This document shows positions 1 through 64,000 of a stretch of 64,000 nt of DNA, piece by piece (the stretch's first letter is position 1; each line of letters opens with the position of its first letter). Under the pieces are notes generated by a model, which made no database searches, was not told where the DNA came from, and was given only the letters and a program-made list of their open reading frames with translations. Location of the stretch: contig JAQQWL010000016.1 in the NCBI GenBank assembly GCA_038363925.1, positions 1,612,001-1,676,000 on the forward strand, read 5' to 3'. The position numbers and the translations under genes are program-made. The stretch is from Apiospora phragmitis (Eukaryota > Ascomycota > Sordariomycetes > Amphisphaeriales > Apiosporaceae).

Positions 1-826
1 ACTAGTATTCTTGGTGGCCGCCCGCTTGGGTTGCAGCTCGTTCAGTTGGTGGATGGAATGGTTGGGTAGGCTGCGCGTCGGAAGCCAGCTAGCCCTTTAA
101 GGGCCGATATGCTGCTGGAAGCATGAAGTACTTGGGGCGCGGCGGATTTCTCATGGCTCGCAGGTAGTAACGTCTAGCATGCCTAGCGTATATGAGTGGT
201 TACCAAAACGGGGCTTGAGTATCGGTCGGCTTAAGAAGCTCGAAAGAAGAGTAGCCAGGAGCACTGCAACAAGGAGCAGCTGGGTTCACGTGGATGTGCC
301 TCGATCTGGTGTAGGGGTAGTGTTCGTTACCTAGGGGCCTCTGCGCGTGTTCTGAGACATGAAGTGGTAAGAGACTAGGTTCCCAAGAACCATGACGGGC
401 ATTGTTCGTGGCAGTGGCGGGAGGTGGTTGAAGGCAATGTCCTGTGTGAAGTTGGCGTACGTCGACAAGACAGAAAACTGGACGAGGCTGGATGAGTTCT
501 CGAGTTGGTCTTGGTCTGTGCGGTGGAGTGCTTAAGTTTTGTCGCACCCCACTGTAGGGGGCCTGATGCTAAAAATAGTACACCAAAAGGGACGAAGACC
601 TTGCAATACTTGTCCCACTTGCACAATCGGGCTCGAGGTTCCTGCTCCAAGGTGACGGTGGTGGGTGCCAAAAGAGTCGTACCCCAAACCTTTCTCGCAT
701 TTGGTTCTCTCAATTTGCCGATCATCTTCTTCACCCTCAATACATCCTACAAAAAGTCCATTGGCCCACACACCACCGCATACGCAGTCTCAGTTATTCC
801 AAAACTCGATTGGTCATTTCGTGACG
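1..826. other. No gene recognised
   Basis: Open frames here are short, overlap on both strands and resemble no family I know. GC content is ordinary. It may hold the 5' flank of the phosphotransferase pseudogene that begins at 827. Confidence 0.4.
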
Positions 827-1901
827 ATGACGTACTCGGAGTACTCCTTCGATTCAGAGGTTGGGGCCTTTTTTAAGAAAACAGCAGTAATCCGTGCCAC
901 TTGTGACGCCCGAGCAAAAGAGCTTGCCGGCGGGAGTGTTGCCGCTGTCGAGGTCCAGGGCGCTTGCAGCTACACCGTCTACGCTGGCCCTGAACTAGAA
1001 TATGTCGTCCAGTTTCGCCTCAAATCCCTGGCGCTCAAGCTTGACGTCGTTATGTTAGCGACACAGGTGTACGGTCCACTTGCACCGATGGTATCCTTTG
1101 AGGGAGTTGTTGGAGGGGGGGGGAGGAGCCGCTCTGCGTCACCTGATGAAACGTATGCGTGGAATAACGCATGTCGATTTCATCCGCGTATATGGCTTTC
1201 CAGAAGACTCGCCGGATAATATTTCGTGGCGTAAGAACCTCATCGAAGATATTGCACAGTATGTTTCCATTTTAGCAATTACCGACTTTGCGATGTTTAC
1301 TGTTTGTAGCTTTTTAGCTTTGTCCTGGAAATCTCCTTAGCCAGTCAGCTTCGACTTCCGCAGCAGTTTAGCAAATACCTATAACAGAGACCTACGGCTG
1401 CTACAGACTGCACTCCCGTCGCGATTTCTGCCAAGCATCCAGACCTGTATCGACTCAATGAACGACATTCTGTCTCTATCTATGGTTCTTCTGCATTAAG
1501 ATTTCAGTTCCTGTAACATCATAGTGGACGAAAAGACCTGTCACATCGTTGGTGTGATTGATTGGGCGGAAGCTGAAGTAGCTCCATTCGGGCTTAACTT
1601 GCATTCTTTGCAATCTATCACCGGAAAACTTCATCTACGCGACGGTTGGATGCGTTATAGAGATTTCGACAGCCTACAGGCCATTTTCTGGGAAAACTTT
1701 AGTCGCGAAGCTGGTGGATTACCTGATAACCAGCTCCGTACCATCAAACTGGCGATGATACTGGGTCTGTTGTTGTCACATGGCTTTACAAGACGTCTTG
1801 CGAACGAGCCAGAGCCGGTGCCTATCGGCGACGATGAGCAGGGACGCTACAATATGATGACATTAGATGGGTTCCTTATCAATCTGGACACACGATTTTG
1901 A
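827..1901 (+). pseudogene. Aminoglycoside phosphotransferase (APH)-like kinase, inactivated
   Basis: The translation matches the fungal APH/choline-kinase-like family. It runs MTYSEYSFDSEVG, then an N-lobe stretch (SLALKLDVVMLATQVYGPLAPMVSFEG), then GITHVDFIRVYGFPEDSP, and ends with the catalytic and metal-binding part DFSSCNIIVDE and GVIDWAEAEVAPFG, near 1500-1590. A short intron (about 1259-1309, GTATGT to GTAG) fits between IA and FLALSW. The gene is broken in at least three ways: a frame change at the nine-G run at 1115-1123, a TAG at about 1338 just after ALSWKSP, and a TAA just before DFSSCN where family members have HKD. The C-terminal half from about 1524 to the stop stays open. It probably once phosphorylated a small molecule; the substrate cannot be inferred. 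Multiple independent lesions make a real pseudogene more likely than sequencing error. Confidence 0.75.
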
Positions 1902-2459
1902 TAGCTTTAGGAAGCCGCAGTAGACTGCTGAGCAGGGGCAAAATGGACACTGACGACGAGATTTCACCTCAATGAAAGGCTGAATAACTCTACTTATCGT
2001 ACCAGCAACTTGGATTGAAATAAATCTCGTATACCTGAGCTGCTGGGCGGCTCGAAACTGATTTATGGAAATATCCACCTAAAATACCCTACCAATGACA
2101 AAGGCCGACACGATAGCGTCACAAAGATCCTAGCCCTAGGTGTGTTCCATCATTCCTGAAAGCCTCAACAAAACGCGATCTCAAATGATTCCGGCCTCGC
2201 CCCGGCCTCGCCGCCGCTTTATTCCTGTATCCTAAGACTGAACCAGGTCTAAGCACGCATCCACCCCCTAGGGCAAGTGCCGCACTTCGCGCTTCTTCCG
2301 AAAACCCTACACGCTATTACTCATAAAACTATTCTTTATAGCGCGGCTGTCGAATCTAGGTATTGAACACTAAAGCTACCTACTCGCACCGAAACGGTCG
2401 CATAAAATAGGCAGTAATTGTGCCTAAGTTTATAGAACTATATCGTATAGTACTTTCGC
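1902..2459. other. Intergenic flank
   Basis: No supported coding sequence. Base composition drops gradually towards the AT-rich block that follows. The short motif 'cggcctcgcc' is repeated in tandem near 2190-2212. Confidence 0.35.
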
Positions 2460-3560
2460 GTACCCTTAACTTATATACGAAATTAAGCTTATCGTTTTTA
2501 GCTATGTAAAGATATATATCTTATTATCTGGCCTCGGTAACGGGGTTGCCGGCTGGGGATGAGGGGAAACAGTAAAGGAAGAAAAATAAAGTATTAGAGG
2601 AAATTAAGTCCCCGTAGTTATAGTACCGCTAGATTTTTTACTTTTACTATACTTATTATATAATTAAGTAATATATAATTTAAACGTATAAATTAATTAT
2701 TAATAGTTTTAAATAGTTATAAAAAGTTAAACCTATTTAATTAATTTATTTAATTATTTATAATATATTATTAATTAAATAGTTATTCTTTAATTATTAA
2801 TATACGGATATTTAATATAAATAAAGAATAGGCGTTTTATATTAAATACGTATATTTATTTTTCTCGTTAAGTTATTATATAAAAAAGTAATTAAATATA
2901 TTTATAATCGTATATAAATAATTAATAAAATCTTTATAAAACTTATTATTTATTATTAAAAAGTTAAACGTTATAACGCTTATAATTAAGTAATCTTAAT
3001 TATAAAAGAAAATAAATATAATTAAAGAAACTATTAAACGTATATTATAAAGTTAATTATAAATATTAATCGAAATAGGAAGTATATAACTTATAGCTAT
3101 TTAACCTCGGAATAAAAATATTTATTTTAAGGAACGGCGCCCGAAAAGTAGGAATACTAAATAATAAGGTGGTGTAGGATTCTTAACGGATATATTATGC
3201 CTTTATATTTTTAGTAAGAGTATAGGGATGTGGATTAGTTAGTATATAGCTATTAGAGTGGTCGACGATAAAGGGCGGCTAGTTACTGACGCCCGTTTAA
3301 TTATAGATTTCCCGAAGTTATTTATTAATTTCGGCTTGTAGTTTATTTTTTATAATAGCTATACGTTCGGTATTAACCCCGCCTTAAGCGTTAAAATAGA
3401 TTTTAAGAATATTTAAATCGTTTAGCTTTATAAGGTAAGCTGTTTCCGGGTTATAACTTTTATTAAAAACGTCGAAGATAATATGGATGCGGTTTTATTT
3501 TTCTTAGATAAGAATACGAGGTACGGGAGGTTTAGTTAGAGTGATCAGGCTATTTTTTTA
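2460..3560. repeat. AT-rich, RIP-like decayed repeat block
   Basis: This stretch is extremely rich in A and T. It is full of TA and TTAATTA steps, with almost no CpA or TpG and no sustained open frame, especially from 2640 to 3110. That is the composition left by repeat-induced point mutation on an old duplicated element in ascomycetes. From about 3120 to 3560 the decay is lighter and islands of GC survive (for example near 3240-3330), which suggests the ruined body of a transposon whose family I could not identify. The composition is seen; RIP as the cause is inferred. Confidence 0.7.
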
Positions 3561-4788
3561 TAAGAGATTAACCGCTGTCGATACGATCGTACCGGGAGAG
3601 GTCCAGGCCTTAAAGTAATAAGAACTTTTAGGCGAGACAGAGACGAAGACTCGTTTTGGTTCGTTTGTAGTGTCCATATTTTGGGAAGTAGCTAACGTTT
3701 TAAGGCTTGATACCTGTACGCTGAGATCCGTGACGCATGGGACGTAGGCGTAATCGTGTGAAAAAGATATGATTATACAGAATGGCAGCGTAAAGGGCAG
3801 CCAGTCCTGGTTATTAACGTTAAGCCGCACGGGCCAGCTTGAGAACGCCTCTCCCCGCCTCATCCGGCTCTCTATTACCTACTCCAGCTCTTTGAACCTA
3901 TCTAACATAGCAATGGTCCACCATGAATCAATTTGTATACTAGTAAAGAGCTATGTACCAGTTGTAGCCCAAATTGCGATGCGAATACTAGTCAGCTTCC
4001 TTCCTGCCTTATTAAACATTAATGGAGTGGCGCAAAGTTACTGGATATAGCTAGATATCTCTTCGGTCGTATCTTGGCTAACCATGACCCGAAGGGCTCC
4101 CACGACCGTCGTAGGGCACGGATACACGACGCGCCGCGCCAGCTAACCCCAACAACTACATAACGGGACAGGCCACTCCCCGAACGGGCCAGGTCCTAAA
4201 TCTTGGCCAAGAAATCACCACTACATACAATTTCTATATAATCGCTGGCAAACTCACAAAGATTTACGTTTAGCACACTACTCAAATCCCCGTTAATGGC
4301 TGCTGATCGTACTCGAGTCCTGTAAAGACTTCGAGGAAGGTGTCGTCTTTATGGCGTAACTGCAAGAGCTTCCGAGAACATAATATCCACCGCAACCCTT
4401 CTTGGTTGCCACCACGCGACGTCTCGGTAGCTCAAGACCCGTCTGTGACTTACCGTTGAATAACATAGCTAAATCCTTTTAATTGGTCGACATATTTTGG
4501 CAGGTAGGATGGATTCTGGTTGCTGCCTGCGTACGCGTGAATCCCTAAACCCTCGCCAAAGCGTGGAAGGGGTGAAGACAGTATCCTATGTAGATAAATA
4601 GGCCCGAGGTTCTACTATTCTCCTTCTTACTCTTATCCTATCTCAGGGTTTGCTTGTTCCTCCTCCGTCGTTTCTTCTTCTTCACTTCCTCCTACTCCTT
4701 CCTAGGCAGCCAACTAACCAACCGGTCACATTTAGCTCGAGGCTTGTAAATCTCCGTAGCGCAACTATATCAGCCAGCCCCCATCACC
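3561..4788. other. Intergenic region, no gene recognised
   Basis: Only short frames. A 101-codon minus-strand frame at 3558-3863 resembles nothing I recognise and overlaps the edge of the decayed repeat. A pyrimidine-rich tract (CTTCTTC, TCCTCC) at about 4620-4700 precedes the BCS1-like gene and could be its promoter or 5' UTR. Confidence 0.35.
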
Positions 4789-6586
4789 ATGGACGAGTTT
4801 ACGGCTACCAACTGTTCGGGCAAACCCCAATCGCCCCAGACGACGCCAAGGGAATCCACGGCGGCATCCCCGCTGACAGGCCATCTGCCCCCGTTTGCCT
4901 CACTGGTGCCCGGGGGCGCGCTTGTCTAACTTCTGTTCCACGCCGCCGGCCTCGAAGATGACGGCATACTCACGTTCCGGCTGGCCCTTGCCATGGGCCT
5001 GGTCATGTTTGTCAAGTGGGCCCGACCGTTCCGACTGCTCAGGACGTGGTTCATGTGCTCCGTCCAGGTGGAGGGACGGCATGCGACCTACGACGCCGTC
5101 ATGGACTACTTCCGGAATAACGGCTCTCGGTCGCTGGTCCTAGCGAGGAGGAGCAAAAACTATGGATCCTCAGACGACGAGCGGAGCGATTACACCATGG
5201 TGAACGGCTTTCCGTACTTCGGCACCAACCCGCCTAAGCTGAACTATGTTCCCGCGCCCGGCTCTAAATGGTTCGTCTTCCGGCATCCTACGACGGGAAA
5301 GAAAACGCTGGTGTACATGGACCGCACGTTCTGTAAAGAGCCCTACCAGTTTTGGGTACGCCACGACGATACGAGCTACTACACTATGAAGCTCTACACC
5401 TTTGGGCCCGATGCCAGGGTCCTGGTCCCCATGCTTCACCACATGCAGGCCGTATACACGGAGAGGATGGCGGGAAAGCATCTCGAGATCTACATGACCG
5501 AGATCGTCGACAAGGGCCGCCTAGTATGGAAGAAGACTTCGCAGAGGCCGCGACCGCGGCGACTCGACACTATTAATATGGACGGTAACGTTATCGAAAC
5601 CGTGCTTAACGACATCAAGGCATTCCTTCTTGAAAAGCCCTTTTATTTACGAAAGGGCGTGCCTTATCGGCGTGGTCATTTTTACCATAGTATGTGTTAT
5701 CGCTTAATCGCCGCTAGCTGGGGAGACATATACTACCAGAGCGCTTATCTCAACTAAGACGCAGGCTGCTACCACTATTTCCTCACTAACGTGGTTCTTA
5801 CTAGGAGCCCCGGGATACGGCAAGTCATCGTTGGCTCAGCTAGTCGCGGGCGTCTTCGGGCTAGCCATCTACATCGTCAGCTTGAAGACCCTGCACGGGA
5901 GCCAAGAGGCCATTACTAAGCTATTTAGCGATATAAAGAAACCAGGCATTCTCCTACTCGAGGATATCGACGCCGCCGGGCTGGCAAATCGGGACCTGGA
6001 TCCGGATCCGGACCTGTCGATGATGTCCAATGACGAGATTAAACGCGGTGGTTTTGGAAACACGGCCCCCAAGGAACCTGCTATGGCTAGATTAGTCGAG
6101 CCGCCTTCGCTCGACGTCGTCTTGAACGTCCTAGACGGTGTGTCTTCCGATAAGGGCCGTCTGGTGATCATGACGACCAACCGACCGGACGCGCTCGACG
6201 ACGCGCTCATAAGACCGGGGCGCGTCGACTTAAGGATCCACTATCCTTTAGCATCTGCCAAAGTGGCCCAGGATATGTTCTACCGCTTTTTCGGCCCCGA
6301 AGTCGATGAGGCGGAAGACGAGTCCAAGGGGGCGAGCAGCTCCGAGAGGAAGGGCAACACCACAGGCAAAAAGCCGAAGGGAATAGCGCATAGCGACGGC
6401 GGCGGCGGCAGTATCACCTCTTCTTCGACGAAAAAGCCGTCACCGCCCGCCACACCGGCCCCTATTAGGCCACGAGGACAGTTGGAGAGGGGCAAAGCCC
6501 TTGAGCTAGCAGAAGCCGGTGTGGTAGGCGGCGGCTTCTTCGTCCTTGGAGAGTCGCTTCAATACCAGCACGGCATCTATTGGTAG
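4789..6586 (+). pseudogene. BCS1-like AAA ATPase with a premature stop
   Basis: Homologue of the fungal BCS1-like AAA family; the founding member is the mitochondrial inner-membrane chaperone that inserts the Rieske protein into complex III. From ATG 4789 the frame gives a Ser/Thr-rich head, then a hydrophobic stretch (LTFRLALAMGLVMFVKW) and the BCS1 N-terminal domain, ending WKKTSQRPRPRRLDTI and KPFYLRKGVPYRRG. An intron at 5690-5804 (GTATGT donor, CTAAC branch, CTAG acceptor) joins YRRGHFYH to the Walker A APGYGKSS at the spacing usual for the family. Walker B is GILLLEDIDAAG; the second region of homology is TTNRPDALDDALIRPGRVD. The two exons total 561 codons in frame. A TAA at 4927-4929 interrupts the head where CAA would fit, so either the gene is dead or translation starts at 4993 without the head. 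The C-terminal lid looks shortened. It lies among transposon remains, away from respiratory genes. Confidence 0.75.
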
Positions 6587-6723
6587 CCAGCGTTCATTGG
6601 CATATAGTGGTCACGTCATGTAGCTTACTCATACGAGAGCCGCAACTTAATCAGCGAGAGCAGACCAATCCTATTCCTCACAAGCTCTATTAAGTCTAGT
6701 TTGAAATACAGAAAAGCGCTCCC

Positions 6724-7600
6724 TTACCGCGACATGCCCACGTGATTTTCAAGAATGTCCTCGACCAGCTCCTGGACTAAATGCCAGAGCACGTCCCTTA
6801 CCAAGTCGTGGACCGTGGCCATCGAGAAAGAGCAGTCGCCAATTGCTGACTTGGGTCTTGCGGGAGTGTTAATTGAAGTATTCCAGCCATTCAAGGCTGA
6901 TCTCGTCATTGAAATACCCTGTTTCGCAAGGTCGCAGTCCGATGTCTGGATGAAGGCTTTGCTCGTACCATTGTGATGAATAAACCGAACCAGTCAGGAG
7001 CAGGAAGGCCGGTAGGTATGCGCCAGCAGCCGAGATGCCTTCAATCGCAGCAGCAGACTCTCGATTCTCCGGTAGACCAAAATAATGTGTCCTTTTCCTC
7101 TTTGTGATGACCAATTGGTCCTTCCCAACACCGATCCGAAAGCCGGTCTCGTCCATGTTCCGATGTCAGCTGGTTGGAGACTGTGCTCCTGAAGGATAAG
7201 ATCGAGCTGCTTAAAGTAACCCCGAACAGCCTCGGGATCTTCTGCATTTTAATGGTTTTGATCGAGTTGTTTCTGGGCCTGCTTGAATAACCATATCTTT
7301 TCAGGAATCGAGAAGTCCAGTGCTGGCCGACGCGTGGGGGATCGTCATCAGAATCGGAGGGCGCGTCGCGCTCTTGTAAGATGAGATTGGCGGCGTCCCC
7401 CACAAATTCTCGTCGGACTGAAAAGATTTATTCGACTAAGTCGGTCATTATAACGGCAAACAGACTTCTCTTCGACATTGGTGAGCAATGTGTGTTGGAG
7501 CGTGGCTTTGATGAGGTTGCTGGCCGTGGATGCGTTTGGAAAGCGTCGGTCACGGAACTTCGTAGAATTCAACTACCTCGCTGATGTTGGTCAACTCTGC
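6724..7600 (-). mobile_element. Decayed pogo/Fot1-type transposase
   Basis: Read on the minus strand, pieces of a Fot1/pogo-family DDE transposase appear in order but in changing frames. First comes a CENP-B-like DNA-binding part (LTNVEEKSVCRY near 7480, then VGQHWTSRFLKRYGY near 7310). Next is the first catalytic motif, MDETGFRIGVGKDQLVITKR, at 7156 downward, followed by HYFGLPENRESAAAIEGISAAGAYLPAF and GYFNDEISLEWLEYF. A scrambled second-aspartate region (ARPKSAIGD) lies near 6860. Several frameshifts separate the pieces. The third catalytic aspartate region was not found, so the copy is also 3'-truncated. I saw no terminal inverted repeats. It is an old dead copy, distinct from the better-preserved element at 34366-36302. 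Confidence 0.8.
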
Positions 7601-8101
7601 CGCGGAATAGAAGGCCGCTGCTTCCTGTAACCGGTCCCCAGTAGATAACGCGAGAAAAGGCATTCCAATGGAAAGAGAGAAAAAACGCGATGCTGGTGAT
7701 AAGAAATGAAAGTGTTAATCATTCAAATGATCTGATTACTGTATTCAACCTATCAGCACCAGCTTTAGTTGGTAAGCATTGGCGAATTCATGCTAAAGTG
7801 GGGGCGTGGCACGGGGACAAGAGGGAGATATGTGTGAAGCAATTTTATAGAGGGATCAACTCCGAAGGCACCCAGTTCAGGCAGCTACAAAGCCGCCACA
7901 GCGCGCACAGCGGCTCCTGAAACACAGTGCCGAACCAGTAGTTGGGATCCAGCATGAAGTCCTACCAGATCCCTTCGACTTGGAATTCCTCCCACTCTTT
8001 GTGTTTTGACAAACTCCCATTCTTTTAGAAAAAAGGATAGTAACACACGACGATAGTAGTCACACTTCTCAAAGGTAACAGATGAGAATAGAGAACATTA
8101 A
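7601..8101. other. Intergenic region
   Basis: No supported gene. It may contain the lost 5' end of the transposon remnant and the 3' UTR of the minus-strand kinase that ends at 8102. Confidence 0.35.
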
Positions 8102-8935
8102 TCACCAGTGAAGTTGGTCCACCGAGCCCGACAGCCATACTATCAATTCCTCCAACGCCTGTATGTCGTTTTCGGCGGATGACTGGTCTACCTGCGGGTT
8201 ATGCCATCCGTGCGTTCTGGCTGTGCCCGTGACTTGCAGTGATTCTCCCACGGCACGGCAGCTACCAAAGTCGATGATGACCAGCATCCCATCTTGGTCC
8301 AGCATAATATTCGATGGATTGATATCATTGTGTGCGTGATTGAGGGAATGATGAAGATGGTCGAGTGCCTCTCGAATCGCTCCGAGCTGGACGAGTATCT
8401 CTTTGCTGACCAGGGCCCGCCCCGACGTCATGAATTGATGCTTATTCAGACCTTGTGGGTTGACCGTCTCGGAGAGGGTTGCCTTGTATTTCTTGAAAGC
8501 AAGTGCCGTGGCACGGGCATTTTTCTTGTAGCAACCGTAGTATAATGCAATGTTTGGGTGAGGGTGGTCCTGCAACATCTCCCACGTTTCAATCTCTCGC
8601 TGCATTTGTACTTCGAGTTCATTGCTGGCGTAATCCGATAGTTTTGGCTTCTTCACATGATGGTCGGGGTCTGGCTCCACTACTCTCCAGGATTGCTGTA
8701 GCTCAGGACCTCGATTGCTTGTCTGAAGCATGTGTACATCGAAGAGCTCTGAAGGGTCAATGCCGTCGTGTCTTCGTGGTTTCCACGATGCAAGGTAGAG
8801 CTCGTTATTCATGCGAACAATGGCCTTCATGCAGTGATAACTGAATTTACCATCAATGACTTTGAAGCCTTCGTGGCACTGGATGACCTCCATGGTGTTG
8901 ATGTCCCGAGTGATTTTGCTGAGAGGGATTGACAA
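8102..8935 (-). CDS. Small protein-kinase-like protein (277 aa)
   Basis: An intronless open frame with kinase landmarks. An N-lobe (residues about 30-150) contains the alphaC-like EIETWEMLQDHPHPNIALYYGC. The catalytic loop reads HAHNDINPSNIMLDQDG, where HND replaces the usual HRD and the downstream Asn is kept. The DFG motif is IIDFGSCRAVGE. The C-lobe is short, ending in an ENDIQALEELIVWL segment (the usual 'DIYALRELRAWL' helix of small fungal kinases) and VDQLHW. An obvious glycine-rich loop and a canonical VAIK lysine are not evident, so activity is uncertain. The absence of frameshifts over 277 codons, amid several dead neighbours, argues that it is maintained. The substrate is unknown. 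Such small lineage-specific kinases are common in accessory regions of fungal genomes. Confidence 0.75.
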   Translation of the reverse strand: MSIPLSKITRDINTMEVIQCHEGFKVIDGKFSYHCMKAIVRMNNELYLASWKPRRHDGIDPSELFDVHMLQTSNRGPELQQSWRVVEPDPDHHVKKPKLSDYASNELEVQMQREIETWEMLQDHPHPNIALYYGCYKKNARATALAFKKYKATLSETVNPQGLNKHQFMTSGRALVSKEILVQLGAIREALDHLHHSLNHAHNDINPSNIMLDQDGMLVIIDFGSCRAVGESLQVTGTARTHGWHNPQVDQSSAENDIQALEELIVWLSGSVDQLHW

Positions 8936-10206
8936 CAGAGGAAAGACAGTCGCAAGAATGATTATTTATTTAGTATAGTTGATGTACTTTATCCCGTGGT
9001 TTACCCGCACTCTTTGTTGACTATTGGTCAACCGAGTGCAACACAACACAAACACAATAGCTTATCCTGTTTCCCATCCATTGCCAACTTGCCATTGCTA
9101 ATGCTATTCACATAACTTGATTGATGTCGTTCAACTTTTTGGTACATATTTGACGGAATGTGGGCAATCCTTGCTCCCACAATCGATTTTCTTCTTCGGG
9201 GTACCGTCTGGCTGTGCTGAATTGAAGGTGCATCCGTCAACAGGCGGGGTGCGCAGAGTGAAAGCCATCTGAGACAAGTCAGTATATGTCGGCAAACATA
9301 TAACTAATGTTGAAAAGGAAATCTGCTCACTATGAATGCAGAGTGAAGTTTGAAACTAGGAGTATGTATATAGAGTGTTTCTCGAGTGGACAAGTTTCTA
9401 TACTGGTATATCCTTAACATAAGTAATGGGACCGAAAAAGTTGAGGTGAAAACAAGAAAGCGGTAACTACATGAATATTTATATTTAGTATATTGGGTGA
9501 TTGAAGGCAGTCATCAAATCAGATTATCTGGTCTTATCTATTCATGAGCACCACCTTAAGGCTGCAGACCAATCATTTGCTAAAAGAAACCATGCACGAG
9601 GGTGTGCACATCACACTGAGCTTTGCTCGGGAGATGAAAATATTTTGAATACAGCTTGCGTCAATGTACCGAGATAACTACCGAGGCCGTCGGTCTTTGG
9701 AATCCCCGAAGCAAAGGACAAAGCCTGGACGGGGAGGATATCTCAGAAAGTGTACTAAAACACACCTACGTCCAAACATGGAGATCTGGAGAGGCCGAAT
9801 ACGCTGCAAATCGTCAGCTCGTCTCTGTTTGATTTTGCGGCCGGCATACCGCATTGTAAAGGACGTTTCGACGGCAAAAGCCAAGGACATCTACTGTCCA
9901 GAAACGGTCGTCGTTCCATCTCTGAAATGTCAACCCCCAAGACTGAGTCTTCCCCATAGGTGAAGCCTTTTTATTAGAGGTTTTTCTTTGTAGTATTTGG
10001 TGAGATTGAGATATTCTCAGACTCCATGGAATGTTGTTATTGACTGGTTAATCACCAAATTACCAGAAGATTTCCCATTCACTTCCGTACCCCGCCGGAT
10101 ACGTCAAACCCAATTTTCCGGCTGTAGAAAATGTACCATTTGAAGTCCGTTTGAAAAAAAGGCAATGTCTAACCACGACATTGTTCAACCAGGACCTAAG
10201 TCCTCA
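8936..10206. other. Intergenic region
   Basis: Probably the promoter side of the minus-strand kinase (start at 8935). Frames of 60-100 codons at 9028-9240 and 9664-9963 are mirrored on both strands and match nothing I recognise, so they are not called. The DNA is moderately AT-rich near 9300-9550. Confidence 0.35.
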
Positions 10207-10515
10207 TTACTCGTAAGGATGTGAAGCCGCGATAGCAAATAATGCACAAGTCAGGGTCCAGGCTCGCAATACCCCTCCAACAGCTGCTCCTCCGGTCACA
10301 ACCCTTTCACCATTACCGCTCCATTTCACAACATCCTCGTAAACAACACTTCCACGGACACATTTACCATCAGTGCTACAACAAAATGGCGGCGACTGCA
10401 GAAACGGAATATTAGGCGCAATTTGACGGTAGGCCCCAGCTGGCCCTAAGCGGGTTGTCACACGCCAACAACGGAGAACGAGAGAAACCGTATACAGGTA
10501 CGAGAATGTGAGCAA
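10207..10515 (-). CDS. Possible small secreted or GPI-anchored protein (102 aa), uncertain
   Basis: The minus-strand frame starts with a hydrophobic segment (MLTFSYLYTVSLVLRCW) that could act as a signal peptide. It has a Cys cluster in the middle (FCCSTDGKC) and ends with a hydrophobic tail preceded by small residues (GGAAVGGVLRAWTLTCALFAIAAS), the profile of a GPI-anchor signal. No family is recognised and no promoter element is evident. It could be a chance frame or the last exon of a longer gene. Confidence 0.25.
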   Translation of the reverse strand: MLTFSYLYTVSLVLRCWRVTTRLGPAGAYRQIAPNIPFLQSPPFCCSTDGKCVRGSVVYEDVVKWSGNGERVVTGGAAVGGVLRAWTLTCALFAIAASHPYE

Positions 10516-10683
10516 ATGAATCTACCATGGTACCTAATAATCTTACTGCGCTATCCTCAAAATTGCACCGGTTCATTTGTCCATGTTCTTGGCAACCAGC
10601 GTAACTCCAGGTCCAAATCGATCATAAAATTGCTTAGTACTACACTGATCTCCTCGAGTAGTTGAACCAGTAGTCGGAGAAGC

Positions 10684-11935
10684 CTAATAATGAGACTGTG
10701 CGTCTTTTAAAGACCTGACATGCTCTGCATCTAGTTGCGTAAAAGCCTCCACAGACTTTTGCACGGTTTCATCTGTTACTTGTCCGCCAAGGTGTCGTGA
10801 GCATCCGCTAAAGTGTCGTGAGCGTCCGCTGAGATTAGGCCGCCTGGCCGTAACAAGGCCTTTGACTGTTGTGACCGAAAATGCGTAGCTATTGTCTGCT
10901 AAAGAGAGGTCTTCGAAGACGTTGCTTCGCTCGTTGGCAAGTTCGCCAGCTTCGGATACGATCTTAATGCATTGGCTAACACTCTCCTTCGTTTGCTGGA
11001 GCCGCGCCAGCTGTGCGGCAACGGGTTCGGTAAGCGCCTCTTCGAGGGATATTGCCTCTAACTGACTGCCAATGAAAGCTTCATGAGTCTGTAGACGAGC
11101 TACGAGAGACTGAATGGACCGTCCAGTTTCGCGTAGACCGGTTTTGATGTGTTTGTGGGCCGATGGGCGCCCCGAAAATTGAGTATGCTCCGTTGATGTT
11201 GATGCGGCTCGCACGACCTGAGCAGACAGCTGAGCACACATATCGAGACCTTGCTGAGTGCTCTCCTTTTCTTCCAATAGTGCCTGCCACTCCACTGCGA
11301 CATCGTCGATAACCGTTGTATCCCCGGCCTTAAGGCGGTCAATTTTTTCCCTGCAGGTCTTGTAGATGAGCTTTTAGATCAGTTGTAGTATCGGCGATCA
11401 TGTCCTTGTAATCCTCAAGGACCTCAGGCGATATGGCGGCGATACGTCTGCGGGCATCTCAATGTAAGCAGAGGCGGTCAGGAATAGCACTGTATAGATA
11501 TAAATAATAAGTCGCGTACAAATTGGCATTCGCAAGTGCGATGTTGATGGTAGATTTGTGTGCGGCTATCATGGCCCTGAAGTCATTAATATCTCCTTGG
11601 AGGTATTTTTGCGTGATCCAATCCCGCACGCTCGAGCGCGATGTAGCACTGGAGTGTTTTGTGCATCGGACGATAATCTTGCCATACTCTTCGCACGCGT
11701 TACCGCAGCGTTGAAGTGGCCGCTTGAGATATTCAAAGTCGAGGCTTGGATTGGCAGTAATAGTCTCTAGGAGTGAGCTCAAGACCCCAGTCAAATCGCC
11801 GATTTCTGCTTTGAGCGCTCGGGCATCCCGGTCCTGGCTATGCAAGCCACGAATGATGCCGTGGAGCGCCATGCTGGACTTGAGAGCAAAGCCACCCACT
11901 GCGAGAGCACTAGCCGTTATGCTGGGTGGGTCCAT
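10684..11935 (-). pseudogene. Fungal STAND N-terminal-domain protein, one frameshift
   Basis: The start MDPPSITASALAVGGFALKSS is the hallmark of the fungal N-terminal domain found on STAND/NLR proteins. This helical domain usually sits before a NACHT or NB-ARC module and works in self/non-self recognition. Exon 1 is 11935-11520. An intron at 11448-11519 restores NANLRIAAISPEVLEDYKD. The rest is helical, including TQQGLDMCAQLSAQVV, SIQSLVARLQTHEAF and ETVQKSVEAFTQLDAEH. The frame breaks at 11342-11350: GGGAAAAAA has one base more than needed to read LQxKIDRLKAGD. Without the extra base the model is 392 aa and ends at a natural TAG, with no NACHT or repeat domain downstream, as in many solo members. 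An upstream in-frame ATG at 12013 would add a hydrophobic head and is less likely. It may be a pseudogene or carry an assembly error. Confidence 0.75.
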
Positions 11936-12584
11936 GGTGCCGTACTGTTTTCCGACAGTGCTAATCACGAGTGTGACTAGAAGGGCGAGTAAGTGGGCGG
12001 CGAAAGTATACAAGCTCTGGAAATCCTACAAAGCCGCTGGTGTGTATGCTGTTTTTAAACCTTTCCAGCTTCCTCGAGCGTCTTTTCGACAAGACTATGA
12101 TTGGTTCCAAACGTAGGTTGTTAGCGGCTGATGAAACATGCCACGAAGCTGGCGGGTACATAACCAAGTCAGACATCCAATCGAGCCTAAGAAACCGCCA
12201 GGGTCAGGCCAGTGTGCTCGCTATAAGATTTTGTGGCCCTAGTGGCGGTTGGCCCATCCCGATGCCTTGTAGGGCTGGCAAACAAGAAGTTGAGGGAGCT
12301 TAGCGCCTGGTCGCTGTGGTTCGTCCTTAAAAGCAAGCAAAAGCTTGTGGATTACACCGCCCCACGGTGACATACATCAATCAGCCTGACCACATCCTTA
12401 CCCTCCTGCTTGGTCTTCGGATGCCAATCTCGAAGCGGAGGCTGGATTACGCTTGTAGCGCTTTTCTATCTCGTTATATACTGTAAGGCCACACGCCCTA
12501 GAATTATAAAATTTAGTAGTATTAGTATTTCTTACTTTATATAATTAAGCATGTTTCCGAAACGTCCTTCTACCACGATACTAG
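11936..12584. other. Intergenic region between two minus-strand genes
   Basis: It holds the promoter of the STAND-domain gene and, from about 12480, an AT-rich tract that is probably the 3' UTR of the kinase-like gene ending at 12585. No gene is supported. Confidence 0.35.
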
Positions 12585-14822
12585 TTATACAGACTGCAGG
12601 CGACCCAGTAGACAACGCTTCAGAGGATAACTCTTATCATCCACACGTTTCCTTTTCATCCCGGATACCATAGAGAGCTGCCGATGTTTAGGAGCTACCC
12701 GGAGGCCAGCGCGGTCAAAGTCAATAAGCATGACACATTGGCGCTCGGCGTTCCAAAGTAGGTTGTCATTACGCTCGTCGTTATGGTCGACACCCAGGGC
12801 CCAGACAGCCTGCGACGAGCGGTGGCGCTGCGCCTCCATATCTGCCGTGCCCATCCCTGCGTGCGCCACGCTCTCGCCGCCCCATGACATGAGCATCATG
12901 TGAACCGCCCTCTCCCCGCCCGGTAGAATGTAGCCCTTCTCCAGCTGCACAAGGCCCAGGTGAACAGGCACCACGTAGCCCTGGAGCGTATCCAACCGCT
13001 CGTAGACGCGACACTCGTGCCGCAAACGCTCGAGATTATCTAACAGTGTCCCCTTGCCGACAAACGTGTAGCCGTATGGCGGGAGTTCCAGTCTGAACAA
13101 CACGCCTATCGCTCCCTTTTTACCCCATCCGTCTAGCGCAGAACAGTCTTGGTACGGATTTTGACGCAGCCTCTCGCCCACTAGGTGGGTGAACTGGTCG
13201 GCAGTAATATGGTGCCGCCTACCATCTCCGCTCGCGTTACGATGCAAGAGCACATTAGGGCAGCTGTCGTCGAGGTCCCAGCCCTTCTTGAGGCCTAACA
13301 GGCATGCCTGCGAACAGTATTGCCTTGTAGGCGCTGAATGGTGCGTCTCGACAACTTCGGAGCTGCTATCCGACAGACCCCTCTTCCGATTGCCACGGTC
13401 GCTCACCGGCCTTGTCCATGGTGGGGGTAAGTCGCCTTCTGGCCCGTCCTCTTCGTCGCTCTCATTATCCCGGCGAGGTAACGTCGGGGTCGCACATGAT
13501 GACTTGGACCGCAATGGAATGTCCCGGCCGGTTCGGACGGCCTTAGATGTAAAATCTTGATCTGCTCCTTGCATCGGTGATGATGACGGCGCCAGTGACG
13601 ATTCCGTGTCCTCTGCCGAGACGAAATGCACAGCTTCTTCATAAGGTTCTGTCCACTTCTTCAAGGCCGCGCCCGCGCTCTCTAGAGATGCTTCGAGCAA
13701 AGCTCCTTGAAGCGCATCGGATCGAAGACTTAATAAGAAGAAGCTTGCCAGCTGGGCCACTGCTGTATAGATCATCTTCTCGGCCCAGTCCTCGCCTGCC
13801 ACTTCACCTACGTCTTCATTCGGCACACACGGATGGCAAAATAGCGTTTGGGGATCGGCTCGGTCGATATAGAGCAGTAGCAGGGACTCGCCTGCCGCCA
13901 CATAGCCGTAAGCGACCCCGTAGTTGACCATGTAGTCAAAGACTTGTGTGAGCGCCATAGCAATCCGTGCTTCGGCTCTGAATTGATCCAACTCGGTACC
14001 CGTCTTCGATTTGTTGCTATTAATCTGTTCGACGACTTCTATAAACAATGTTTCCTTAGCGACAGCCAGCTTAACATGCTCGACTGAAACTTTATGAGCT
14101 GCCTTGTAGTCGTAGACAAAAGCTACACTTTCATCTCCGCCAGGTCGTGTTCGGAGCCCGGCTCCGTCGGGGTTTGTTGGTCGGGGCTTAACTCTCTGCT
14201 CAGATGCCGCTCGCTTGTTCGGTCCGGTCCTTGGCCGCCGCTCCGGAATTTCGTTATCCAGACCCTCATTTTCCGTTAGTGGAATCCCACCGCTCGCTTG
14301 TGTGATTTCGCGGCTATTATCACTGAATCGTAGATCGCTGAATCTGAATCTCGTACGTATTGCCGGTAGGCCAGCCAGATGTTGGAAGATGGCATAGGTA
14401 GGATCTTCGACTGCGACTTTTTCGAAATGAGTGACGGCGCTTTCGTTACCCGCCAGTTTGTGGGAGATGGATCTTCCTATGTCTCGGGTAGTGCTCTCTT
14501 GGTTGAAGAGTCGCTCGCCTTCACAGGCCCCCATAATCACGTTGAATTGTTGTTGGCGTAGTGATTCTGCAAACTCGGTCCATGGACGAAGCCATTTTGG
14601 GTAGAACTTCCCATCGACTCTTGTAAACCCTGTTGAAGAGATAGACTTGTCGGCAAGCTTAAAGTTCTGGTAAAGGTATGTGTGGCAGTTCCGTAGGTAT
14701 TCGTCTAGTGTAGTTGGTTGGTTTTCGCGTATGAGCTGTTCCTCTCGTGCCTCTGCCGCCTCTTTCTCGCGTGTGAGCTTCTCGATCTCGCGTCGGAGCC
14801 GTACAATCTCCGGATCAGACAT
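12585..14822 (-). CDS. 745-aa protein: coiled-coil head, middle domain, kinase-like tail
   Basis: One uninterrupted frame. Residues 1-35 are a charged coiled coil (IVRLRREIEKLTREKEAAEAREE). Residues 36-400 form a conserved fungal region beginning TTLDEYLRNCHTYLYQNF. A low-complexity Ser/Glu-rich linker follows (about 410-500). The C-terminal 230 residues begin QYCSQACLLGLKKGWDLDD and have protein-kinase-like features: GVDHNDERNDNLLW resembles a catalytic loop (HND, with the downstream Asn) and VMLIDFDRAGL resembles the DFG strand with DFD. The tail ends in basic residues (KRKRVDD, PLKR), a possible nuclear signal. The family is widespread in pathogenic ascomycetes but has no assigned function that I know. 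A broken paralogue lies at 18936-19520. The ATG at 14822 is chosen because the coiled coil starts immediately after it. Confidence 0.8.
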   Translation of the reverse strand: MSDPEIVRLRREIEKLTREKEAAEAREEQLIRENQPTTLDEYLRNCHTYLYQNFKLADKSISSTGFTRVDGKFYPKWLRPWTEFAESLRQQQFNVIMGACEGERLFNQESTTRDIGRSISHKLAGNESAVTHFEKVAVEDPTYAIFQHLAGLPAIRTRFRFSDLRFSDNSREITQASGGIPLTENEGLDNEIPERRPRTGPNKRAASEQRVKPRPTNPDGAGLRTRPGGDESVAFVYDYKAAHKVSVEHVKLAVAKETLFIEVVEQINSNKSKTGTELDQFRAEARIAMALTQVFDYMVNYGVAYGYVAAGESLLLLYIDRADPQTLFCHPCVPNEDVGEVAGEDWAEKMIYTAVAQLASFFLLSLRSDALQGALLEASLESAGAALKKWTEPYEEAVHFVSAEDTESSLAPSSSPMQGADQDFTSKAVRTGRDIPLRSKSSCATPTLPRRDNESDEEDGPEGDLPPPWTRPVSDRGNRKRGLSDSSSEVVETHHSAPTRQYCSQACLLGLKKGWDLDDSCPNVLLHRNASGDGRRHHITADQFTHLVGERLRQNPYQDCSALDGWGKKGAIGVLFRLELPPYGYTFVGKGTLLDNLERLRHECRVYERLDTLQGYVVPVHLGLVQLEKGYILPGGERAVHMMLMSWGGESVAHAGMGTADMEAQRHRSSQAVWALGVDHNDERNDNLLWNAERQCVMLIDFDRAGLRVAPKHRQLSMVSGMKRKRVDDKSYPLKRCLLGRLQSV

Positions 14823-15429
14823 TGCGTAGGTATGGGTTGAGAAGCCGTAGTGTAGCTTGCCCGGCTGTTGAATGATTAAAGCTCAATCTTTTATGAGGTT
14901 AGAGAGCGGAAGAACGACGGCTGATTTGACCAATACAGACCTGGACACATTTGCTAGAACGCGTCAAAAAGCGAGACCATTGAAATCCTCGGGGACAAGG
15001 GCATATGGAGAATTCCGGCATGGGCTGCAGCATGCGATGGTTGGTCCGTGAGACATAGTTTGGCGGAAGCGAGAGGAAATGATGAAGGAAATGAGAGATG
15101 TAAGAAGCTGACGGAGAATGGGCGATATGGGTTGGTCAGAGCGCTAGCAATTGCATTTCAACCCCACAATGGGGCCTTACGGGTGCTGCCCGCAGGACTG
15201 TTGCGCTAGCGACGTAAGGCCCCGCGGCGGTTCTTGTTGGGGTCCATCTACCTTGAGCCTTTGCTGCAGCCTCGTCATTTTGGTGCACCTTGCTCGAATC
15301 CCACCAAGCCAGCCCGCGGCTCGAAGCATTGTGTAATCTGACAGACAAGCCGCTCAGCTCGACGTTGCCGCCAGGAGAACTGACTACAGCTTACCTCGTT
15401 CCTCGACCTGCCATTCCCAGCGAGCCGGT
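14823..15429. other. Intergenic region
   Basis: Upstream of the 745-aa gene. A possible decayed coding stretch begins near 15290 and is treated with the next entry. Nothing else is supported. Confidence 0.35.
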
Positions 15430-15790
15430 TCTTGCTATCGTCTCAGCCCTCGTGTCCCCTACCCCATCCTGTCCGGGAACATACCGAAGCGCGGCACCCA
15501 GCTGTCACAGCCCGTACACTGCTGGCTGATCGCAACACGCGACGCCGTGCTGGTCGAGGCCAACCCGACCGCCACCGTCTGGGACACCAGCAATACGCCG
15601 CCCAGGCTGACGCTATGTGTGCCGACTGGGCGCCAACAAGCTTTTGGCCGCTGTCTCATGGACATCTGCCGCGTGTTGACGATACCGAAGTCGGACCTGG
15701 GTACCTCCGCCGCGACCTAGGACGACCAGTGGTACGAGATGCAGGTTCTCAACGTGACCGAAATCCTGCACCTAAAGAAGGCTAGTGATC
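15430..15790 (+). pseudogene. Decayed coding fragment of unknown family
   Basis: One plus-strand frame reads like protein for about 110 codons: RVPYPILSGNIPKRGTQLSQ, then VHCWLIATRDAVLVEANPTA, WDTSNTPPRLTLCVPTGRQQ and YEMQVLNVTEILHLKKASDR. A TAG falls where TGG would fit, before DDQWYEM, consistent with one G-to-A change. No start codon or recognisable domain is present. I cannot name the family. It is called only because composition and residue pattern look coding. Confidence 0.4.
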
Positions 15791-16329
15791 GTGCCTATAA
15801 CCGGAAGCATCAGAGCTGGAGGTGCTGTTTGTGCCTCTACCTATTGATCGCCGACGAAACAAAATCTGACAATATAATGTCAATCGATCAGGAGAGCCTA
15901 TGCCATCGCCCTAATCGGACTTTTCGGGATCAGTTCGAGCATTCGGGGTATGGGTAAGTGGCAATCGTTTAATAATTGTCTGGTAAAGTAAGCCGCTACG
16001 GGATTATGATTCCTAAAATGCTAGGTAAGGGCGCCTGAGTCTTACTCTATGTGGTCGTCTGAATGCTCTCCGAGCTACACTACACCCAGTCGACGACACT
16101 CGCACACAATTATTATCGACCTACACGCGATCCATAATAAACCCGTCTACCTACAGCCCGTGTAAAGGCGTAATAGCGGAAGAGCTAAGTAGAGTAACGC
16201 GGTTCGAGCTCCCCTTTGGATCACCGTATTCCAGGCCACTCGTCACAGCCTTCCTCATTCTTGATTGCCGACACCGCGGCCAAGAGGTCTTGGATACCAT
16301 AGCCACACGAGAGCACCTAGTCCGTCAGC
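15791..16329. other. Intergenic region
   Basis: No supported gene; downstream flank of the minus-strand membrane protein. Confidence 0.35.
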
Positions 16330-17041
16330 TTAGCCCCTTTTTATACCAGATAGGCCACTTACCAGTAGCATATACAGTCTGAGCACGGGAACCAGATCCC
16401 AGGTCTTAGCACACGTTATACATAGAATGCCGGCCGCGACTATTGAAGACACAGTAAACGCCTCTATAAAGACGTAGTCCCTAACCTGATGTGTACGTCG
16501 GGAGAACACTGCCCATTCACATGCCATCCACAGTCGGAACGAGACCGCAGAAACGAGCATGATCGTACTCCCATAGAAGACCTGGGTATCTCCGAGGATT
16601 GCCCCTCCCAAAAAGCAAACGAGAGCAGTCGACAAACCCAGAGCCGACCAGAACAGGCCGAGGGCAGTTTGGACTGATGACCGCGTCCCACTCGTCCAAA
16701 TACACTGACGAGATTAGTAAAGATCTTGTTTCTCTTCTTTAGGGTCCTTACCTGACTTATCATGCACTGGCAAATAATAGAACCAAGAAGATAGACTGTC
16801 CAGGGATCCGTTTCGAGGGCAATAGTAAGCGCAAGAAATACAACTCTGGTAATAAGGAAAGAAAGACATGGCTACTGAAAAGTAACAAGAACCCGAGGCG
16901 AAACCTCACACGGAGTAACTGGCAGGCCTTTAGCGTTCGGGTATCTCTTCTATCCTGTGACAGGACGTAGAAGCCCCATAGGAGCGTGGCAAGCACGCTC
17001 AATCCAAAGGGGACATAACGCAGGTCGTACAGTATACTCAT
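16330..17041 (-). CDS. Multi-pass membrane protein, split by introns
   Basis: Minus-strand exons encode hydrophobic helices. Exon 1 from ATG 17041 reads MSILYDLRYVPFGLSVLATL, followed by a charged loop (SQDRRDTRTLKACQLLR). A middle exon reads VVFLALTIALETDPWTVYLL and GSIICQCMISQ. An intron at 16705-16751 (GTAAGG donor, ACTAAT branch, CAG acceptor) joins it to a last exon with WTSGTRSSVQTALGLFWSAL, ALVCFLGGAILGDTQVFYG, STIMLVSAVSFRLWMACEWA and FIEAFTVSSIVAAGILCI. That makes about six or seven TM helices. The exon 1/exon 2 junction (donor near 16909, acceptor near 16846) does not keep frame in any model I tried, so one base may be lost or the start may be elsewhere. No family is assigned; it is broadly like small integral-membrane proteins of fungal accessory regions. 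Confidence 0.5.
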
Positions 17042-17851
17042 CGTGGTCTAAAAGGTGTTGTGGTCAGAGGTCGAAAGAGGTCGAAGAAGTGGGAAGTCGG
17101 AAGGAAAGCACAAGGGGCTTGAGAAGACCTGAGACCTCTGTATTTATATATAGACAGAGGAGCAAGCAATAAGCCATTGGTCATATTCCCAAGTAAAACC
17201 AACGGTTTCCACCTTGTCTGCTCAGCAGACATGAGCATATCAAATCCCTAAAAAGGTGAACCCTCCGCGGAGTAGTGCGCCTTCCACAGCTTCCCGACGT
17301 CCTAGAGCTGCCATACGCTTATCTGTGCGAGAACTGCTCCCTGTCAGGGACCATCGAGGGACCTGAGGGGGGTTGGTGATGGTCGCTGGAAGCACGAGAG
17401 ACATACTGCGAGCCCTGGTTGTCGAAGCTCTTGTGCCGACATACATCACCCGCCACACCGCGGGCGGGAATGGTGGGGTGCGGACAGCCGGTCTACGCCG
17501 GACGACTGGTTTATGTGGGAAACCATCGGGTCCGCGAAACGTTGGGTATAACGGTGAAGACTTGGTTGGTTGTAGAGCCCGCCGGGGCGGCACCCAAGGT
17601 GCGTACCGTGTTCAGTTGTGCCAGCTAGTTCTGCAAAGCCCGGTTTCTAGGTACGGCGGGGCAGTGGTTGCACCAGTCAATCACTAACTGAGCGCCGTAG
17701 GTAGGGTTGATATTGCGGCCGGTAATTGGTCCCGACGGCTTGGTTGGCAGGGTTGACGAGAACCTCGGCGCAATAAAAGCGTAGACATGCCTCAAATTGG
17801 CACTTCTACTTTTCTCCAAGTTTATCTTCTTCTCTGTTCAAGCAAGATAAT
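17042..17851. other. Intergenic region
   Basis: Holds the promoter of the membrane protein (a TATATATA tract near 17143-17150) and the upstream region of the Cys-rich protein at 17852. The frames at 17240-17690 overlap on both strands and are not recognised. Confidence 0.35.
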
Positions 17852-18208
17852 ATGTGCTTCTTCCGCCAAACCCGTTGGGCCTGTGGCTACTGGCAATGGG
17901 GCCGTTTCTCTCAACAGTGTACAAAGGAATGCCGGACGGGAGAGACCTGCGGCTTAAAGCTTATATGGACAACCGAACAGCAAAACGATTCGTGTGGATT
18001 ATGCAAATCAATAGCGAAGAAGCAACACAGGGTCGATAAGATGGCTTGCGATATCGAACGGTGGAAATGGGTAGGCGGCCGCACGGCGACCCTTGCGAAG
18101 ACGAAGCAGGAACTCCTTAATGTTCAACAGGAGATTTCGCGCTTGAAATCACGACACACTACGCAAACACGTGGGGCTGATATTTGGGGCTGGGGCGGGG
18201 GGGGGTAG
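17852..18208 (+). CDS. Small Cys-rich conserved fungal protein (118 aa)
   Basis: The N-terminal half, MCFFRQTRWACGYWQWGRFS followed by QQCTKECRTGETCGLKLI and NDSCGLCKSIAKK, carries regularly spaced cysteines (two CxxC-like pairs) that could bind zinc. The C-terminal half is a short coiled coil (TATLAKTKQELLNVQQEISRL). I recognise this layout from short uncharacterised ascomycete proteins beginning MCFF with TGETCGLKL. There is no signal peptide, so it is probably intracellular. The frame is intact; the final Gly-rich residues come from a G-run and may be unreliable. Function unknown. Confidence 0.6.
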   Translation: MCFFRQTRWACGYWQWGRFSQQCTKECRTGETCGLKLIWTTEQQNDSCGLCKSIAKKQHRVDKMACDIERWKWVGGRTATLAKTKQELLNVQQEISRLKSRHTTQTRGADIWGWGGGG

Positions 18209-18935
18209 CTTGTCCGGAGCTTCAGGCGGCTCTTGGGGGTTGCCGCCAATGACATGCTAATCAGATCAGTCATGCAGCTCGGTAAGTACGTTATATATGT
18301 ACTCTATGCAACTAATTATTGCTTTTTCTAACACATTAGACCTAAGTCGCCTCGCGATAAGAAAGTTGAGAGCAACCCAGATTAATTACTAGGAGGTGGC
18401 ACCGAAAGCTGGCACCAAAAGGCTATCTCGATAACCTGGAGGAGGTAGACGTTTGTTAGTAAACGGGATGGATAGGTAGAAGGACAGAAAGAAGTAATTA
18501 AATGGATTTTGTGTACCCTATGTACAGTAATACATATATATACACTCTAGTGATGTGAACGTACTCTTAAGACGGATACTACTGTAGAGAGATGGCTGCA
18601 GCGACACAGTAGCAACAGACTTTACAGTACATACATACCTACTGGGTGCAAGCTGTAGAGTTTTCAACTGCTCCCCACTTGCATTTGCGGCTCTCCATCA
18701 CCTGCCAATCGAGGCCTCTAGCGGTCCGTACTGTACCACGCCTTTGCTTGATCCGGATTGGCTGCGTTTACAGATGTAACTATGTTAACAGCCGGTCACC
18801 ACAACCTAGCACGGAAGGGCTACCAGGGGGAGCGCTCCGTCTGGGGTCAAAATGTAAGTACCAACGCTCTGACCACCCCGCCGCGTGCCCTTCCTCTCTC
18901 CCTTCCTTTGCCAGCCACCAAAGTAGTCACACACT
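18209..18935. other. Intergenic region
   Basis: No supported gene; moderately AT-rich at 18260-18560. Confidence 0.35.
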
Positions 18936-19520
18936 ATGACATACTGCAACCCCAACTACTGCTCCTCGAACGGTTCATACGAGAACCAACCGACTACACT
19001 GGATGAATATCTACGGAATTGCCACACATACCTCTACAAAAACTTCAACCTTACCAATAAGTCCGTAGCTTCCACGGGATCTACAAGAGTCGATAGCAAC
19101 TTCTATCCGAAATAGCTTCGTCTTTGGGCCAAGTTTGCAGACTCGCTGCACCAGCAACAGTTTCACGTCATTGGTTGAGGATTCTAATTATGCTAATTAT
19201 ACTATTCTCTAACATCTCGACAGCCAAGAAGTGATACGGACAAACTACGGATTCGGCGACCTGCGATTCGGCGACAATAGCCGCGAAATCACGCGAGCGA
19301 GCGGCGGAACTCCACTACCGAAACGAAGCGGACCTGGACAACGAAGAGCCAGCGCGGCGAAGGACCGGACTGAACAAACGGGTAGCATCCGAGTGGAGGT
19401 TGAGACCTCGACCAACGAACCCGGACGGAGCTGGGCTTCGAACGCGACCTAGCGGAAATTGATTGAACTCGTGGAGCAGATGAACAGTAATCAATCGAGG
19501 ACGGATACCGAGCCAGGGTA
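18936..19520 (+). pseudogene. Broken paralogue of the 745-aa kinase-like protein
   Basis: From ATG 18936 the reading runs through ENQPTTLDEYLRNCHTYLYK and VASTGSTRVDSNFYPK, then a TAG where the 745-aa protein at 12585-14822 continues FYPKWLRPW; TGG to TAG is one G-to-A change. Homology resumes after a deletion at about 19230: DLRFGDNSREITRASGG against DLRFSDNSREITQASGG. It fades after a stretch matching VEQMNSNQSRTDTE to VEQINSNKSKTGTE near 19500. The coiled-coil head is replaced by an unrelated start, and the middle and the whole kinase-like half are missing. It is clearly non-functional and shows that this family duplicated locally. Confidence 0.8.
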
Positions 19521-20968
19521 GCCCGAAGGGGAAAAGAGCTACCCTGCCGAACCCGTTCTCGTTTTGCGGTGCCTCGATCTCTTTTCCCACTGTCCCGACC
19601 TGTCCCGACTGCCCCCTCTGTCCTGTCGGCTGCCGCCTGTCGAAGTGTCTCCAAGAGAGTAGCGTAGGAGGAGGTGGTGTGGTTAGCTGCCGAAGTGCGT
19701 CCCGGAAAGTGGCGTCGAAGACAGGGCTGCCGGCTGCTGGAGGTGCTCTATTACAGCGAGACCTAAAGGCCTATGCTGCGGAGGAAGTGGGCGGCTATGG
19801 TGCAGTCCGATTATCGATTTCCCTCCTGCGCCCTGCCGCCGCGGTTTCTCGCTCTATCGCGTCCCACGCAGCGAACCAGCGAACCAGCGAACCTGCCCGT
19901 CCTTTCGCCGGAAGTGCTCCCTCGTCTCGCCCCCTGCCTCTCCAGCCGCGCCGCGGCGTTCTTCATGTCGCTGTCCAGCACGTTCTTGCGAACCTTGTCT
20001 TTCTGCCTCTTGGTGTGGGCCATGACGGAGGCCTCCTCGACTAGGGCTGTTGGGGGCAACTCCGATGAGCTAAGGTCTAAAAGGCATAGCTTAAACTCTC
20101 CGGCTATGGATTTACTTTTGTTACAGGCCTAAGAGTCAGTGGCCCTTCGCCTTCAAGTCGCCGCTTGACCTTCGGACCTCTCAGGGCTCCTTTCACTGAC
20201 ATAGATGGCGGTGGTCCTTTGCTTTAGCTCAGAGGCACGTTTGATAGGAACAATCGTTCCTGATTCGACATTGCTATTGTATATCCGCCTTCTCTTCGCG
20301 GGATACGCTGACTGAGGCAATTAGGCCGCATCACATCACAGTTACACAGCCGTGTGGATGCCTAGACAAAGCGGGCTTACGCCGCTATCCCACCAGTTAA
20401 TGACGAGCAAAGCGCGCCTTGCCCCGGGTAGCGATATCCTAGGCCGGGCGCAGGGGTATGGGGCAGCGCGAGGCTGTGGGTCCAGGATAGCACATCGAGC
20501 ATGCGGCATGTGAGGCCGGCCGGCGACGAACTGGACATATACATTCATTGCTTGCAAATTTATGCCAGATACATCAAAGCTAGCCGTCTTGGTTGTCTAA
20601 AGAGGAAGAAGGATCGGAAACGCATCAGCCATGGGATATCTAAGGTAGGACGTTAGGATTGTGTAAGACACTAGCTACTCGCTAGGTAGAGGCACGCACT
20701 GTGGGTTGGTTATGGTGCTTAGGAAGCAAATTGATATATTAATACATTGTTTGGGAAGTCGTATCTGCCTTGTTGTAGTCGGCCGTGGCTACTCTGGCAG
20801 ATTCAACCACAGCAAGGCGGTATTATTAATGGCTGGTGCTTTCTTGCCCATCATCCTCTAGCTACCACCGCCCTAATGTTTATCCTGCCGTGAGCGGCCC
20901 CCTGTAACACCCACACTGCCATTCGAAAATGCGGAACCTGGATTTCTATAGCTCGAACTTAGACCATC
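19521..20968. other. Intergenic region
   Basis: GC-rich around 19560-20060, then ordinary. A minus-strand frame near 19811-20059 (MAHTKRQKDKVRKNVLDSDM onwards) is basic and could be a fragment of a gene, but no family is recognised. Nothing else is supported. Confidence 0.3.
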
Positions 20969-21712
20969 CTAGATGTATCTCCAGCCTGTAGGCCACTTTC
21001 GGCCATCCAGTTCAGCCCACGTTACTGGTTCGATTTTCCGACTCGCCGGATTACGCCAGCTTATATGCATTTTCTTCCCATTACGGTCCTTCATCACGAT
21101 GGTACAAACGTCTTTAATCTTGAGCATGCCCTGTTTGCCTATGCAACCCCCTCCACAGGCGATCAGAACTGGATGTTCCTCTCCGTAATACAGCGCGTAC
21201 GTCGCTTGAACGCCGTCGTGATTCCGGAAGAGTTTCGCTGGCTTCGCTGTCCGTATCATTTCATCGGGCTGTACAACATCCACAACGTGAAGACGAAGTC
21301 CCGATTCCTTGAAATAAACCACTTGCTTCTCGGGGTCGTAGTCGTGGTCCTGCAGGCATTTGAAGAAGGAACCTTTGCTGTACCGGACGTCACCGCCCCA
21401 ATCATTAATAATGAGGTGTAACTCGTGGTCCGCCTCTGTCCCAAAGAGCACCTTGTCTAAGTTCGCGCCAACCAGAATCGGAATTGGCTGGAAAGGGCCG
21501 TCAGTATACGTCATATCCATTACACTCTGGATCCAGGATTCGTCTTTGAATAACTTTCCCCAGAGGACAGCGTTTGCTTCGCTAATAGAGGTGACACAAA
21601 GATTTTGCTCATTTGTACGAAAGAATTTTAGCAGGGACATTTGCGATATTGGGCTGAGATGATCCGTGATTAGTTCATGGAAGTCTTTCGAGATATTGAG
21701 GAGTCGATTCAT
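20969..21712 (-). CDS. F-box-like protein (247 aa), function unknown
   Basis: Intact intronless frame. The first 60 residues (LLNISKDFHELITDHLSPIS, MSLLKFFRTNEQNLC, WGKLFKDESWI) resemble a divergent fungal F-box-like motif. The rest holds beta-rich stretches with conserved Trp and Gly (DHELHLIINDWGGDVRY, YYGEEHPVLIACGGGCIGKQ). It ends RKIEPVTWAELDGRKWPTGW. Similar orphan F-box-like proteins form large lineage-specific families in ascomycetes and may recruit targets to an SCF ubiquitin ligase. The partner and target are unknown, and the F-box call rests on pattern only. Confidence 0.6.
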   Translation of the reverse strand: MNRLLNISKDFHELITDHLSPISQMSLLKFFRTNEQNLCVTSISEANAVLWGKLFKDESWIQSVMDMTYTDGPFQPIPILVGANLDKVLFGTEADHELHLIINDWGGDVRYSKGSFFKCLQDHDYDPEKQVVYFKESGLRLHVVDVVQPDEMIRTAKPAKLFRNHDGVQATYALYYGEEHPVLIACGGGCIGKQGMLKIKDVCTIVMKDRNGKKMHISWRNPASRKIEPVTWAELDGRKWPTGWRYI

Positions 21713-22665
21713 CTTTATTGTTGGCTAAGAACTCAGGATTGATCGAAACGGTGCAAGATAGAGCATGAAGAGTTGGAAATCTATATACTTTTTATACTAC
21801 TAAATACATTCACACTGACGCTCTCTCTGGCTGAACCCGTTCAATTGGAGCTAAGTCTGGATTTTCGGCGATTCTTACATATATAATATTTTTCTGGAAA
21901 AGGTACCCTAGCTAGGTGCACCGTTGTGGCCGAGAGCACGATAAGGCTCTATTGTACTTCTAACCATTATAGTTTACTATTATGCATACGCTTGAAAACG
22001 GCTCTTATACCCTGTTTCCTGGCAACTTACCAAGCTCTTAGTAGAAAGAGAACAGGGATGTTATACAAGCGCCAGATGCGGCCCTTATACCTTAACTTCC
22101 ATAGAATAAACACCTTTAATTACTTCCTAGCTAAACCCTAGGGGGGAAATATTGTTTAAATTCGACGGAAATCTTAAAACCTACTGCAGAAATCTTAGTA
22201 AAGTAGCCTAAGACGGAGCTGTACTGCCACTTATCCCTTCTTGCTTAATCACACGACGTAGAGTCGACTTTGACTCCGGTTACGCCCTGTAACATATACC
22301 TTCTTTCCCAACCTTTACCTGCCACCACTCAGCCTCTGGTCCGTACTGGTCAGTCTTTATAACGAGTCTGTTCGTGCCGAGCTCTGATTGTAGCAGGTCT
22401 CACGGGAGATCTATAGGTCTAGGCTTGTAGAACCACCACATATTGAAGTAGGAAGGCGATTTGTGCATTGTTCAAGAAATTGACATTCGGAGCAGAAACC
22501 TACGACATCCGGTAATATACCTGAGAAGCAAATGAGCTCACCGATGGAGCTTGTGAGCTATGCCACAGCCCCGCTGGGCCAGGGAGGTGCAGGAGTTGAA
22601 GAGTGTATAGGGGCGAAACAAGGCGGACGCCGGAATAGTGCCGTACTGCACGAGCTTCTTTCATG
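21713..22665. other. Intergenic region
   Basis: Upstream of both the minus-strand F-box-like gene and the plus-strand gene at 22806, so it should contain two promoters facing outward. No gene is supported. Confidence 0.4.
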
Positions 22666-22673
22666 TATAAATA
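22666..22673 (+). promoter_or_regulatory. TATA box of the 22806 gene
   Basis: TATAAATA lies 133-140 bp before the ATG, in the context CATGTATAAATAGGAAC, at a plausible distance for a fungal promoter with a leader of about 100 nt. Confidence 0.55.
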
Positions 22674-22733
22674 GGAACGTAATCCTCTCGACCTGAAAGT
22701 CCGTCACGTACTCGCAGTCTTTAGCACGATACA

Positions 22734-22805
22734 CCTCCCTTTACTATCAATCCTGTACTTCCTTCTATCATCGATTCTATACCTCCTTCTACCATCAATT
22801 CTGCC
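22734..22805 (+). repeat. Three imperfect 24-bp repeats in the 5' leader
   Basis: Three head-to-tail 24-bp units (22734-22757, 22758-22781, 22782-22805) run up to the ATG. Each is pyrimidine-rich, with a core like CCTTCTACCATCAATTCT. They lie in the expected 5' UTR. Confidence 0.7.
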
Positions 22806-24116
22806 ATGTCTTCCCTCCAGAACATTCACGACCAGCTCGGAAATGTCGAGCACGTCATTGTTTGTGTTGACCCTGTCGATCTGGACAACATCTGGCAATG
22901 CCTTTGGGCCCTGGTCCGGGCACCCAACGCCCATATTCACGCTGTGCTCTCGCCGCGCGTGTTGGACCTGCGCGTACCGAGCTTCGCTGGAATATTTGGC
23001 CAGCTCGTAAAGGAGGTGGGATTGCGGTACATGCTCGACGTCCGGAGAAGAGATGCAGAAGAGATCTATGGCTTGCTGGAAAGTGAAGATTGGCGGGACT
23101 ATTTCACCCGTGACACTACATTCCAGGACGACCCCCACACCAAAGCGCACGTTCCACTATACATGGCCTGCTCTGCCCTCCGATTTGGCGAGAAGTTTGT
23201 ATCTAAGGACCACTCCCTCAGCCGGGTCAGCTTCTACTGGGACCCTCGCTCCATGGAGACCATCGTTCCTGGCCTCCACCATCCGTTGCATGTGAACGAT
23301 CAACTCTACGCCTGCACTGATGAGGAGCGCCGGGAAGCACAAAGCATCTTGCACCTACGGGGCAAGCAGCGCGAGGAGAGGATGGTCAGAATTATGGAAC
23401 GGATAGCGGACAGGCTATCTGCACAGCTGGGATACAAGGAGCCGGCAGAAGTCCTTCATCCCCTGGAGGATCTAGTCGCTATCCTGTCGCTGATCCCAGA
23501 CAAGCGGAGCTTGGTATTGGGTGGGGGCCCCTTCACGGAGATGGTCCGTCTTTTAACCGAAACAAAGGCTGTACCTCTAGCTATCGTGGCCATGGCACGC
23601 ACTTGGTATGCGGATGTTAATATTTTCCCGAATAACTACAACGACCTCATGGACCTGGACGCCGCTATGGAGATCGAGATGATAATTAAAGAGAGGGGGA
23701 TTGACACATGGTTTTTCCCCACGGAGTGCGCCAAGGCGAAGGTGCAAGACGGTGAAATACTCCGTGCCTGTCCCTGGGATTTCATCAAGGAAGAGTTGGT
23801 TAGCATATTCGAGAGCGCCGGTGATATGCGTTCCTACGATGAGGCGGACGCATTCACCCGTGAAACCAAAACGTCAGCTAAAATGCACATGTTTGATGTG
23901 CTGACGGTGGTGCCACTTGCTCACCCCCGTGCGTTGCCGTATCGGCGCGCCGAGAGCTTCTGGGACAAGGTGAACGGAGAGCGCGTGCTCAGAATCCGAG
24001 AGGCAGTCGATGGACCTGTCCAGGTGTTCTATCCTGACGAGAAGGCTATGAGTGTATCCAAGGAGCAGGTGATGGCCGAGATTAGCCACGTACTGTCCTC
24101 TATCAGTAAGAATTGA
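22806..24116 (+). CDS. Nucleoside-hydrolase-fold protein (436 aa)
   Basis: Intact intronless frame. The layout recalls the inosine-uridine nucleoside hydrolase superfamily: an early strand with Asp residues (EHVIVCVDPVDLDNIWQCLW), a central Gly-rich strand-turn (DKRSLVLGGGPFTEMVRLLT), and the Asn/Asp motif NIFPNNYNDLMDLDAAMEIE followed by IDTWFFPTECAK, equivalent to the FN.xxDPxAA region of those enzymes. The canonical DTDxGxDD calcium site is not preserved at the N-terminus, so it may not be a hydrolase. There is no signal peptide or TM segment. The start at 22806 follows a TATA box and a repeat-bearing leader, and the next Met is far inside the domain. The clean frame suggests an active gene. 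Confidence 0.55.
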   Translation: MSSLQNIHDQLGNVEHVIVCVDPVDLDNIWQCLWALVRAPNAHIHAVLSPRVLDLRVPSFAGIFGQLVKEVGLRYMLDVRRRDAEEIYGLLESEDWRDYFTRDTTFQDDPHTKAHVPLYMACSALRFGEKFVSKDHSLSRVSFYWDPRSMETIVPGLHHPLHVNDQLYACTDEERREAQSILHLRGKQREERMVRIMERIADRLSAQLGYKEPAEVLHPLEDLVAILSLIPDKRSLVLGGGPFTEMVRLLTETKAVPLAIVAMARTWYADVNIFPNNYNDLMDLDAAMEIEMIIKERGIDTWFFPTECAKAKVQDGEILRACPWDFIKEELVSIFESAGDMRSYDEADAFTRETKTSAKMHMFDVLTVVPLAHPRALPYRRAESFWDKVNGERVLRIREAVDGPVQVFYPDEKAMSVSKEQVMAEISHVLSSISKN

Positions 24117-24978
24117 GGTGGCAATGGGTTAGTGCGGGTTTTATAGAGAAGCTAGCGGCTGTATATTTATTGAGGACGTGGTGCGTAGATGATCTGTCTC
24201 TGCTGCTTACAATGGACATGTAGACCACCAGGGTGAATAACAACCCGAAACCCTGCCCTGCTTTATTAAGTTCTGCAGCAACCTGCTTGAGGTATCCTGT
24301 CGTTGACATCTCATTGGAGATTAATTTGAAAAGACTAGCTAGATGCGAGGGACATCCGGGTGGAGGTCGATAACGTGCATAAAAGGAAAGCGGCCTGCCA
24401 TGCATCGCAAGTTGCTTCCCTAGACCCGACGACCTCCACGGTTGGAAGGCTCATGCTACAATTGGATTATTTCTAAACGTCAGAGTACTCAAAGTCCATC
24501 CTGAGGGATTTTGCCCTATTCAAATCTGCAAGACCCAAGCTCCTGTGCCTCGGCTCTTCCGAATCAAACTGCAAATTCGGGTTTCCCCGTATTGGCTATC
24601 TGATATCATCAACCTCTTGACATAATCCATGCCCAACGGCTTCTAATGCCCATAGCATCTGTCACGACAGTACTGATCATTCTTGGGTGAATCAATGTTC
24701 CTGCTCTTTTGCGGCCTGCAGAGTGAGCGCACGAGCCCCCTCCACCCCCGTAACGCTGAATTATTCTCCATTGGGGTACCTATATGCGTTTGCCCTGCTC
24801 TGACTCGGTCGTCACATAAAAATATGCCGTTTGCCAGCGTTCTGGGTCTGCTTCTAATATGCCCAAAGAATGTTCCGCATCCTCGCCCCATATCCAAGCG
24901 ACTCCATAGACTCCAGTCAGAGAGAATTTGGGACCCTCAACCTGACTACCGAACCGCAGGTTACGTTCGGTCTTAGTA
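24117..24978. other. Intergenic region
   Basis: 3' flank of the 22806 gene. Frames of 80-100 codons overlap on both strands and are unrecognised. Confidence 0.35.
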
Positions 24979-25215
24979 TCACCCCTGAATTTGATTTTTC
25001 TCTGCTCTGACCTTGTACGTCTTGGTTTTCGAGGACCTGATCTCGTAAATGTAGTGGTAATAGGGTCCGTTCTTCGTCCATGCGACTAGACTACCATCAT
25101 CATTTGAGGGCTGTTTCTCGAGTGGTTGGATCTGAGGTAGGTTTTCAAAATTTAATTCGGGTGTTGACTCGTGATCGGCGGGGGCGGTGCTGGCTTTCTT
25201 GTCCATTTTGCTCAA
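24979..25215 (-). CDS. Small acidic-to-basic hypothetical protein (78 aa), uncertain
   Basis: A short minus-strand frame starts MSKMDKKASTAPADHESTPE. Its second half has a protein-like pattern (SLVAWTKNGPYYHYIYEIRS). It has no signal peptide and no known domain. It could be a complete small protein, the first exon of a longer one, or chance. Confidence 0.3.
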   Translation of the reverse strand: MSKMDKKASTAPADHESTPELNFENLPQIQPLEKQPSNDDGSLVAWTKNGPYYHYIYEIRSSKTKTYKVRAEKNQIQG

Positions 25216-27366
25216 GCTCGAATGAAACTGTGATGTACGATAGCAAGATTCGGGTATGTCGAATAGCTCTGTGCTGGCACCCTCAATATGGGAATGTCGG
25301 GGAGTGACTTTTTAAGCGGTTTTCTCACGTCGATAGGCGAATCGAGGAGCCCTTTATTGCCTCGAGTATACGCATATATTGGCGCCGAAATTTGGGGTGT
25401 CGACTTCCCAACCAACTTCAGCGCTACCAGCCTTTTTGAAAGATCAAGGCCGTGTTTCGATTGGTTCTTGGTGCCCATAGTTGATACTCCCGGCTTAGTT
25501 CTTACAACATATGGATGTGGAGCGAAACATATGCCTCCGAGCCATTGTTTACTAACAAGGGTAAAGGGTAAACGCATCTTGAAATGGCTCCTGTACGAGG
25601 GCTCCAGGGGCTGGTCAATCTCTTGGCAAATAAATACCGACAAGGGTGCCCCAGGCATGCCTCAGAATATGGCTCCTATACCCCTGACTTTTACAAAGTC
25701 TGTGCCGGATATGGCTTTGTATCCCTGTCCTGCCAAGGATGTAGGTGGATAACGTAGTTTACTAGAGAACCTCCAGATCTGCCCAGTAAGTATACACGCT
25801 TCCGATGGCCACACAGTTTTGAAGATGTTGGACGACCTGTCGGGGACGGCTCCCGTCGTACGCTGGAAATGAGCTGCATCAAATGATGGCAAGACTGAGG
25901 CCAAGAGTTCGTAAAAAATGCATGAGAAAACCCTGTTTTGTCTAGGAAACTATCGAGGCGGCCGAGATTGGAACCTGGGTTCATATTAGTAGTATATCGG
26001 CTCATTTGTCTTTACCCTTGCGTGCTCATGGCTATGCTTAGGGCGTCTTCTTTAGGCCCAATAATATGGATTAGGAATTGCCTAATTATACGTAACCTCC
26101 TAAACTAAACGGCTACTACTAATTTTCTAATGTACAGTATTCACCTTCTTAGTTCAGATTATAGGATATAAAACCAGTTTTACCTCGACGGAATGCGAAC
26201 CAGAGCAATATTGGACACAGAAAAGCATGGGGTGATAGCCCCCGTCGAATTACAGTAGCGTACAACATGTTTGGGGTGTCACATATGGTTAGTACCGTAC
26301 AGCTCTATAAAAAGAATTTAATACATACTGATTGCCCGCAATTGATCCAGGGACAGCCTTCGTAGGCTCTGATAAAAGAAACACGTTGACCCAGTATACT
26401 TGAAAAAACTGCTAGTACTGGGATGCTTTCTGCCTTAATGAACTAGAACAGAATATAGAGTACGGTAGCAATTAGCGGTTGTGGGTATAGAAGCAGTTGG
26501 AATCCACGTTTATAAAAGCTCGATAAAGAGTGCGCAGAAGTGTTTGAATAGAAGCTCAAGCACTGAAGCAGGGCAAATACATTCACCGTACAGATGATAA
26601 TGAGGTCCATGCCGGCCACAACGATTCTGGTAAAAAAAAAGGGTTGAGGAAATAAACGGGAAGAGGACCCGACCTTCATTCTATTGCGTCTTTTTATACC
26701 ACTAGCGAAAGAGGTTACTTTCAAGGAGGCTAAGATTTGACAACACAAATCTACTTTGTATTATAAAATAGACTCCAATATATGTCTCTAAGCTTCCTTA
26801 GCTAAGGAGCTCCTATAAAGGCTGATTGGCACACCCCAAGGATTCCCAGCTGTAGAAGCCCCTGAAATGATCCCACCACTGAGAAACCAATAGAGAATCC
26901 ATCATTTTAACTCCACTTCATACCTACGCACTCTCCCCCGCTTTGAATTGGACCTGACACGGAATCCATGAAGTCTTTATTACTCGATAGCAGGGTAAAC
27001 TATAGTCGGTGAATAGAATGTAGATCGATTAGCCCCTTTCCTATGGTCTCCTGAGTCAGAAAGGCCCCCTGAACACTACCATCGTATAGCTTCCAATAGG
27101 AGACTGGATCGGACACATTGCTTTTGTCTTGTTCCACTTGCTTCTCCCAAATGACAGGTAGGTTTGGGTCTGCTGAGCTAGGATCGGACTTCCCGGGCAG
27201 AGACAGAGTCAGGTAAGATTACCCACCATTCAGCCTTAATGATTTGAGATCTTTACAATATATAATGTTGACCACAGTACCTATGGAATCTTCTTGTCTA
27301 GGTATCCATGATATTTAGTTATACCAACACGTTGGAATAGTATGAGCTTAATCTCTTCTTATCCTT
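25216..27366. other. Gene-poor 2.1 kb with repeat fragments
   Basis: No convincing gene. A block at about 25700-25800 shares two short runs with the complement of 29800-29880 (ATATGGCTTT-TATCCCTGT with CCTGCCAAG, and CCTCCAGATCTG), so both are pieces of one dispersed repeat. The stretch 26040-27340 is moderately AT-rich. Confidence 0.4.
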
Positions 27367-28236
27367 TTGCTAATTCAACCTATAAATCCATGGAGCTACC
27401 GGAAGACCAAAGTTGCTATCCAACGGCCATTTTTTCAGGAGCAGCAGCTCAGGACCACATTCTTGCGCCGATCAATTACTCTTGGAGCACATGCTCTTCG
27501 AGAGAAATCCCGGCTGCGCGCACTTGGCACCATCGCTATTGCAATATTGTGTTGGACGCATCCGTGGACCTTGCTCCAGACGGGCACCTTGGGAGTCCCT
27601 CTCATCAGATGGTTACTGATCGTCTCGGATTCTTTGAGTAAGTCACGTTCTAGCAACTCTTACCACATGACTTATCAGCATATAGGGAAGCCTATAGAAC
27701 CGTACCACACCTCGCGACGGCAGAGCACTATTTTCTTGTTCAATATATGCTACGACGCGAACCATCAGAGCGGCCGCTCTTCTCTGGATGAATGGGTACT
27801 TGGCATTACCGGGTATGCATTCAGCGTCGACCTCGGCCGTAAACTGATTGGTCAGCTTTCCCCGGACGAGTTCGTTTTGACGCTGTTTGCTCTTCTGTCT
27901 TACTATCGAATTCTCAACCGAAGAAAAGCTTTTGAACCGACCTACAACAGCAACGGTTATCTCGCTGGCTTTGAGAAGCTTGGGCAAGGCGGGACTATCG
28001 ACGACACTGGAGGTCTACTGGAGTGCGTCGTTCATTCAGTCATTAAGATCGGCGGCAGCCTAAGGCCTGTTCTTCTTGATGTTTCCTATCTACAGCCGTA
28101 TCAGCTGGATAGAGAACAGACCGCAGAAACATTGTCTCTGGATGTATACTGTTCGGCAAGACTATCCAAGCCCAGCGAACATCTACAAACGGTGGTTGAA
28201 GTGAACGGCTTACTGGGCATTAGGCATTGTGTATGA
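27367..28236 (+). CDS. Hypothetical protein (289 aa), uncertain
   Basis: A 289-codon open frame without recognised domains. The stretch SVDLGRKLIGQLSPDEFVLT to LRPVLLDVSYLQPYQLDREQ looks protein-like. The N-terminal third, rich in Arg and aromatic residues, looks less so; the true start may be internal or in an upstream exon. It is flanked by gene-poor DNA and a solo LTR at 28542. Confidence 0.35.
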   Translation: MLIQPINPWSYRKTKVAIQRPFFQEQQLRTTFLRRSITLGAHALREKSRLRALGTIAIAILCWTHPWTLLQTGTLGVPLIRWLLIVSDSLSKSRSSNSYHMTYQHIGKPIEPYHTSRRQSTIFLFNICYDANHQSGRSSLDEWVLGITGYAFSVDLGRKLIGQLSPDEFVLTLFALLSYYRILNRRKAFEPTYNSNGYLAGFEKLGQGGTIDDTGGLLECVVHSVIKIGGSLRPVLLDVSYLQPYQLDREQTAETLSLDVYCSARLSKPSEHLQTVVEVNGLLGIRHCV

Positions 28237-28541
28237 TAGATAAAGTCAACTTTAACGAGAGTATTCGTTGTATTCCAAGCAATGGGTAGCATGGAACGGG
28301 AAGTGTACTCGTCTACGGGCAGAGCGATGGAGTAGCCATACTATACAACAGCGTCTGAATCACATATTCAGCTGCGCCCCAACCATGTTCGGAAGCAATC
28401 CGGAAATCCGCTGCTTACTTTCCCAATATCTTAGTGGGGAGCATTGCCGAGAAATTTTCAAAGCGCTCTGTTGTACCAATAACTTTCCCTTTCCAGGTTG
28501 TACTTTATGAGGTAGATACAGGCACCTGATTGGATAGTGTG
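28237..28541. other. Short intergenic stretch before a solo LTR
   Basis: Nothing supported except the left 5-bp target duplication GTGTG at 28537-28541. Confidence 0.4.
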
Positions 28542-28740
28542 TGTTGGTATATCCTGTCAGGGGCTGGTCCTTAGTCAGGGACGTCACGTGCATATACGCA
28601 CGAGTCATGCCCCTTTCTCGTACGTCGGGTATTCTGGCGGCCGCTGCCGCCAACCAACAGATAGAAGGGAGCGCAATTCAATATATCACCACTTGACCCC
28701 AACCAATCGTTGTACGTACGTACACAGAGCCCATTCAACA
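28542..28740 (+). mobile_element. Solo LTR, copy A (199 bp)
   Basis: The element starts TGTTGGTATATCC and ends CCCATTCAACA, so it has the 5'-TG...CA-3' ends of an LTR. A perfect 5-bp direct repeat GTGTG flanks it (28537-28541 and 28741-28745), the target duplication made by LTR-retrotransposon integrase. No internal domain or second LTR is adjacent, so this is a solo LTR left by recombination. Copy D at 48317-48515 is its reverse complement with a single difference in my reading, which implies recent activity of the family. Confidence 0.88.
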
Positions 28741-28868
28741 GTGTGCGAGCCTGCAGTTATAAAATAGTAGCTTTTATACTGCCGTCCCTTTACTCGAGAA
28801 CGAGCTGCTCAAGTGCGTTCAGTCCAGCATGTCCGGCTCGTAGGTGCTCGCAATCCCTCAGCAGCGTC

Positions 28869-29602
28869 CTAGAAAGGAGAGCCACAGCTTAGGACCTCCG
28901 GCGGAGAATCTTCTTTGACACGAGAAGTCCAGTTCCTAAAGTAGTTCCAAAAGCTCTTTACTTGTTCTTCGGCGCAGAAGTTCTCTGTACCATTTTTAGA
29001 CCCTTGCTGCTCTGCTGCAGCTACCGCTTGCCGCCGAAGTATTCCAACCATAGTAAAGAACACTTTCTCAACGTTGTCGTCGTCCCTCGCCGAAGTCTCG
29101 ATAAATCCGCAGCGCAGCTCCTGCGCAAGAGCACGGCCCTCATGAATCGACACCTCCCGCCCAGATTCGAGGTCGCGATTATTCCCGATCAGTAAAATCG
29201 GAATGGGATGGGTCCTCGTTTTCTGAATTTCCGCGTGGAGGTCGCGTATTATGGAGAAAAGACGACCGGCATGTAATACTATAGACCAAGAAGAAGCCTT
29301 GGCCGTATCGTATCCATTGGTTACGTAGTACGGTATACTCGTTCTGCCCAGCAGTGTCCAGGAGTCCGGTGATACATGCGTGTCCATCGATCATTACTTG
29401 CTTGCGGTATGAGTCTTCGATGGTGGGATCATACTATAGAAGACGAAAGAATTAGTAAGCAGGAGTCTAAGAAGTCGATGGCAAGTACATAACTTACTGT
29501 TTCGAAAAATTGCTGCGACAAGAACCGGGTTGCAAGAGCCGTTTTGCCGACACGTTCTTCTCCTAACATTACAAGCTGGTAAAGCGGCATATGTAACGAC
29601 AT
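28869..29602 (-). pseudogene. Ras-like small GTPase with a frameshift
   Basis: Exon 1 (29602-29498) starts MSLHMPLYQLVMLGEERVGK and carries the G1 loop GEERVGKT. An intron at 29434-29497 (GTAAGT to ATAG) leads to [12 protein letters not shown] (switch I). The G3 motif is [20 protein letters not shown]. At the four-T run (29257-29260 on the plus strand) one extra base breaks the frame inside SSF-SIIRDL. Beyond it G4 is GNNRD (usual NKxD) and G5 is ETSAR. Removing the extra base gives 222 aa. The tail ends VLSCGSPF, which is not a CAAX box because four residues follow the Cys, so membrane anchoring by prenylation is doubtful. It is closest to Ras/Rap-type signalling GTPases. It may be a decaying duplicate, or intact with an assembly error. 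Confidence 0.8.
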
Positions 29603-30467
29603 CGCAAGGCTGTGTGGGTAGTTTAGTAATTATTCCACCGGATCAGTATACGTAAAAGCCCATGCAAACCGTCTCATAAGGGGTAGGTTAATTATTCTAG
29701 GAGGTTTATATAGTACATATCGTACGGTATATTATAGCAAAGCCGTTTTTCGTAAACTCATACACAGTAACTTGGTGATACATGGAGCCAGATCTGGAGG
29801 ATTCTCCACAAGGCTAGCGGGTATGTCTAGCCATATCTGCGCCAAAGGATTCTTGGCAGGACAGGGATAGAAAGCCATATTTGGCGTTCGACAACTATGC
29901 AAGCCGTTTCTGGAGTCGAATGTTTTACAGGCCCCTGTCCTCTCTACTCGCCGCCAAGCGCTTGGCTTGCCCCATCGCCCAGGATGCAAGAGCCATTTCT
30001 GGAGTGTGCATAAAAGGCCCCTGTTTGCCTTTTTCTGCCAAGGATCGGTCAGCAACCTCGAGCCGGGATATTCATAGATAGGATCTTTGCTTGGCTGATA
30101 AGATAATCTATATATACTCCAGAAATGGCTTTCATTTAGTCTATACTGATAAATACTTTCAGTATACGAGCCAGTAGTAGATAAAGTACTGTACATATAT
30201 ATGAGTACTTGAGGACACTTTCTAAAGCTACCAAAGGATACCGAATGGGGTATTTAAGGCCGAAGCTTTAGCGTCTAGCCCAAGAGAATACATCCGTATG
30301 TATATACATATAATGGATACATATGTAACTTTGTTTTGCAACAGGATATGGTTATATAGCAACACGTCAGCTCTTCAGGAGACCACTACACGATTGGATT
30401 TAGAGGCGGTTCCATGCGCTTAATTCCTCGGAGCGCCATTCATGTATTGCACCCCGCCACCCCGTAC
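29603..30467. other. Intergenic region with degenerate repeats
   Basis: Read on the minus strand, 29880-30060 contains two imperfect tandem units (each with CAGGGGCCT and CTCCAGAAA-GGCT). Near 29800-29880 it shares short runs with 25700-25800. AT-rich from 30080 to 30350. No gene. Confidence 0.4.
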
Positions 30468-30806
30468 TTAATCTCTTCTCTTAAAAAGCCCGTGATGAGC
30501 TGAACGAGGCTGTACTACTACAGTAGTGGTAGTGGTCATCGTATAATCGCTATTCGTGGTCATGCTTGCTAGGTAGAGACTGCCATCTATAGTAGTGAGA
30601 AATAAGCCATCTTGTAGACTTGTGACAGACTCGGATGTGCTAGTAGCTAGGTAATTTGTCGTTGTTCTGGAGTCGCTGGTAGACTGGGTCTTATTAGGAA
30701 AAGACGTGATCTCGGAGACAGGTAGAGCAGGTCGATAACACCGGTCGGGAAGACCTATACAAGTCAGAGCCAAGCACAAGTAAATTGGTATAATAGATAA
30801 CCTCAT
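30468..30806 (-). CDS. Small secreted Ser/Thr-rich protein (112 aa)
   Basis: The N-terminus MRLSIIPIYLCLALTCIGLP is a convincing signal peptide. The mature part is rich in Ser and Thr (TSDSRTTTNYLATSTSESV, TTNSDYTMTTTTTVV), has an N-glycosylation site (NKT) and ends GLFKRRD with a dibasic site of the kind cut by Kex2. A TATATATA tract lies about 20 nt before the ATG. It could be a cell-wall or effector-like secreted protein. There is no domain and few cysteines, so a function cannot be given. Confidence 0.5.
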   Translation of the reverse strand: MRLSIIPIYLCLALTCIGLPDRCYRPALPVSEITSFPNKTQSTSDSRTTTNYLATSTSESVTSLQDGLFLTTIDGSLYLASMTTNSDYTMTTTTTVVVQPRSAHHGLFKRRD

Positions 30807-31225
30807 TCTAAGGGGTATATATATGTAGAACTATCCTTTCTTATAAGAGAAACTACACGAGAAGCGAGGCTGACGATACAATAGCACAGCTTATATCAAT
30901 TTATAGCCCAGCGAATGATGGTTACCGGCTAGATTTAGATGCGGTTCAGTAAGTTATAGTTATATAATAGCGCTGGCCTGGGCGTGCGGAAGGAAACAGC
31001 TATAACGATAGAGCCTATCGTGGCTCCATTACGCGGGGAACAGCCCTCTTATTGCTAGTTGTCCCTCCTGTGCCAGAAGTGGCTCTAAATGCTATATATA
31101 TTGTACGTAAACGGAGCCAAGAACTGCCTCGTTATAAGTATTAACTAATTAAATCTCGCCACTCCCCTATTACCTGTTCATTTAATTACCCACATGGACC
31201 TATTGGCCAACTAAAATTTCTAGTT
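30807..31225. other. Divergent intergenic region
   Basis: Lies between the minus-strand secreted protein and the plus-strand glucanase, so both promoters should be here. ATATATATGT at about 30818 is the likely TATA element of the minus-strand gene. Confidence 0.4.
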
Positions 31226-32496
31226 ATGCTACTGGGGTTGCGAGTTTTACATATCATCGCTGTTGCAACTTTCTTTCTAACCGAAAGCTTTACTACTCCG
31301 TCGCCTGGTAAACAAAGTTCAGAAATTACCACCGTAAACCTACTGAAGCTACAGTTTATCAATAACCTAAACAAAAGTGATGCTTTTGTTTATATAACAA
31401 GTCGAGACAAGATAGGAGGTCTTATGCTTCTCACGAATGCGGGTACTTGGTACCGTCCTGTAATTCACGGAGCTAGATTCGTCAAGGTTAACCCAACACT
31501 CGTGTCAATCTTCGACCCAAACCGGGCCTCTACTACAGAGTTATTGATCCCGGCGGAGATTGAATCCGGACGTGTGTGGATAGCGAGAAGCAAACTTCAG
31601 TTCCACGTTATAACATCCGAGGACGGAACACCGTCCATTGCCGAGCCATCCCCCTTGGACCTATCAGACAATACCAGTTGGGGGTTCCTGGAACTGACGA
31701 ATACGAAGAGGGGTGGCCTGTACGCTAATATATCCTTTGTGGACTTTGTTGGGCTTGCGCTCAGCATAGCCCTAGTCCTTCGCCGCAACCAAGTCCAAAC
31801 GGCGATAGGGTTATCGGATAACGCCATCACGAGAATTTGCGACGCCTTGAATGTACAGAGTAGTCTAGATAGTTTTCCGTGGGGTCGAATGTGCATTTCG
31901 ACGAGGGATGGCAGACCGATCCGTGTGCTTTCTCCGAACCTGTATGAGGCGGCAAATCCCGGTGCTTCGGGAGATTATTATAACCACTATGGTGAGCAGG
32001 TTTGGAAAAATATACCTCACAAGACTTATTAATCGATACACAATCCGCAATCGGTCTCGTGAAGTGTAGGGTATACGCCAACGAGGAGTTGGTTTGTGGC
32101 GGCGACAACCGTGGGTACACCCGCCCGAGCGCAGCTGACATTTGGGGCTGCAATACGGGTCCGTTTATGATTCGCGAGGGCGACAACTATATCCACCGCC
32201 TCATTGTTCCTAGATTGTGTGCGGCCTTTGCCAGAACGACTTTGCTGATCGAAGGCGAAGAGACTCAACCAGCGGTTAGTAATACAAGCTACTACCTCGA
32301 GAGTCCCACGAACCACTATAGCCGCCTTGTTCACCAAAGCGAGATAGACGGGAAAGGGTATGCGTTTTCATACGATGACGTCAATCCTTTGACAGAAAAC
32401 GTGGCGGGCGTAGTCGCTGGGCCGGATCCTGAAGTGTTGAAGATCTTTATTGGGGGGATAAAGGCTACGGTTGGTGAGCACACAGTGCTCCAGTGA
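31226..32496 (+). pseudogene. GH64 beta-1,3-glucanase with a one-base frameshift
   Basis: The sequence reads as a fungal glycoside hydrolase family 64 (thaumatin-like) endo-1,3-beta-glucanase. It has a signal peptide (MLLGLRVLHIIAVATFFLTE), a beta-sandwich part (LQFINNLNKSDAFVYITSRD, ELLIPAEIESGRVWIARSKL, NTSWGFLELTNTK) and the second domain (LVLRRNQVQTAIGLSDNAI, ISTRDGRPIRVLSPNLYEAA). The frame is lost at the five-A run 32006-32010, where one more A would give QVWKKYTSQDLLIDTQ and continue to YTRPSAADIWGCNTGPF and the stop at 32496 (423 aa). Apart from that base the gene looks complete and undecayed. GH64 enzymes cut beta-1,3-glucan of fungal walls. Fragments of two more copies lie at 41040-41430 and 43741-44905. 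Confidence 0.8.
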
Positions 32497-32909
32497 CAAG
32501 GGATAAGAGCTTAGCCTTGGACCTAATTAAGTAGTTACCAAGTTTTATAGGTCGTTGACTAATAAATATTGCGTGGGGTCAGTGCCCCACTACAGTAGAT
32601 AGTTCCATACCAGCCATCAGGGCCAAGAGGGATTGTTCCTCATTTATCACCACCAAGCCCGAGGATACCAATACAGACCTATTGCACTCTCAATACCAAG
32701 TTTTTTAAAACTAATTATTAGAGCTTCTCGTGTGTGTGTGTGTGTGTGTGTACTTGGTATTACATGTTGGGGGTTGGGTTGGATTATGGCCTCCACCACG
32801 ACCGATCATGGGGAGAACAGGCTTCATTTTCTGCCGTGGAGCAGTTGGTCAAGTGCCTTAATGGGACTAGGGTATTTGAGTCGACTTTGTCAGCGACTTC
32901 TATTTTGAC
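32497..32909. other. Intergenic region with a (TG)n run
   Basis: A dinucleotide run of about ten TG units lies at 32731-32750. Otherwise nothing is supported up to the first minisatellite units. Confidence 0.5.
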
Positions 32910-32985
32910 AAATACACGCCTAGGACACTGAATAACACGCCTAGGACACTGAATAACACGCCTAGGACACCCATTAACACGCCTA
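32910..32985. repeat. Short outlier array of the 21-bp minisatellite
   Basis: About three and a half units with core ACGCCTAGGACAC, separated from the main array (33633-33980) by 650 bp. The first units have CTGAAT where the main array has CTCAAT or CCCATT. Confidence 0.8.
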
Positions 32986-33130
32986 GTGTAGCAGGGCTAG
33001 AGCAGGGCTAGTGTAGCTGGCCAAAACTACACTGTTCAGGTGTCACGGGCGGTAGGCAAGTAACAGGATAGGTGCGTCGCGTCACGGGTGGTGCAGGCGA
33101 ATAGGATAGGCACAGTGACAATAGGTTCTT

Positions 33131-34259
33131 GTTAGAGAAAACATGGTTCTCCAGAGACCAGGCTCTGAGAGAGTATTAGTGGCTATAAATACTGTCCTAG
33201 TTTCGGATCCTGTATTGTAGCTCCTCGAGCTACGTCCTTGTCATATTCGTTACCGCAATCAGACAGACTGTAGTAATAGCACCTGTGAACGGATCAAGTC
33301 ATTTGCAGGCAAAGTAAACATGTCCAATTATAGTCTACATCAAAGCTAGAGAAGAGAAGAGAAAGCCAGTAAGTGGCGGTCTCCAAGGGTCTTGATAATA
33401 CCTCCTGCCTCCTCTAGATATGTAAGCTCCTCGCCGTTATGCTTTGAACCCTCTGTCAGCGATAGGCTTCAGGCTTACTCATAAGGTCCCAGGGCGGGCC
33501 TGAAGCATCTCCGACAAGCTCTATAGCAAAGCCTAGAGAGAAGAGGACTGGTCCTGTGACAAATAACACGAATTCTACACTCAGTTGATACACGTGATAT
33601 CCAACACAACCTACCGGGCTGTGTGTTTTCACTAGGATACTCAATAACACGCCTAGGACACGCATTAACACGCCTAGGATACCCATTAACACGCCTAGGA
33701 TACTCAATAACACGCCTAGGATACCCAATAACACGCCTAGGATACTCAATAACACGCCTAGGATACCCATTAATACGCCTAGGACACCCATTAACACGCC
33801 TAGGACACCCATTAACACGCCTAGGACACCCAATAACACGCCTAGGATACTCAATAACACGCCTAGGACACGCATTAACACGCCTAGGACACGCATTAAC
33901 ACGCCTAAGACACCCATTAACACGCCTAGGATACTCAATAACACGCCTAGGACACGCATTAACACGCCTAGGACACTCAAGTACGTTAGTTAAAAACGTG
34001 CCTTAAGGGGGTGATATGTCGTAGTAATGAATGGTGTTAGATGTCACGTGTATTAACTGGGTGTAGAATTCGTGTTATCAAGAGTGTCTGTTCTGTCTTC
34101 TGCAAAAGAGGATTCCTCTTTACCTTTTATCATCCCTTAATTAGAGTTCTAGGGTTTTCACCCTGAACTCTGTACACCAGCTTTGATGTGACAGATAATC
34201 TATTAAGTTTTCTTATACTCTCTCAGAACCTGGTCTCTGGAGGACCCTGTTTCTCTAAC
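33131..34259. repeat. Nested inverted repeats around the minisatellite
   Basis: Two pairs of inverted arms share one centre. The outer pair, 33131-33176 and 34215-34259, contains CCAGAGACCAGG facing CCTGGTCTCTGG. The inner pair, 33563-33601 and 34041-34079, is 39 bp with a few mismatches and contains ATAACACGAATTCTACAC. Fragments between them also pair (CATCAAAGCT near 33340 with AGCTTTGATG near 34172). The whole could be a degenerate palindromic element or the two ends of a transposon whose core was replaced by the minisatellite. Confidence 0.75.
33633..33980. repeat. 21-bp minisatellite, about 16-17 units
   Basis: Tandem 21-bp units with the invariant core AACACGCCTAGG followed by variable ATACTCAAT, ACACCCATT or ACACGCATT. 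Each contains the palindrome CCTAGG. Because 21 is a multiple of three, it creates spurious open frames on both strands (VLGVLMRVLGVL and TRLGYSITRLGY patterns) that are not genes. Confidence 0.95.
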
Positions 34260-34365
34260 AAATGGGTTGCACCAGGGCTCCTGGGTTGCGAGGGTGTCGT
34301 ATTCGAGAACTCGAGGGTTTTGGAACAGGCTGGCGAGGACGAAATCCCTCGATTTCCAGACGTTA

Positions 34366-36302
34366 AGCCGGACGATCACATCCTGAACCTATCGGGTTTT
34401 GAGCCACCTCCTTTTCGTCTCATCACTTACACCCATCTGATCTAGTAGTATAAATAAGTCAGTCAATTCCCATCTAATTGAATCACTAATTGGCTCATTC
34501 TCTTCCTCTTTTCCTACTCTTTCAGACGAGATGACTCGCCACGATCAGCAACGCATGTCAGACGCTATCGACGCCGTTGCAGCCGGTGCATCACAACGAT
34601 GGGCCGCGAAACACTACTATGTTAATAGGACAACTCTGGGACGCCGAATAAACGGCGATCGGACGTTCGATGAGTCGAGGCAGGCCCTCCAGGCCCTGAC
34701 TCTAACAGAAGAGGCTTCAATTGTGTCTTGGACGATGTGCTAGGGCCGTCTAGGCTTTTATCCTAAGCATGCGGTCTTTCGTATGTACGCCCAACGCATC
34801 CTTTATGCCAATAGGTATATAAACTGCTTGGGAAGTGCTGGGTATCCCGTTTTTTTAACCGGCATCCTATATTAAAGACCCTTCCTTCAACTTCTATGGA
34901 TTTCCGACGCGTTAACGGTACTTCTGACGAGAATATCGTCGAGTTCTTCGAGCGACTGCAGCTCGATGAGCTCAAGCACATACCCCCCGAACACATCTGG
35001 AATGTTGATGAGGTCGGCACCTAGATGAGTCTCGGCAATAATCATATGGTTATCGGGCCCTCTTCTATGAAGCGTGTGTTCATACAGGATAGCGCTAATC
35101 GCATATGGACGTCAGTAATCGAAGCCATTAGTGCGGGTGGTCGTTATTTGAAACCGCTGATTATTTTCAAGGGGATCTCGGTACAACAACAGTGGTTTCC
35201 CGAAGAAGGGGAGTCCGTGGGTAACGAGGACGACGAGGCCTGGCATGACTGGCTCTTTACGGCCTCCCCGAACGGCTGGACAAGCAACGAGCTCGCGTTA
35301 TTGTGGCTTAAAGAGATCTTTATCCCCGGCTCAATGCCAGAAAAGGAGGGCCAATGGCGCCTCCTTATCCTAGATGGCCATGCGAGCCATACGACCACGG
35401 CCTTCATGATAACCTGCTTAGAGCACAAGATATGGGTCCTTTACTTACTAGCACACACTTCCCACGTCCTTCAGCCCCTGGATCAGGCTCCCTTCTCCGT
35501 TTTAAAGAGGAGGTTCCGTACGGAAGTGACTATACGGTGCCAGCTCAACTTCGACATGAATGTCACCACATCTGACTTTATATGGGCCTGGAACCGTGCT
35601 CGCCAGAAAGCCTTCAATCCATACAACATGGCCAGTGCCTGGAAAGCAACGGGAATCTGGCCCCGTGACATCAACAAGCCCCTGAACAACAGACTCCGCC
35701 GGTTAGGAGGCTTTGACGAAGAGATGACGAGCTCCCAGGAGTCAGCCAGCTCGCAGCATACTCTAGATGGCTCAGGAACCCTCACTACCCCCCAGAGCTC
35801 TCGCCAGGTACGTGAGATACAGTCTGCTTTAGTTGAGGGGAGGAAGGGTTCGATAACTCCACGGCACGCCAGCTGTTTCGGAAGGTTCGGAAGGGCCTAG
35901 ACGAATTGAACATCAAAATAGCCATGTTAGAGCAGCGTAACGCAGTTTTAGAAGAGAATAGAGATAGATCCAGGGTTAGAAAGAGGAGGAAAGTTCCCCC
36001 TAACCCCAACGGAGACTTCGTTACTATAAAAGAGGTACGGAAAGTAGAGGCAGAGATGGCAGGTCCATCTCATCGAGCTGACCAGGTTGCTCCTCAATTG
36101 AGCGACAACGAGGTCGAATCAATTCATTCTGATAATGAATCCGAGGCCGGGTGCTGTATACTCGTCAATTACTCCGCGGATTGAAGTCAATTGGTTAAGT
36201 GGTTGTTGTTTTATAGTAGTTATTAGTTGTTCAATGCGATGTAGTTAACCTGTTTTGAGGGTGGTTCAACACCCGATAGGTTCAGGATGTGATCGTCCGG
36301 CT
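34366..36302 (+). mobile_element. Fot1/pogo-type DNA transposon, both ends present
   Basis: The element is bounded by inverted repeats of about 45 bp. The left end starts AGCCGGACGATCACATCC at 34366; the right end is its complement, ending GGATGTGATCGTCCGGCT at 36302. Both are flanked by the dinucleotide TA (34364-34365 and 36303-36304), the Tc1/mariner target duplication. At 1937 bp it has the size of Fot1-like elements. A TATAAATA at about 34449 precedes the transposase. The coding sequence inside is broken, so the copy is non-autonomous but could be moved in trans because the ends are intact. Confidence 0.88.
34531..36184 (+). pseudogene. Fot1/pogo transposase, inactivated
   Basis: Order of parts: a psq/CENP-B-like helix-turn-helix head (MTRHDQQRMSDAIDAVAAGA, RTTLGRRINGDRTFDESR), the second DNA-binding part (LGFYPKHAVFRMYAQRILYA, CWVSRFFNRHP), then the DDE core with IWNVDEVGT, LLILDGHASHTT and HVLQPLDQAPF giving the three acidic residues. 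A basic coiled-coil tail follows (LDELNIKIAMLEQRNAVLEE, RKRRK). Lesions: TAG at 34741-34743, a frameshift near 34830 before CWVSR, TAG at 35022-35024 where CAG would fit (GT-QMSLG), and a frameshift near 35850. Both stops fit single C-to-T changes, as RIP would make. The DDE exon from 35025 stays open for 291 codons. Confidence 0.85.
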
Positions 36303-36466
36303 TATACTGTAAGATACGTAGTTTCTTGTGTCCTATTATATAGGTAATTCCGCGGCAGGGCTGTTTATTAGGGATTGACTCCTGGCTTCCGACCTGCGAA
36401 TTATGTCCCGTCCCCGGTATTTACGCGTCCAGCTCGGATCGGTTGAGCTTCCGCTTCCTCTCGTGT

Positions 36467-39180
36467 CTAGTGTGACGGCCACACACGTTGCCCAGGGGCC
36501 TTACACCTGACCGCCAGCCGCCACCAACCGACCGGCGCAACAGCCCCTAAAGGCAGACCAAACGCAATTGTGTAGACTATCTCTTTCTTTTCCTCTTCAT
36601 CTTTGCTATCTTCGTCAATAGAAGCACCTGTCATGGTTGAGGCTTTGTCCCAGCTCGTGTTGATGTTCGCCGTGACATCTAGGCGTACGATCAGATGTTT
36701 TCGAACGTATTCCACCCTCTTTTCCAAGTGCTTGCGAAGTTCCGCGGCTGTTATAAAGTCCTTACTGCAGTACGTACATATCTTCATGCACTGGGCGATC
36801 GTGAATTCGGCGTCCTGTGTTGATCAATCATTATAGATTTCCTGGTGTTCAGGACATCTACACGACTTATAAATCTTGCCCGAGGCTGTGCGTGGGTCCG
36901 TAACCATGGAGTGGGGCGGATGCTTCGACTTCTGGGGTATTGAATAGCAATGGATTGGACGTGTCGTTGGCCATGTTGTTCAGCCATGCGTTTTCTTCTT
37001 GCATGTCCGCTATCTCCATAGCCGCTTCCTCTAACTCGTCCATCGGGAATAAGTCCACCGGCGGTGGCACGTTGTCGTCTCCTGCCAGGGCAAGCGGGAG
37101 AGGGTCTACTGCAGACTCGATCTGTGGGTCGATCGTTAGGTTAAGCTGCCACTGGAAATCTTCTTATTGCGCCGCTGGCGTCTCCTATACGTCTGCATTT
37201 GATGAGGTGGGGGAGGGTTGTGGTCTTGTTTTCGGTACTATGGGTGGCGTGGTCGTTTCCAGTCTCTCAGTCGTTATTCGGGTGGCCCTTTCCTCTCCTC
37301 CTTTCCTCCTCCGTTCCTTCTTGTACCAACTGTCGTACAGATTCTCGTAGTGCATCTGTAATCTCGGTTTTATTATCGGGTAGAAGTAGTAATGTGTTCA
37401 GACCATTAGATACGGCAGAAGTAAAACACTCCTCTGGAGATAGAGCACATAGGTTGGTTGAAAATACACTCATCTCTTTCCTTCTAAAGCCTATCGCAGT
37501 TGCCTCGATGACAGTAGAACCAGTGAGTGTAACATCTTCTTTATGCGCTGTCTGCCATCGGCCACTCTTGAATTCTTTAAATAGAATCACAATTTGACCC
37601 TCGTTTAGCTTTCGCTTTCTCGTATAGCTCTGCTCTTGGGCTGGGTGGAACAGATCTTCTCGACCGGCCCTCTTCGTCTCCCGTGCTTTCTGGTTGTCTT
37701 GTTCCCTTGCTTCCCGGGCGTCTTGTTCCCTTATTTTGTCGTCTATATTCACCTCGTTGTGAACAAAGTTGAAAGACGCATTAGAATACGCCGATGTGAG
37801 ATTATCCAACTCATCGTTCCGAGGTATTGGCAGGGTTAAACTCTCCGGTAGTGGTCCTAAGAATGCGGTGATGACAGACTTGCGAACAAAAAAAGAAGTA
37901 ATTCTCAGCCCGGCGCTATCGGGTTGATAGAGAATATTTTGTACAAATAGCTGTGCGCGGTCTCTATCAAAGGATTCCATATCTGGGAATCCGTAGCGAT
38001 TACTAGGTTCGTCAAGCTCGTTCGAAACCAAAGCTGGAGTGGGAAGGTTAATGATCTGTGGAATAGCCTTGGTACACATGGTCGCAATTTCACCAGCAAA
38101 AGTGTCCAGGGATCCATCGGAATAAGTGTACTGCGCTGGTTTCCGTGCTTTTAGCAAGGCTTTACGTGCGATGAGTTCGTCGGGTGAGCGTGTTCGCAGC
38201 TCCTGGATCCTATCGGATCGGAATCCTAGCTCGTGAGCCGCCTCGGCTACTTCGAATAGAATTCTTTCGTCCGGCCCTTCGGGTCTGGGTTTTGACACCA
38301 GGTCTGCTTTCTCCTTCTTTGACGAACGCGCCAGTCGGTCGTAATGCCGCATAACTTTGAGCCAAAGCACGAAACGTGCTACGTTAAAGCGCTGTGTTTG
38401 TGGCAGTAGGATTGGGTAAAACTTATTTTCAGCTATCTCCAGTACGCTCATGCTCGTTGTTGACTCGTCTGTAGGGAAATTCCGACGTAGAACTTTGTCG
38501 ACGGTCAAATACGCTTTATCGCGTTTATCGAGACTTATAACTTGACACAAACTCTCTGCGCACGACTGAAGAAAACTTCGGTCTTTAAAAAGAGTTTTAA
38601 GCGATGGTATAAGGACATCGATGGTAAGTAGCCGATCCCAGGCTGCGTTACGTCCCTCGGACGATAGAAACCCAAAAATGGCCCCCGAATGAATTTGGGC
38701 TTGGAGAAGCTCACTATCGCTCTTGGAATACTTGGGACACTTTGACTCTACCGCCTGAACGGTTTCCGGGTCCAGCTGGGAAAGGCTGACTGGCCTTCCG
38801 CCTAGTATTTCCGTCCAAATGTCGCGAATGTGTCTTAGATAGGTAAGAATCTCCTATAATGTGCCGTTAACAGTCGCGGGACCTCTTTGGAAATTGCTAA
38901 ATATACAAACCTCGTCGCATCTCATGTCAATCAACTTATGTAGTGACCCTATCTTTAACCCAGCACGCAGCCCGGGGGACTCTATCACTTCATCGAACGC
39001 TCGCGCAAGATGCTCATGCTTCAGGAGCCTACGTACACATGCTTTGGCGTGTTCAGAAGAAAGAGGTTCGAGCAAAGGACGTAACAATTGAAGATCGCGG
39101 CGAGGGTAGTTGTTACGGATATCGTAGTATATCTCTGCGTTGGGATTAGCTTTCAACTCCCTTCTGGCCTTTCGAGGCAT
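36467..39180 (-). pseudogene. DUF3723 protein, 3' part decayed
   Basis: Exon 1 (39180-38911) starts MPRKARRELKANPNAEIYYD and includes LRPLLEPLSSEHAKACVRRL. An intron at 38854-38910 joins MRCDE to EILTYLRHIRDIWTEILGG. The long second exon contains the LGF motif typical of DUF3723 (AHELGFRSDRIQELRTRSP) and runs open to about 37290. There a frameshift moves the reading to a tail with TAG at 37185-37187, TAA at 37164-37166, TAA at 36867-36869 and TGA at 36824-36826. The tail has an acidic patch (MDELEEAAMEIADMQEE) and a C-terminal C2H2-like finger (CTYCSKDFITAAELRKHLEK). Several stops fit CAG or CAA to TAG or TAA. DUF3723 has no known biochemical function but is one of the recurrent cargo genes of Starship giant transposons. 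The family assignment is from memory of its motifs. Confidence 0.7.
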
Positions 39181-39475
39181 TTTGAATTATTTTCAGCAAT
39201 AAGAGAACCAAGTCGCACGTGCTCGTAACTAGATATATCCTTGGATAGCGAAGCCATTACTGGCCATGGGAAGCAAAATATGGCGGTCAAGCCGCGGAGA
39301 GCATACATACAGTACGGTATAACTTACAGTAACGTATTTGTAGAAGGGAAACGTGGCAGCTGAAAGTGGATTATACAAGGGCGTTTGATTTACTCCGAAG
39401 CAGGATTGGTACATACATATGTAAAGTGTACTGTAATATAGAGACAGCGGCTTTTGGTCCTGTCGACCAGGTGGT

Positions 39476-39482
39476 TATAAAT
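39476..39482 (+). promoter_or_regulatory. TATA box of the 39556 kinase-like gene
   Basis: TATAAAT lies about 75 nt before the ATG, after a GTGGT context, at a normal spacing for a short fungal leader. Confidence 0.45.
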
Positions 39483-39555
39483 TGGGTGTATATTTCTCCA
39501 GCTCAGGGGAGAGTGCAGTCCTTCGCCGATATCTTCTGCGAACGTCGCTCTCGCA

Positions 39556-40722
39556 ATGGACCACGAACAGAAACGTATTACACAAATTTTCATTGACGGC
39601 CTGGAGAATGCTCCCGAATCCCCAGTGCCAACGGGTCCTACATTTAGCAAGACTCCTGCGGAACGTATTGCAGATCTAGGTTCCGAGACACCAGGCAAAC
39701 TGCAAAAGCAAGCCATCTTCCGAAATAATGCTGCCGCTACCAATAAGTACGACTTCCCTCGAATAAGGATGTCTCGGAAAAAGGTAGGCGAATCGCTCAA
39801 ACTACGCATGGATTCCCCCTGGAACTTCTATACGAAGGTGCTTGATTTACTCGATCTGGGAGGCGATGTAGCAGTAGCAGTGGGGAAACGCCTACCGGCT
39901 ATTCGAGTCCATATACGCGAGTTTCCGAAGAAAGAATCTGAGAAGACCCTTCACTGGGTGCAAAGGCTCCGGCATAGTAACATTGTCGCCGCGCTAGAAG
40001 TCTTTCGAACTCCAGAAACCCTATTTATTGTATTCGAGGAGATGGATTTTACCTTGGAACATATAGCAAAAAGCGTCACCCGGCCGAGCGAAACTCAGTT
40101 AGCGGCTATTCTTGGACAGGTAACTCCCGCAGTTCTCAGTTAATCTCGAATAAAACTAATTATATATGAATATATAGATCTTAGACGGTCTTATCTATCT
40201 CCAGAACCAGGGATTTGAACATAGCTCGCTCGCTTACAAGAATATTCTTATCGATGCAGATGGAGAGGTCAAAATTGGCAAGTCTTACGTGCCCTACTTC
40301 AAAGATCCTGCTCTAACGGCCGTAGCGAACCAGCAATACTGCCAGAACGTAAGCTCCGGAGGGATAACGCGCGACATACGTATCCTTGGCGATATCACCA
40401 TGAGATTGATGCAGATATACGAAAATGAGCATCTCTCTATCGGAGTCGATACGGCTCAACGCTGGCCACGGCACCCCAACGCCATTGCGTTCCTTTCTCT
40501 TACAACTTCGGCTTCGTCTCTAGTGGAGTTATTGGAGGTAAGAAATTGCGCTCCACGTATACTACAGGTTTTGTCACTATAGCTTACCATACGAAGCATC
40601 CACTACTGGCAGAACAATGGAAGAGGTATCAGAGATGGGAAAAGGACTCATTAATGGGGCTTGTGCAGGTAGCGCGGGTTTGCGTTGGAAGATGCTACCG
40701 CTGCAAGTCAAATTCGGCTTAA
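39556..40722 (+). CDS. Kinase-like (probable pseudokinase) protein, three exons, 349 aa
   Basis: Exons 39556-40119, 40178-40537 and 40597-40722 sum to 350 codons. Introns have GTAACT...ATAG and GTAAGA...GAAG borders. Residues 1-110 are a lineage-specific head (MDHEQKRITQIFIDGLENAP, SRKKVGESLKLRMDSPWNFY). The kinase-like part follows: RLRHSNIVAALEVFRTPETL (alphaC region), LFIVFEEMDFTLEHIAKSV (hinge), ILDGLIYLQNQGFEHSSLAYKNILIDADG (catalytic-loop position, with EHSSL in place of HRDL) and GEVKIGKSYV where DFG is expected. Missing HRD and DFG aspartates make it a probable pseudokinase. The third exon ends ARVCVGRCYRCKSNSA. Two decayed relatives lie at 41981-43150 and 50992-52170. Copies 1 and 3 are followed by ferric-reductase sequence, so the pair was duplicated as a unit. 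Confidence 0.8.
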
Positions 40723-40929
40723 GCTTGCAAGATTCATACGTCGCCACTGTCCATGTCTTTGGCCTATTTATAGACATACCTTCTATTCGGACTTCCGCCA
40801 TTTGTAGGGAACTCGCGACCCTAGCGGCATGACTGAAAAGCAGTGGCTGACCAGTAAGCCCGAATGAGTGATTACACTAAAATGTGCGACTGTTGTGAAG
40901 GGCGCGCGTATACGTGATGAATAGCTGGA

Positions 40930-41038
40930 AGGGCCGGATATCTTTGCTTTGCAAGACTAATACCCGTCCTCCTTGGTATTGACCTTAGCTTCCTCGCGCA
41001 TCGCCTAGGTATTACACTGAAAGCATGCCACAAAGTGT
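40930..41038 (+). pseudogene. Fragment of an FRE-type ferric reductase
   Basis: About 105 bp match 52620-52727 of the complete ferric reductase: AGYLCFARLIPVLLGIDLSF and GITLKACHKV against the same segment there. Only this transmembrane piece remains. It is joined directly to a glucanase fragment in the opposite orientation, so it is a rearrangement product, not a gene. Confidence 0.85.
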
Positions 41039-41039
41039 T

Positions 41040-41430
41040 GTCCGCGGGTTCCCCTGCGGATGGCTCGACAATGGATAGTGACCCTTCCTCGGACGCTGTG
41101 ACGTGGAACTGAAGCTTTTTTCAATATCCATACACGGCCAGACTCAATCTCGGCTGGGATTAGCAGCTTAGTGACTGAAGCCCGGTTCGGGCTAAAAGTC
41201 AACACGAGTGTCGGGTCGACGTCAACGAGACTGGCTCCGTGAATTACAGGGCAATTCCAAGTACCCGCACTCGTCAGAAGCACAACAACCCCCATATTGT
41301 CCCGACTTGTGATATAAACAAAGGCATCGCTTCCGTTTAGGTTATTGACAATAGCAAGGCCCTCTGATAAGAGGAAAGTTGTAACGACGCTGGTGATAGA
41401 GAAAACTCGCAGTCCCAGAAGCATGACTAA
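41040..41430 (-). pseudogene. N-terminal fragment of a GH64 glucanase
   Basis: Minus-strand translation begins MLLGLRVFSITSVVTTFLLS and continues LAIVNNLNGSDAFVYITSRD and KLLIPAEIESGRVW. This matches the first 130 residues of the GH64 gene at 31226, with a shortened signal region and a frameshift after RVW. It stops where the ferric-reductase fragment begins. About 50 bp just upstream (41422-41475) are repeated at 40828-40878 (GTGGCTGACCAGTAA), so the fragment was caught up in a local duplication. Confidence 0.8.
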
Positions 41431-41980
41431 AAGTAGTGGCTGACCAGTAAACCTCGGTGAGGGATTACACACGCTTAGAAATGAAAATGTACTACTGTAT
41501 GTTTATGTATGTCTACGGGTGTGGCTAGGTTTTGTTAAATTACGCTTATGGCGGATCTATTCTTGGCTCCGTACACTCCTTCCAATAATGGTTTTGGATT
41601 AGAGCCAGTCCTGGACACATTATTCTATATGAACTCAACGAGCAGAAGGAGCCAGCAAATACATATACTTCACACAGTAGGAGAATATAGTAGTCCAATT
41701 GCAGCCGCTATTAGAGCCTGCAAATCATTCTGGTACTTGTATGGTTGTAGTGGTAATTACATATAGCGCCAGAAATGCATTATTTTAACAAGTACCCCAC
41801 AGAACACCTCTCGACGAATATGTTGTGCATACATAAAGTCAACCTGGATCTTACTATAAAATACCCGTCAGTTCTGCCCGAAAAGCGATATTAAATTTGC
41901 GTCTGTGTCCGTGTAGAAAACAGTACAGTACAGTACAATACCATCCTTCACTAGCCTCTCCTACAAACTTGTACCTGATA
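41431..41980. repeat. Duplicated upstream blocks shared with 44.9 kb and 50.7 kb
   Basis: 41575-41665 (GTTTTGGATTAGAG onwards) is repeated at about 44908-44990. 41690-41790 and 41830-41945 (containing CTGGATCTTACTATAAAAT and CCCGTCAGTTCTGCCCG) are repeated at about 50710-50940. The second pair is the promoter side of kinase copies 2 and 3; the ACTATAAAA is a likely TATA element shared by both. No gene. Confidence 0.75.
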
Positions 41981-43150
41981 ATGCATGACGGAGAAAACTG
42001 TGTCACAAAAGTCTCTATTAACGAGCTAGCGAACGCTTTCGAATCTTCAGTACCAACGGGTTCTATATCTACTAAGAATCTTGCCGAACATATTGCAGCT
42101 TATAGCCCAAACTCCAGACAACTTACGGAAGCAAGCCATCTTCCGAAATAATACTGCCGCTACTAATAAGTACGACTTCCCTCGAATAAGGATGTCTCGG
42201 AAAAAGGTAGGTGAATCGCTTAAACTACGCATGGATTCCCCCTGGAACTTCTATACGAAGCTGCTTGAATACTACGATCTAGGAGGCGATGTAGCTATAT
42301 TAATAAGAAACAGCCTACCGTTTATTCTAATTAATATACGCGAGTTTTTAACGAAAGAATCGGACAAAACCCTTTACTAAGTATAAAAACTCCGGCATAG
42401 CAATATTATCGCTACGCTAAAAGTCTTTCGAACTCTAAAAACCTTATTTATTATATTTAAAGTAATAAATATAACCTTAAAATATATAATTAAAAGCGTC
42501 GCTTAGCTAAGCGAAACATAATTAATAACTATTTTTAAATAGGTATCTCTTAATTTTCCGAATTACTCGCGAATAAAATTAATTATAACTTTATATAAAT
42601 ATATAGATCTTAAACGGTCTTATTTATTTCCGAGTTAAGAGGTTTAAATATAGCTCGTTTATTTCCGAGAATATTCTCATTAATCTAAATAGAGAGGTCA
42701 AAATAAGCAAGTCTTATATACCCTACTTTAAAGATCCTACTCTAACGGCCGTAGCGAACCAATAATACTGCTAAAACGTAACACCCGGAGGGATATACCG
42801 CGATATACATATCCTTAGCGACATTACTATAAGATTAATACAGAAATACGAGAATAAGAATAGCTCTATTAAAATCGATACTCCTCAATACTGGCCGCCG
42901 CACTCTAACGCCATTTCGTTCCTTTCACTTATATTGTCGGCTTCGTCTCTAGAGGAGTTATTAGAAGTAAGAGATTGCTCTTTATGTATAATACGCGTTA
43001 GGCCATCATAGCTTACCATACAAAGCATCCACTTCTAGCAGAACATTGGAAGAGGCATCAGAGATGGGAAAAGGAGTCGTTATAGGGCCCTGTGCAGGTA
43101 ACACAGGCTTCCGCTAGAAGATGCTATCGCTATAATCTAAATTGGGCTTA
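41981..43150 (+). pseudogene. RIP-decayed kinase-like copy 2
   Basis: It begins ATGCATGACGGAG and reads MHDGENCVTKVSINELANAF, then matches the 39556 gene closely around SRKKVGESLKLRMDSPWNFY (42190-42255). From about 42390 it becomes AT-rich with many stops while still aligning base by base. Most changes are C-to-T or G-to-A (for example CTTAGACGGTCT in the intact gene against CTTAAACGGTCT). The first intron border region and the DGLIYLQ, LTAVANQQYCQ and LSLTTSASSL regions are all traceable. It cannot be expressed. Confidence 0.85.
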
Positions 43151-43740
43151 AGATTGCGAGATGCATACGTCATTATTCTCTATCTTTTTCACCCAGTTTT
43201 ATTCATTCCTTTAGGCTTACGCCGATCGTATTAATTTTCCTCTCTTATAGGGTCTCAGGGCCACTATCTTATATAGTACAGCTACGTATGTATCTAGATA
43301 CTTTCATATCTCATTTCTCATGTTATTAGTTCGTAGTTTAAGGTTAAGATGAATTGTATCCAAAATGTAACTATAGTCACTGTGCTTACAGTAGAATCTT
43401 CGTGATAATACGGGTAGTATTAGCTTAGCGGTGCTGCCGACTGCGCACCGTACATATCAATCCTGTTGAGTAGAACAATGTCAGTTTGTTCACTTCGATT
43501 CCTATTAAAGGCTGGCCTAGTGGTAGAGTGTGGATTGCTCTTATAAGCCAGATGTTACTCAGGTTAAGACTTTAACACGCTTACGACTATAGACAAGGGG
43601 CAGCAGGCCAAAGTTTCTATGCTATATAGGAGCTGAATAAAATAGCTAAATCCCTTTTCGCTTAAATGTGATTTCCATGTCCCTAACGAAGGTCTTTAAG
43701 AGTCAAGGGTTCGGTTTAGGAATAATAACCGCGACTTTTT
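43151..43740. other. Intergenic region with decayed FRE upstream sequence
   Basis: 43180-43335 weakly resembles the 180 bp before the ferric reductase at 52355 (CTATCTTTTT, TCTCATTTC), so the duplicated unit once reached that far. A tRNA-like A-box (TGGCCTAGTGG) lies at 43513 but is not accompanied by a good B-box. No gene. Confidence 0.4.
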
Positions 43741-44905
43741 CTATAAAAGGACCAAAATTAACGTATAGAAAGGTATACGACTTTCCGTCTGTCTCGTGTC
43801 GGTGAATAAGGCGGCCATAGTGGCTTGTAGGACTATAGGGGTGATAACTTGTATTGCTAACAGCTGGTTAGGTTTCTCCGTTATCGATAAGCAAAGTGGT
43901 TCTAGTAAAGGCCGCACATAATCTAGGAACGATGAAGTGGCGAATATAGTTATCACCTTTACGGATCAGAAACGGACCGCTGTTGCAACCCCAGATATCG
44001 GCTGTACTCGGGTGGGCATAGCTATAGATGTCGCCGTCGCATGCCGTCGCAAACCATCTCGTTGGCATCCACCCTATATTTAATTAAGTCGACTCCTGAC
44101 TGTTTATCGATATATGTTGAATGGGCTTTCGTACGTACGTACAAGTGGGGTTCAATCGGTGCTGTATTTCTATATTCTGTTGTTCATGTCTATCTATTGT
44201 GCCAGCTGCGAGGGGTATCGCATACCCCTCTTCATGAGGCAGAAAAGGGGTTTGTGCGCGCAGGCACGTGGCACCCCTTTTGGAGTAGTATGGACAGCCT
44301 CAGTTCCTGCTGTTCCAACAATATATAAATCTTGAAAGGTATACTTTTTCCAACCCGGCTCGACGTAGTGTCGGTAATACCCCTCCATTGCCCCAGGATT
44401 CGCCGCCTTATACAAATTAGGAGAAAGAATACGAATCGGTTAACCATTCTCCGCCAAGGTACATAGTTAATCCCATAGTATGCTATCTAGTCTCTTCTGT
44501 ACGTTTAAAGCGTCACATATTGGTAGGAGCGTTATCCGGTATCCTTCCTGCCGTCTGAACTTAATTAGTTGTTACTAAGGTCGAGTACTAAGCTAAGTGC
44601 CAGGCCAATAAACTCTTTAAAGATATATTAGAATATAGTCCACTCTTACATTATTGCTAATACTAAGTTCGAAGAACCCTTAATTGGTCTTATTTGTGAG
44701 TTCTTGGGCGGACGGCTCGATAATGGATAGTGACCCGTCCTCGGACGCTGTGACGTGGAACTGAAGCTTGTTTCTCGACATCCACACACGGCCAGACTCA
44801 ATCCTGGCCGGGACTCTCAGCTCTGTGGTTAAAGTCCAGTTCGGGCCGAAAGCCAATAGAAGTATTGGGTCGATATTAACGAAGCTGGCTCCGTGAATTG
44901 CTACA
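43741..44905 (-). pseudogene. GH64 glucanase pseudogene interrupted by a solo LTR
   Basis: On the minus strand it starts inside the gene at IHGASFVNIDPILLLAFGPN and continues ESGRVWMSRNKLQFHVTASE, a TAA after LTNKTN, several further stops, then NLYKAANPGAMEGYYRHYVE and GWKKYTFQDLYI. There the 206-bp solo LTR (44115-44320) interrupts it. On the far side it resumes IDKQSGVDLIKYRVDANEMV, a frame change at a TGCGACGGCA duplication, DIYSYAHPSTADIWGCNSGP and LIVPRLCAAF-like sequence to about 43741. The signal peptide end is absent; a separate N-terminal piece lies at 41040-41430. Confidence 0.85.
44115..44320 (-). mobile_element. Solo LTR, copy B (206 bp)
   Basis: Ends are TGTTGAATGGGC and GTTCCAACA on the plus strand; the complement starts TGTTGGAACAGC. 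The flanking 5-bp direct repeats are ATATA (44110-44114 and 44321-44325). It is related to copy C (47387-47591), sharing GGTGCCACGTGCCTG and CTCATGAAGAGGGGTATGCG. It carries several differences, many C-to-T or G-to-A, so it is older. It sits inside the GH64 pseudogene. Confidence 0.88.
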
Positions 44906-45091
44906 ATAGTTTTGGATTAGAGCTAGTCCTGGATACATTATTCTACATGGACTTAACGACCAGAAGGAGCCAGTACATACATATAAATTATATATTCTAG
45001 CGCTAATAGATAGAGCCGTCTCTTATTATTCCTGCTTGAGATAACCTAGATAGACGTCCGCTTGAATTGGTGCATCACGATAACCAACTCT

Positions 45092-45466
45092 TTAATAAAT
45101 ATTGATGACCGAACTAAAACGCACACGGCGTGGATGCGGAAGCGCTGGGCGGGATGCTATCTCGGCATTGTGTTTTGCGACGGCTAGGTTTCGAAGCAGT
45201 TGTTCCTCTATTTCTTCCCTAGTAATGTCCGCCTTGTTTATCCTACTATATAGTGGTATGTATTGGTGGCAGTTATCATAACGTGGGCGAGATATAATAA
45301 CTCGAGATTCCTTTCTTCTCTTCCTGGGTAGGTACTCCTCTTTACCTCTAATATCTACCACGACATACCGAATCGAGCTGCGTTGATGGTGCGGGTACAT
45401 CCTATGAGTCCGGGGTTCCCGCGAGTGTTCTCGTTTGGGCCGGGGCGAGTTCTGATTTTTTGGCAT
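45092..45466 (-). CDS. Basic hypothetical protein (124 aa)
   Basis: From ATG 45466 (MPKNQNSPRPKREHSREPRT) the frame is intact. It is rich in Arg, Lys and His in the first two thirds (YLPRKRRKESRVIISRPRYD), then has a helical segment (ADITREEIEEQLLRNLAVAK) and a basic end (ALPHPRRVRFSSVI). An upstream Met at 45622 would add a less protein-like stretch. It may be nuclear or nucleic-acid binding by charge alone; no family is recognised. Confidence 0.5.
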   Translation of the reverse strand: MPKNQNSPRPKREHSREPRTHRMYPHHQRSSIRYVVVDIRGKEEYLPRKRRKESRVIISRPRYDNCHQYIPLYSRINKADITREEIEEQLLRNLAVAKHNAEIASRPALPHPRRVRFSSVINIY

Positions 45467-46162
45467 GGACTTATAATGGCTTCTTTCTACGTATTTCTTA
45501 TCTGTAGTAACTTTTGGTCTAAGCGCGATGAAACTTAAGAAGTTCCCTATCAATTTTGTGCTGGTCGGTGCTATGCTAAAAAATCTATAAGACACCTGCG
45601 AACCGACGGCCTTTACATACATATATCAACGATCAACGGAAGACCGCATGAATTGGCTATTTCGGCTACGCCATGAACGGCTCTGGAGGCCAATGTGAGC
45701 GGGAACGGGCCTGCAGGTGACAGAGGGCCATCTCTGGATGCTTGGCGAATCCTGTGGTGTACAGTGTCATCGAGCCACTGCTGACTTTAGCATGCCAAGT
45801 CACAGGGGTCGGAATGAGGTCGGCCAGCCGGGCCTGGAGCAAGGCCTATACTGGCAGCAGGTGCTGCAGAAAGCGAGTATGGTGCTGGACGGCTGGATTG
45901 GAGATCATGCTACAACATGATAATGGTGCTTTTGGGAGCATCCCAGTAGCTATGGAATATGTGTACACATTGCGGCACTACAAGCCTAATTAGCAAGACT
46001 TTCAGTTTTAATTCTCACTTAAATCTAACCACGGTATAGTTTAAACGGCCGGAAAAGGCCTTCGTTATGGTTATATAGATACACACACCCACACCCACAC
46101 CCGCACACATGTACACAGGCCCTGCTCATTAACAACGCAAGGGTCAAAATAAAAAAATAATT
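45467..46162. other. Intergenic region
   Basis: A CA-rich simple stretch (CACACCCACACCCACACCC) lies at about 46082-46100. Frames at 45717-45993 overlap each other and are unrecognised. Confidence 0.35.
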
Positions 46163-46681
46163 ATGGCATCTAGTCAGACCCCTCAAGAAACCCCACAACT
46201 AGTGCCATTCGGGGTTTTTAGTGCAGCCATGCACGAGTTCGCAGTTCACCTCTACAATGGCCAGGCCCAGGTCCAAAGGCTAGGCGCGGAGAATTTTCAG
46301 CTGCAAATCAAGGTGGCGGCGCTTTTGGAGCAAATCGGCGAGATGCAGGCATCTGCTGACCTCCAGGAGCAGGTGTCGAAAACCCAGGCCGATCTCATCA
46401 GTGCTCTCGAGAGTGAACAGCGCGGTTATAGTCCGCTTCTCCAATCACCTACAGTCTATCTGCCCCAACTACTATCGCCAATACTCGAGTCTAACCGGTC
46501 GACACCGGAGTGCAAGCCCCAGCCTACTGTGTGCGATGTGGCTGTGGGAGATGTGTCGGTCTTGCCCCAATATGGCGAGGAGCCGACCTGCCCGGAGACG
46601 GCGAAGCGGCCAGCAAACGATGACGCAACTGGGACGGCAAAACGAAGAGCCCTGGTGGAAAACTGGCCCTTACCTGGGTAG
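46163..46681 (+). CDS. Coiled-coil hypothetical protein (172 aa)
   Basis: Intact frame starting MASSQTPQETPQLVPFGVFS. Residues 25-95 form a leucine-rich coiled coil (AQVQRLGAENFQLQIKVAAL, LQEQVSKTQADLISALESE). The C-terminal half is Pro/Ser-rich and ends with a short basic stretch (GTAKRRALVENWPLPG), a possible nuclear signal. The layout resembles small accessory proteins of the region such as that at 63406, without evident homology. Function unknown. Confidence 0.55.
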   Translation: MASSQTPQETPQLVPFGVFSAAMHEFAVHLYNGQAQVQRLGAENFQLQIKVAALLEQIGEMQASADLQEQVSKTQADLISALESEQRGYSPLLQSPTVYLPQLLSPILESNRSTPECKPQPTVCDVAVGDVSVLPQYGEEPTCPETAKRPANDDATGTAKRRALVENWPLPG

Positions 46682-47386
46682 CTTCCGTGTCGGGAGAGGC
46701 CTGTTGACAAGGCACGAGTAACCGAATCCCAAACCGGAAGTGCACGCCGCCCCTTCTAGATGGCTTCGGTGATGAGAATCCAATGGCCGCCCTTTGTCGC
46801 TGTAGAACATAGCATTAATAAACGCCGTTTATAAAGACTAGGGAGGCAGGTTCGGGCTCCGTTTAACTCACGATAGCTCTGCCCAGTCATCTAATAATGG
46901 GAATGAAGTACTTCACGGTATGGGCGGGATGCTGTTTCCAGCCTTGGCCTCGTGCAGGGGTTTACTAGGCCACAGAGTCATCCTGCTTGTTATATACCGT
47001 AATATAGACCCACCTACTTCACGGAATAGCGACATGGTATACACACGCCTCGGCCGCAGACTACATACCATTCGACGCCTACCGTATGCCATCGCCCATA
47101 AGAAGTAACCTGAACTCGTTAGTAGACCACGTAATCAAAGGCTTCTAAATCGCTATCCACTTGTCTCCTGGTCTGCGCGTTCGCTTTCCTCTACTTGCCA
47201 CAGTGAAAGGCCGGGCCTTGAAGAGACCCACGCTAAAGATAGCGGCGAGTTCTGGAAAAGCACAGTCGGCTGCCACGAATCTCTTCGTTGCAAAACAAGG
47301 CACCTTGATCGATAGTGCTGTAGGAAGCCTATAGAGGATGTGTCTAGATGATGTGTCTAGATGATGTCTCCCAATAACGCAGCTAG
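46682..47386. other. Intergenic region up to a solo LTR
   Basis: No gene is supported. A short direct repeat TGTCTAGATGA occurs twice at about 47341-47365. The left target duplication GCTAG lies at 47382-47386. Confidence 0.4.
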
Positions 47387-47591
47387 TGTTGGAACAGCAG
47401 GAACCAAGGCTGTCCACACTACTCCAAAAGGGGTGCCACGTGCCTGTGCGCACGAACCCCTTTTCCGCCTCATGAAGAGGGGTATGCGATACCCCTCGCA
47501 GCTGGCACAATAGATAGAAAAGAACAGACAGAATACAATTCCCGTCTCACCCCCTGAAGAACGTACGAACGTGAAGAAAGCCCATTCAACA
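47387..47591 (+). mobile_element. Solo LTR, copy C (205 bp)
   Basis: Starts TGTTGGAACAGC and ends GCCCATTCAACA, flanked by the 5-bp direct repeat GCTAG (47382-47386 and 47592-47596). Related to copy B. It contains the inverted pair GAGGGGTATGCG and CGATACCCCTC. No internal retrotransposon sequence adjoins it. Confidence 0.88.
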
Positions 47592-47903
47592 GCTAGGGAT
47601 ATTTTTCGAGGCCTCCCTTGGCAACAAAGCTTCAGGGGGGATTGTCGTCCTTGGCCAACTGTTCCTCCCACAAGGCATTACATGCGGCGGCCTCCCTTAT
47701 ATATGATTGGAGGGGCCCTTGAAGTGGAATTTGCAGTGGCTTGTCTCTTTTGACTTCGTCGCCCTTCCATGTCCCCTGGCAACCAAAGCCGCGCGGGTAT
47801 AAAGTGCAGCTATGTGTCCGGTTCTCTCCCCTCCTTTATTTTCGCGTGTCCTTCCCTTTACCAGCAAAGCCTATACCATCATCATGTTACCATTCCTCCG
47901 GCC

Positions 47904-48276
47904 ATGCCTACACAACATTGTCCCTTTACTTTTATAGAGCACCAAGAACTTGTTGACCAGCTCGCACATTGCTATGATCTAGGTTATGAGCTCAAGGAGT
48001 CCGCCGAAAAGGTCCAAAGAATACTGAGTGCCCCGCCTAACTGCAGCTTCACTTGCGACTGCGACTGCAGATACTTGAGGAGGAATGGATTGAAAAGATC
48101 CAGGATGCCAGCGAGTGGATCAGCGAGCTTGAATTTTGTGTCAGCAACGAAAAGCCCACGCCAGTAGAGGACAAGCAGAACGATCATCCTACCTCACCGG
48201 CGGATTGGTTTTTTCTAGGATGCGTCTTCGGGTTTATCCTATGCCTTATGGGACGAATCCCCTCGGCGGATCGATA
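47904..48276 (+). pseudogene. Short coiled-coil protein with one TM segment, frame uncertain
   Basis: From ATG 47904: MPTQHCPFTFIEHQELVDQL, then CYDLGYELKESAEKVQRILS. The frame must then shift near 48040-48060 (a GCGACT microrepeat) to continue LQILEEEWIEKIQDASEWIS, LEFCVSNEKPTPVEDKQ and a C-terminal membrane segment WFFLGCVFGFILCLMG. Either a short intron ending CTAACTGCAG (48036-48045) or a small indel explains the shift; I could not place a good donor. A tail-anchored helical protein is possible. No family is recognised. Confidence 0.4.
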
Positions 48277-48316
48277 AAAAAGCAGTCATTATCATATTAT
48301 AGTACCAAACTATATT

Positions 48317-48515
48317 TGTTGAATGGGCTCTGTGTACGTACGTACAACGATTGGTTGGGGTCAAGTGGTGATATATTGAATTGCGCTGCCTTCTATCTGT
48401 TGGTTGGCGGCAGCGGCCGCCAGAATACCCGACGTACGAGAAAGGGGCATGACTCGTGCGTATATGCACGTGACGTCCCTGACTAAGGACCAGCCCCTGA
48501 CAGGATATACCAACA
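48317..48515 (-). mobile_element. Solo LTR, copy D (199 bp)
   Basis: Plus-strand ends are TGTTGAATGGGC and TATACCAACA; the 5-bp direct repeat ATATT flanks it (48312-48316 and 48516-48520). It is the reverse complement of copy A (28542-28740) with one substitution in my comparison. Includes the near-palindrome GGCGGCAGCGGCCGCC. Confidence 0.88.
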
Positions 48516-48960
48516 ATATTGGAAGCGCAAATGGCACTAGTCATACCATCGATGGCCGACATTCTGCGGTACGGTGCTGGCCACAACATGTCTTGCAAAT
48601 ACCTAGGCTCAAAGCCAGCACACGTAACGAAGCCTAGGGGTATACGACGTGGAGAGAGTCTTGCCAATAGGTTGCTCTTGGCAGCATCTGAGATGTCCGA
48701 GGCGGCTAGGCGGCGAGGAGACGATAAAGGACTGTGATGGCTAAACCCAAAGCCACGAAAAAGGACTTAATATTGCCTACGAACAGACTTAGGCCTGTAC
48801 ACTTCGAGGAATTGATGCTCTTCACTTTTCTTACCTTCTCTATAAGTCAACCAACCTTGAAGCTCTTTACGGTTTAACCACGCGCGTCGATCCCAGCGAG
48901 TACCTCCGGATTGCCTAGTTGAATTGGCTGCATCTCTAGCTCGTGAGCTAGGTTGCCGGA
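48516..48960. other. Intergenic region
   Basis: A 72-codon frame at 48519-48737 is unrecognised. The last 80 bp may hold a decayed exon of the ring-finger fragment that follows. Confidence 0.3.
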
Positions 48961-49347
48961 GTCGAGATTAAAGCATTTTCGGTCCCCAAGGTGTACGAGA
49001 GATATAAAGATCAGGTTCTCCGTTCCAGTCTTTCTAATGATCCCAAGTTCCATTGGTGCGTCGCGCCCGGATGCCGCTCCGGACATCTGCATGCTAGCCC
49101 CAGCCCAATATTCCGGTGCGTCCAATGCGGAACTCGGTCCTGCATTGAGCACAACGGCTTGTGGCCCGAGGGTATGACATGTGCGGAATACGATAGTAGT
49201 GCAGGTCCCATGCTTCACAATCGAAGCTTTGTGGATAACAGGTCAAGAAGGACATTTCAGTATTCTTGTAGCAGAGCAGGTGTTAGAAGGGTAGAAAGAG
49301 AAGAGAAAGCCAGACGTGTAGCATTTGGGGACGACCGCCTTTTATAA
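48961..49347 (+). pseudogene. IBR-domain fragment of an RBR ubiquitin ligase
   Basis: The translation from about 48980 is YERYKDQVLRSSLSNDPKFH, then WCVAPGCRSGHLHASPSPIF, RCVQCGTRSCIEHNGLWPEG and MTCAEYD. These are the spaced Cys/His residues of the in-between-RING zinc domain (CxxxxC, CxxC, C-x-x-H, C). In RBR E3 ligases this domain lies between two RING domains. Neither RING1 upstream nor RING2 downstream is recognisable, and upstream frames contain stops. After EYD the frame runs on without homology to 49347. A gene fragment is the simplest reading. Confidence 0.65.
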
Positions 49348-49849
49348 TCTGTCCATACCACATCCCCCTTCACCTTTGTTGTCTCTCGTCGCTCGGATCA
49401 ACTCAGGCCGGTATGGCTGTGCATGAATGTTATAATACCGCTCGTAACGTTGCATTTTATTCGGCGGGGGTTGAGCGTGTGTCACTCGGAGTACTAAAGG
49501 CCATTCATTTCATCAAAGGATTTTGAACTGCATCAACAGATATGTTAATTATACAGCACGTGACAGTACAGGGCGTGGAGTTATAAGATGTCAGCGCTTA
49601 AAGTTGAAGAGAAATTCTACAGCGATAGGTATATTTGTTACGATATCTACGCTCAAAGAAGAAAATAACGGGCGCCTCGTACAAAATGCCAAGCGGCAAA
49701 GAGGAAATTCATGGCATCTCAAAACCCAGCAATTCCCCAAAAGAACCTGTGTAGGAAACGAGCATGCTGCAAGTATAGACAATCAGTTATCAGTCTTTCT
49801 CTTGCAAATGCCAGGGTATTTCTGAGCTTTCAATTGAAGTTATAATGAA
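49348..49849. other. Intergenic region
   Basis: No supported gene; moderately AT-rich. Confidence 0.35.
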
Positions 49850-50350
49850 TTATTTGTTTTTGGCCTTGAAACAGTATTGGTCACCACCAGACTCAAATTG
49901 GACCTCGGCCGTATGCAACTTCCATTCTGTATCCCAGAGATACAATAGTGGAATGACAAGGGCCCCTGCATCTGTTTTCTTGATGTAATGCCCAAGATCT
50001 TTGACAACAATCCTCCTATGCTGGCCTGGAGGGGCGGCGTGTAGACGAATCAGTGGACATAGAATTGTAGTTTCATCGTTATAGTTGAATCTGCACGGAT
50101 TCATTTGGATCCCTGCTTCTGAAGTCCATGAGAGGATGATAGGCAACGGAGATGGCGCAGTGATCGGCACTCTAAAGAGCCCATTGTACAGATATTCGAC
50201 GCCTATACCCATTGCAAATATGTCCCCTTTATCATGGGTAAGGCTTCTCGCATTATATTCGGGGTCCACTATCGGCCCTAGAACCGATCCTCCACGCGAA
50301 GATACTGTATACCTTCTCCTATGCCACTGGCTCCATATGCAGTAGTGCAT
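49850..50350 (-). CDS. Hypothetical protein (166 aa), possible kinase-like remnant
   Basis: An open minus-strand frame with a protein-like composition. The segment DPEYNARSLTHDKGDIFAMG followed by IGVEYLYNGL could be the activation-segment and alphaF region of a small protein kinase (the D-I-F-x-x-G pattern). Upstream kinase motifs are missing and downstream residues (HYIKKTDAGALVIPLLYLWD) are not typical. It may be the last exon of a decayed gene. Low certainty. Confidence 0.35.
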   Translation of the reverse strand: MHYCIWSQWHRRRYTVSSRGGSVLGPIVDPEYNARSLTHDKGDIFAMGIGVEYLYNGLFRVPITAPSPLPIILSWTSEAGIQMNPCRFNYNDETTILCPLIRLHAAPPGQHRRIVVKDLGHYIKKTDAGALVIPLLYLWDTEWKLHTAEVQFESGGDQYCFKAKNK

Positions 50351-50991
50351 ATTTAATAAGCTACTCAGAAGGATACAGTACTAACTAGAAGACTTCAGGG
50401 GTAGTATGTCACTTTTCACCGCTTAGCACGCCTGTCTTGAATATCATAATATATACAGTAGGCTGTTCCGGACCGAGTTATAATAGTTGCGATTGCATTT
50501 TACATGTAATTATTCAAAACAAGCAGGGGGGCCAGTGAAGTCCAACTTCACACCCGACCAAGTTATGGACTTTGGGAGAGCTGTCGAGTATAGTACTGTA
50601 TCGCTTACGCCTTCTGAATGTTTCCACGCATGGGTGACTATAGTACCCTTGAGTACCATCCTCCGTCCTGGGCTGGCTCTGGCGGCAGGCGTTCAAAATA
50701 GGCGCCTCCCAGTCTAATTGCAGCCGCTTTTAGAGCCTGCAGCTCATTTGGGTACTTGTACGGTTGTAGTGGTAATTGCATGTAGCGCTAAAAATGCATT
50801 GTTTTCGCAGATGCGCAGGACACCTCTCGACGAATAGTTGTACATCCATGAAGTAAACCTGGATCTTACTATAAAATGCCCGTCAGTTCTGCCCGCCAGG
50901 CGGTATTAAATTCTGTGTCTGTGTCCCTGTAGAAAACAGTACAATAACTGCTATCCGTCACCAGCTTCCCTTACCCACTTGTTACTTGATA
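50351..50991. repeat. Duplicated promoter-side block of kinase copy 3
   Basis: 50710-50940 repeats 41690-41945 with scattered substitutions, including GGTTGTAGTGGTAATT and CTGGATCTTACTATAAAAT. 50351-50700 is unique and without a supported gene. Confidence 0.7.
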
Positions 50992-52170
50992 ATGGACGAC
51001 AGAAAAAACTGTGTTACAAAAGTCTCTACTGACGAGCTAGCGATCGCTTCCGAATTCCCAGCGTCAATGGATTCTATATCTACTATGAATATTGCTGAAC
51101 GTATTGCAGATCATAGTCCCGAGACTCTAGATAACCTGTAGAAGCAAGCCATCTTCCGAAATGATGCTGCCGCTGCTAATAAGTATAACCTCCCTCGAAT
51201 CAGGCTGTCCAGGGAAGAAAACAGGCGAATCGCTCAAACCACGCATGGAATCCCCATGGAGCTTCTATACGAGGGAGTTCGATTTTCTCGACCTGGGAGG
51301 CGATGTGGCCGTATTAGTAAGAAACAGCCTACCGGCTATTCGAGTTAATATACGCGAGTTTTTAACGAAAGAATCGGACAAGACCCTTTATAAGGTATAA
51401 AGGCTCCGGCATAGTAATATTATTACCGTTTTAGAAATCTTTTAAACTCTAGAAACCTTATTTATTATATTCGAAAAGATAAACGTAATTTTAAAACATA
51501 TTATTAAAAACGTCGCCTACTTAAACGAAATATAATTAATAATTATTTTTAAATAAATACCTCTTAGTTTTTAAATTTACCCGTAAATAAGTCGAATTAT
51601 AATATTATATAAATATATAAATTTTAGAGGGTCTCGTTTATTTCCGAGTCGAGGGGTTTAAATATAGGTCGTTTTCTTTTAAGGACATTTTCGTTAATTT
51701 AAACGGAGAGGTTAAAATTGGTAAGTCTTTCGCGCTCTGCTTCGAAGATCATGCTCTAACGGCCGTAGCGAACCAACAATACTGCCAGAACGTAACACCC
51801 GAAGGGATATGCCGCGACATACGTATCCTTAGCAACATTACCATGAGATTAATACAGAAATACGAGAATGAGGATAGCTCTATTAAAGTCGCGACTCCTC
51901 AATGCTAGCCGCCGCACTCTAACGCCATTTCGTTCCTTTCTCTTACATTATCGGCTTCGTCTCTAGTGGATTTATTAGAGGTAAGAGATTACTCTCTACG
52001 TACATTCTACGTCGTGCCACCATAACTTACTATACGAAGCATCCACTTCTGGCAGAACATTAGAAGAGGCATCAAGGGTGGGGAAAGGAGTCGTTAATGG
52101 GGCTTGTGCAGCTAGCGCAAGCTTGCGCTGGAAGATGCTACCGCTACAAGCCAAATTCGGCTTAACATTG
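50992..52170 (+). pseudogene. RIP-decayed kinase-like copy 3
   Basis: It starts ATGGACGACAG and reads MDDRKNCVTKVSTDELA. It aligns with the intact gene at 39556 through GESLKPRMESPWSFYTREFD and RNSLPAIRVNIREFLTKESDKTLYKV (51210-51400). From about 51400 to 51720 it is strongly AT-shifted with stops, then recovers (LTAVANQQYCQNVTPEGICR) to the third exon near 52160. The middle decay matches copy 2 in position but differs in detail. It lies immediately upstream of the complete ferric reductase. Confidence 0.85.
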
Positions 52171-52354
52171 CGATACTGTACCTATCTGCCACCTACTCTT
52201 CGTCTTTTTGGTCCAGACATGCATATCCGATTTAGGTTGGCGCCAGTTGTAGTGATTTTTGCTTCGAGGGTCTCTTTAAATATACTATGCTGCACGCTAC
52301 AGCCCAGTGACTATTGTCTGTCTCATTTCCAATGCTGTTATTTGGTACTTCAGA

Positions 52355-54153
52355 ATGGAGTATACTGAAATATACACCGTGTGTGTAGGTGGCTTATTTA
52401 CAGCGCTCCTGGTCTATCGGAACCTGTATCCATGGCTCGAGAAACTTTTGCAGAGAACGATGATATATGTGACCAAGTATTTAACATACCAGCATATCCT
52501 CCATCGTCATACCCTGGCTGGGCCATGGTCCGTAGGATCCGTGCTCACACAAAGCGCTTATGTGGCCCTGAACCTATTCTGCCTCAGCTATAGAGTCTCT
52601 TCGGTTCGAGAAAGCGCGATAAGGGCCGGATATCTTTGCTTGGCAAACCTAATGCCCGTCCTCCTTGGTCTTAACCTCAGCTTCCTCGCTGATCGCCTAG
52701 GTATTACGCTGAAAGCATGCCACAAGGTGCATTCCACGTTTGGCCTCGTATCGTTTGGTCATCTTCTCCTCCACGTCGTTGTTATTGTGGCTGAACGTGG
52801 TTCGTTCTCGTGGCATGTCACACAGGAACTCTTTGCCATGATAGTAAGCGAGGGGTCTCTGGCCTGGAATGTGCCGCACTAACACGTCCAGGGCACTCTG
52901 TCGTTGTCTCTCCTCGTCTGTCTCTCCATATCCCCCTTTCGGAGGCGCTTCTATGAAGTCTTCATCCGGACGCACCAGATCCTCGCTCTGGCCTTGGTTC
53001 TAGGCCTATGGCAACACCTCGGTTCATTTTCCGCATTTAGGTGGCTTTTAATATATATTTACTGTGGCGTCTTCTTCGGCCTCCATTTGCTCCAGGCGGG
53101 TCTTGTCTTGTATCGAAATGTTGTATGGGGCAAACCCTTACCTCGAGCCGTCATCACTCAGCACAACGGGGCCATCAGGATCCAGCTCCGTGTATCGCGC
53201 TCAGTCAAAGTCGATGCGGGGCAATACATCGGTCTTTGGATCCCAGCAGTCAGCCTCGGCTCCCTCTTCCAGGTGCATCCGTTCATGGTGACGTCGTGGG
53301 CCGAGATAGAGCAGGATAGCCTCGAGCTCTTTGTTCAGCCCCGCCGAGGTATCACTTCGAAGCTCCTCCGCGGTGCCACATTGGACGCCGGCGGAGCGTC
53401 AAGTCGCATAGCACTCTTCAGCGGCCCGCACGGTCAAGGTCTGCCTGTTTGGGACTTTGAGACCGTCCTGTTGGTCGCTACAGGCTTCGGCATTGCGGCC
53501 ATGCTTCCCTACCTTAGAAAGCTTATACGCGGCTACAACCTTTCCAAAGGCCGTACGCGTCGGATTCATCTGGTATGGCTAGTTTATAGCCTCGGTAGGT
53601 TTGCCGTCACGTCTGAATCCGTACGTACTGACAAGAAACAGAGCTCGTGTCGGCTGCGGGCGACCTACTTAACGATGCTCTATCCGACGACACACTCGGT
53701 GACGGCTATGTTAGTCCAAGTGCCGGCCATCCCTGGTTCTGGCTTGCTATACTAAAAAGACTGGCAGATTCTTTGCATATCGATCTATCATGCGAGCGGC
53801 TCACAAACGCAGGAGTACGGCAAACATGCGCGGGCGACTCTGCTGCCCGGGGTGCCACAATGGGAGGAAATTCTCCAAAGCGAGATTCAAGGGGATTTCT
53901 TAATGCCAGAAATCGAAAGGATCCTGCATGGCAAGGCGGACGACGACTTTTTTCGACGACTGCAGAAATTTGAACGCGAAAAGGGACGAGTACTGGTTAT
54001 AGGTAAGGAGCATGTAACGGTAGTAGCATGTGGTACTGACACCGGCCTCTAGTGTCTGCAAAGTGTGAGGTTCGGGACGAGCTCCGTTGCCTCGTGCGGC
54101 AATACATACTCGATCGAGTACAGCTGCAAGAGCTGGATTACCAGCCCGTATAG
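52355..54153 (+). CDS. FRE-type ferric reductase / NOX-like flavocytochrome, five exons, 531 aa
   Basis: Exons 52355-52843, 52892-53594, 53642-53709, 53768-54002 and 54053-54153 sum to 532 codons. The introns are 47-58 nt, with GTAAGC, GTAGGT, GTTAGT and GTAAGG donors and AG acceptors. The product has six or more TM helices with paired haem-ligand histidines (ACHKVHSTFGLVSFGHLLLH and FIRTHQILALALVLGLWQHL). An FAD-binding strand with HPFMVTSW follows, then the NADPH-binding parts SGPHGQGL and LLVATGFGIAAMLPYL. The C-terminal part holds GDGYILCISIYHASGS, a long helix (WEEILQSEIQGDFLMPEIER) and the end VQLQELDYQPV. It should move electrons from cytosolic NADPH through FAD and haem across a membrane, classically to reduce Fe3+ for uptake. 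FRE genes are recurrent Starship cargo. A 105-bp fragment of a second copy lies at 40930. Confidence 0.88.
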
Positions 54154-54778
54154 GGGGGAGGGGGTGGGGCGACTATGTCCCTAGCTATCGAGTGCAGAGC
54201 GTTCTGGTGTTATTATATTCTCCAGCGTATCAATGTAGGTAACAGGCACGTACTTCGGTACCTCGTCTAGAGTAATGAGCGGTCCTATGTACATGCAACG
54301 ATAAATCTCGCAAAAAAGTATGGCAAATCAAAGCGCATGGTATGTGTTGAGGGGCTCTTGTCGCTGCGCGAATAACGGTCCGTCTTCAAATCGGGTATGG
54401 CATGTAACTGATCTGTGTAGCTTAAGATCGAATAATACTGTAGTTCGGTTTGGGTTACTCGAAGCTTCCAACAATTTACTTAGGAGCGACCAAAAAAGGC
54501 TCGGGCAGAGAAGCCGAAATGGGCCGATTTGGGAGCCTGTCTAGACACGTGAAGTGGATTGTAACTAGCCAGCCAGCGCCGGCGAGTATGGATGGCGTGA
54601 AGCCAAACACGGCGTTTACTTGATAAATATCGGATGTTCAGTCCTTAGATATAGTACAGCATGTATATACATATATGTATTAACCAGCATGTGACGTTAT
54701 GATAAGTCAAGCCATCTAGGAGGAGGCCATAAGCTTTCGCCATACCCTAGAAACAGGCCTACCCTAACGACGGACCCG
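54154..54778. other. Intergenic region
   Basis: 3' flank of the ferric reductase and 5' flank of the cyclin gene. ATATACATATATGTAT at about 54664-54679 is an imperfect palindrome. No gene. Confidence 0.4.
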
Positions 54779-55498
54779 ATGCGCCGGCTTGCCAACAAAC
54801 GCGACAGAGAAGCCACGGGTGGCTCACGGGTAACCAAGAGACGAGCATGGGCGGCAGTGACCTTGGCTACCTCCCCATTGGCCCGACTCCGCCATATTAT
54901 GCCATCCACGAACCGATCCCAGTTTGAGACCGATGCTTCTCGGTTGAGAAAGCTCATCGCCCAACCGGTGTCCCCGGCGATGCTGTCTTATCTGGCCTAT
55001 CTCACCTACGATGCCGTGTCGAACACGGGGCAGCTCCTGAATGCATCCTCTTCACAGCTCTGTAGACCCCAACCAACAGCACTGCCCACCCTCTTTGGTT
55101 TCATCTCTCATTTGGTGGCGGTTTTCCGAGTGGCTGTTCCTACTCTTCTCTCCACCTCCATCTATCTCCGTCGCTTGAAGCCGAAATTGAAATGCGCCGT
55201 ACAAACTGTCGATAGCACTGTCCACCGTATCTTTTTGACTGCGCTTATCCTTATATCTAAATACTTGAACGACCGGTCATTTAAGAACAAGACATGGGCC
55301 AAATACACCCATATGGACCTAGGCGCCTCTACGTTTGGGCTCAGCTTAGCCGAGGTGAACCTCATGGAGTTCCAGTTTCTCTCCTTGCTAAATTGGAAGC
55401 TTCAAATCACCGAAGCGGACTTGTACGAAGCGCTGGGTCCCCTTCTACGACGCCGTTCGACGGACGATCGTGAGGTGACAGAGATGTCTTCCTTTTAG
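54779..55498 (+). CDS. Pho80/Pcl-type cyclin-like protein (239 aa)
   Basis: The C-terminal half has the cyclin-box pattern of the Pho80 family: SIYLRRLKPKLKCAVQTVDS, HRIFLTALILISKYLNDRSF, WAKYTHMDLGASTFGLSLAE and VNLMEFQFLSLLNWKLQITE. Such cyclins bind Pho85-type kinases and act in nutrient, cell-cycle or polarity control. The head (residues 1-60) is basic. A Ser-rich stretch at 85-110 with LFGFISHLVAVF separates the helices and may hide a small in-frame intron. The ORF is intact and ends in TDDREVTEMSSF. Nothing in the sequence shows which kinase it partners. Confidence 0.75.
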   Translation: MRRLANKRDREATGGSRVTKRRAWAAVTLATSPLARLRHIMPSTNRSQFETDASRLRKLIAQPVSPAMLSYLAYLTYDAVSNTGQLLNASSSQLCRPQPTALPTLFGFISHLVAVFRVAVPTLLSTSIYLRRLKPKLKCAVQTVDSTVHRIFLTALILISKYLNDRSFKNKTWAKYTHMDLGASTFGLSLAEVNLMEFQFLSLLNWKLQITEADLYEALGPLLRRRSTDDREVTEMSSF

Positions 55499-56036
55499 GA
55501 AATACTACATATCAGGTGAATTACCCGGGCCGGAGTTGGAAGTATGGCAGTATAGATAGAATACAAGCAAAATTCCTGATAATGAGTGTTCTAACGCAGG
55601 GTGGCTTAGCGGGCTCAGACAGATTGTGGTTGGATCAGACGAGGTGACTCAGCTGACTGAAACAGCGGCCTGGGTAACAATGCTCCAGTCATGGCTTGTG
55701 GTGATTATGAGTGTAGCCAGAACTAGTGTATATAGACAGACCCATGGCACCTAGGTAGCGTCTTTAGTCCTTGATCAATAAGTAACTCTAAACAATATGC
55801 TGTTACACCCCTCTGCGGTGACGGCAATGAGTATAGTGAAAGTATCATGCCACACTATATTTATGGGGACCAGATCCGTCTATTATGTACTATCTAGGTT
55901 TATCGAGGATTCTGTTTGGAATAGTAACAAGAGACAGCGAGTAGGAATAGAATGAACTCGGTAATTCGCCAGGCAATCTATGGACTGTGGTAGGAAGGAG
56001 CTATAGGCGAGAGTAGTAAATCTTCATAGCTGCCAT
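55499..56036. other. Intergenic region between convergent genes
   Basis: 3' ends of the cyclin (plus) and the HMG-box gene (minus) face each other here. No gene. Confidence 0.4.
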
Positions 56037-57024
56037 TTATTCCTTTGGCCCACTATCAGTTGGGTCATCAAGGACGAGAGCGGCTTGAGGCCCAGCACGA
56101 AGACGCCGCCGCTTCGCTGCTCCGTTTTTAGAGCCGCCAAACTTGTAATCAGGAAAGGCGACCAAGTGGTTTCTCTTTTCGATTTCCGCCCACTCTTTGA
56201 ACTGCACGCGCACAGCCGTGGATTCCACGAGCCAGAGCTCACCGCATATCGTAGAAAAATTGGGGCGCGGGTCCCTCTCGTGGGACGCGGCTCGGATCCG
56301 GTCTCGATTGGCCCTGCGCCATAACATAAAGGCGTTGAGGGGCTTCTTGACCTTGCCGCAGCTCGCAAACCGCGCTTGTTCCTGGTGCCGGACCTCCGGC
56401 GACCGGTGAATATAGGCTTCCACATCCATAAGTGGAATGTTTTCCCAATCTCCAGTCAGCTTCTTCCACGATTCCTCGAGTCCAGCCAAGTGGCCGGGGG
56501 CAAAATCTACCCTCCCTGGATTTAGCGACTGATCGATAGTCATCTCATACCATGCGTCGAAGCTGGAAGTATCATGTCTTGGACCCCCATCCGCCTCGGC
56601 GTTGAGGGATTCGTTGTTAAAAATTGTAGGTAAACCTTCGGTACCGTAGAAGTATGGGGTGTTCTACAGTGCATCAAGGTCAGACCTAGCTCGTGTGGGT
56701 TAGAAGGAGCTACTTACCAGGCCATTGCCCTGGTGTTTTACCTCCAATCCACTGGACTCTAGAGGCTGGGTGGGCCCATATGCATATGGCGGCTGCTGCC
56801 CTTGTCAGTCTCAAACTTGAACATGGAGGGACGGACTCTGGTACCGGCAACGTAATGTGCTCATTTAGATCAACCATGCCGGCGCAGAGGACCGGCGAAA
56901 GGTATGGAGTGGCCGGCAGCCGTTGGGACAGGAGTGTCATCGCGGGATCGCAATGGCACAGCAGGCCGTTGGCTCTCGGGATCCATTGGTCTTGATCCGC
57001 AAGGGGCTGTACCGCTTGATCCAT
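56037..57024 (-). CDS. HMG-box protein, two exons, 301 aa
   Basis: Exon 1 is 57024-56718 and exon 2 is 56635-56037. The intron at 56636-56717 (GTAAGT donor, GAAG acceptor) gives 302 codons in frame; an acceptor at 56664 looks better but breaks the frame. The HMG box is near the C-terminus: KVKKPLNAFMLWRRANRDRI, NFSTICGELWLVESTAVRVQ, FKEWAEIEKRNHLVAFPDYKF, followed by a basic nuclear signal (AAKRRRLRAG). This is the sequence-specific single-box class that includes fungal mating-type and STE11-like regulators; RPNFSTICGELW with EWAEIEKRNH resembles the MAT-type boxes. The first 200 residues are unrecognised. No second mating-type gene is adjacent, so a MAT role is not supported. It probably binds DNA and regulates transcription. 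Confidence 0.75.
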
Positions 57025-57759
57025 CGTTGGTAGGGCGACAGTTTACAGCATAACCCAGGCAAGAAAGCTGTAACGCTATGACCGTGCTTGCTGTTTACAC
57101 TCCGGAGCTCTTCTCTCATGCAGAGTTGCTATTTGTCTATTTCTAGCACAAAGAATCTGGACAGTCGATAAGTGGCTGAAGCAATAATATTCGTAGGTAA
57201 TTCCAATGCCGGAATGAGATGGATGTATCGCATGGGCAAGATATGCTGCACGACAAGACTCTTGTGGGGTTGTCAAAGAGGAGCCAGAACCCAAGGCAAG
57301 GCAGCGATTAGTGTACTTGGTGGAATGTACATATTGTACCCACACGCGTGTGGATTCCGCAATGCTACATAGGCCGTAGGTACACGAGTCAGACCCTTGA
57401 AAGTACTTACGTATACCTATAAAAGCTAGAAGTGGATGCAAAACTTGATTGCCAGGGATTGAATTTCCCCTGCGTAGAAGTATCGACTTGTATGTACGTA
57501 TGAGAGGACAGCGGAACCTATTATGGAAAGTCGGGTATATGACTGTAGTAGCTCTACTTATTTGGTGCACATCGTGAGGCTGTAAGTGGGTGTCAAAGCG
57601 GGATGAATTGGAGACAGGTCAGACGTGGGACTCAGGTAGATCTAATCTTCCCTACTCTGAAATCTAATCTAATCAATCTAATCTCTCTATCTGGGCTCGC
57701 GTATTACTCTAGTAAACAAGAAACGCGATAAAGCGTCTATAAGGAAGCACAGTAATCAG
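57025..57759. other. Intergenic region
   Basis: Promoter side of the HMG-box gene and 3' flank of the patatin gene. ATCTAATC is repeated near 57660-57682. No gene. Confidence 0.4.
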
Positions 57760-60700
57760 CTAATGTCGCCTCAATCGTTTCCGCCGGCCCGCCTCGTACG
57801 TTTCCGTATTTTTGCGTTTTCTGGGTTGATGATCGAGCGTTCCAAACCAAGCCTCGAGACACTGCTGGGAGAGAAGCCGCTGTAGCGTGAACGGGGAGCC
57901 GCTGATCTGGCACGTGGTACCCGGACCTTCTTCGAGCGCGATCGAAAATGGCTCTTCGCGGCTGCGTATCTGGAAGCGGACCTGTTTGAAAAAGTTTCCA
58001 TCGCGTCGCACCGAGGACCGGTCCTGGAAGGAACCCGGGAGCACCCGGCTGCGGAATCGGAACGCGGCAGACCCTCGGTCCAACTGGGACATCAGCGCCT
58101 CGAACTCGGGCGTCTTTGCCTTAAGCCGGCACTGGATGTGTCCCACGCACTCGTAGGTCCCATTGGCCCGTTGGAACGGTCGGGTATCGTCCAGTTCAAA
58201 AATAAACAGCTCAGCCCGCAATCGATAGACGAGCTTCTCCAATGCCGACGAGTTCCAAATCGTCTCGCGGGCCACCTTGCCAATCCTGTCCATCTCGGTC
58301 AGGTTGTCGAGCGCCGGTCCGCGCGCGCCAAAATCCACATCGAAACGGAAGTAGTTGCCCTTTTTCGCGCTGAGAAGCTGGCTCGTAGGCCGTTCGGAAC
58401 TTCCAAGCGCCAAGACGGCCCGCAGGATGCGCACGGGAAACGAATCTTTCCAGAAGCAGCGCGAACGGGACATCTCGGGCCTCTCTGCTTGGGTGGAGCC
58501 GGTCCCGAAGGACGCGACCAGGCTGGGTTCCGGTGTGGCCGGAAACAATGCGGCAACTTCGCGGGTGGCTATGGATACCGGGTTGTTATACGTTAGTCCG
58601 CCGTCCTGGAAACTACCGAGGCCTTCGATGTCCTGTGGTTTTAGATAACTGGAGGCACTCGATTAGCGGAAGGAAGGCGGGGTGATGCCGCTTCGGCCGC
58701 TACGACGGGTACTTACTATGGCGCAGCCGTGGCACACAGCAGGCTGGACTTCCTTAGCTTGATCGGTTGAGCATAGACAAAGGCGCTGGACTTACATCTT
58801 CCAGAGAGGGATCCGGCTCATTCCCATTTCCGGTTGGAGGACGTGATAATCTGTTCAGGCCACGCAGGTTAATAAGACTCTCCCCCCTTTTTTCCATACC
58901 TGTCCGTCGGACCGCCTAAGATGGACTTACCAGTGCTATCGTCGCGTTTGCCCACACCGTTGTAGTTGCTGAAGATACAGGTGCTGACGTCTTTGATCGT
59001 GGTTACCGGCACACCCACCATGGCGCCCATCTCGGTCGCCTTGGAGCAGTCGATTATGCTTCTCCCTGCACCGAAGACGCCCTGTAGGGCTGTTCTCAGG
59101 TTCCGGGTCGGGTATCGGCTATCGGCCACGAGCGAAAGCAGGAACTGGCACAGCGGAGACAGCCACGGGATCCAGAGGGACATTCGAGGTCGGAAGGCAA
59201 GGCGTGCTAACCTGTCGAAGGCGGCTATGCAGTCTTCGATGGGCCATTGGTTGACGCCAAGCGCAAAGGCGATGATGGCACCTGTATGAATCACTACTAT
59301 CAGCTTTCCCGACGCCGCTCGCCTTCCGTGGAGTGACGGGTATACCAGAGCTTGTGCCGTAGATTACGTCGAAGTTTCGTTGCACCGGATAGGGCAGCCC
59401 GACTCGGTCCTGCAGAGCCTGGATGGACTCGAGTGCGACTCTCCCCCTCGTGCCTCCTCCGTCAATGCTGAGTACGCGCACGCTCGCTGTGCTCGGCTTG
59501 ACCCGCACCGACAGATCAGCGGTATCGGCAAGGCAGAGAAAGCATTTGTTGACATGGAAAAGCCAGGGATCCGTCTCGCTCTTGGCCCCAAATATCTTGA
59601 CGCAGTTCTGGTCTACCGAATGCCCGCAGGGCAGGGCGAACTGCGGTCTCTGGCGGATGCACACGAAGCAGGTATCGTCCGAGGTCCAAGCCGAAAGCCT
59701 TCCGTGATGACGCCGCATTGTGTTTCGGTGAACCTCCATCGACGACCCAAGTCGACGGTACTCGCCAAAGTGAACAACCATCTCATCTTCCACCAAGTTA
59801 GCGAACGTAGAAGGGAGAAGCATACAGTCGGATCCTTCATCGGCCAAGACGAGACCCTTGCATACGCGATAACACGTTTCTCTATATAACGCGGCGAATG
59901 CGTGCCGGGGGCTGAAGGCTATCGAGATGGTCATTTGCTTTCGATCTCGGCTACAGACAGGGCAGAGAACTTACGATGCATTCCGGGAGGGTATTGATCG
60001 AGGATGAAGCTTGAGGCAATCAGGGGGACGCCAACCTCTTTCAGAGCCTTCAGGGAATGGAAATTCTTCAGGAACCGGGCTAGGTGTGCGTCCAGATCCG
60101 GCGCAACAGGGGTATGTGCGCGCGAGGTACGGACCAGGTCAAACGGTTCACGAGGCGCCTGCGTAATGTGCACTGCCGTGCTTTGGAGCATTTCTGCCAG
60201 ATGGAGGGCACTGAAGAGGCAGTCGGAAGCAAGCCTTCCTTGCCTCACACTTTCCGACAGATCCGACACAACACGGGACAGTTTGCTGAAGGACCGGGCC
60301 TTATACCCCTGCCTGCGCCGGGAGCTACTAGGCTCGGGGCCTACACGTACGATACGAATGCCCGCAAAGCGGTCTCTTATGTCTATACTGGTCTCTTGGC
60401 GTATCAAGTCTCTAAAAGCCGCCAGGTGGTCGTCTTCCGAACCCTCGGCAACGACCAACACTAGCCAGGGAGGAACGTGGATGGTGGAGGGCTGTCCCTT
60501 ATCTAGCCACGCCGCCAAGCGATGAGCGACTCTACGAGGGCCACCGACGTCGTCCGCAAAGAAGCAAACCACGTTGGCGAACGGGACGAGGAGCCGGTAA
60601 AATATGTGATCGATTACCTCTGTGGCCTTTTGTGGCTGGGGAAGACTTTGCAGAGAACGGACGATACTGTCATGGCAGTTCTGCGACTTCCAAAGCCTTG

Positions 60701-61013
60701 TGATCCGGTTGTGCATAGGAAGATCGGCGTCGGCGAAGAAGCTAGGTCTTCCGCTCCGATTGCCAGCCAGGGCGTGCAGGTGGATCTCTCCGTGCGCCCT
60801 TCTCCCGCCCCCGGGGAGCGCGCTTCCTATCCCTAGCCTCTCGAGGAATTGGAGCTTGGACTGGTTCCCGATCAGAACGACCAGATTCGGGAATTCCTCT
60901 TCTGGCTTGGCCAGGCTACCTAGGAGCAGCCGCGGGCGCGAGGAGATCTCCAGGACAGGTTCGTGGTCCTTGCGCAGGATGCTCAGCCAGCTCGTATGCT
61001 TGCAAGTCGACAT
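57760..61013 (-). CDS. RING-like plus patatin-like phospholipase (PLP), six exons, 980 aa
   Basis: Exons 61013-59975, 59918-59346, 59281-58931, 58850-58796, 58743-58717 and 58657-57760 sum to 981 codons; all introns have GT-AG borders (52-80 nt). Residues 1-345 are an N-terminal domain of unknown type, with alpha/beta segments (FPNLVVLIGNQSKLQFLERL, VVCFFADDVGGPRRVAHRLA, PPWLVLVVAEGSEDDHLAAF) that recall a P-loop-like fold without a clear Walker A. A RING-like zinc cluster follows (CFVCIRQRPQFALPCGHSVD, CVKIFG, CFLC). Then comes the patatin domain: oxyanion loop DGGGTRGR, nucleophile GTSSG split across an intron, and catalytic Asp in DGGLTYNNP. The C-terminal 250 residues are a beta-rich tail ending GRRKRLRRH. 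The enzyme should hydrolyse acyl esters of phospholipids. PLPs are recurrent Starship cargo and have been linked to fungal NLR-like immunity. All catalytic elements are intact. Confidence 0.88.
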
Positions 61014-61378
61014 GCTTATGCCGCAGAAAGGAAAGCCTAGGAGACCCAGCTCCTTATATAAGAGGGACGACGCCGTGGCGCTCGTAACAGCTGCGGCATC
61101 GAGGAGACAGAAACGGAGGCGCTGGGTGGTAAGCCGAATCCGGAGCTTCTGGCTGGCAGGTATGGCGTCCTTAAATCAGGCACTGCGGGCGAAGGTATGG
61201 AGCTGCCAAGGAGAACCACGGCGCGTATTGACAATCGTAATGGCGCCCACGATTACATACCATCTATCGCGTTTGTGAAGTCTGTGGCAGGTCGCGTAGC
61301 AGGGAATTCAAACGCCTCCACCACCGTCCCAAGTTCTGCCCACCAAGCTGTAGTTCTCCCTCCGACGCCGCGGCCCGT
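61014..61378. other. Intergenic region
   Basis: Promoter of the patatin gene; TATATAAGAG at about 61053-61062 on the plus strand could serve either direction. No gene. Confidence 0.35.
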
Positions 61379-61618
61379 CTAAAGGATGTCGCCGTTAGCG
61401 ACCTCTGCTCGAACTGCCGCAATAACGGCCCAGAGGGTCTGAGAGGGCTGGCACACCACGTGCATCACCACGTCCATGAATGCTCTTGCGGCCGGCCCGT
61501 TCCGAAGCCGAGCGCAGAGCTTCCTGCTACGCCGTTCTGGCAAGGAAAAGCCGACAGGAACCCTCCTCCCGTCAACCTGGCGGCAAAACCAAAAGCGCGG
61601 GATCGTCGACACGCTCAC
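61379..61618 (-). CDS. Short hypothetical protein (79 aa), uncertain
   Basis: Minus-strand frame MSVSTIPRFWFCRQVDGRRV, then GFSLPERRSRKLCARLRNGP, AFMDVVMHVVCQPSQTLWAV. The pattern is protein-like, but no domain is recognised. It could be an alternative first exon of the patatin gene downstream or the end of a separate small gene. Confidence 0.3.
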   Translation of the reverse strand: MSVSTIPRFWFCRQVDGRRVPVGFSLPERRSRKLCARLRNGPAARAFMDVVMHVVCQPSQTLWAVIAAVRAEVANGDIL

Positions 61619-61886
61619 GGGGGTGCGGCTCCCAAGTAGGAGAATGACGTTACACGGGGGAGGAAAGGACTACTGGGTGGAACGTTTCTCGACGGCATGC
61701 TTTAGTCATTCAGCGGATTTAGCCATAGCTAGCGAATCGCGATTCGACGCACAAAATTTATGATAACCTGTTGAGAAGTGACGAACTGATCCCTTACTGT
61801 GCCGATCCGAGAATCATCTGCAGAAACAGGATTCGGCACTACCTGCACTGTAACTATGGTAACATCACGAGGACTGGGACCCCCTT

Positions 61887-62811
61887 TCAGGCCTGCAGAA
61901 GCCGTTTGAACTCCCCGAGTAATGCAACCACCATTCGAGCCCCGTCGCGTAAGTCGACAGTGGCCACATGCTCTGGATCAACCCCGGGCAGGCGTGTGTT
62001 GTTTGTCAGCGGACGAGAAAGCTCCGACGCGTCGTCCACCATCGGCATAGGTCCGTCCGCAGGGCCATCATGCAGCATCCGCACCATTGCCTCTACCCCG
62101 ACAATATCCCCCATATCTACATCTTGCATGTAGCCACCGCCGAGGCGCTCTAGGGAAACCTCTACATCGTCTCCTGTGGGTGGACTAGGTGGTATCAAGA
62201 CAGCACCGTGGCCCTCCTGCCACGTACTCATGCCGGGGTCTCCATCGAGCTCCGCCTCGGCATCCGAATCGCCCATGTTGGCTTCTTGTAGAATGTCCGC
62301 GTCCCATTCTTTTCCAGGGGACTTCCTCTCCGGAGTTTCTTGCGGTGGCGGCGGCGTCGAGTCCGAGGAGCTGCTTTCGCCCGGATCGGCGACGACGATC
62401 TCGTCACGGGCCTGAGGAGTCTTCTGTCGTCTTCGGCCTCTGCGGCACCCCTTGCGTTGGCCGGACCCGGGCGGGCGCCCCTTCCGCGGTGTCGATCTGC
62501 GTTGAGGTTTCTGGCGTATTCCGCCGTGCTGGTTCAGATCTCGAAGCTAACGAATGCATGAGGAACGGACGTTGGGGGCGAGGGGCTCTAGGTCGGCCAG
62601 GACTTACGAGGCTATTGACATCGGGGACTTGCATGCCCTGGGGAAGATGCATTATACCATCCAGCTTATCATAGGTAGGATTCCAGAAGACGTAGGCGGC
62701 AAAAATGTTACATTTGACGCCCGTTTGGAGCATCTTGCTCATGCCGCTGTTTGTTCGTTTCCGGGCCATCTCTTTCTCGTCTCGGGTGTAGTTGCACATG
62801 GCGTTCTCCAT
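61887..62811 (-). CDS. AT-hook protein, two exons, 287 aa
   Basis: Exon 1 is 62811-62608 and exon 2 is 62546-61887; an intron at 62547-62607 (GTAAGT to TTAG) gives 288 codons. The N-terminal 60 residues (EMARKRTNSGMSKMLQTGVK, CNIFAAYVFWNPTYDKLDGI) have a basic helix followed by a hydrophobic strand, loosely like a degenerate MADS-type DNA-binding segment. After the splice comes a strongly basic stretch with an AT-hook core (TPRKGRPPGSGQRKGCRRGR). An acidic Ser/Pro-rich middle (GESSSSDSTPPPPQETPERK, MGDSDAEAELDGDPG) and a C-terminal helix (ARMVVALLGEFKRLLQA) follow. Binding to AT-rich DNA in the nucleus is the likely role. Ignoring the intron would falsely truncate it. Confidence 0.7.
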
Positions 62812-63405
62812 GTTGGTACGGCGACGATGACCTCCAGAAGTGCTGTCTGCTGCACAGGCTTCGGGGCGGCCTTTTCAATCGGGCGTTGGGGTGCCTCCGA
62901 GATTGGCTCTTGGATGTCCCTCCACTTTCGAATTGACAGAAAAGGCTATCACAGCACGTATGTACAGTACCTGGACACATAGTGGCAGCACCTAGCAAAA
63001 AGTACGTACTGGCCGGTGCGACCCCTCATAACGGCGCGTCCAACGTACTCAGGTACTGTATAGGTGTACTTGCATCTGTATAATAGGCTTGGTCATAAGC
63101 CATTTGCGGAGCGAGAAAGAAATAAGCACTGCAGGGGGGACTTTGTGTAGGACCTAGGTAGCGTGTACTATGTATATACCTGCTATGCTCGACGAAACGT
63201 ACCGATACTGGTACGTACAAGAAGATGTCCCCATCGTTTTGATGGGTACTATGTATTGTACTACGCAGTAAGTCGCAAATATCGTTCCCCCCACACTGCC
63301 ACGTTTTCGCTAAACATGTCTCCAGTTCGAGATGCAGACAAGCCTTTGAGCCTCCCACCCTAAGGGTCATTCTCCTCTCCTTTTGTTGCTTAAACCCTGT
63401 ACCTG
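62812..63405. other. Intergenic region
   Basis: Upstream of the AT-hook gene. Repeated TACGTA and GTACGT motifs occur at 62957-63007 and 63150-63220. No gene. Confidence 0.35.
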
Positions 63406-63783
63406 CTAACGGGCACCCGATCGGTCCTGTCCATTCTCCAGTTCCCACCGAGCATTGGCCTGCTCGATCTTGGCATTGCACCGACGCACGACCGAGTGCG
63501 CCCCGCTGACGTGATACTGGAGGACCGGCATCAAGGGCAACACCACGCCATCGAGAAGATCGCGGTAGTAGGCGATCTCCTGTCGCAGACGACCGTTTTC
63601 TCGCGTCAGTTCGACGAGCCTCTGCTCCCGGGAAGTGCTCGCCCCTTTGGCTGCTCGGATGTCCTCGGGATCAAACGCCGTCGTCGTGCCCCCAAGTGCC
63701 CGTATCTCGTGGTCGACAAGGGTTGGGGGCCGCGGCTTGTGCTCGGCGCGTTGGCCGCTCTGGTGCGTCTTTGATCCATCCAT
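63406..63783 (-). CDS. Coiled-coil hypothetical protein (125 aa)
   Basis: Intact frame from MDGSKTHQSGQRAEHKPRPP. Residues 45-80 form a leucine-zipper-like coiled coil (STSREQRLVELTRENGRLRQ, EIAYYRDLLDGVVLPLM). A second helix (NAKIEQANARWELENGQ) follows. It has no DNA-binding basic region of bZIP type and no signal peptide. It may pair with another coiled-coil protein. Function unknown. Confidence 0.5.
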   Translation of the reverse strand: MDGSKTHQSGQRAEHKPRPPTLVDHEIRALGGTTTAFDPEDIRAAKGASTSREQRLVELTRENGRLRQEIAYYRDLLDGVVLPLMPVLQYHVSGAHSVVRRCNAKIEQANARWELENGQDRSGAR

Positions 63784-64000
63784 GGCGGGTGAGAGGGAGA
63801 GACGGCGATGGTGCGCGAGTGGGGCGCCGTAGTAGCAATCATCGACAACGGGGAGGTCGCGCTGCTGTGCTGCTCGTCCCTTTATGTTGCGTAATCCACA
63901 CAGTCATCCATTTTTGGTAACAAGAGGACGGACCCCCTAGTGCGCAGGGCCATTTTGGGAGATTTTCTTTGGATTGTACCTCTGTTGGATGGATTCGCGC

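Follow-up and report, generated by a model that had tools for sequence, protein, structure and literature searches.

A probable derelict Starship in Apiospora phragmitis with a captain from a chromodomain-fused recombinase family

The window, a 64,000-bp stretch of the genome of Apiospora phragmitis (Sordariomycetes, Amphisphaeriales; 52.67 Mb in 19 contigs), is best read as the cargo of a derelict Starship whose captain lies just outside it, and this reading is considered probable. It corresponds to C16:1612001-1676000 on a contig of 1,829,565 bp (C followed by a number denotes a contig; positions without a contig are those of the window). The locus itself would add one more Starship to those described; its novelty lies in the captain. 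The family of this DUF3435 tyrosine recombinase joins a predicted Cre-like recombinase, a Cys/His-rich zinc-finger-like region and HP1-like chromodomains in one protein. The Starship cargo proposed by an earlier sequence-only reading of the window was partly supported, by this captain, by a mapped 5' edge and by three of the four accessory gene families named there, while the fourth, an NLR gene, was not recovered. Since neither a 3' edge nor direct repeats nor an empty site could be identified, captain, edge and window cargo can only be proposed to form one element of 80-134 kb.

The captain gene and its relatives

The lack of a DUF3435 gene within several hundred kb would have counted against the sequence-only reading by its own terms. 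Such a gene, PG994_015121, was found 18.5 kb left of the window, directed at the cargo. Its DUF3435 domain scores 46.4 bits against a cut-off of 25.8, and its Chromo domain is likewise over cut-off. A genome search for DUF3435 returned at least 28 pieces; the piece at C16:1594852 taken alone stayed below cut-off. Starting at the ATG at C16:1593486, a splice search gave an unbroken frame to C16:1596915 via GT-AG introns, and the annotated protein agrees with this model at 95 % over 100 % of the length. The exon carrying the box-I arginine is absent from PG994_015121 and lies in another frame in the splice-search model. Because this exon is in frame in neither gene model, the captain copy is probably inactive. 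RIP indices of the captain segment are 0.82 and 1.18, values that are not RIP-like by usual thresholds. Pseudogenised captains of derelict elements have been described elsewhere (PMC11623301).

A search for relatives of the captain yielded 34 proteins, of which 14 have both Pfam domains listed and three Chromo alone. They include proteins of Apiospora, Monosporascus, Pseudogymnoascus, Gibberella/Fusarium, Fonsecaea and Neonectria, fungi of several classes. The catalytic residues R, K, HxxR and Y are conserved in the family. The recombinase fold comes from a fold model of middling confidence, and on its own Foldseek found nothing at E ≤ 0.001 (best 1.2e-3 to a chromodomain and 1.7e-3 to Cre). 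Fold alignments to Cre, XerA and lambda Int showed 6-13 % sequence identity. The family shares its predicted fold and its catalytic residues with these three enzymes at this low identity. To our knowledge, all three are phage or cellular enzymes without chromodomains. For the chromodomain the best PDB profile match is HP1alpha (9.5e-14). The columns of the aromatic cage, whose positions are presumed by analogy with HP1, contain W/Y in 24/24, W in 27/27 and F/Y in 15/15 of the rows with a residue among 34 rows, counts that skip gapped rows, which are more frequent in the last column. A fusion of captain and chromodomain was not found in the literature searched, which was covered in part (including parts of PMC11620798, PMC12289983 and PMC12153272). 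In Xylariales sp. PMI_506 a chromo-recombinase and a PLP relative are each located on a contig of 2,094,858 bp.

The 5' edge and dispersed captain copies

A genome search with C16:1592601-1596960 gave 26 rows including the query itself. Besides the locus, 12 places reach the 5' part of the query, and all of their matches start at query positions 375-399. The 13 aligned copies place the 5' edge at C16:1592988, with the captain start codon 498 bp inside; 313 bp outside, an MFS gene ends with the stop codon of its presumed last exon. Inside the edge the copies read TGTTAT[A/C]CC[A/T]CGTCAATCTGGACGCT, outside it the DNA is unrelated, and a C occupies position -1 in 8 of the 13. This edge provides a 25-base handle for finding more elements of the captain family without strain comparison. 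Outside the edge, 12 of the 13 copies have a GC content of 0.37-0.57 and one has 0.20, so that a preference for AT-rich RIP blocks, as in heterochromatin targeting, is unsupported. An excess of copies near contig ends was unconvincing as well (five of 13 within 250 kb, p 0.069; five within 300 kb, p 0.13; seven within 350 kb, p 0.026).

Pieces of captain-family protein were detected at nine of the 12 other places, each with in-frame stops, and at the remaining three there were none. The stops are mostly TAA and TAG, which suggests RIP. A fragment elsewhere, at C3:1247 kb, is free of stops over its 74 and 35 codons. At another captain copy, C3:968018-970321, an 82 % copy (C3:968325) of part of window 55869-57809, around the HMG-box gene, lies about 300 bp outside the 5' edge, which is regarded as an unexplained coincidence.

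Similarity between the captain copies ends at C16:1599.1-1599.6 kb, 6.1-6.6 kb past the edge, and the DNA beyond differs between copies. In seven short copies, read for 1.2 kb past the break, neither a common 3' end nor shared cargo was found, and deletion derivatives carrying both ends were rejected for want of such a common end; two of the seven run on into dispersed repeats of about 200 bp. These breaks and the missing shared cargo speak for the strongest alternative, in which the recombinase is a small stand-alone element of about 7-10 kb beside an unrelated accessory region and DUF3723, FRE and PLP arrived otherwise. A two-ended element of 7-9 kb was indeed suggested by two longer copies, at C16:1233 kb and C15:2657 kb, which stop together. 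However, a dispersed repeat starts at their common stop, where six other loci also begin, so that an insertion explains the stop better than an end does, and no small element with two ends emerged. Cargo beyond a captain copy on C11 and the genome-wide clustering of PLP, both described below, also argue against a small element, and this explanation is considered unlikely.

Genes inside the window

The features of the window and the captain gene are listed in Table 1. The DUF3723 gene, FRE ferric reductase and patatin-like phospholipase (PLP) named by the sequence-only reading at 36467-39180, 52355-54153 and 57760-61013, respectively, all proved to be real. In both the DUF3723 gene and the FRE gene, the stop separating two open frames lies inside an intron of the spliced model. 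The DUF3723 protein (37270-38853) is 96 % identical over 81 % to a metagenome protein, P0035, the nearest of at least five matches listed. The open frames of FRE and PLP seem disrupted; spliced models restore normal domain matches without any base change. For FRE, part of the spliced model reaches 48.1 bits for Ferric_reduct, 35.6 for FAD_binding_8 and 37.9 for NAD_binding_6. None of the PLP open frames scanned exceeded the Patatin cut-off of 27.7 bits (best 24.5), while part of the spliced model scores 63.2 bits over profile positions 1-190 of 191 and retains GTSSG and DGG..NNP. A Ras fragment is also present in the window.

Table 1 Features of the proposed element (window positions unless a contig is given)
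Feature	Position	Strand	Basis or remark
Captain gene PG994_015121 (DUF3435 tyrosine recombinase)	C16:1593486-1596915	+	splice search and annotation
Window share of proposed element	1..61152	+	5' edge outside window, 19.0 kb to the left
BCS1_N and AAA ATPase gene	4930..6583	+	matches to 4111-6825 recur beside other DUF3435/DUF3723/chromo-recombinase loci
Protein kinase domain gene	8102..8965	-	Pkinase 59.5 bits
PigL_N-domain gene	10684..12025	-	PF17111, 145.3 bits
ORF without Pfam match	27352..28233	+	open frame
GH64 beta-1,3-glucanase, two open frames	31145..32493	+	damaged copies also at about 41.0 and 44.7 kb
DDE_1 transposase, nested small transposon	35025..35897	+	domain match
DUF3723 gene	37267..39186	-	262.8 bits (longer open frame), cut-off 22; genome search agrees
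Protein kinase-like fragment	39481..40140	+	22.4 bits, under cut-off 31.7
FRE-type ferric reductase, spliced model	52135..54242	+	three domains over cut-off
Cyclin-domain gene	54695..55495	+	domain
HMG-box gene	56037..56663	-	domain
Patatin-like phospholipase (PLP), spliced model	57800..61152	-	5' limit uncertain

A STAND/NLR-type gene had been proposed at 10684. The gene there does encode a PigL_N domain, which we take to be the Helo_like_N of older Pfam versions, but NACHT and NB-ARC (the NOD domain) were absent from the two open frames scanned. The Fot1 element reported nearby corresponds to the DDE_1 transposase gene, which is presumably Fot1/pogo-like. Positions 27698-28217, within the ORF without Pfam match, have a 67 % DNA match at C11:640245-640769; a DUF3435 gene (C11:645-647 kb) lies about 5 kb away from it.

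Recurrence of the cargo families

The sequence-only reading had also held that these families would hardly occur together by chance. In this genome, PLP loci lie within 80 kb of DUF3435 or DUF3723 in 5 of 15 cases against 0.56 expected (p ~5e-5, 20,000 draws) and within 20 kb in 4 of 15 against 0.19 expected (reached in 0 of 20,000 draws). DUF3723 is near DUF3435 in two of five cases within 80 kb (p 0.009) and in none of five within 20 kb. These counts leave out the window locus and the weak DUF3723 row at C3:2658845, and the p-values are rough: the null is uniform and ignores the grouping of accessory DNA, lengths of 7 of the 19 contigs were estimated or pooled, and loci were merged by hand. 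FRE loci were near DUF3435 or DUF3723 in 0 of 13 cases, at 80 kb as well as at 20 kb, and FRE was rejected as a Starship marker in this genome. The presence of PLP with DUF3723 is therefore informative, and that of FRE is not. The BCS1 block is informative too. Outside the window, three of three such blocks had a DUF3435, DUF3723 or chromo-recombinase locus no more than 30 kb away (null 0.032 each); this count took only matches overlapping 4111-6825 and left out other matches of window 1-20000, for example C16:1819208, C5:671704 and C8:1809073.

Individual loci illustrate this recurrence. PLP relatives at C10:1160-1163 kb and C3:255-258 kb are each about 15 kb from a same-strand DUF3435 piece. 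On C5, DUF3435 (514 kb), PLP (458 kb), DUF3723 (453 kb) and a BCS1 block (423-427 kb) are all on the minus strand. At C11:182-186 kb an inverted BCS1 block lies past a captain copy that extends from 224 to 200 kb, and at C5:722-724 kb two oppositely oriented pieces of the block are situated about 4 kb from a DUF3435 gene. Further Starship candidates, where PLP, DUF3723 or a BCS1 block is close to a DUF3435 piece, are C10:1113-1175 kb, C3:243-273 kb, C5:423-514 kb and C5:722-730 kb. Among the best 120 of 186 PLP matches, the sole Apiospora protein is a 39 % paralogue in A. phragmitis itself, and the top matches are from Diplogelasinospora (58 %), Stachybotrys (55 %) and Xylariales sp. (54 %). 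No report joining Apiospora with Starships, or Starships with BCS1, was found in the literature covered, which was partial.

The orientations at these loci bear on a second alternative, that the region is a mosaic of at least two nested or abutting Starship relics, with window cargo from an older element whose own DUF3435 captain has been lost or lies farther off. PLP in the window is oriented opposite to the C10, C3 and C5 loci, the orientation of the BCS1 block varies among loci, and inverted duplications and nested repeats are present at 28-52 kb of the window. However, the 28 matches listed include no second DUF3435 piece to the right of the captain on C16, and a mosaic is judged distinctly improbable. 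That ordinary accessory DNA near a chromosome end brought the families together by chance would fit the repeat-rich setting about 154-237 kb from a contig end, but hardly deserves credit in view of a mapped element edge with the captain as first gene and of PLP clustering that exceeds the uniform null, though this null ignores shared accessory regions.

Extent of the element

The preferred reading, a single derelict Starship, leads to a size estimate. The PLP model begins at about C16:1673152 (window 61152), and a peptidase M16 gene is located at C16:1728-1730 kb. The peptidase M16 family usually belongs to the core genes in fungi. The 3' edge would therefore lie right of about C16:1673152 if PLP is cargo and left of about 1727.4 kb if the M16 gene is host DNA, and on these two premises the length given above is based. 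Searches of the right side found no convincing exact or near-exact direct or inverted repeat of the left edge, scans for inverted termini with shuffled controls gave no 3' edge, and no flanking direct repeats were convincing. Five 10-mer matches of one kind turned up in the flanks; CCCTTTATTT at C16:1727182, close to the M16 gene, was the best of them and was not relied on.

Proposed mechanism and comparison with known systems

The element would extend from C16:1592988 through BCS1, kinase, GH64, DUF3723, FRE and PLP and end at C16:1673-1727 kb. Its captain may have recognised the element ends, excised the element and inserted it by the chemistry of tyrosine recombinases, with the zinc-finger-like region adding DNA binding. 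The chromodomains could have tethered the captain complex to nucleosomes marked by methyl-lysine, biasing the landing site. The element would have arrived, or last moved, after RIP struck its relatives, and would no longer be mobile unaided. More generally, it is tentatively suggested that there is a conserved lineage of Starship captains with their own histone-mark reader, consisting of a Cre-like recombinase, a zinc-finger-like region and two chromodomains, so that landing would be chosen by chromatin as well as by sequence; the balance of probability lies against this idea. Target preferences are known for some captain families, but general landing patterns of Starships are unclear (PMC12134995). 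A recombinase fused to likely methyl-histone readers makes chromatin targeting of a transposon directly testable.

The locus resembles the Starship superfamily in that a DUF3435 recombinase, directed inward, is the first gene near the 5' edge and in that DUF3723, FRE and PLP are among the accessory genes. It differs in the C-terminal chromodomains of the captain family and in that an NLR was not recovered. In Sanctuary of Bipolaris sorokiniana about 350 bp separate the captain from the 5' edge, compared to 498 bp here; both Sanctuary and Frontier of Alternaria ventricosa have a chromodomain protein, and the authors of Frontier include this protein in a possible minimal transposition unit (PMC12506042, PMC11857905). 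The chromodomain is encoded by a separate gene at the other end in Sanctuary and Frontier, whereas it is fused to the captain here. If the suggested lineage is real, Sanctuary and Frontier would carry the same function in unfused form, in the chromodomain genes at their far ends. The integrase of Ty3/gypsy chromoviruses likewise is an integration enzyme with a C-terminal chromodomain, which may steer target choice (PMC10799480), but it is a DDE integrase and not a tyrosine recombinase.

Repeats in and around the window

A block of about 29 kb at C16:1512001-1541000 may represent a centromere or dead repeats: its GC content is 19-33 %, its RIP indices are strong and coding signal is absent. Within the window, a 2.7-kb repeat at 12502-15180 contains an open frame of 765 amino acids without Pfam match; its copy at C17:834239-836983 is 89-92 % alike, and there are weaker matches on C17, C3 and C6. 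Positions 44115-44321 and 47387-47592 are inverted copies of a dispersed repeat of about 206 bp, which occurs at more than 20 places, one of them directly behind the truncated captain copy at C11:6800 kb. Inverted 199-bp copies at 28542-28740 and 48317-48515, 99 % complementary, are 20 kb apart, and at C12:345 kb a truncated captain copy is followed by an 82 % copy of this repeat. A 21-bp tandem repeat forms two arrays at 32888-34051.
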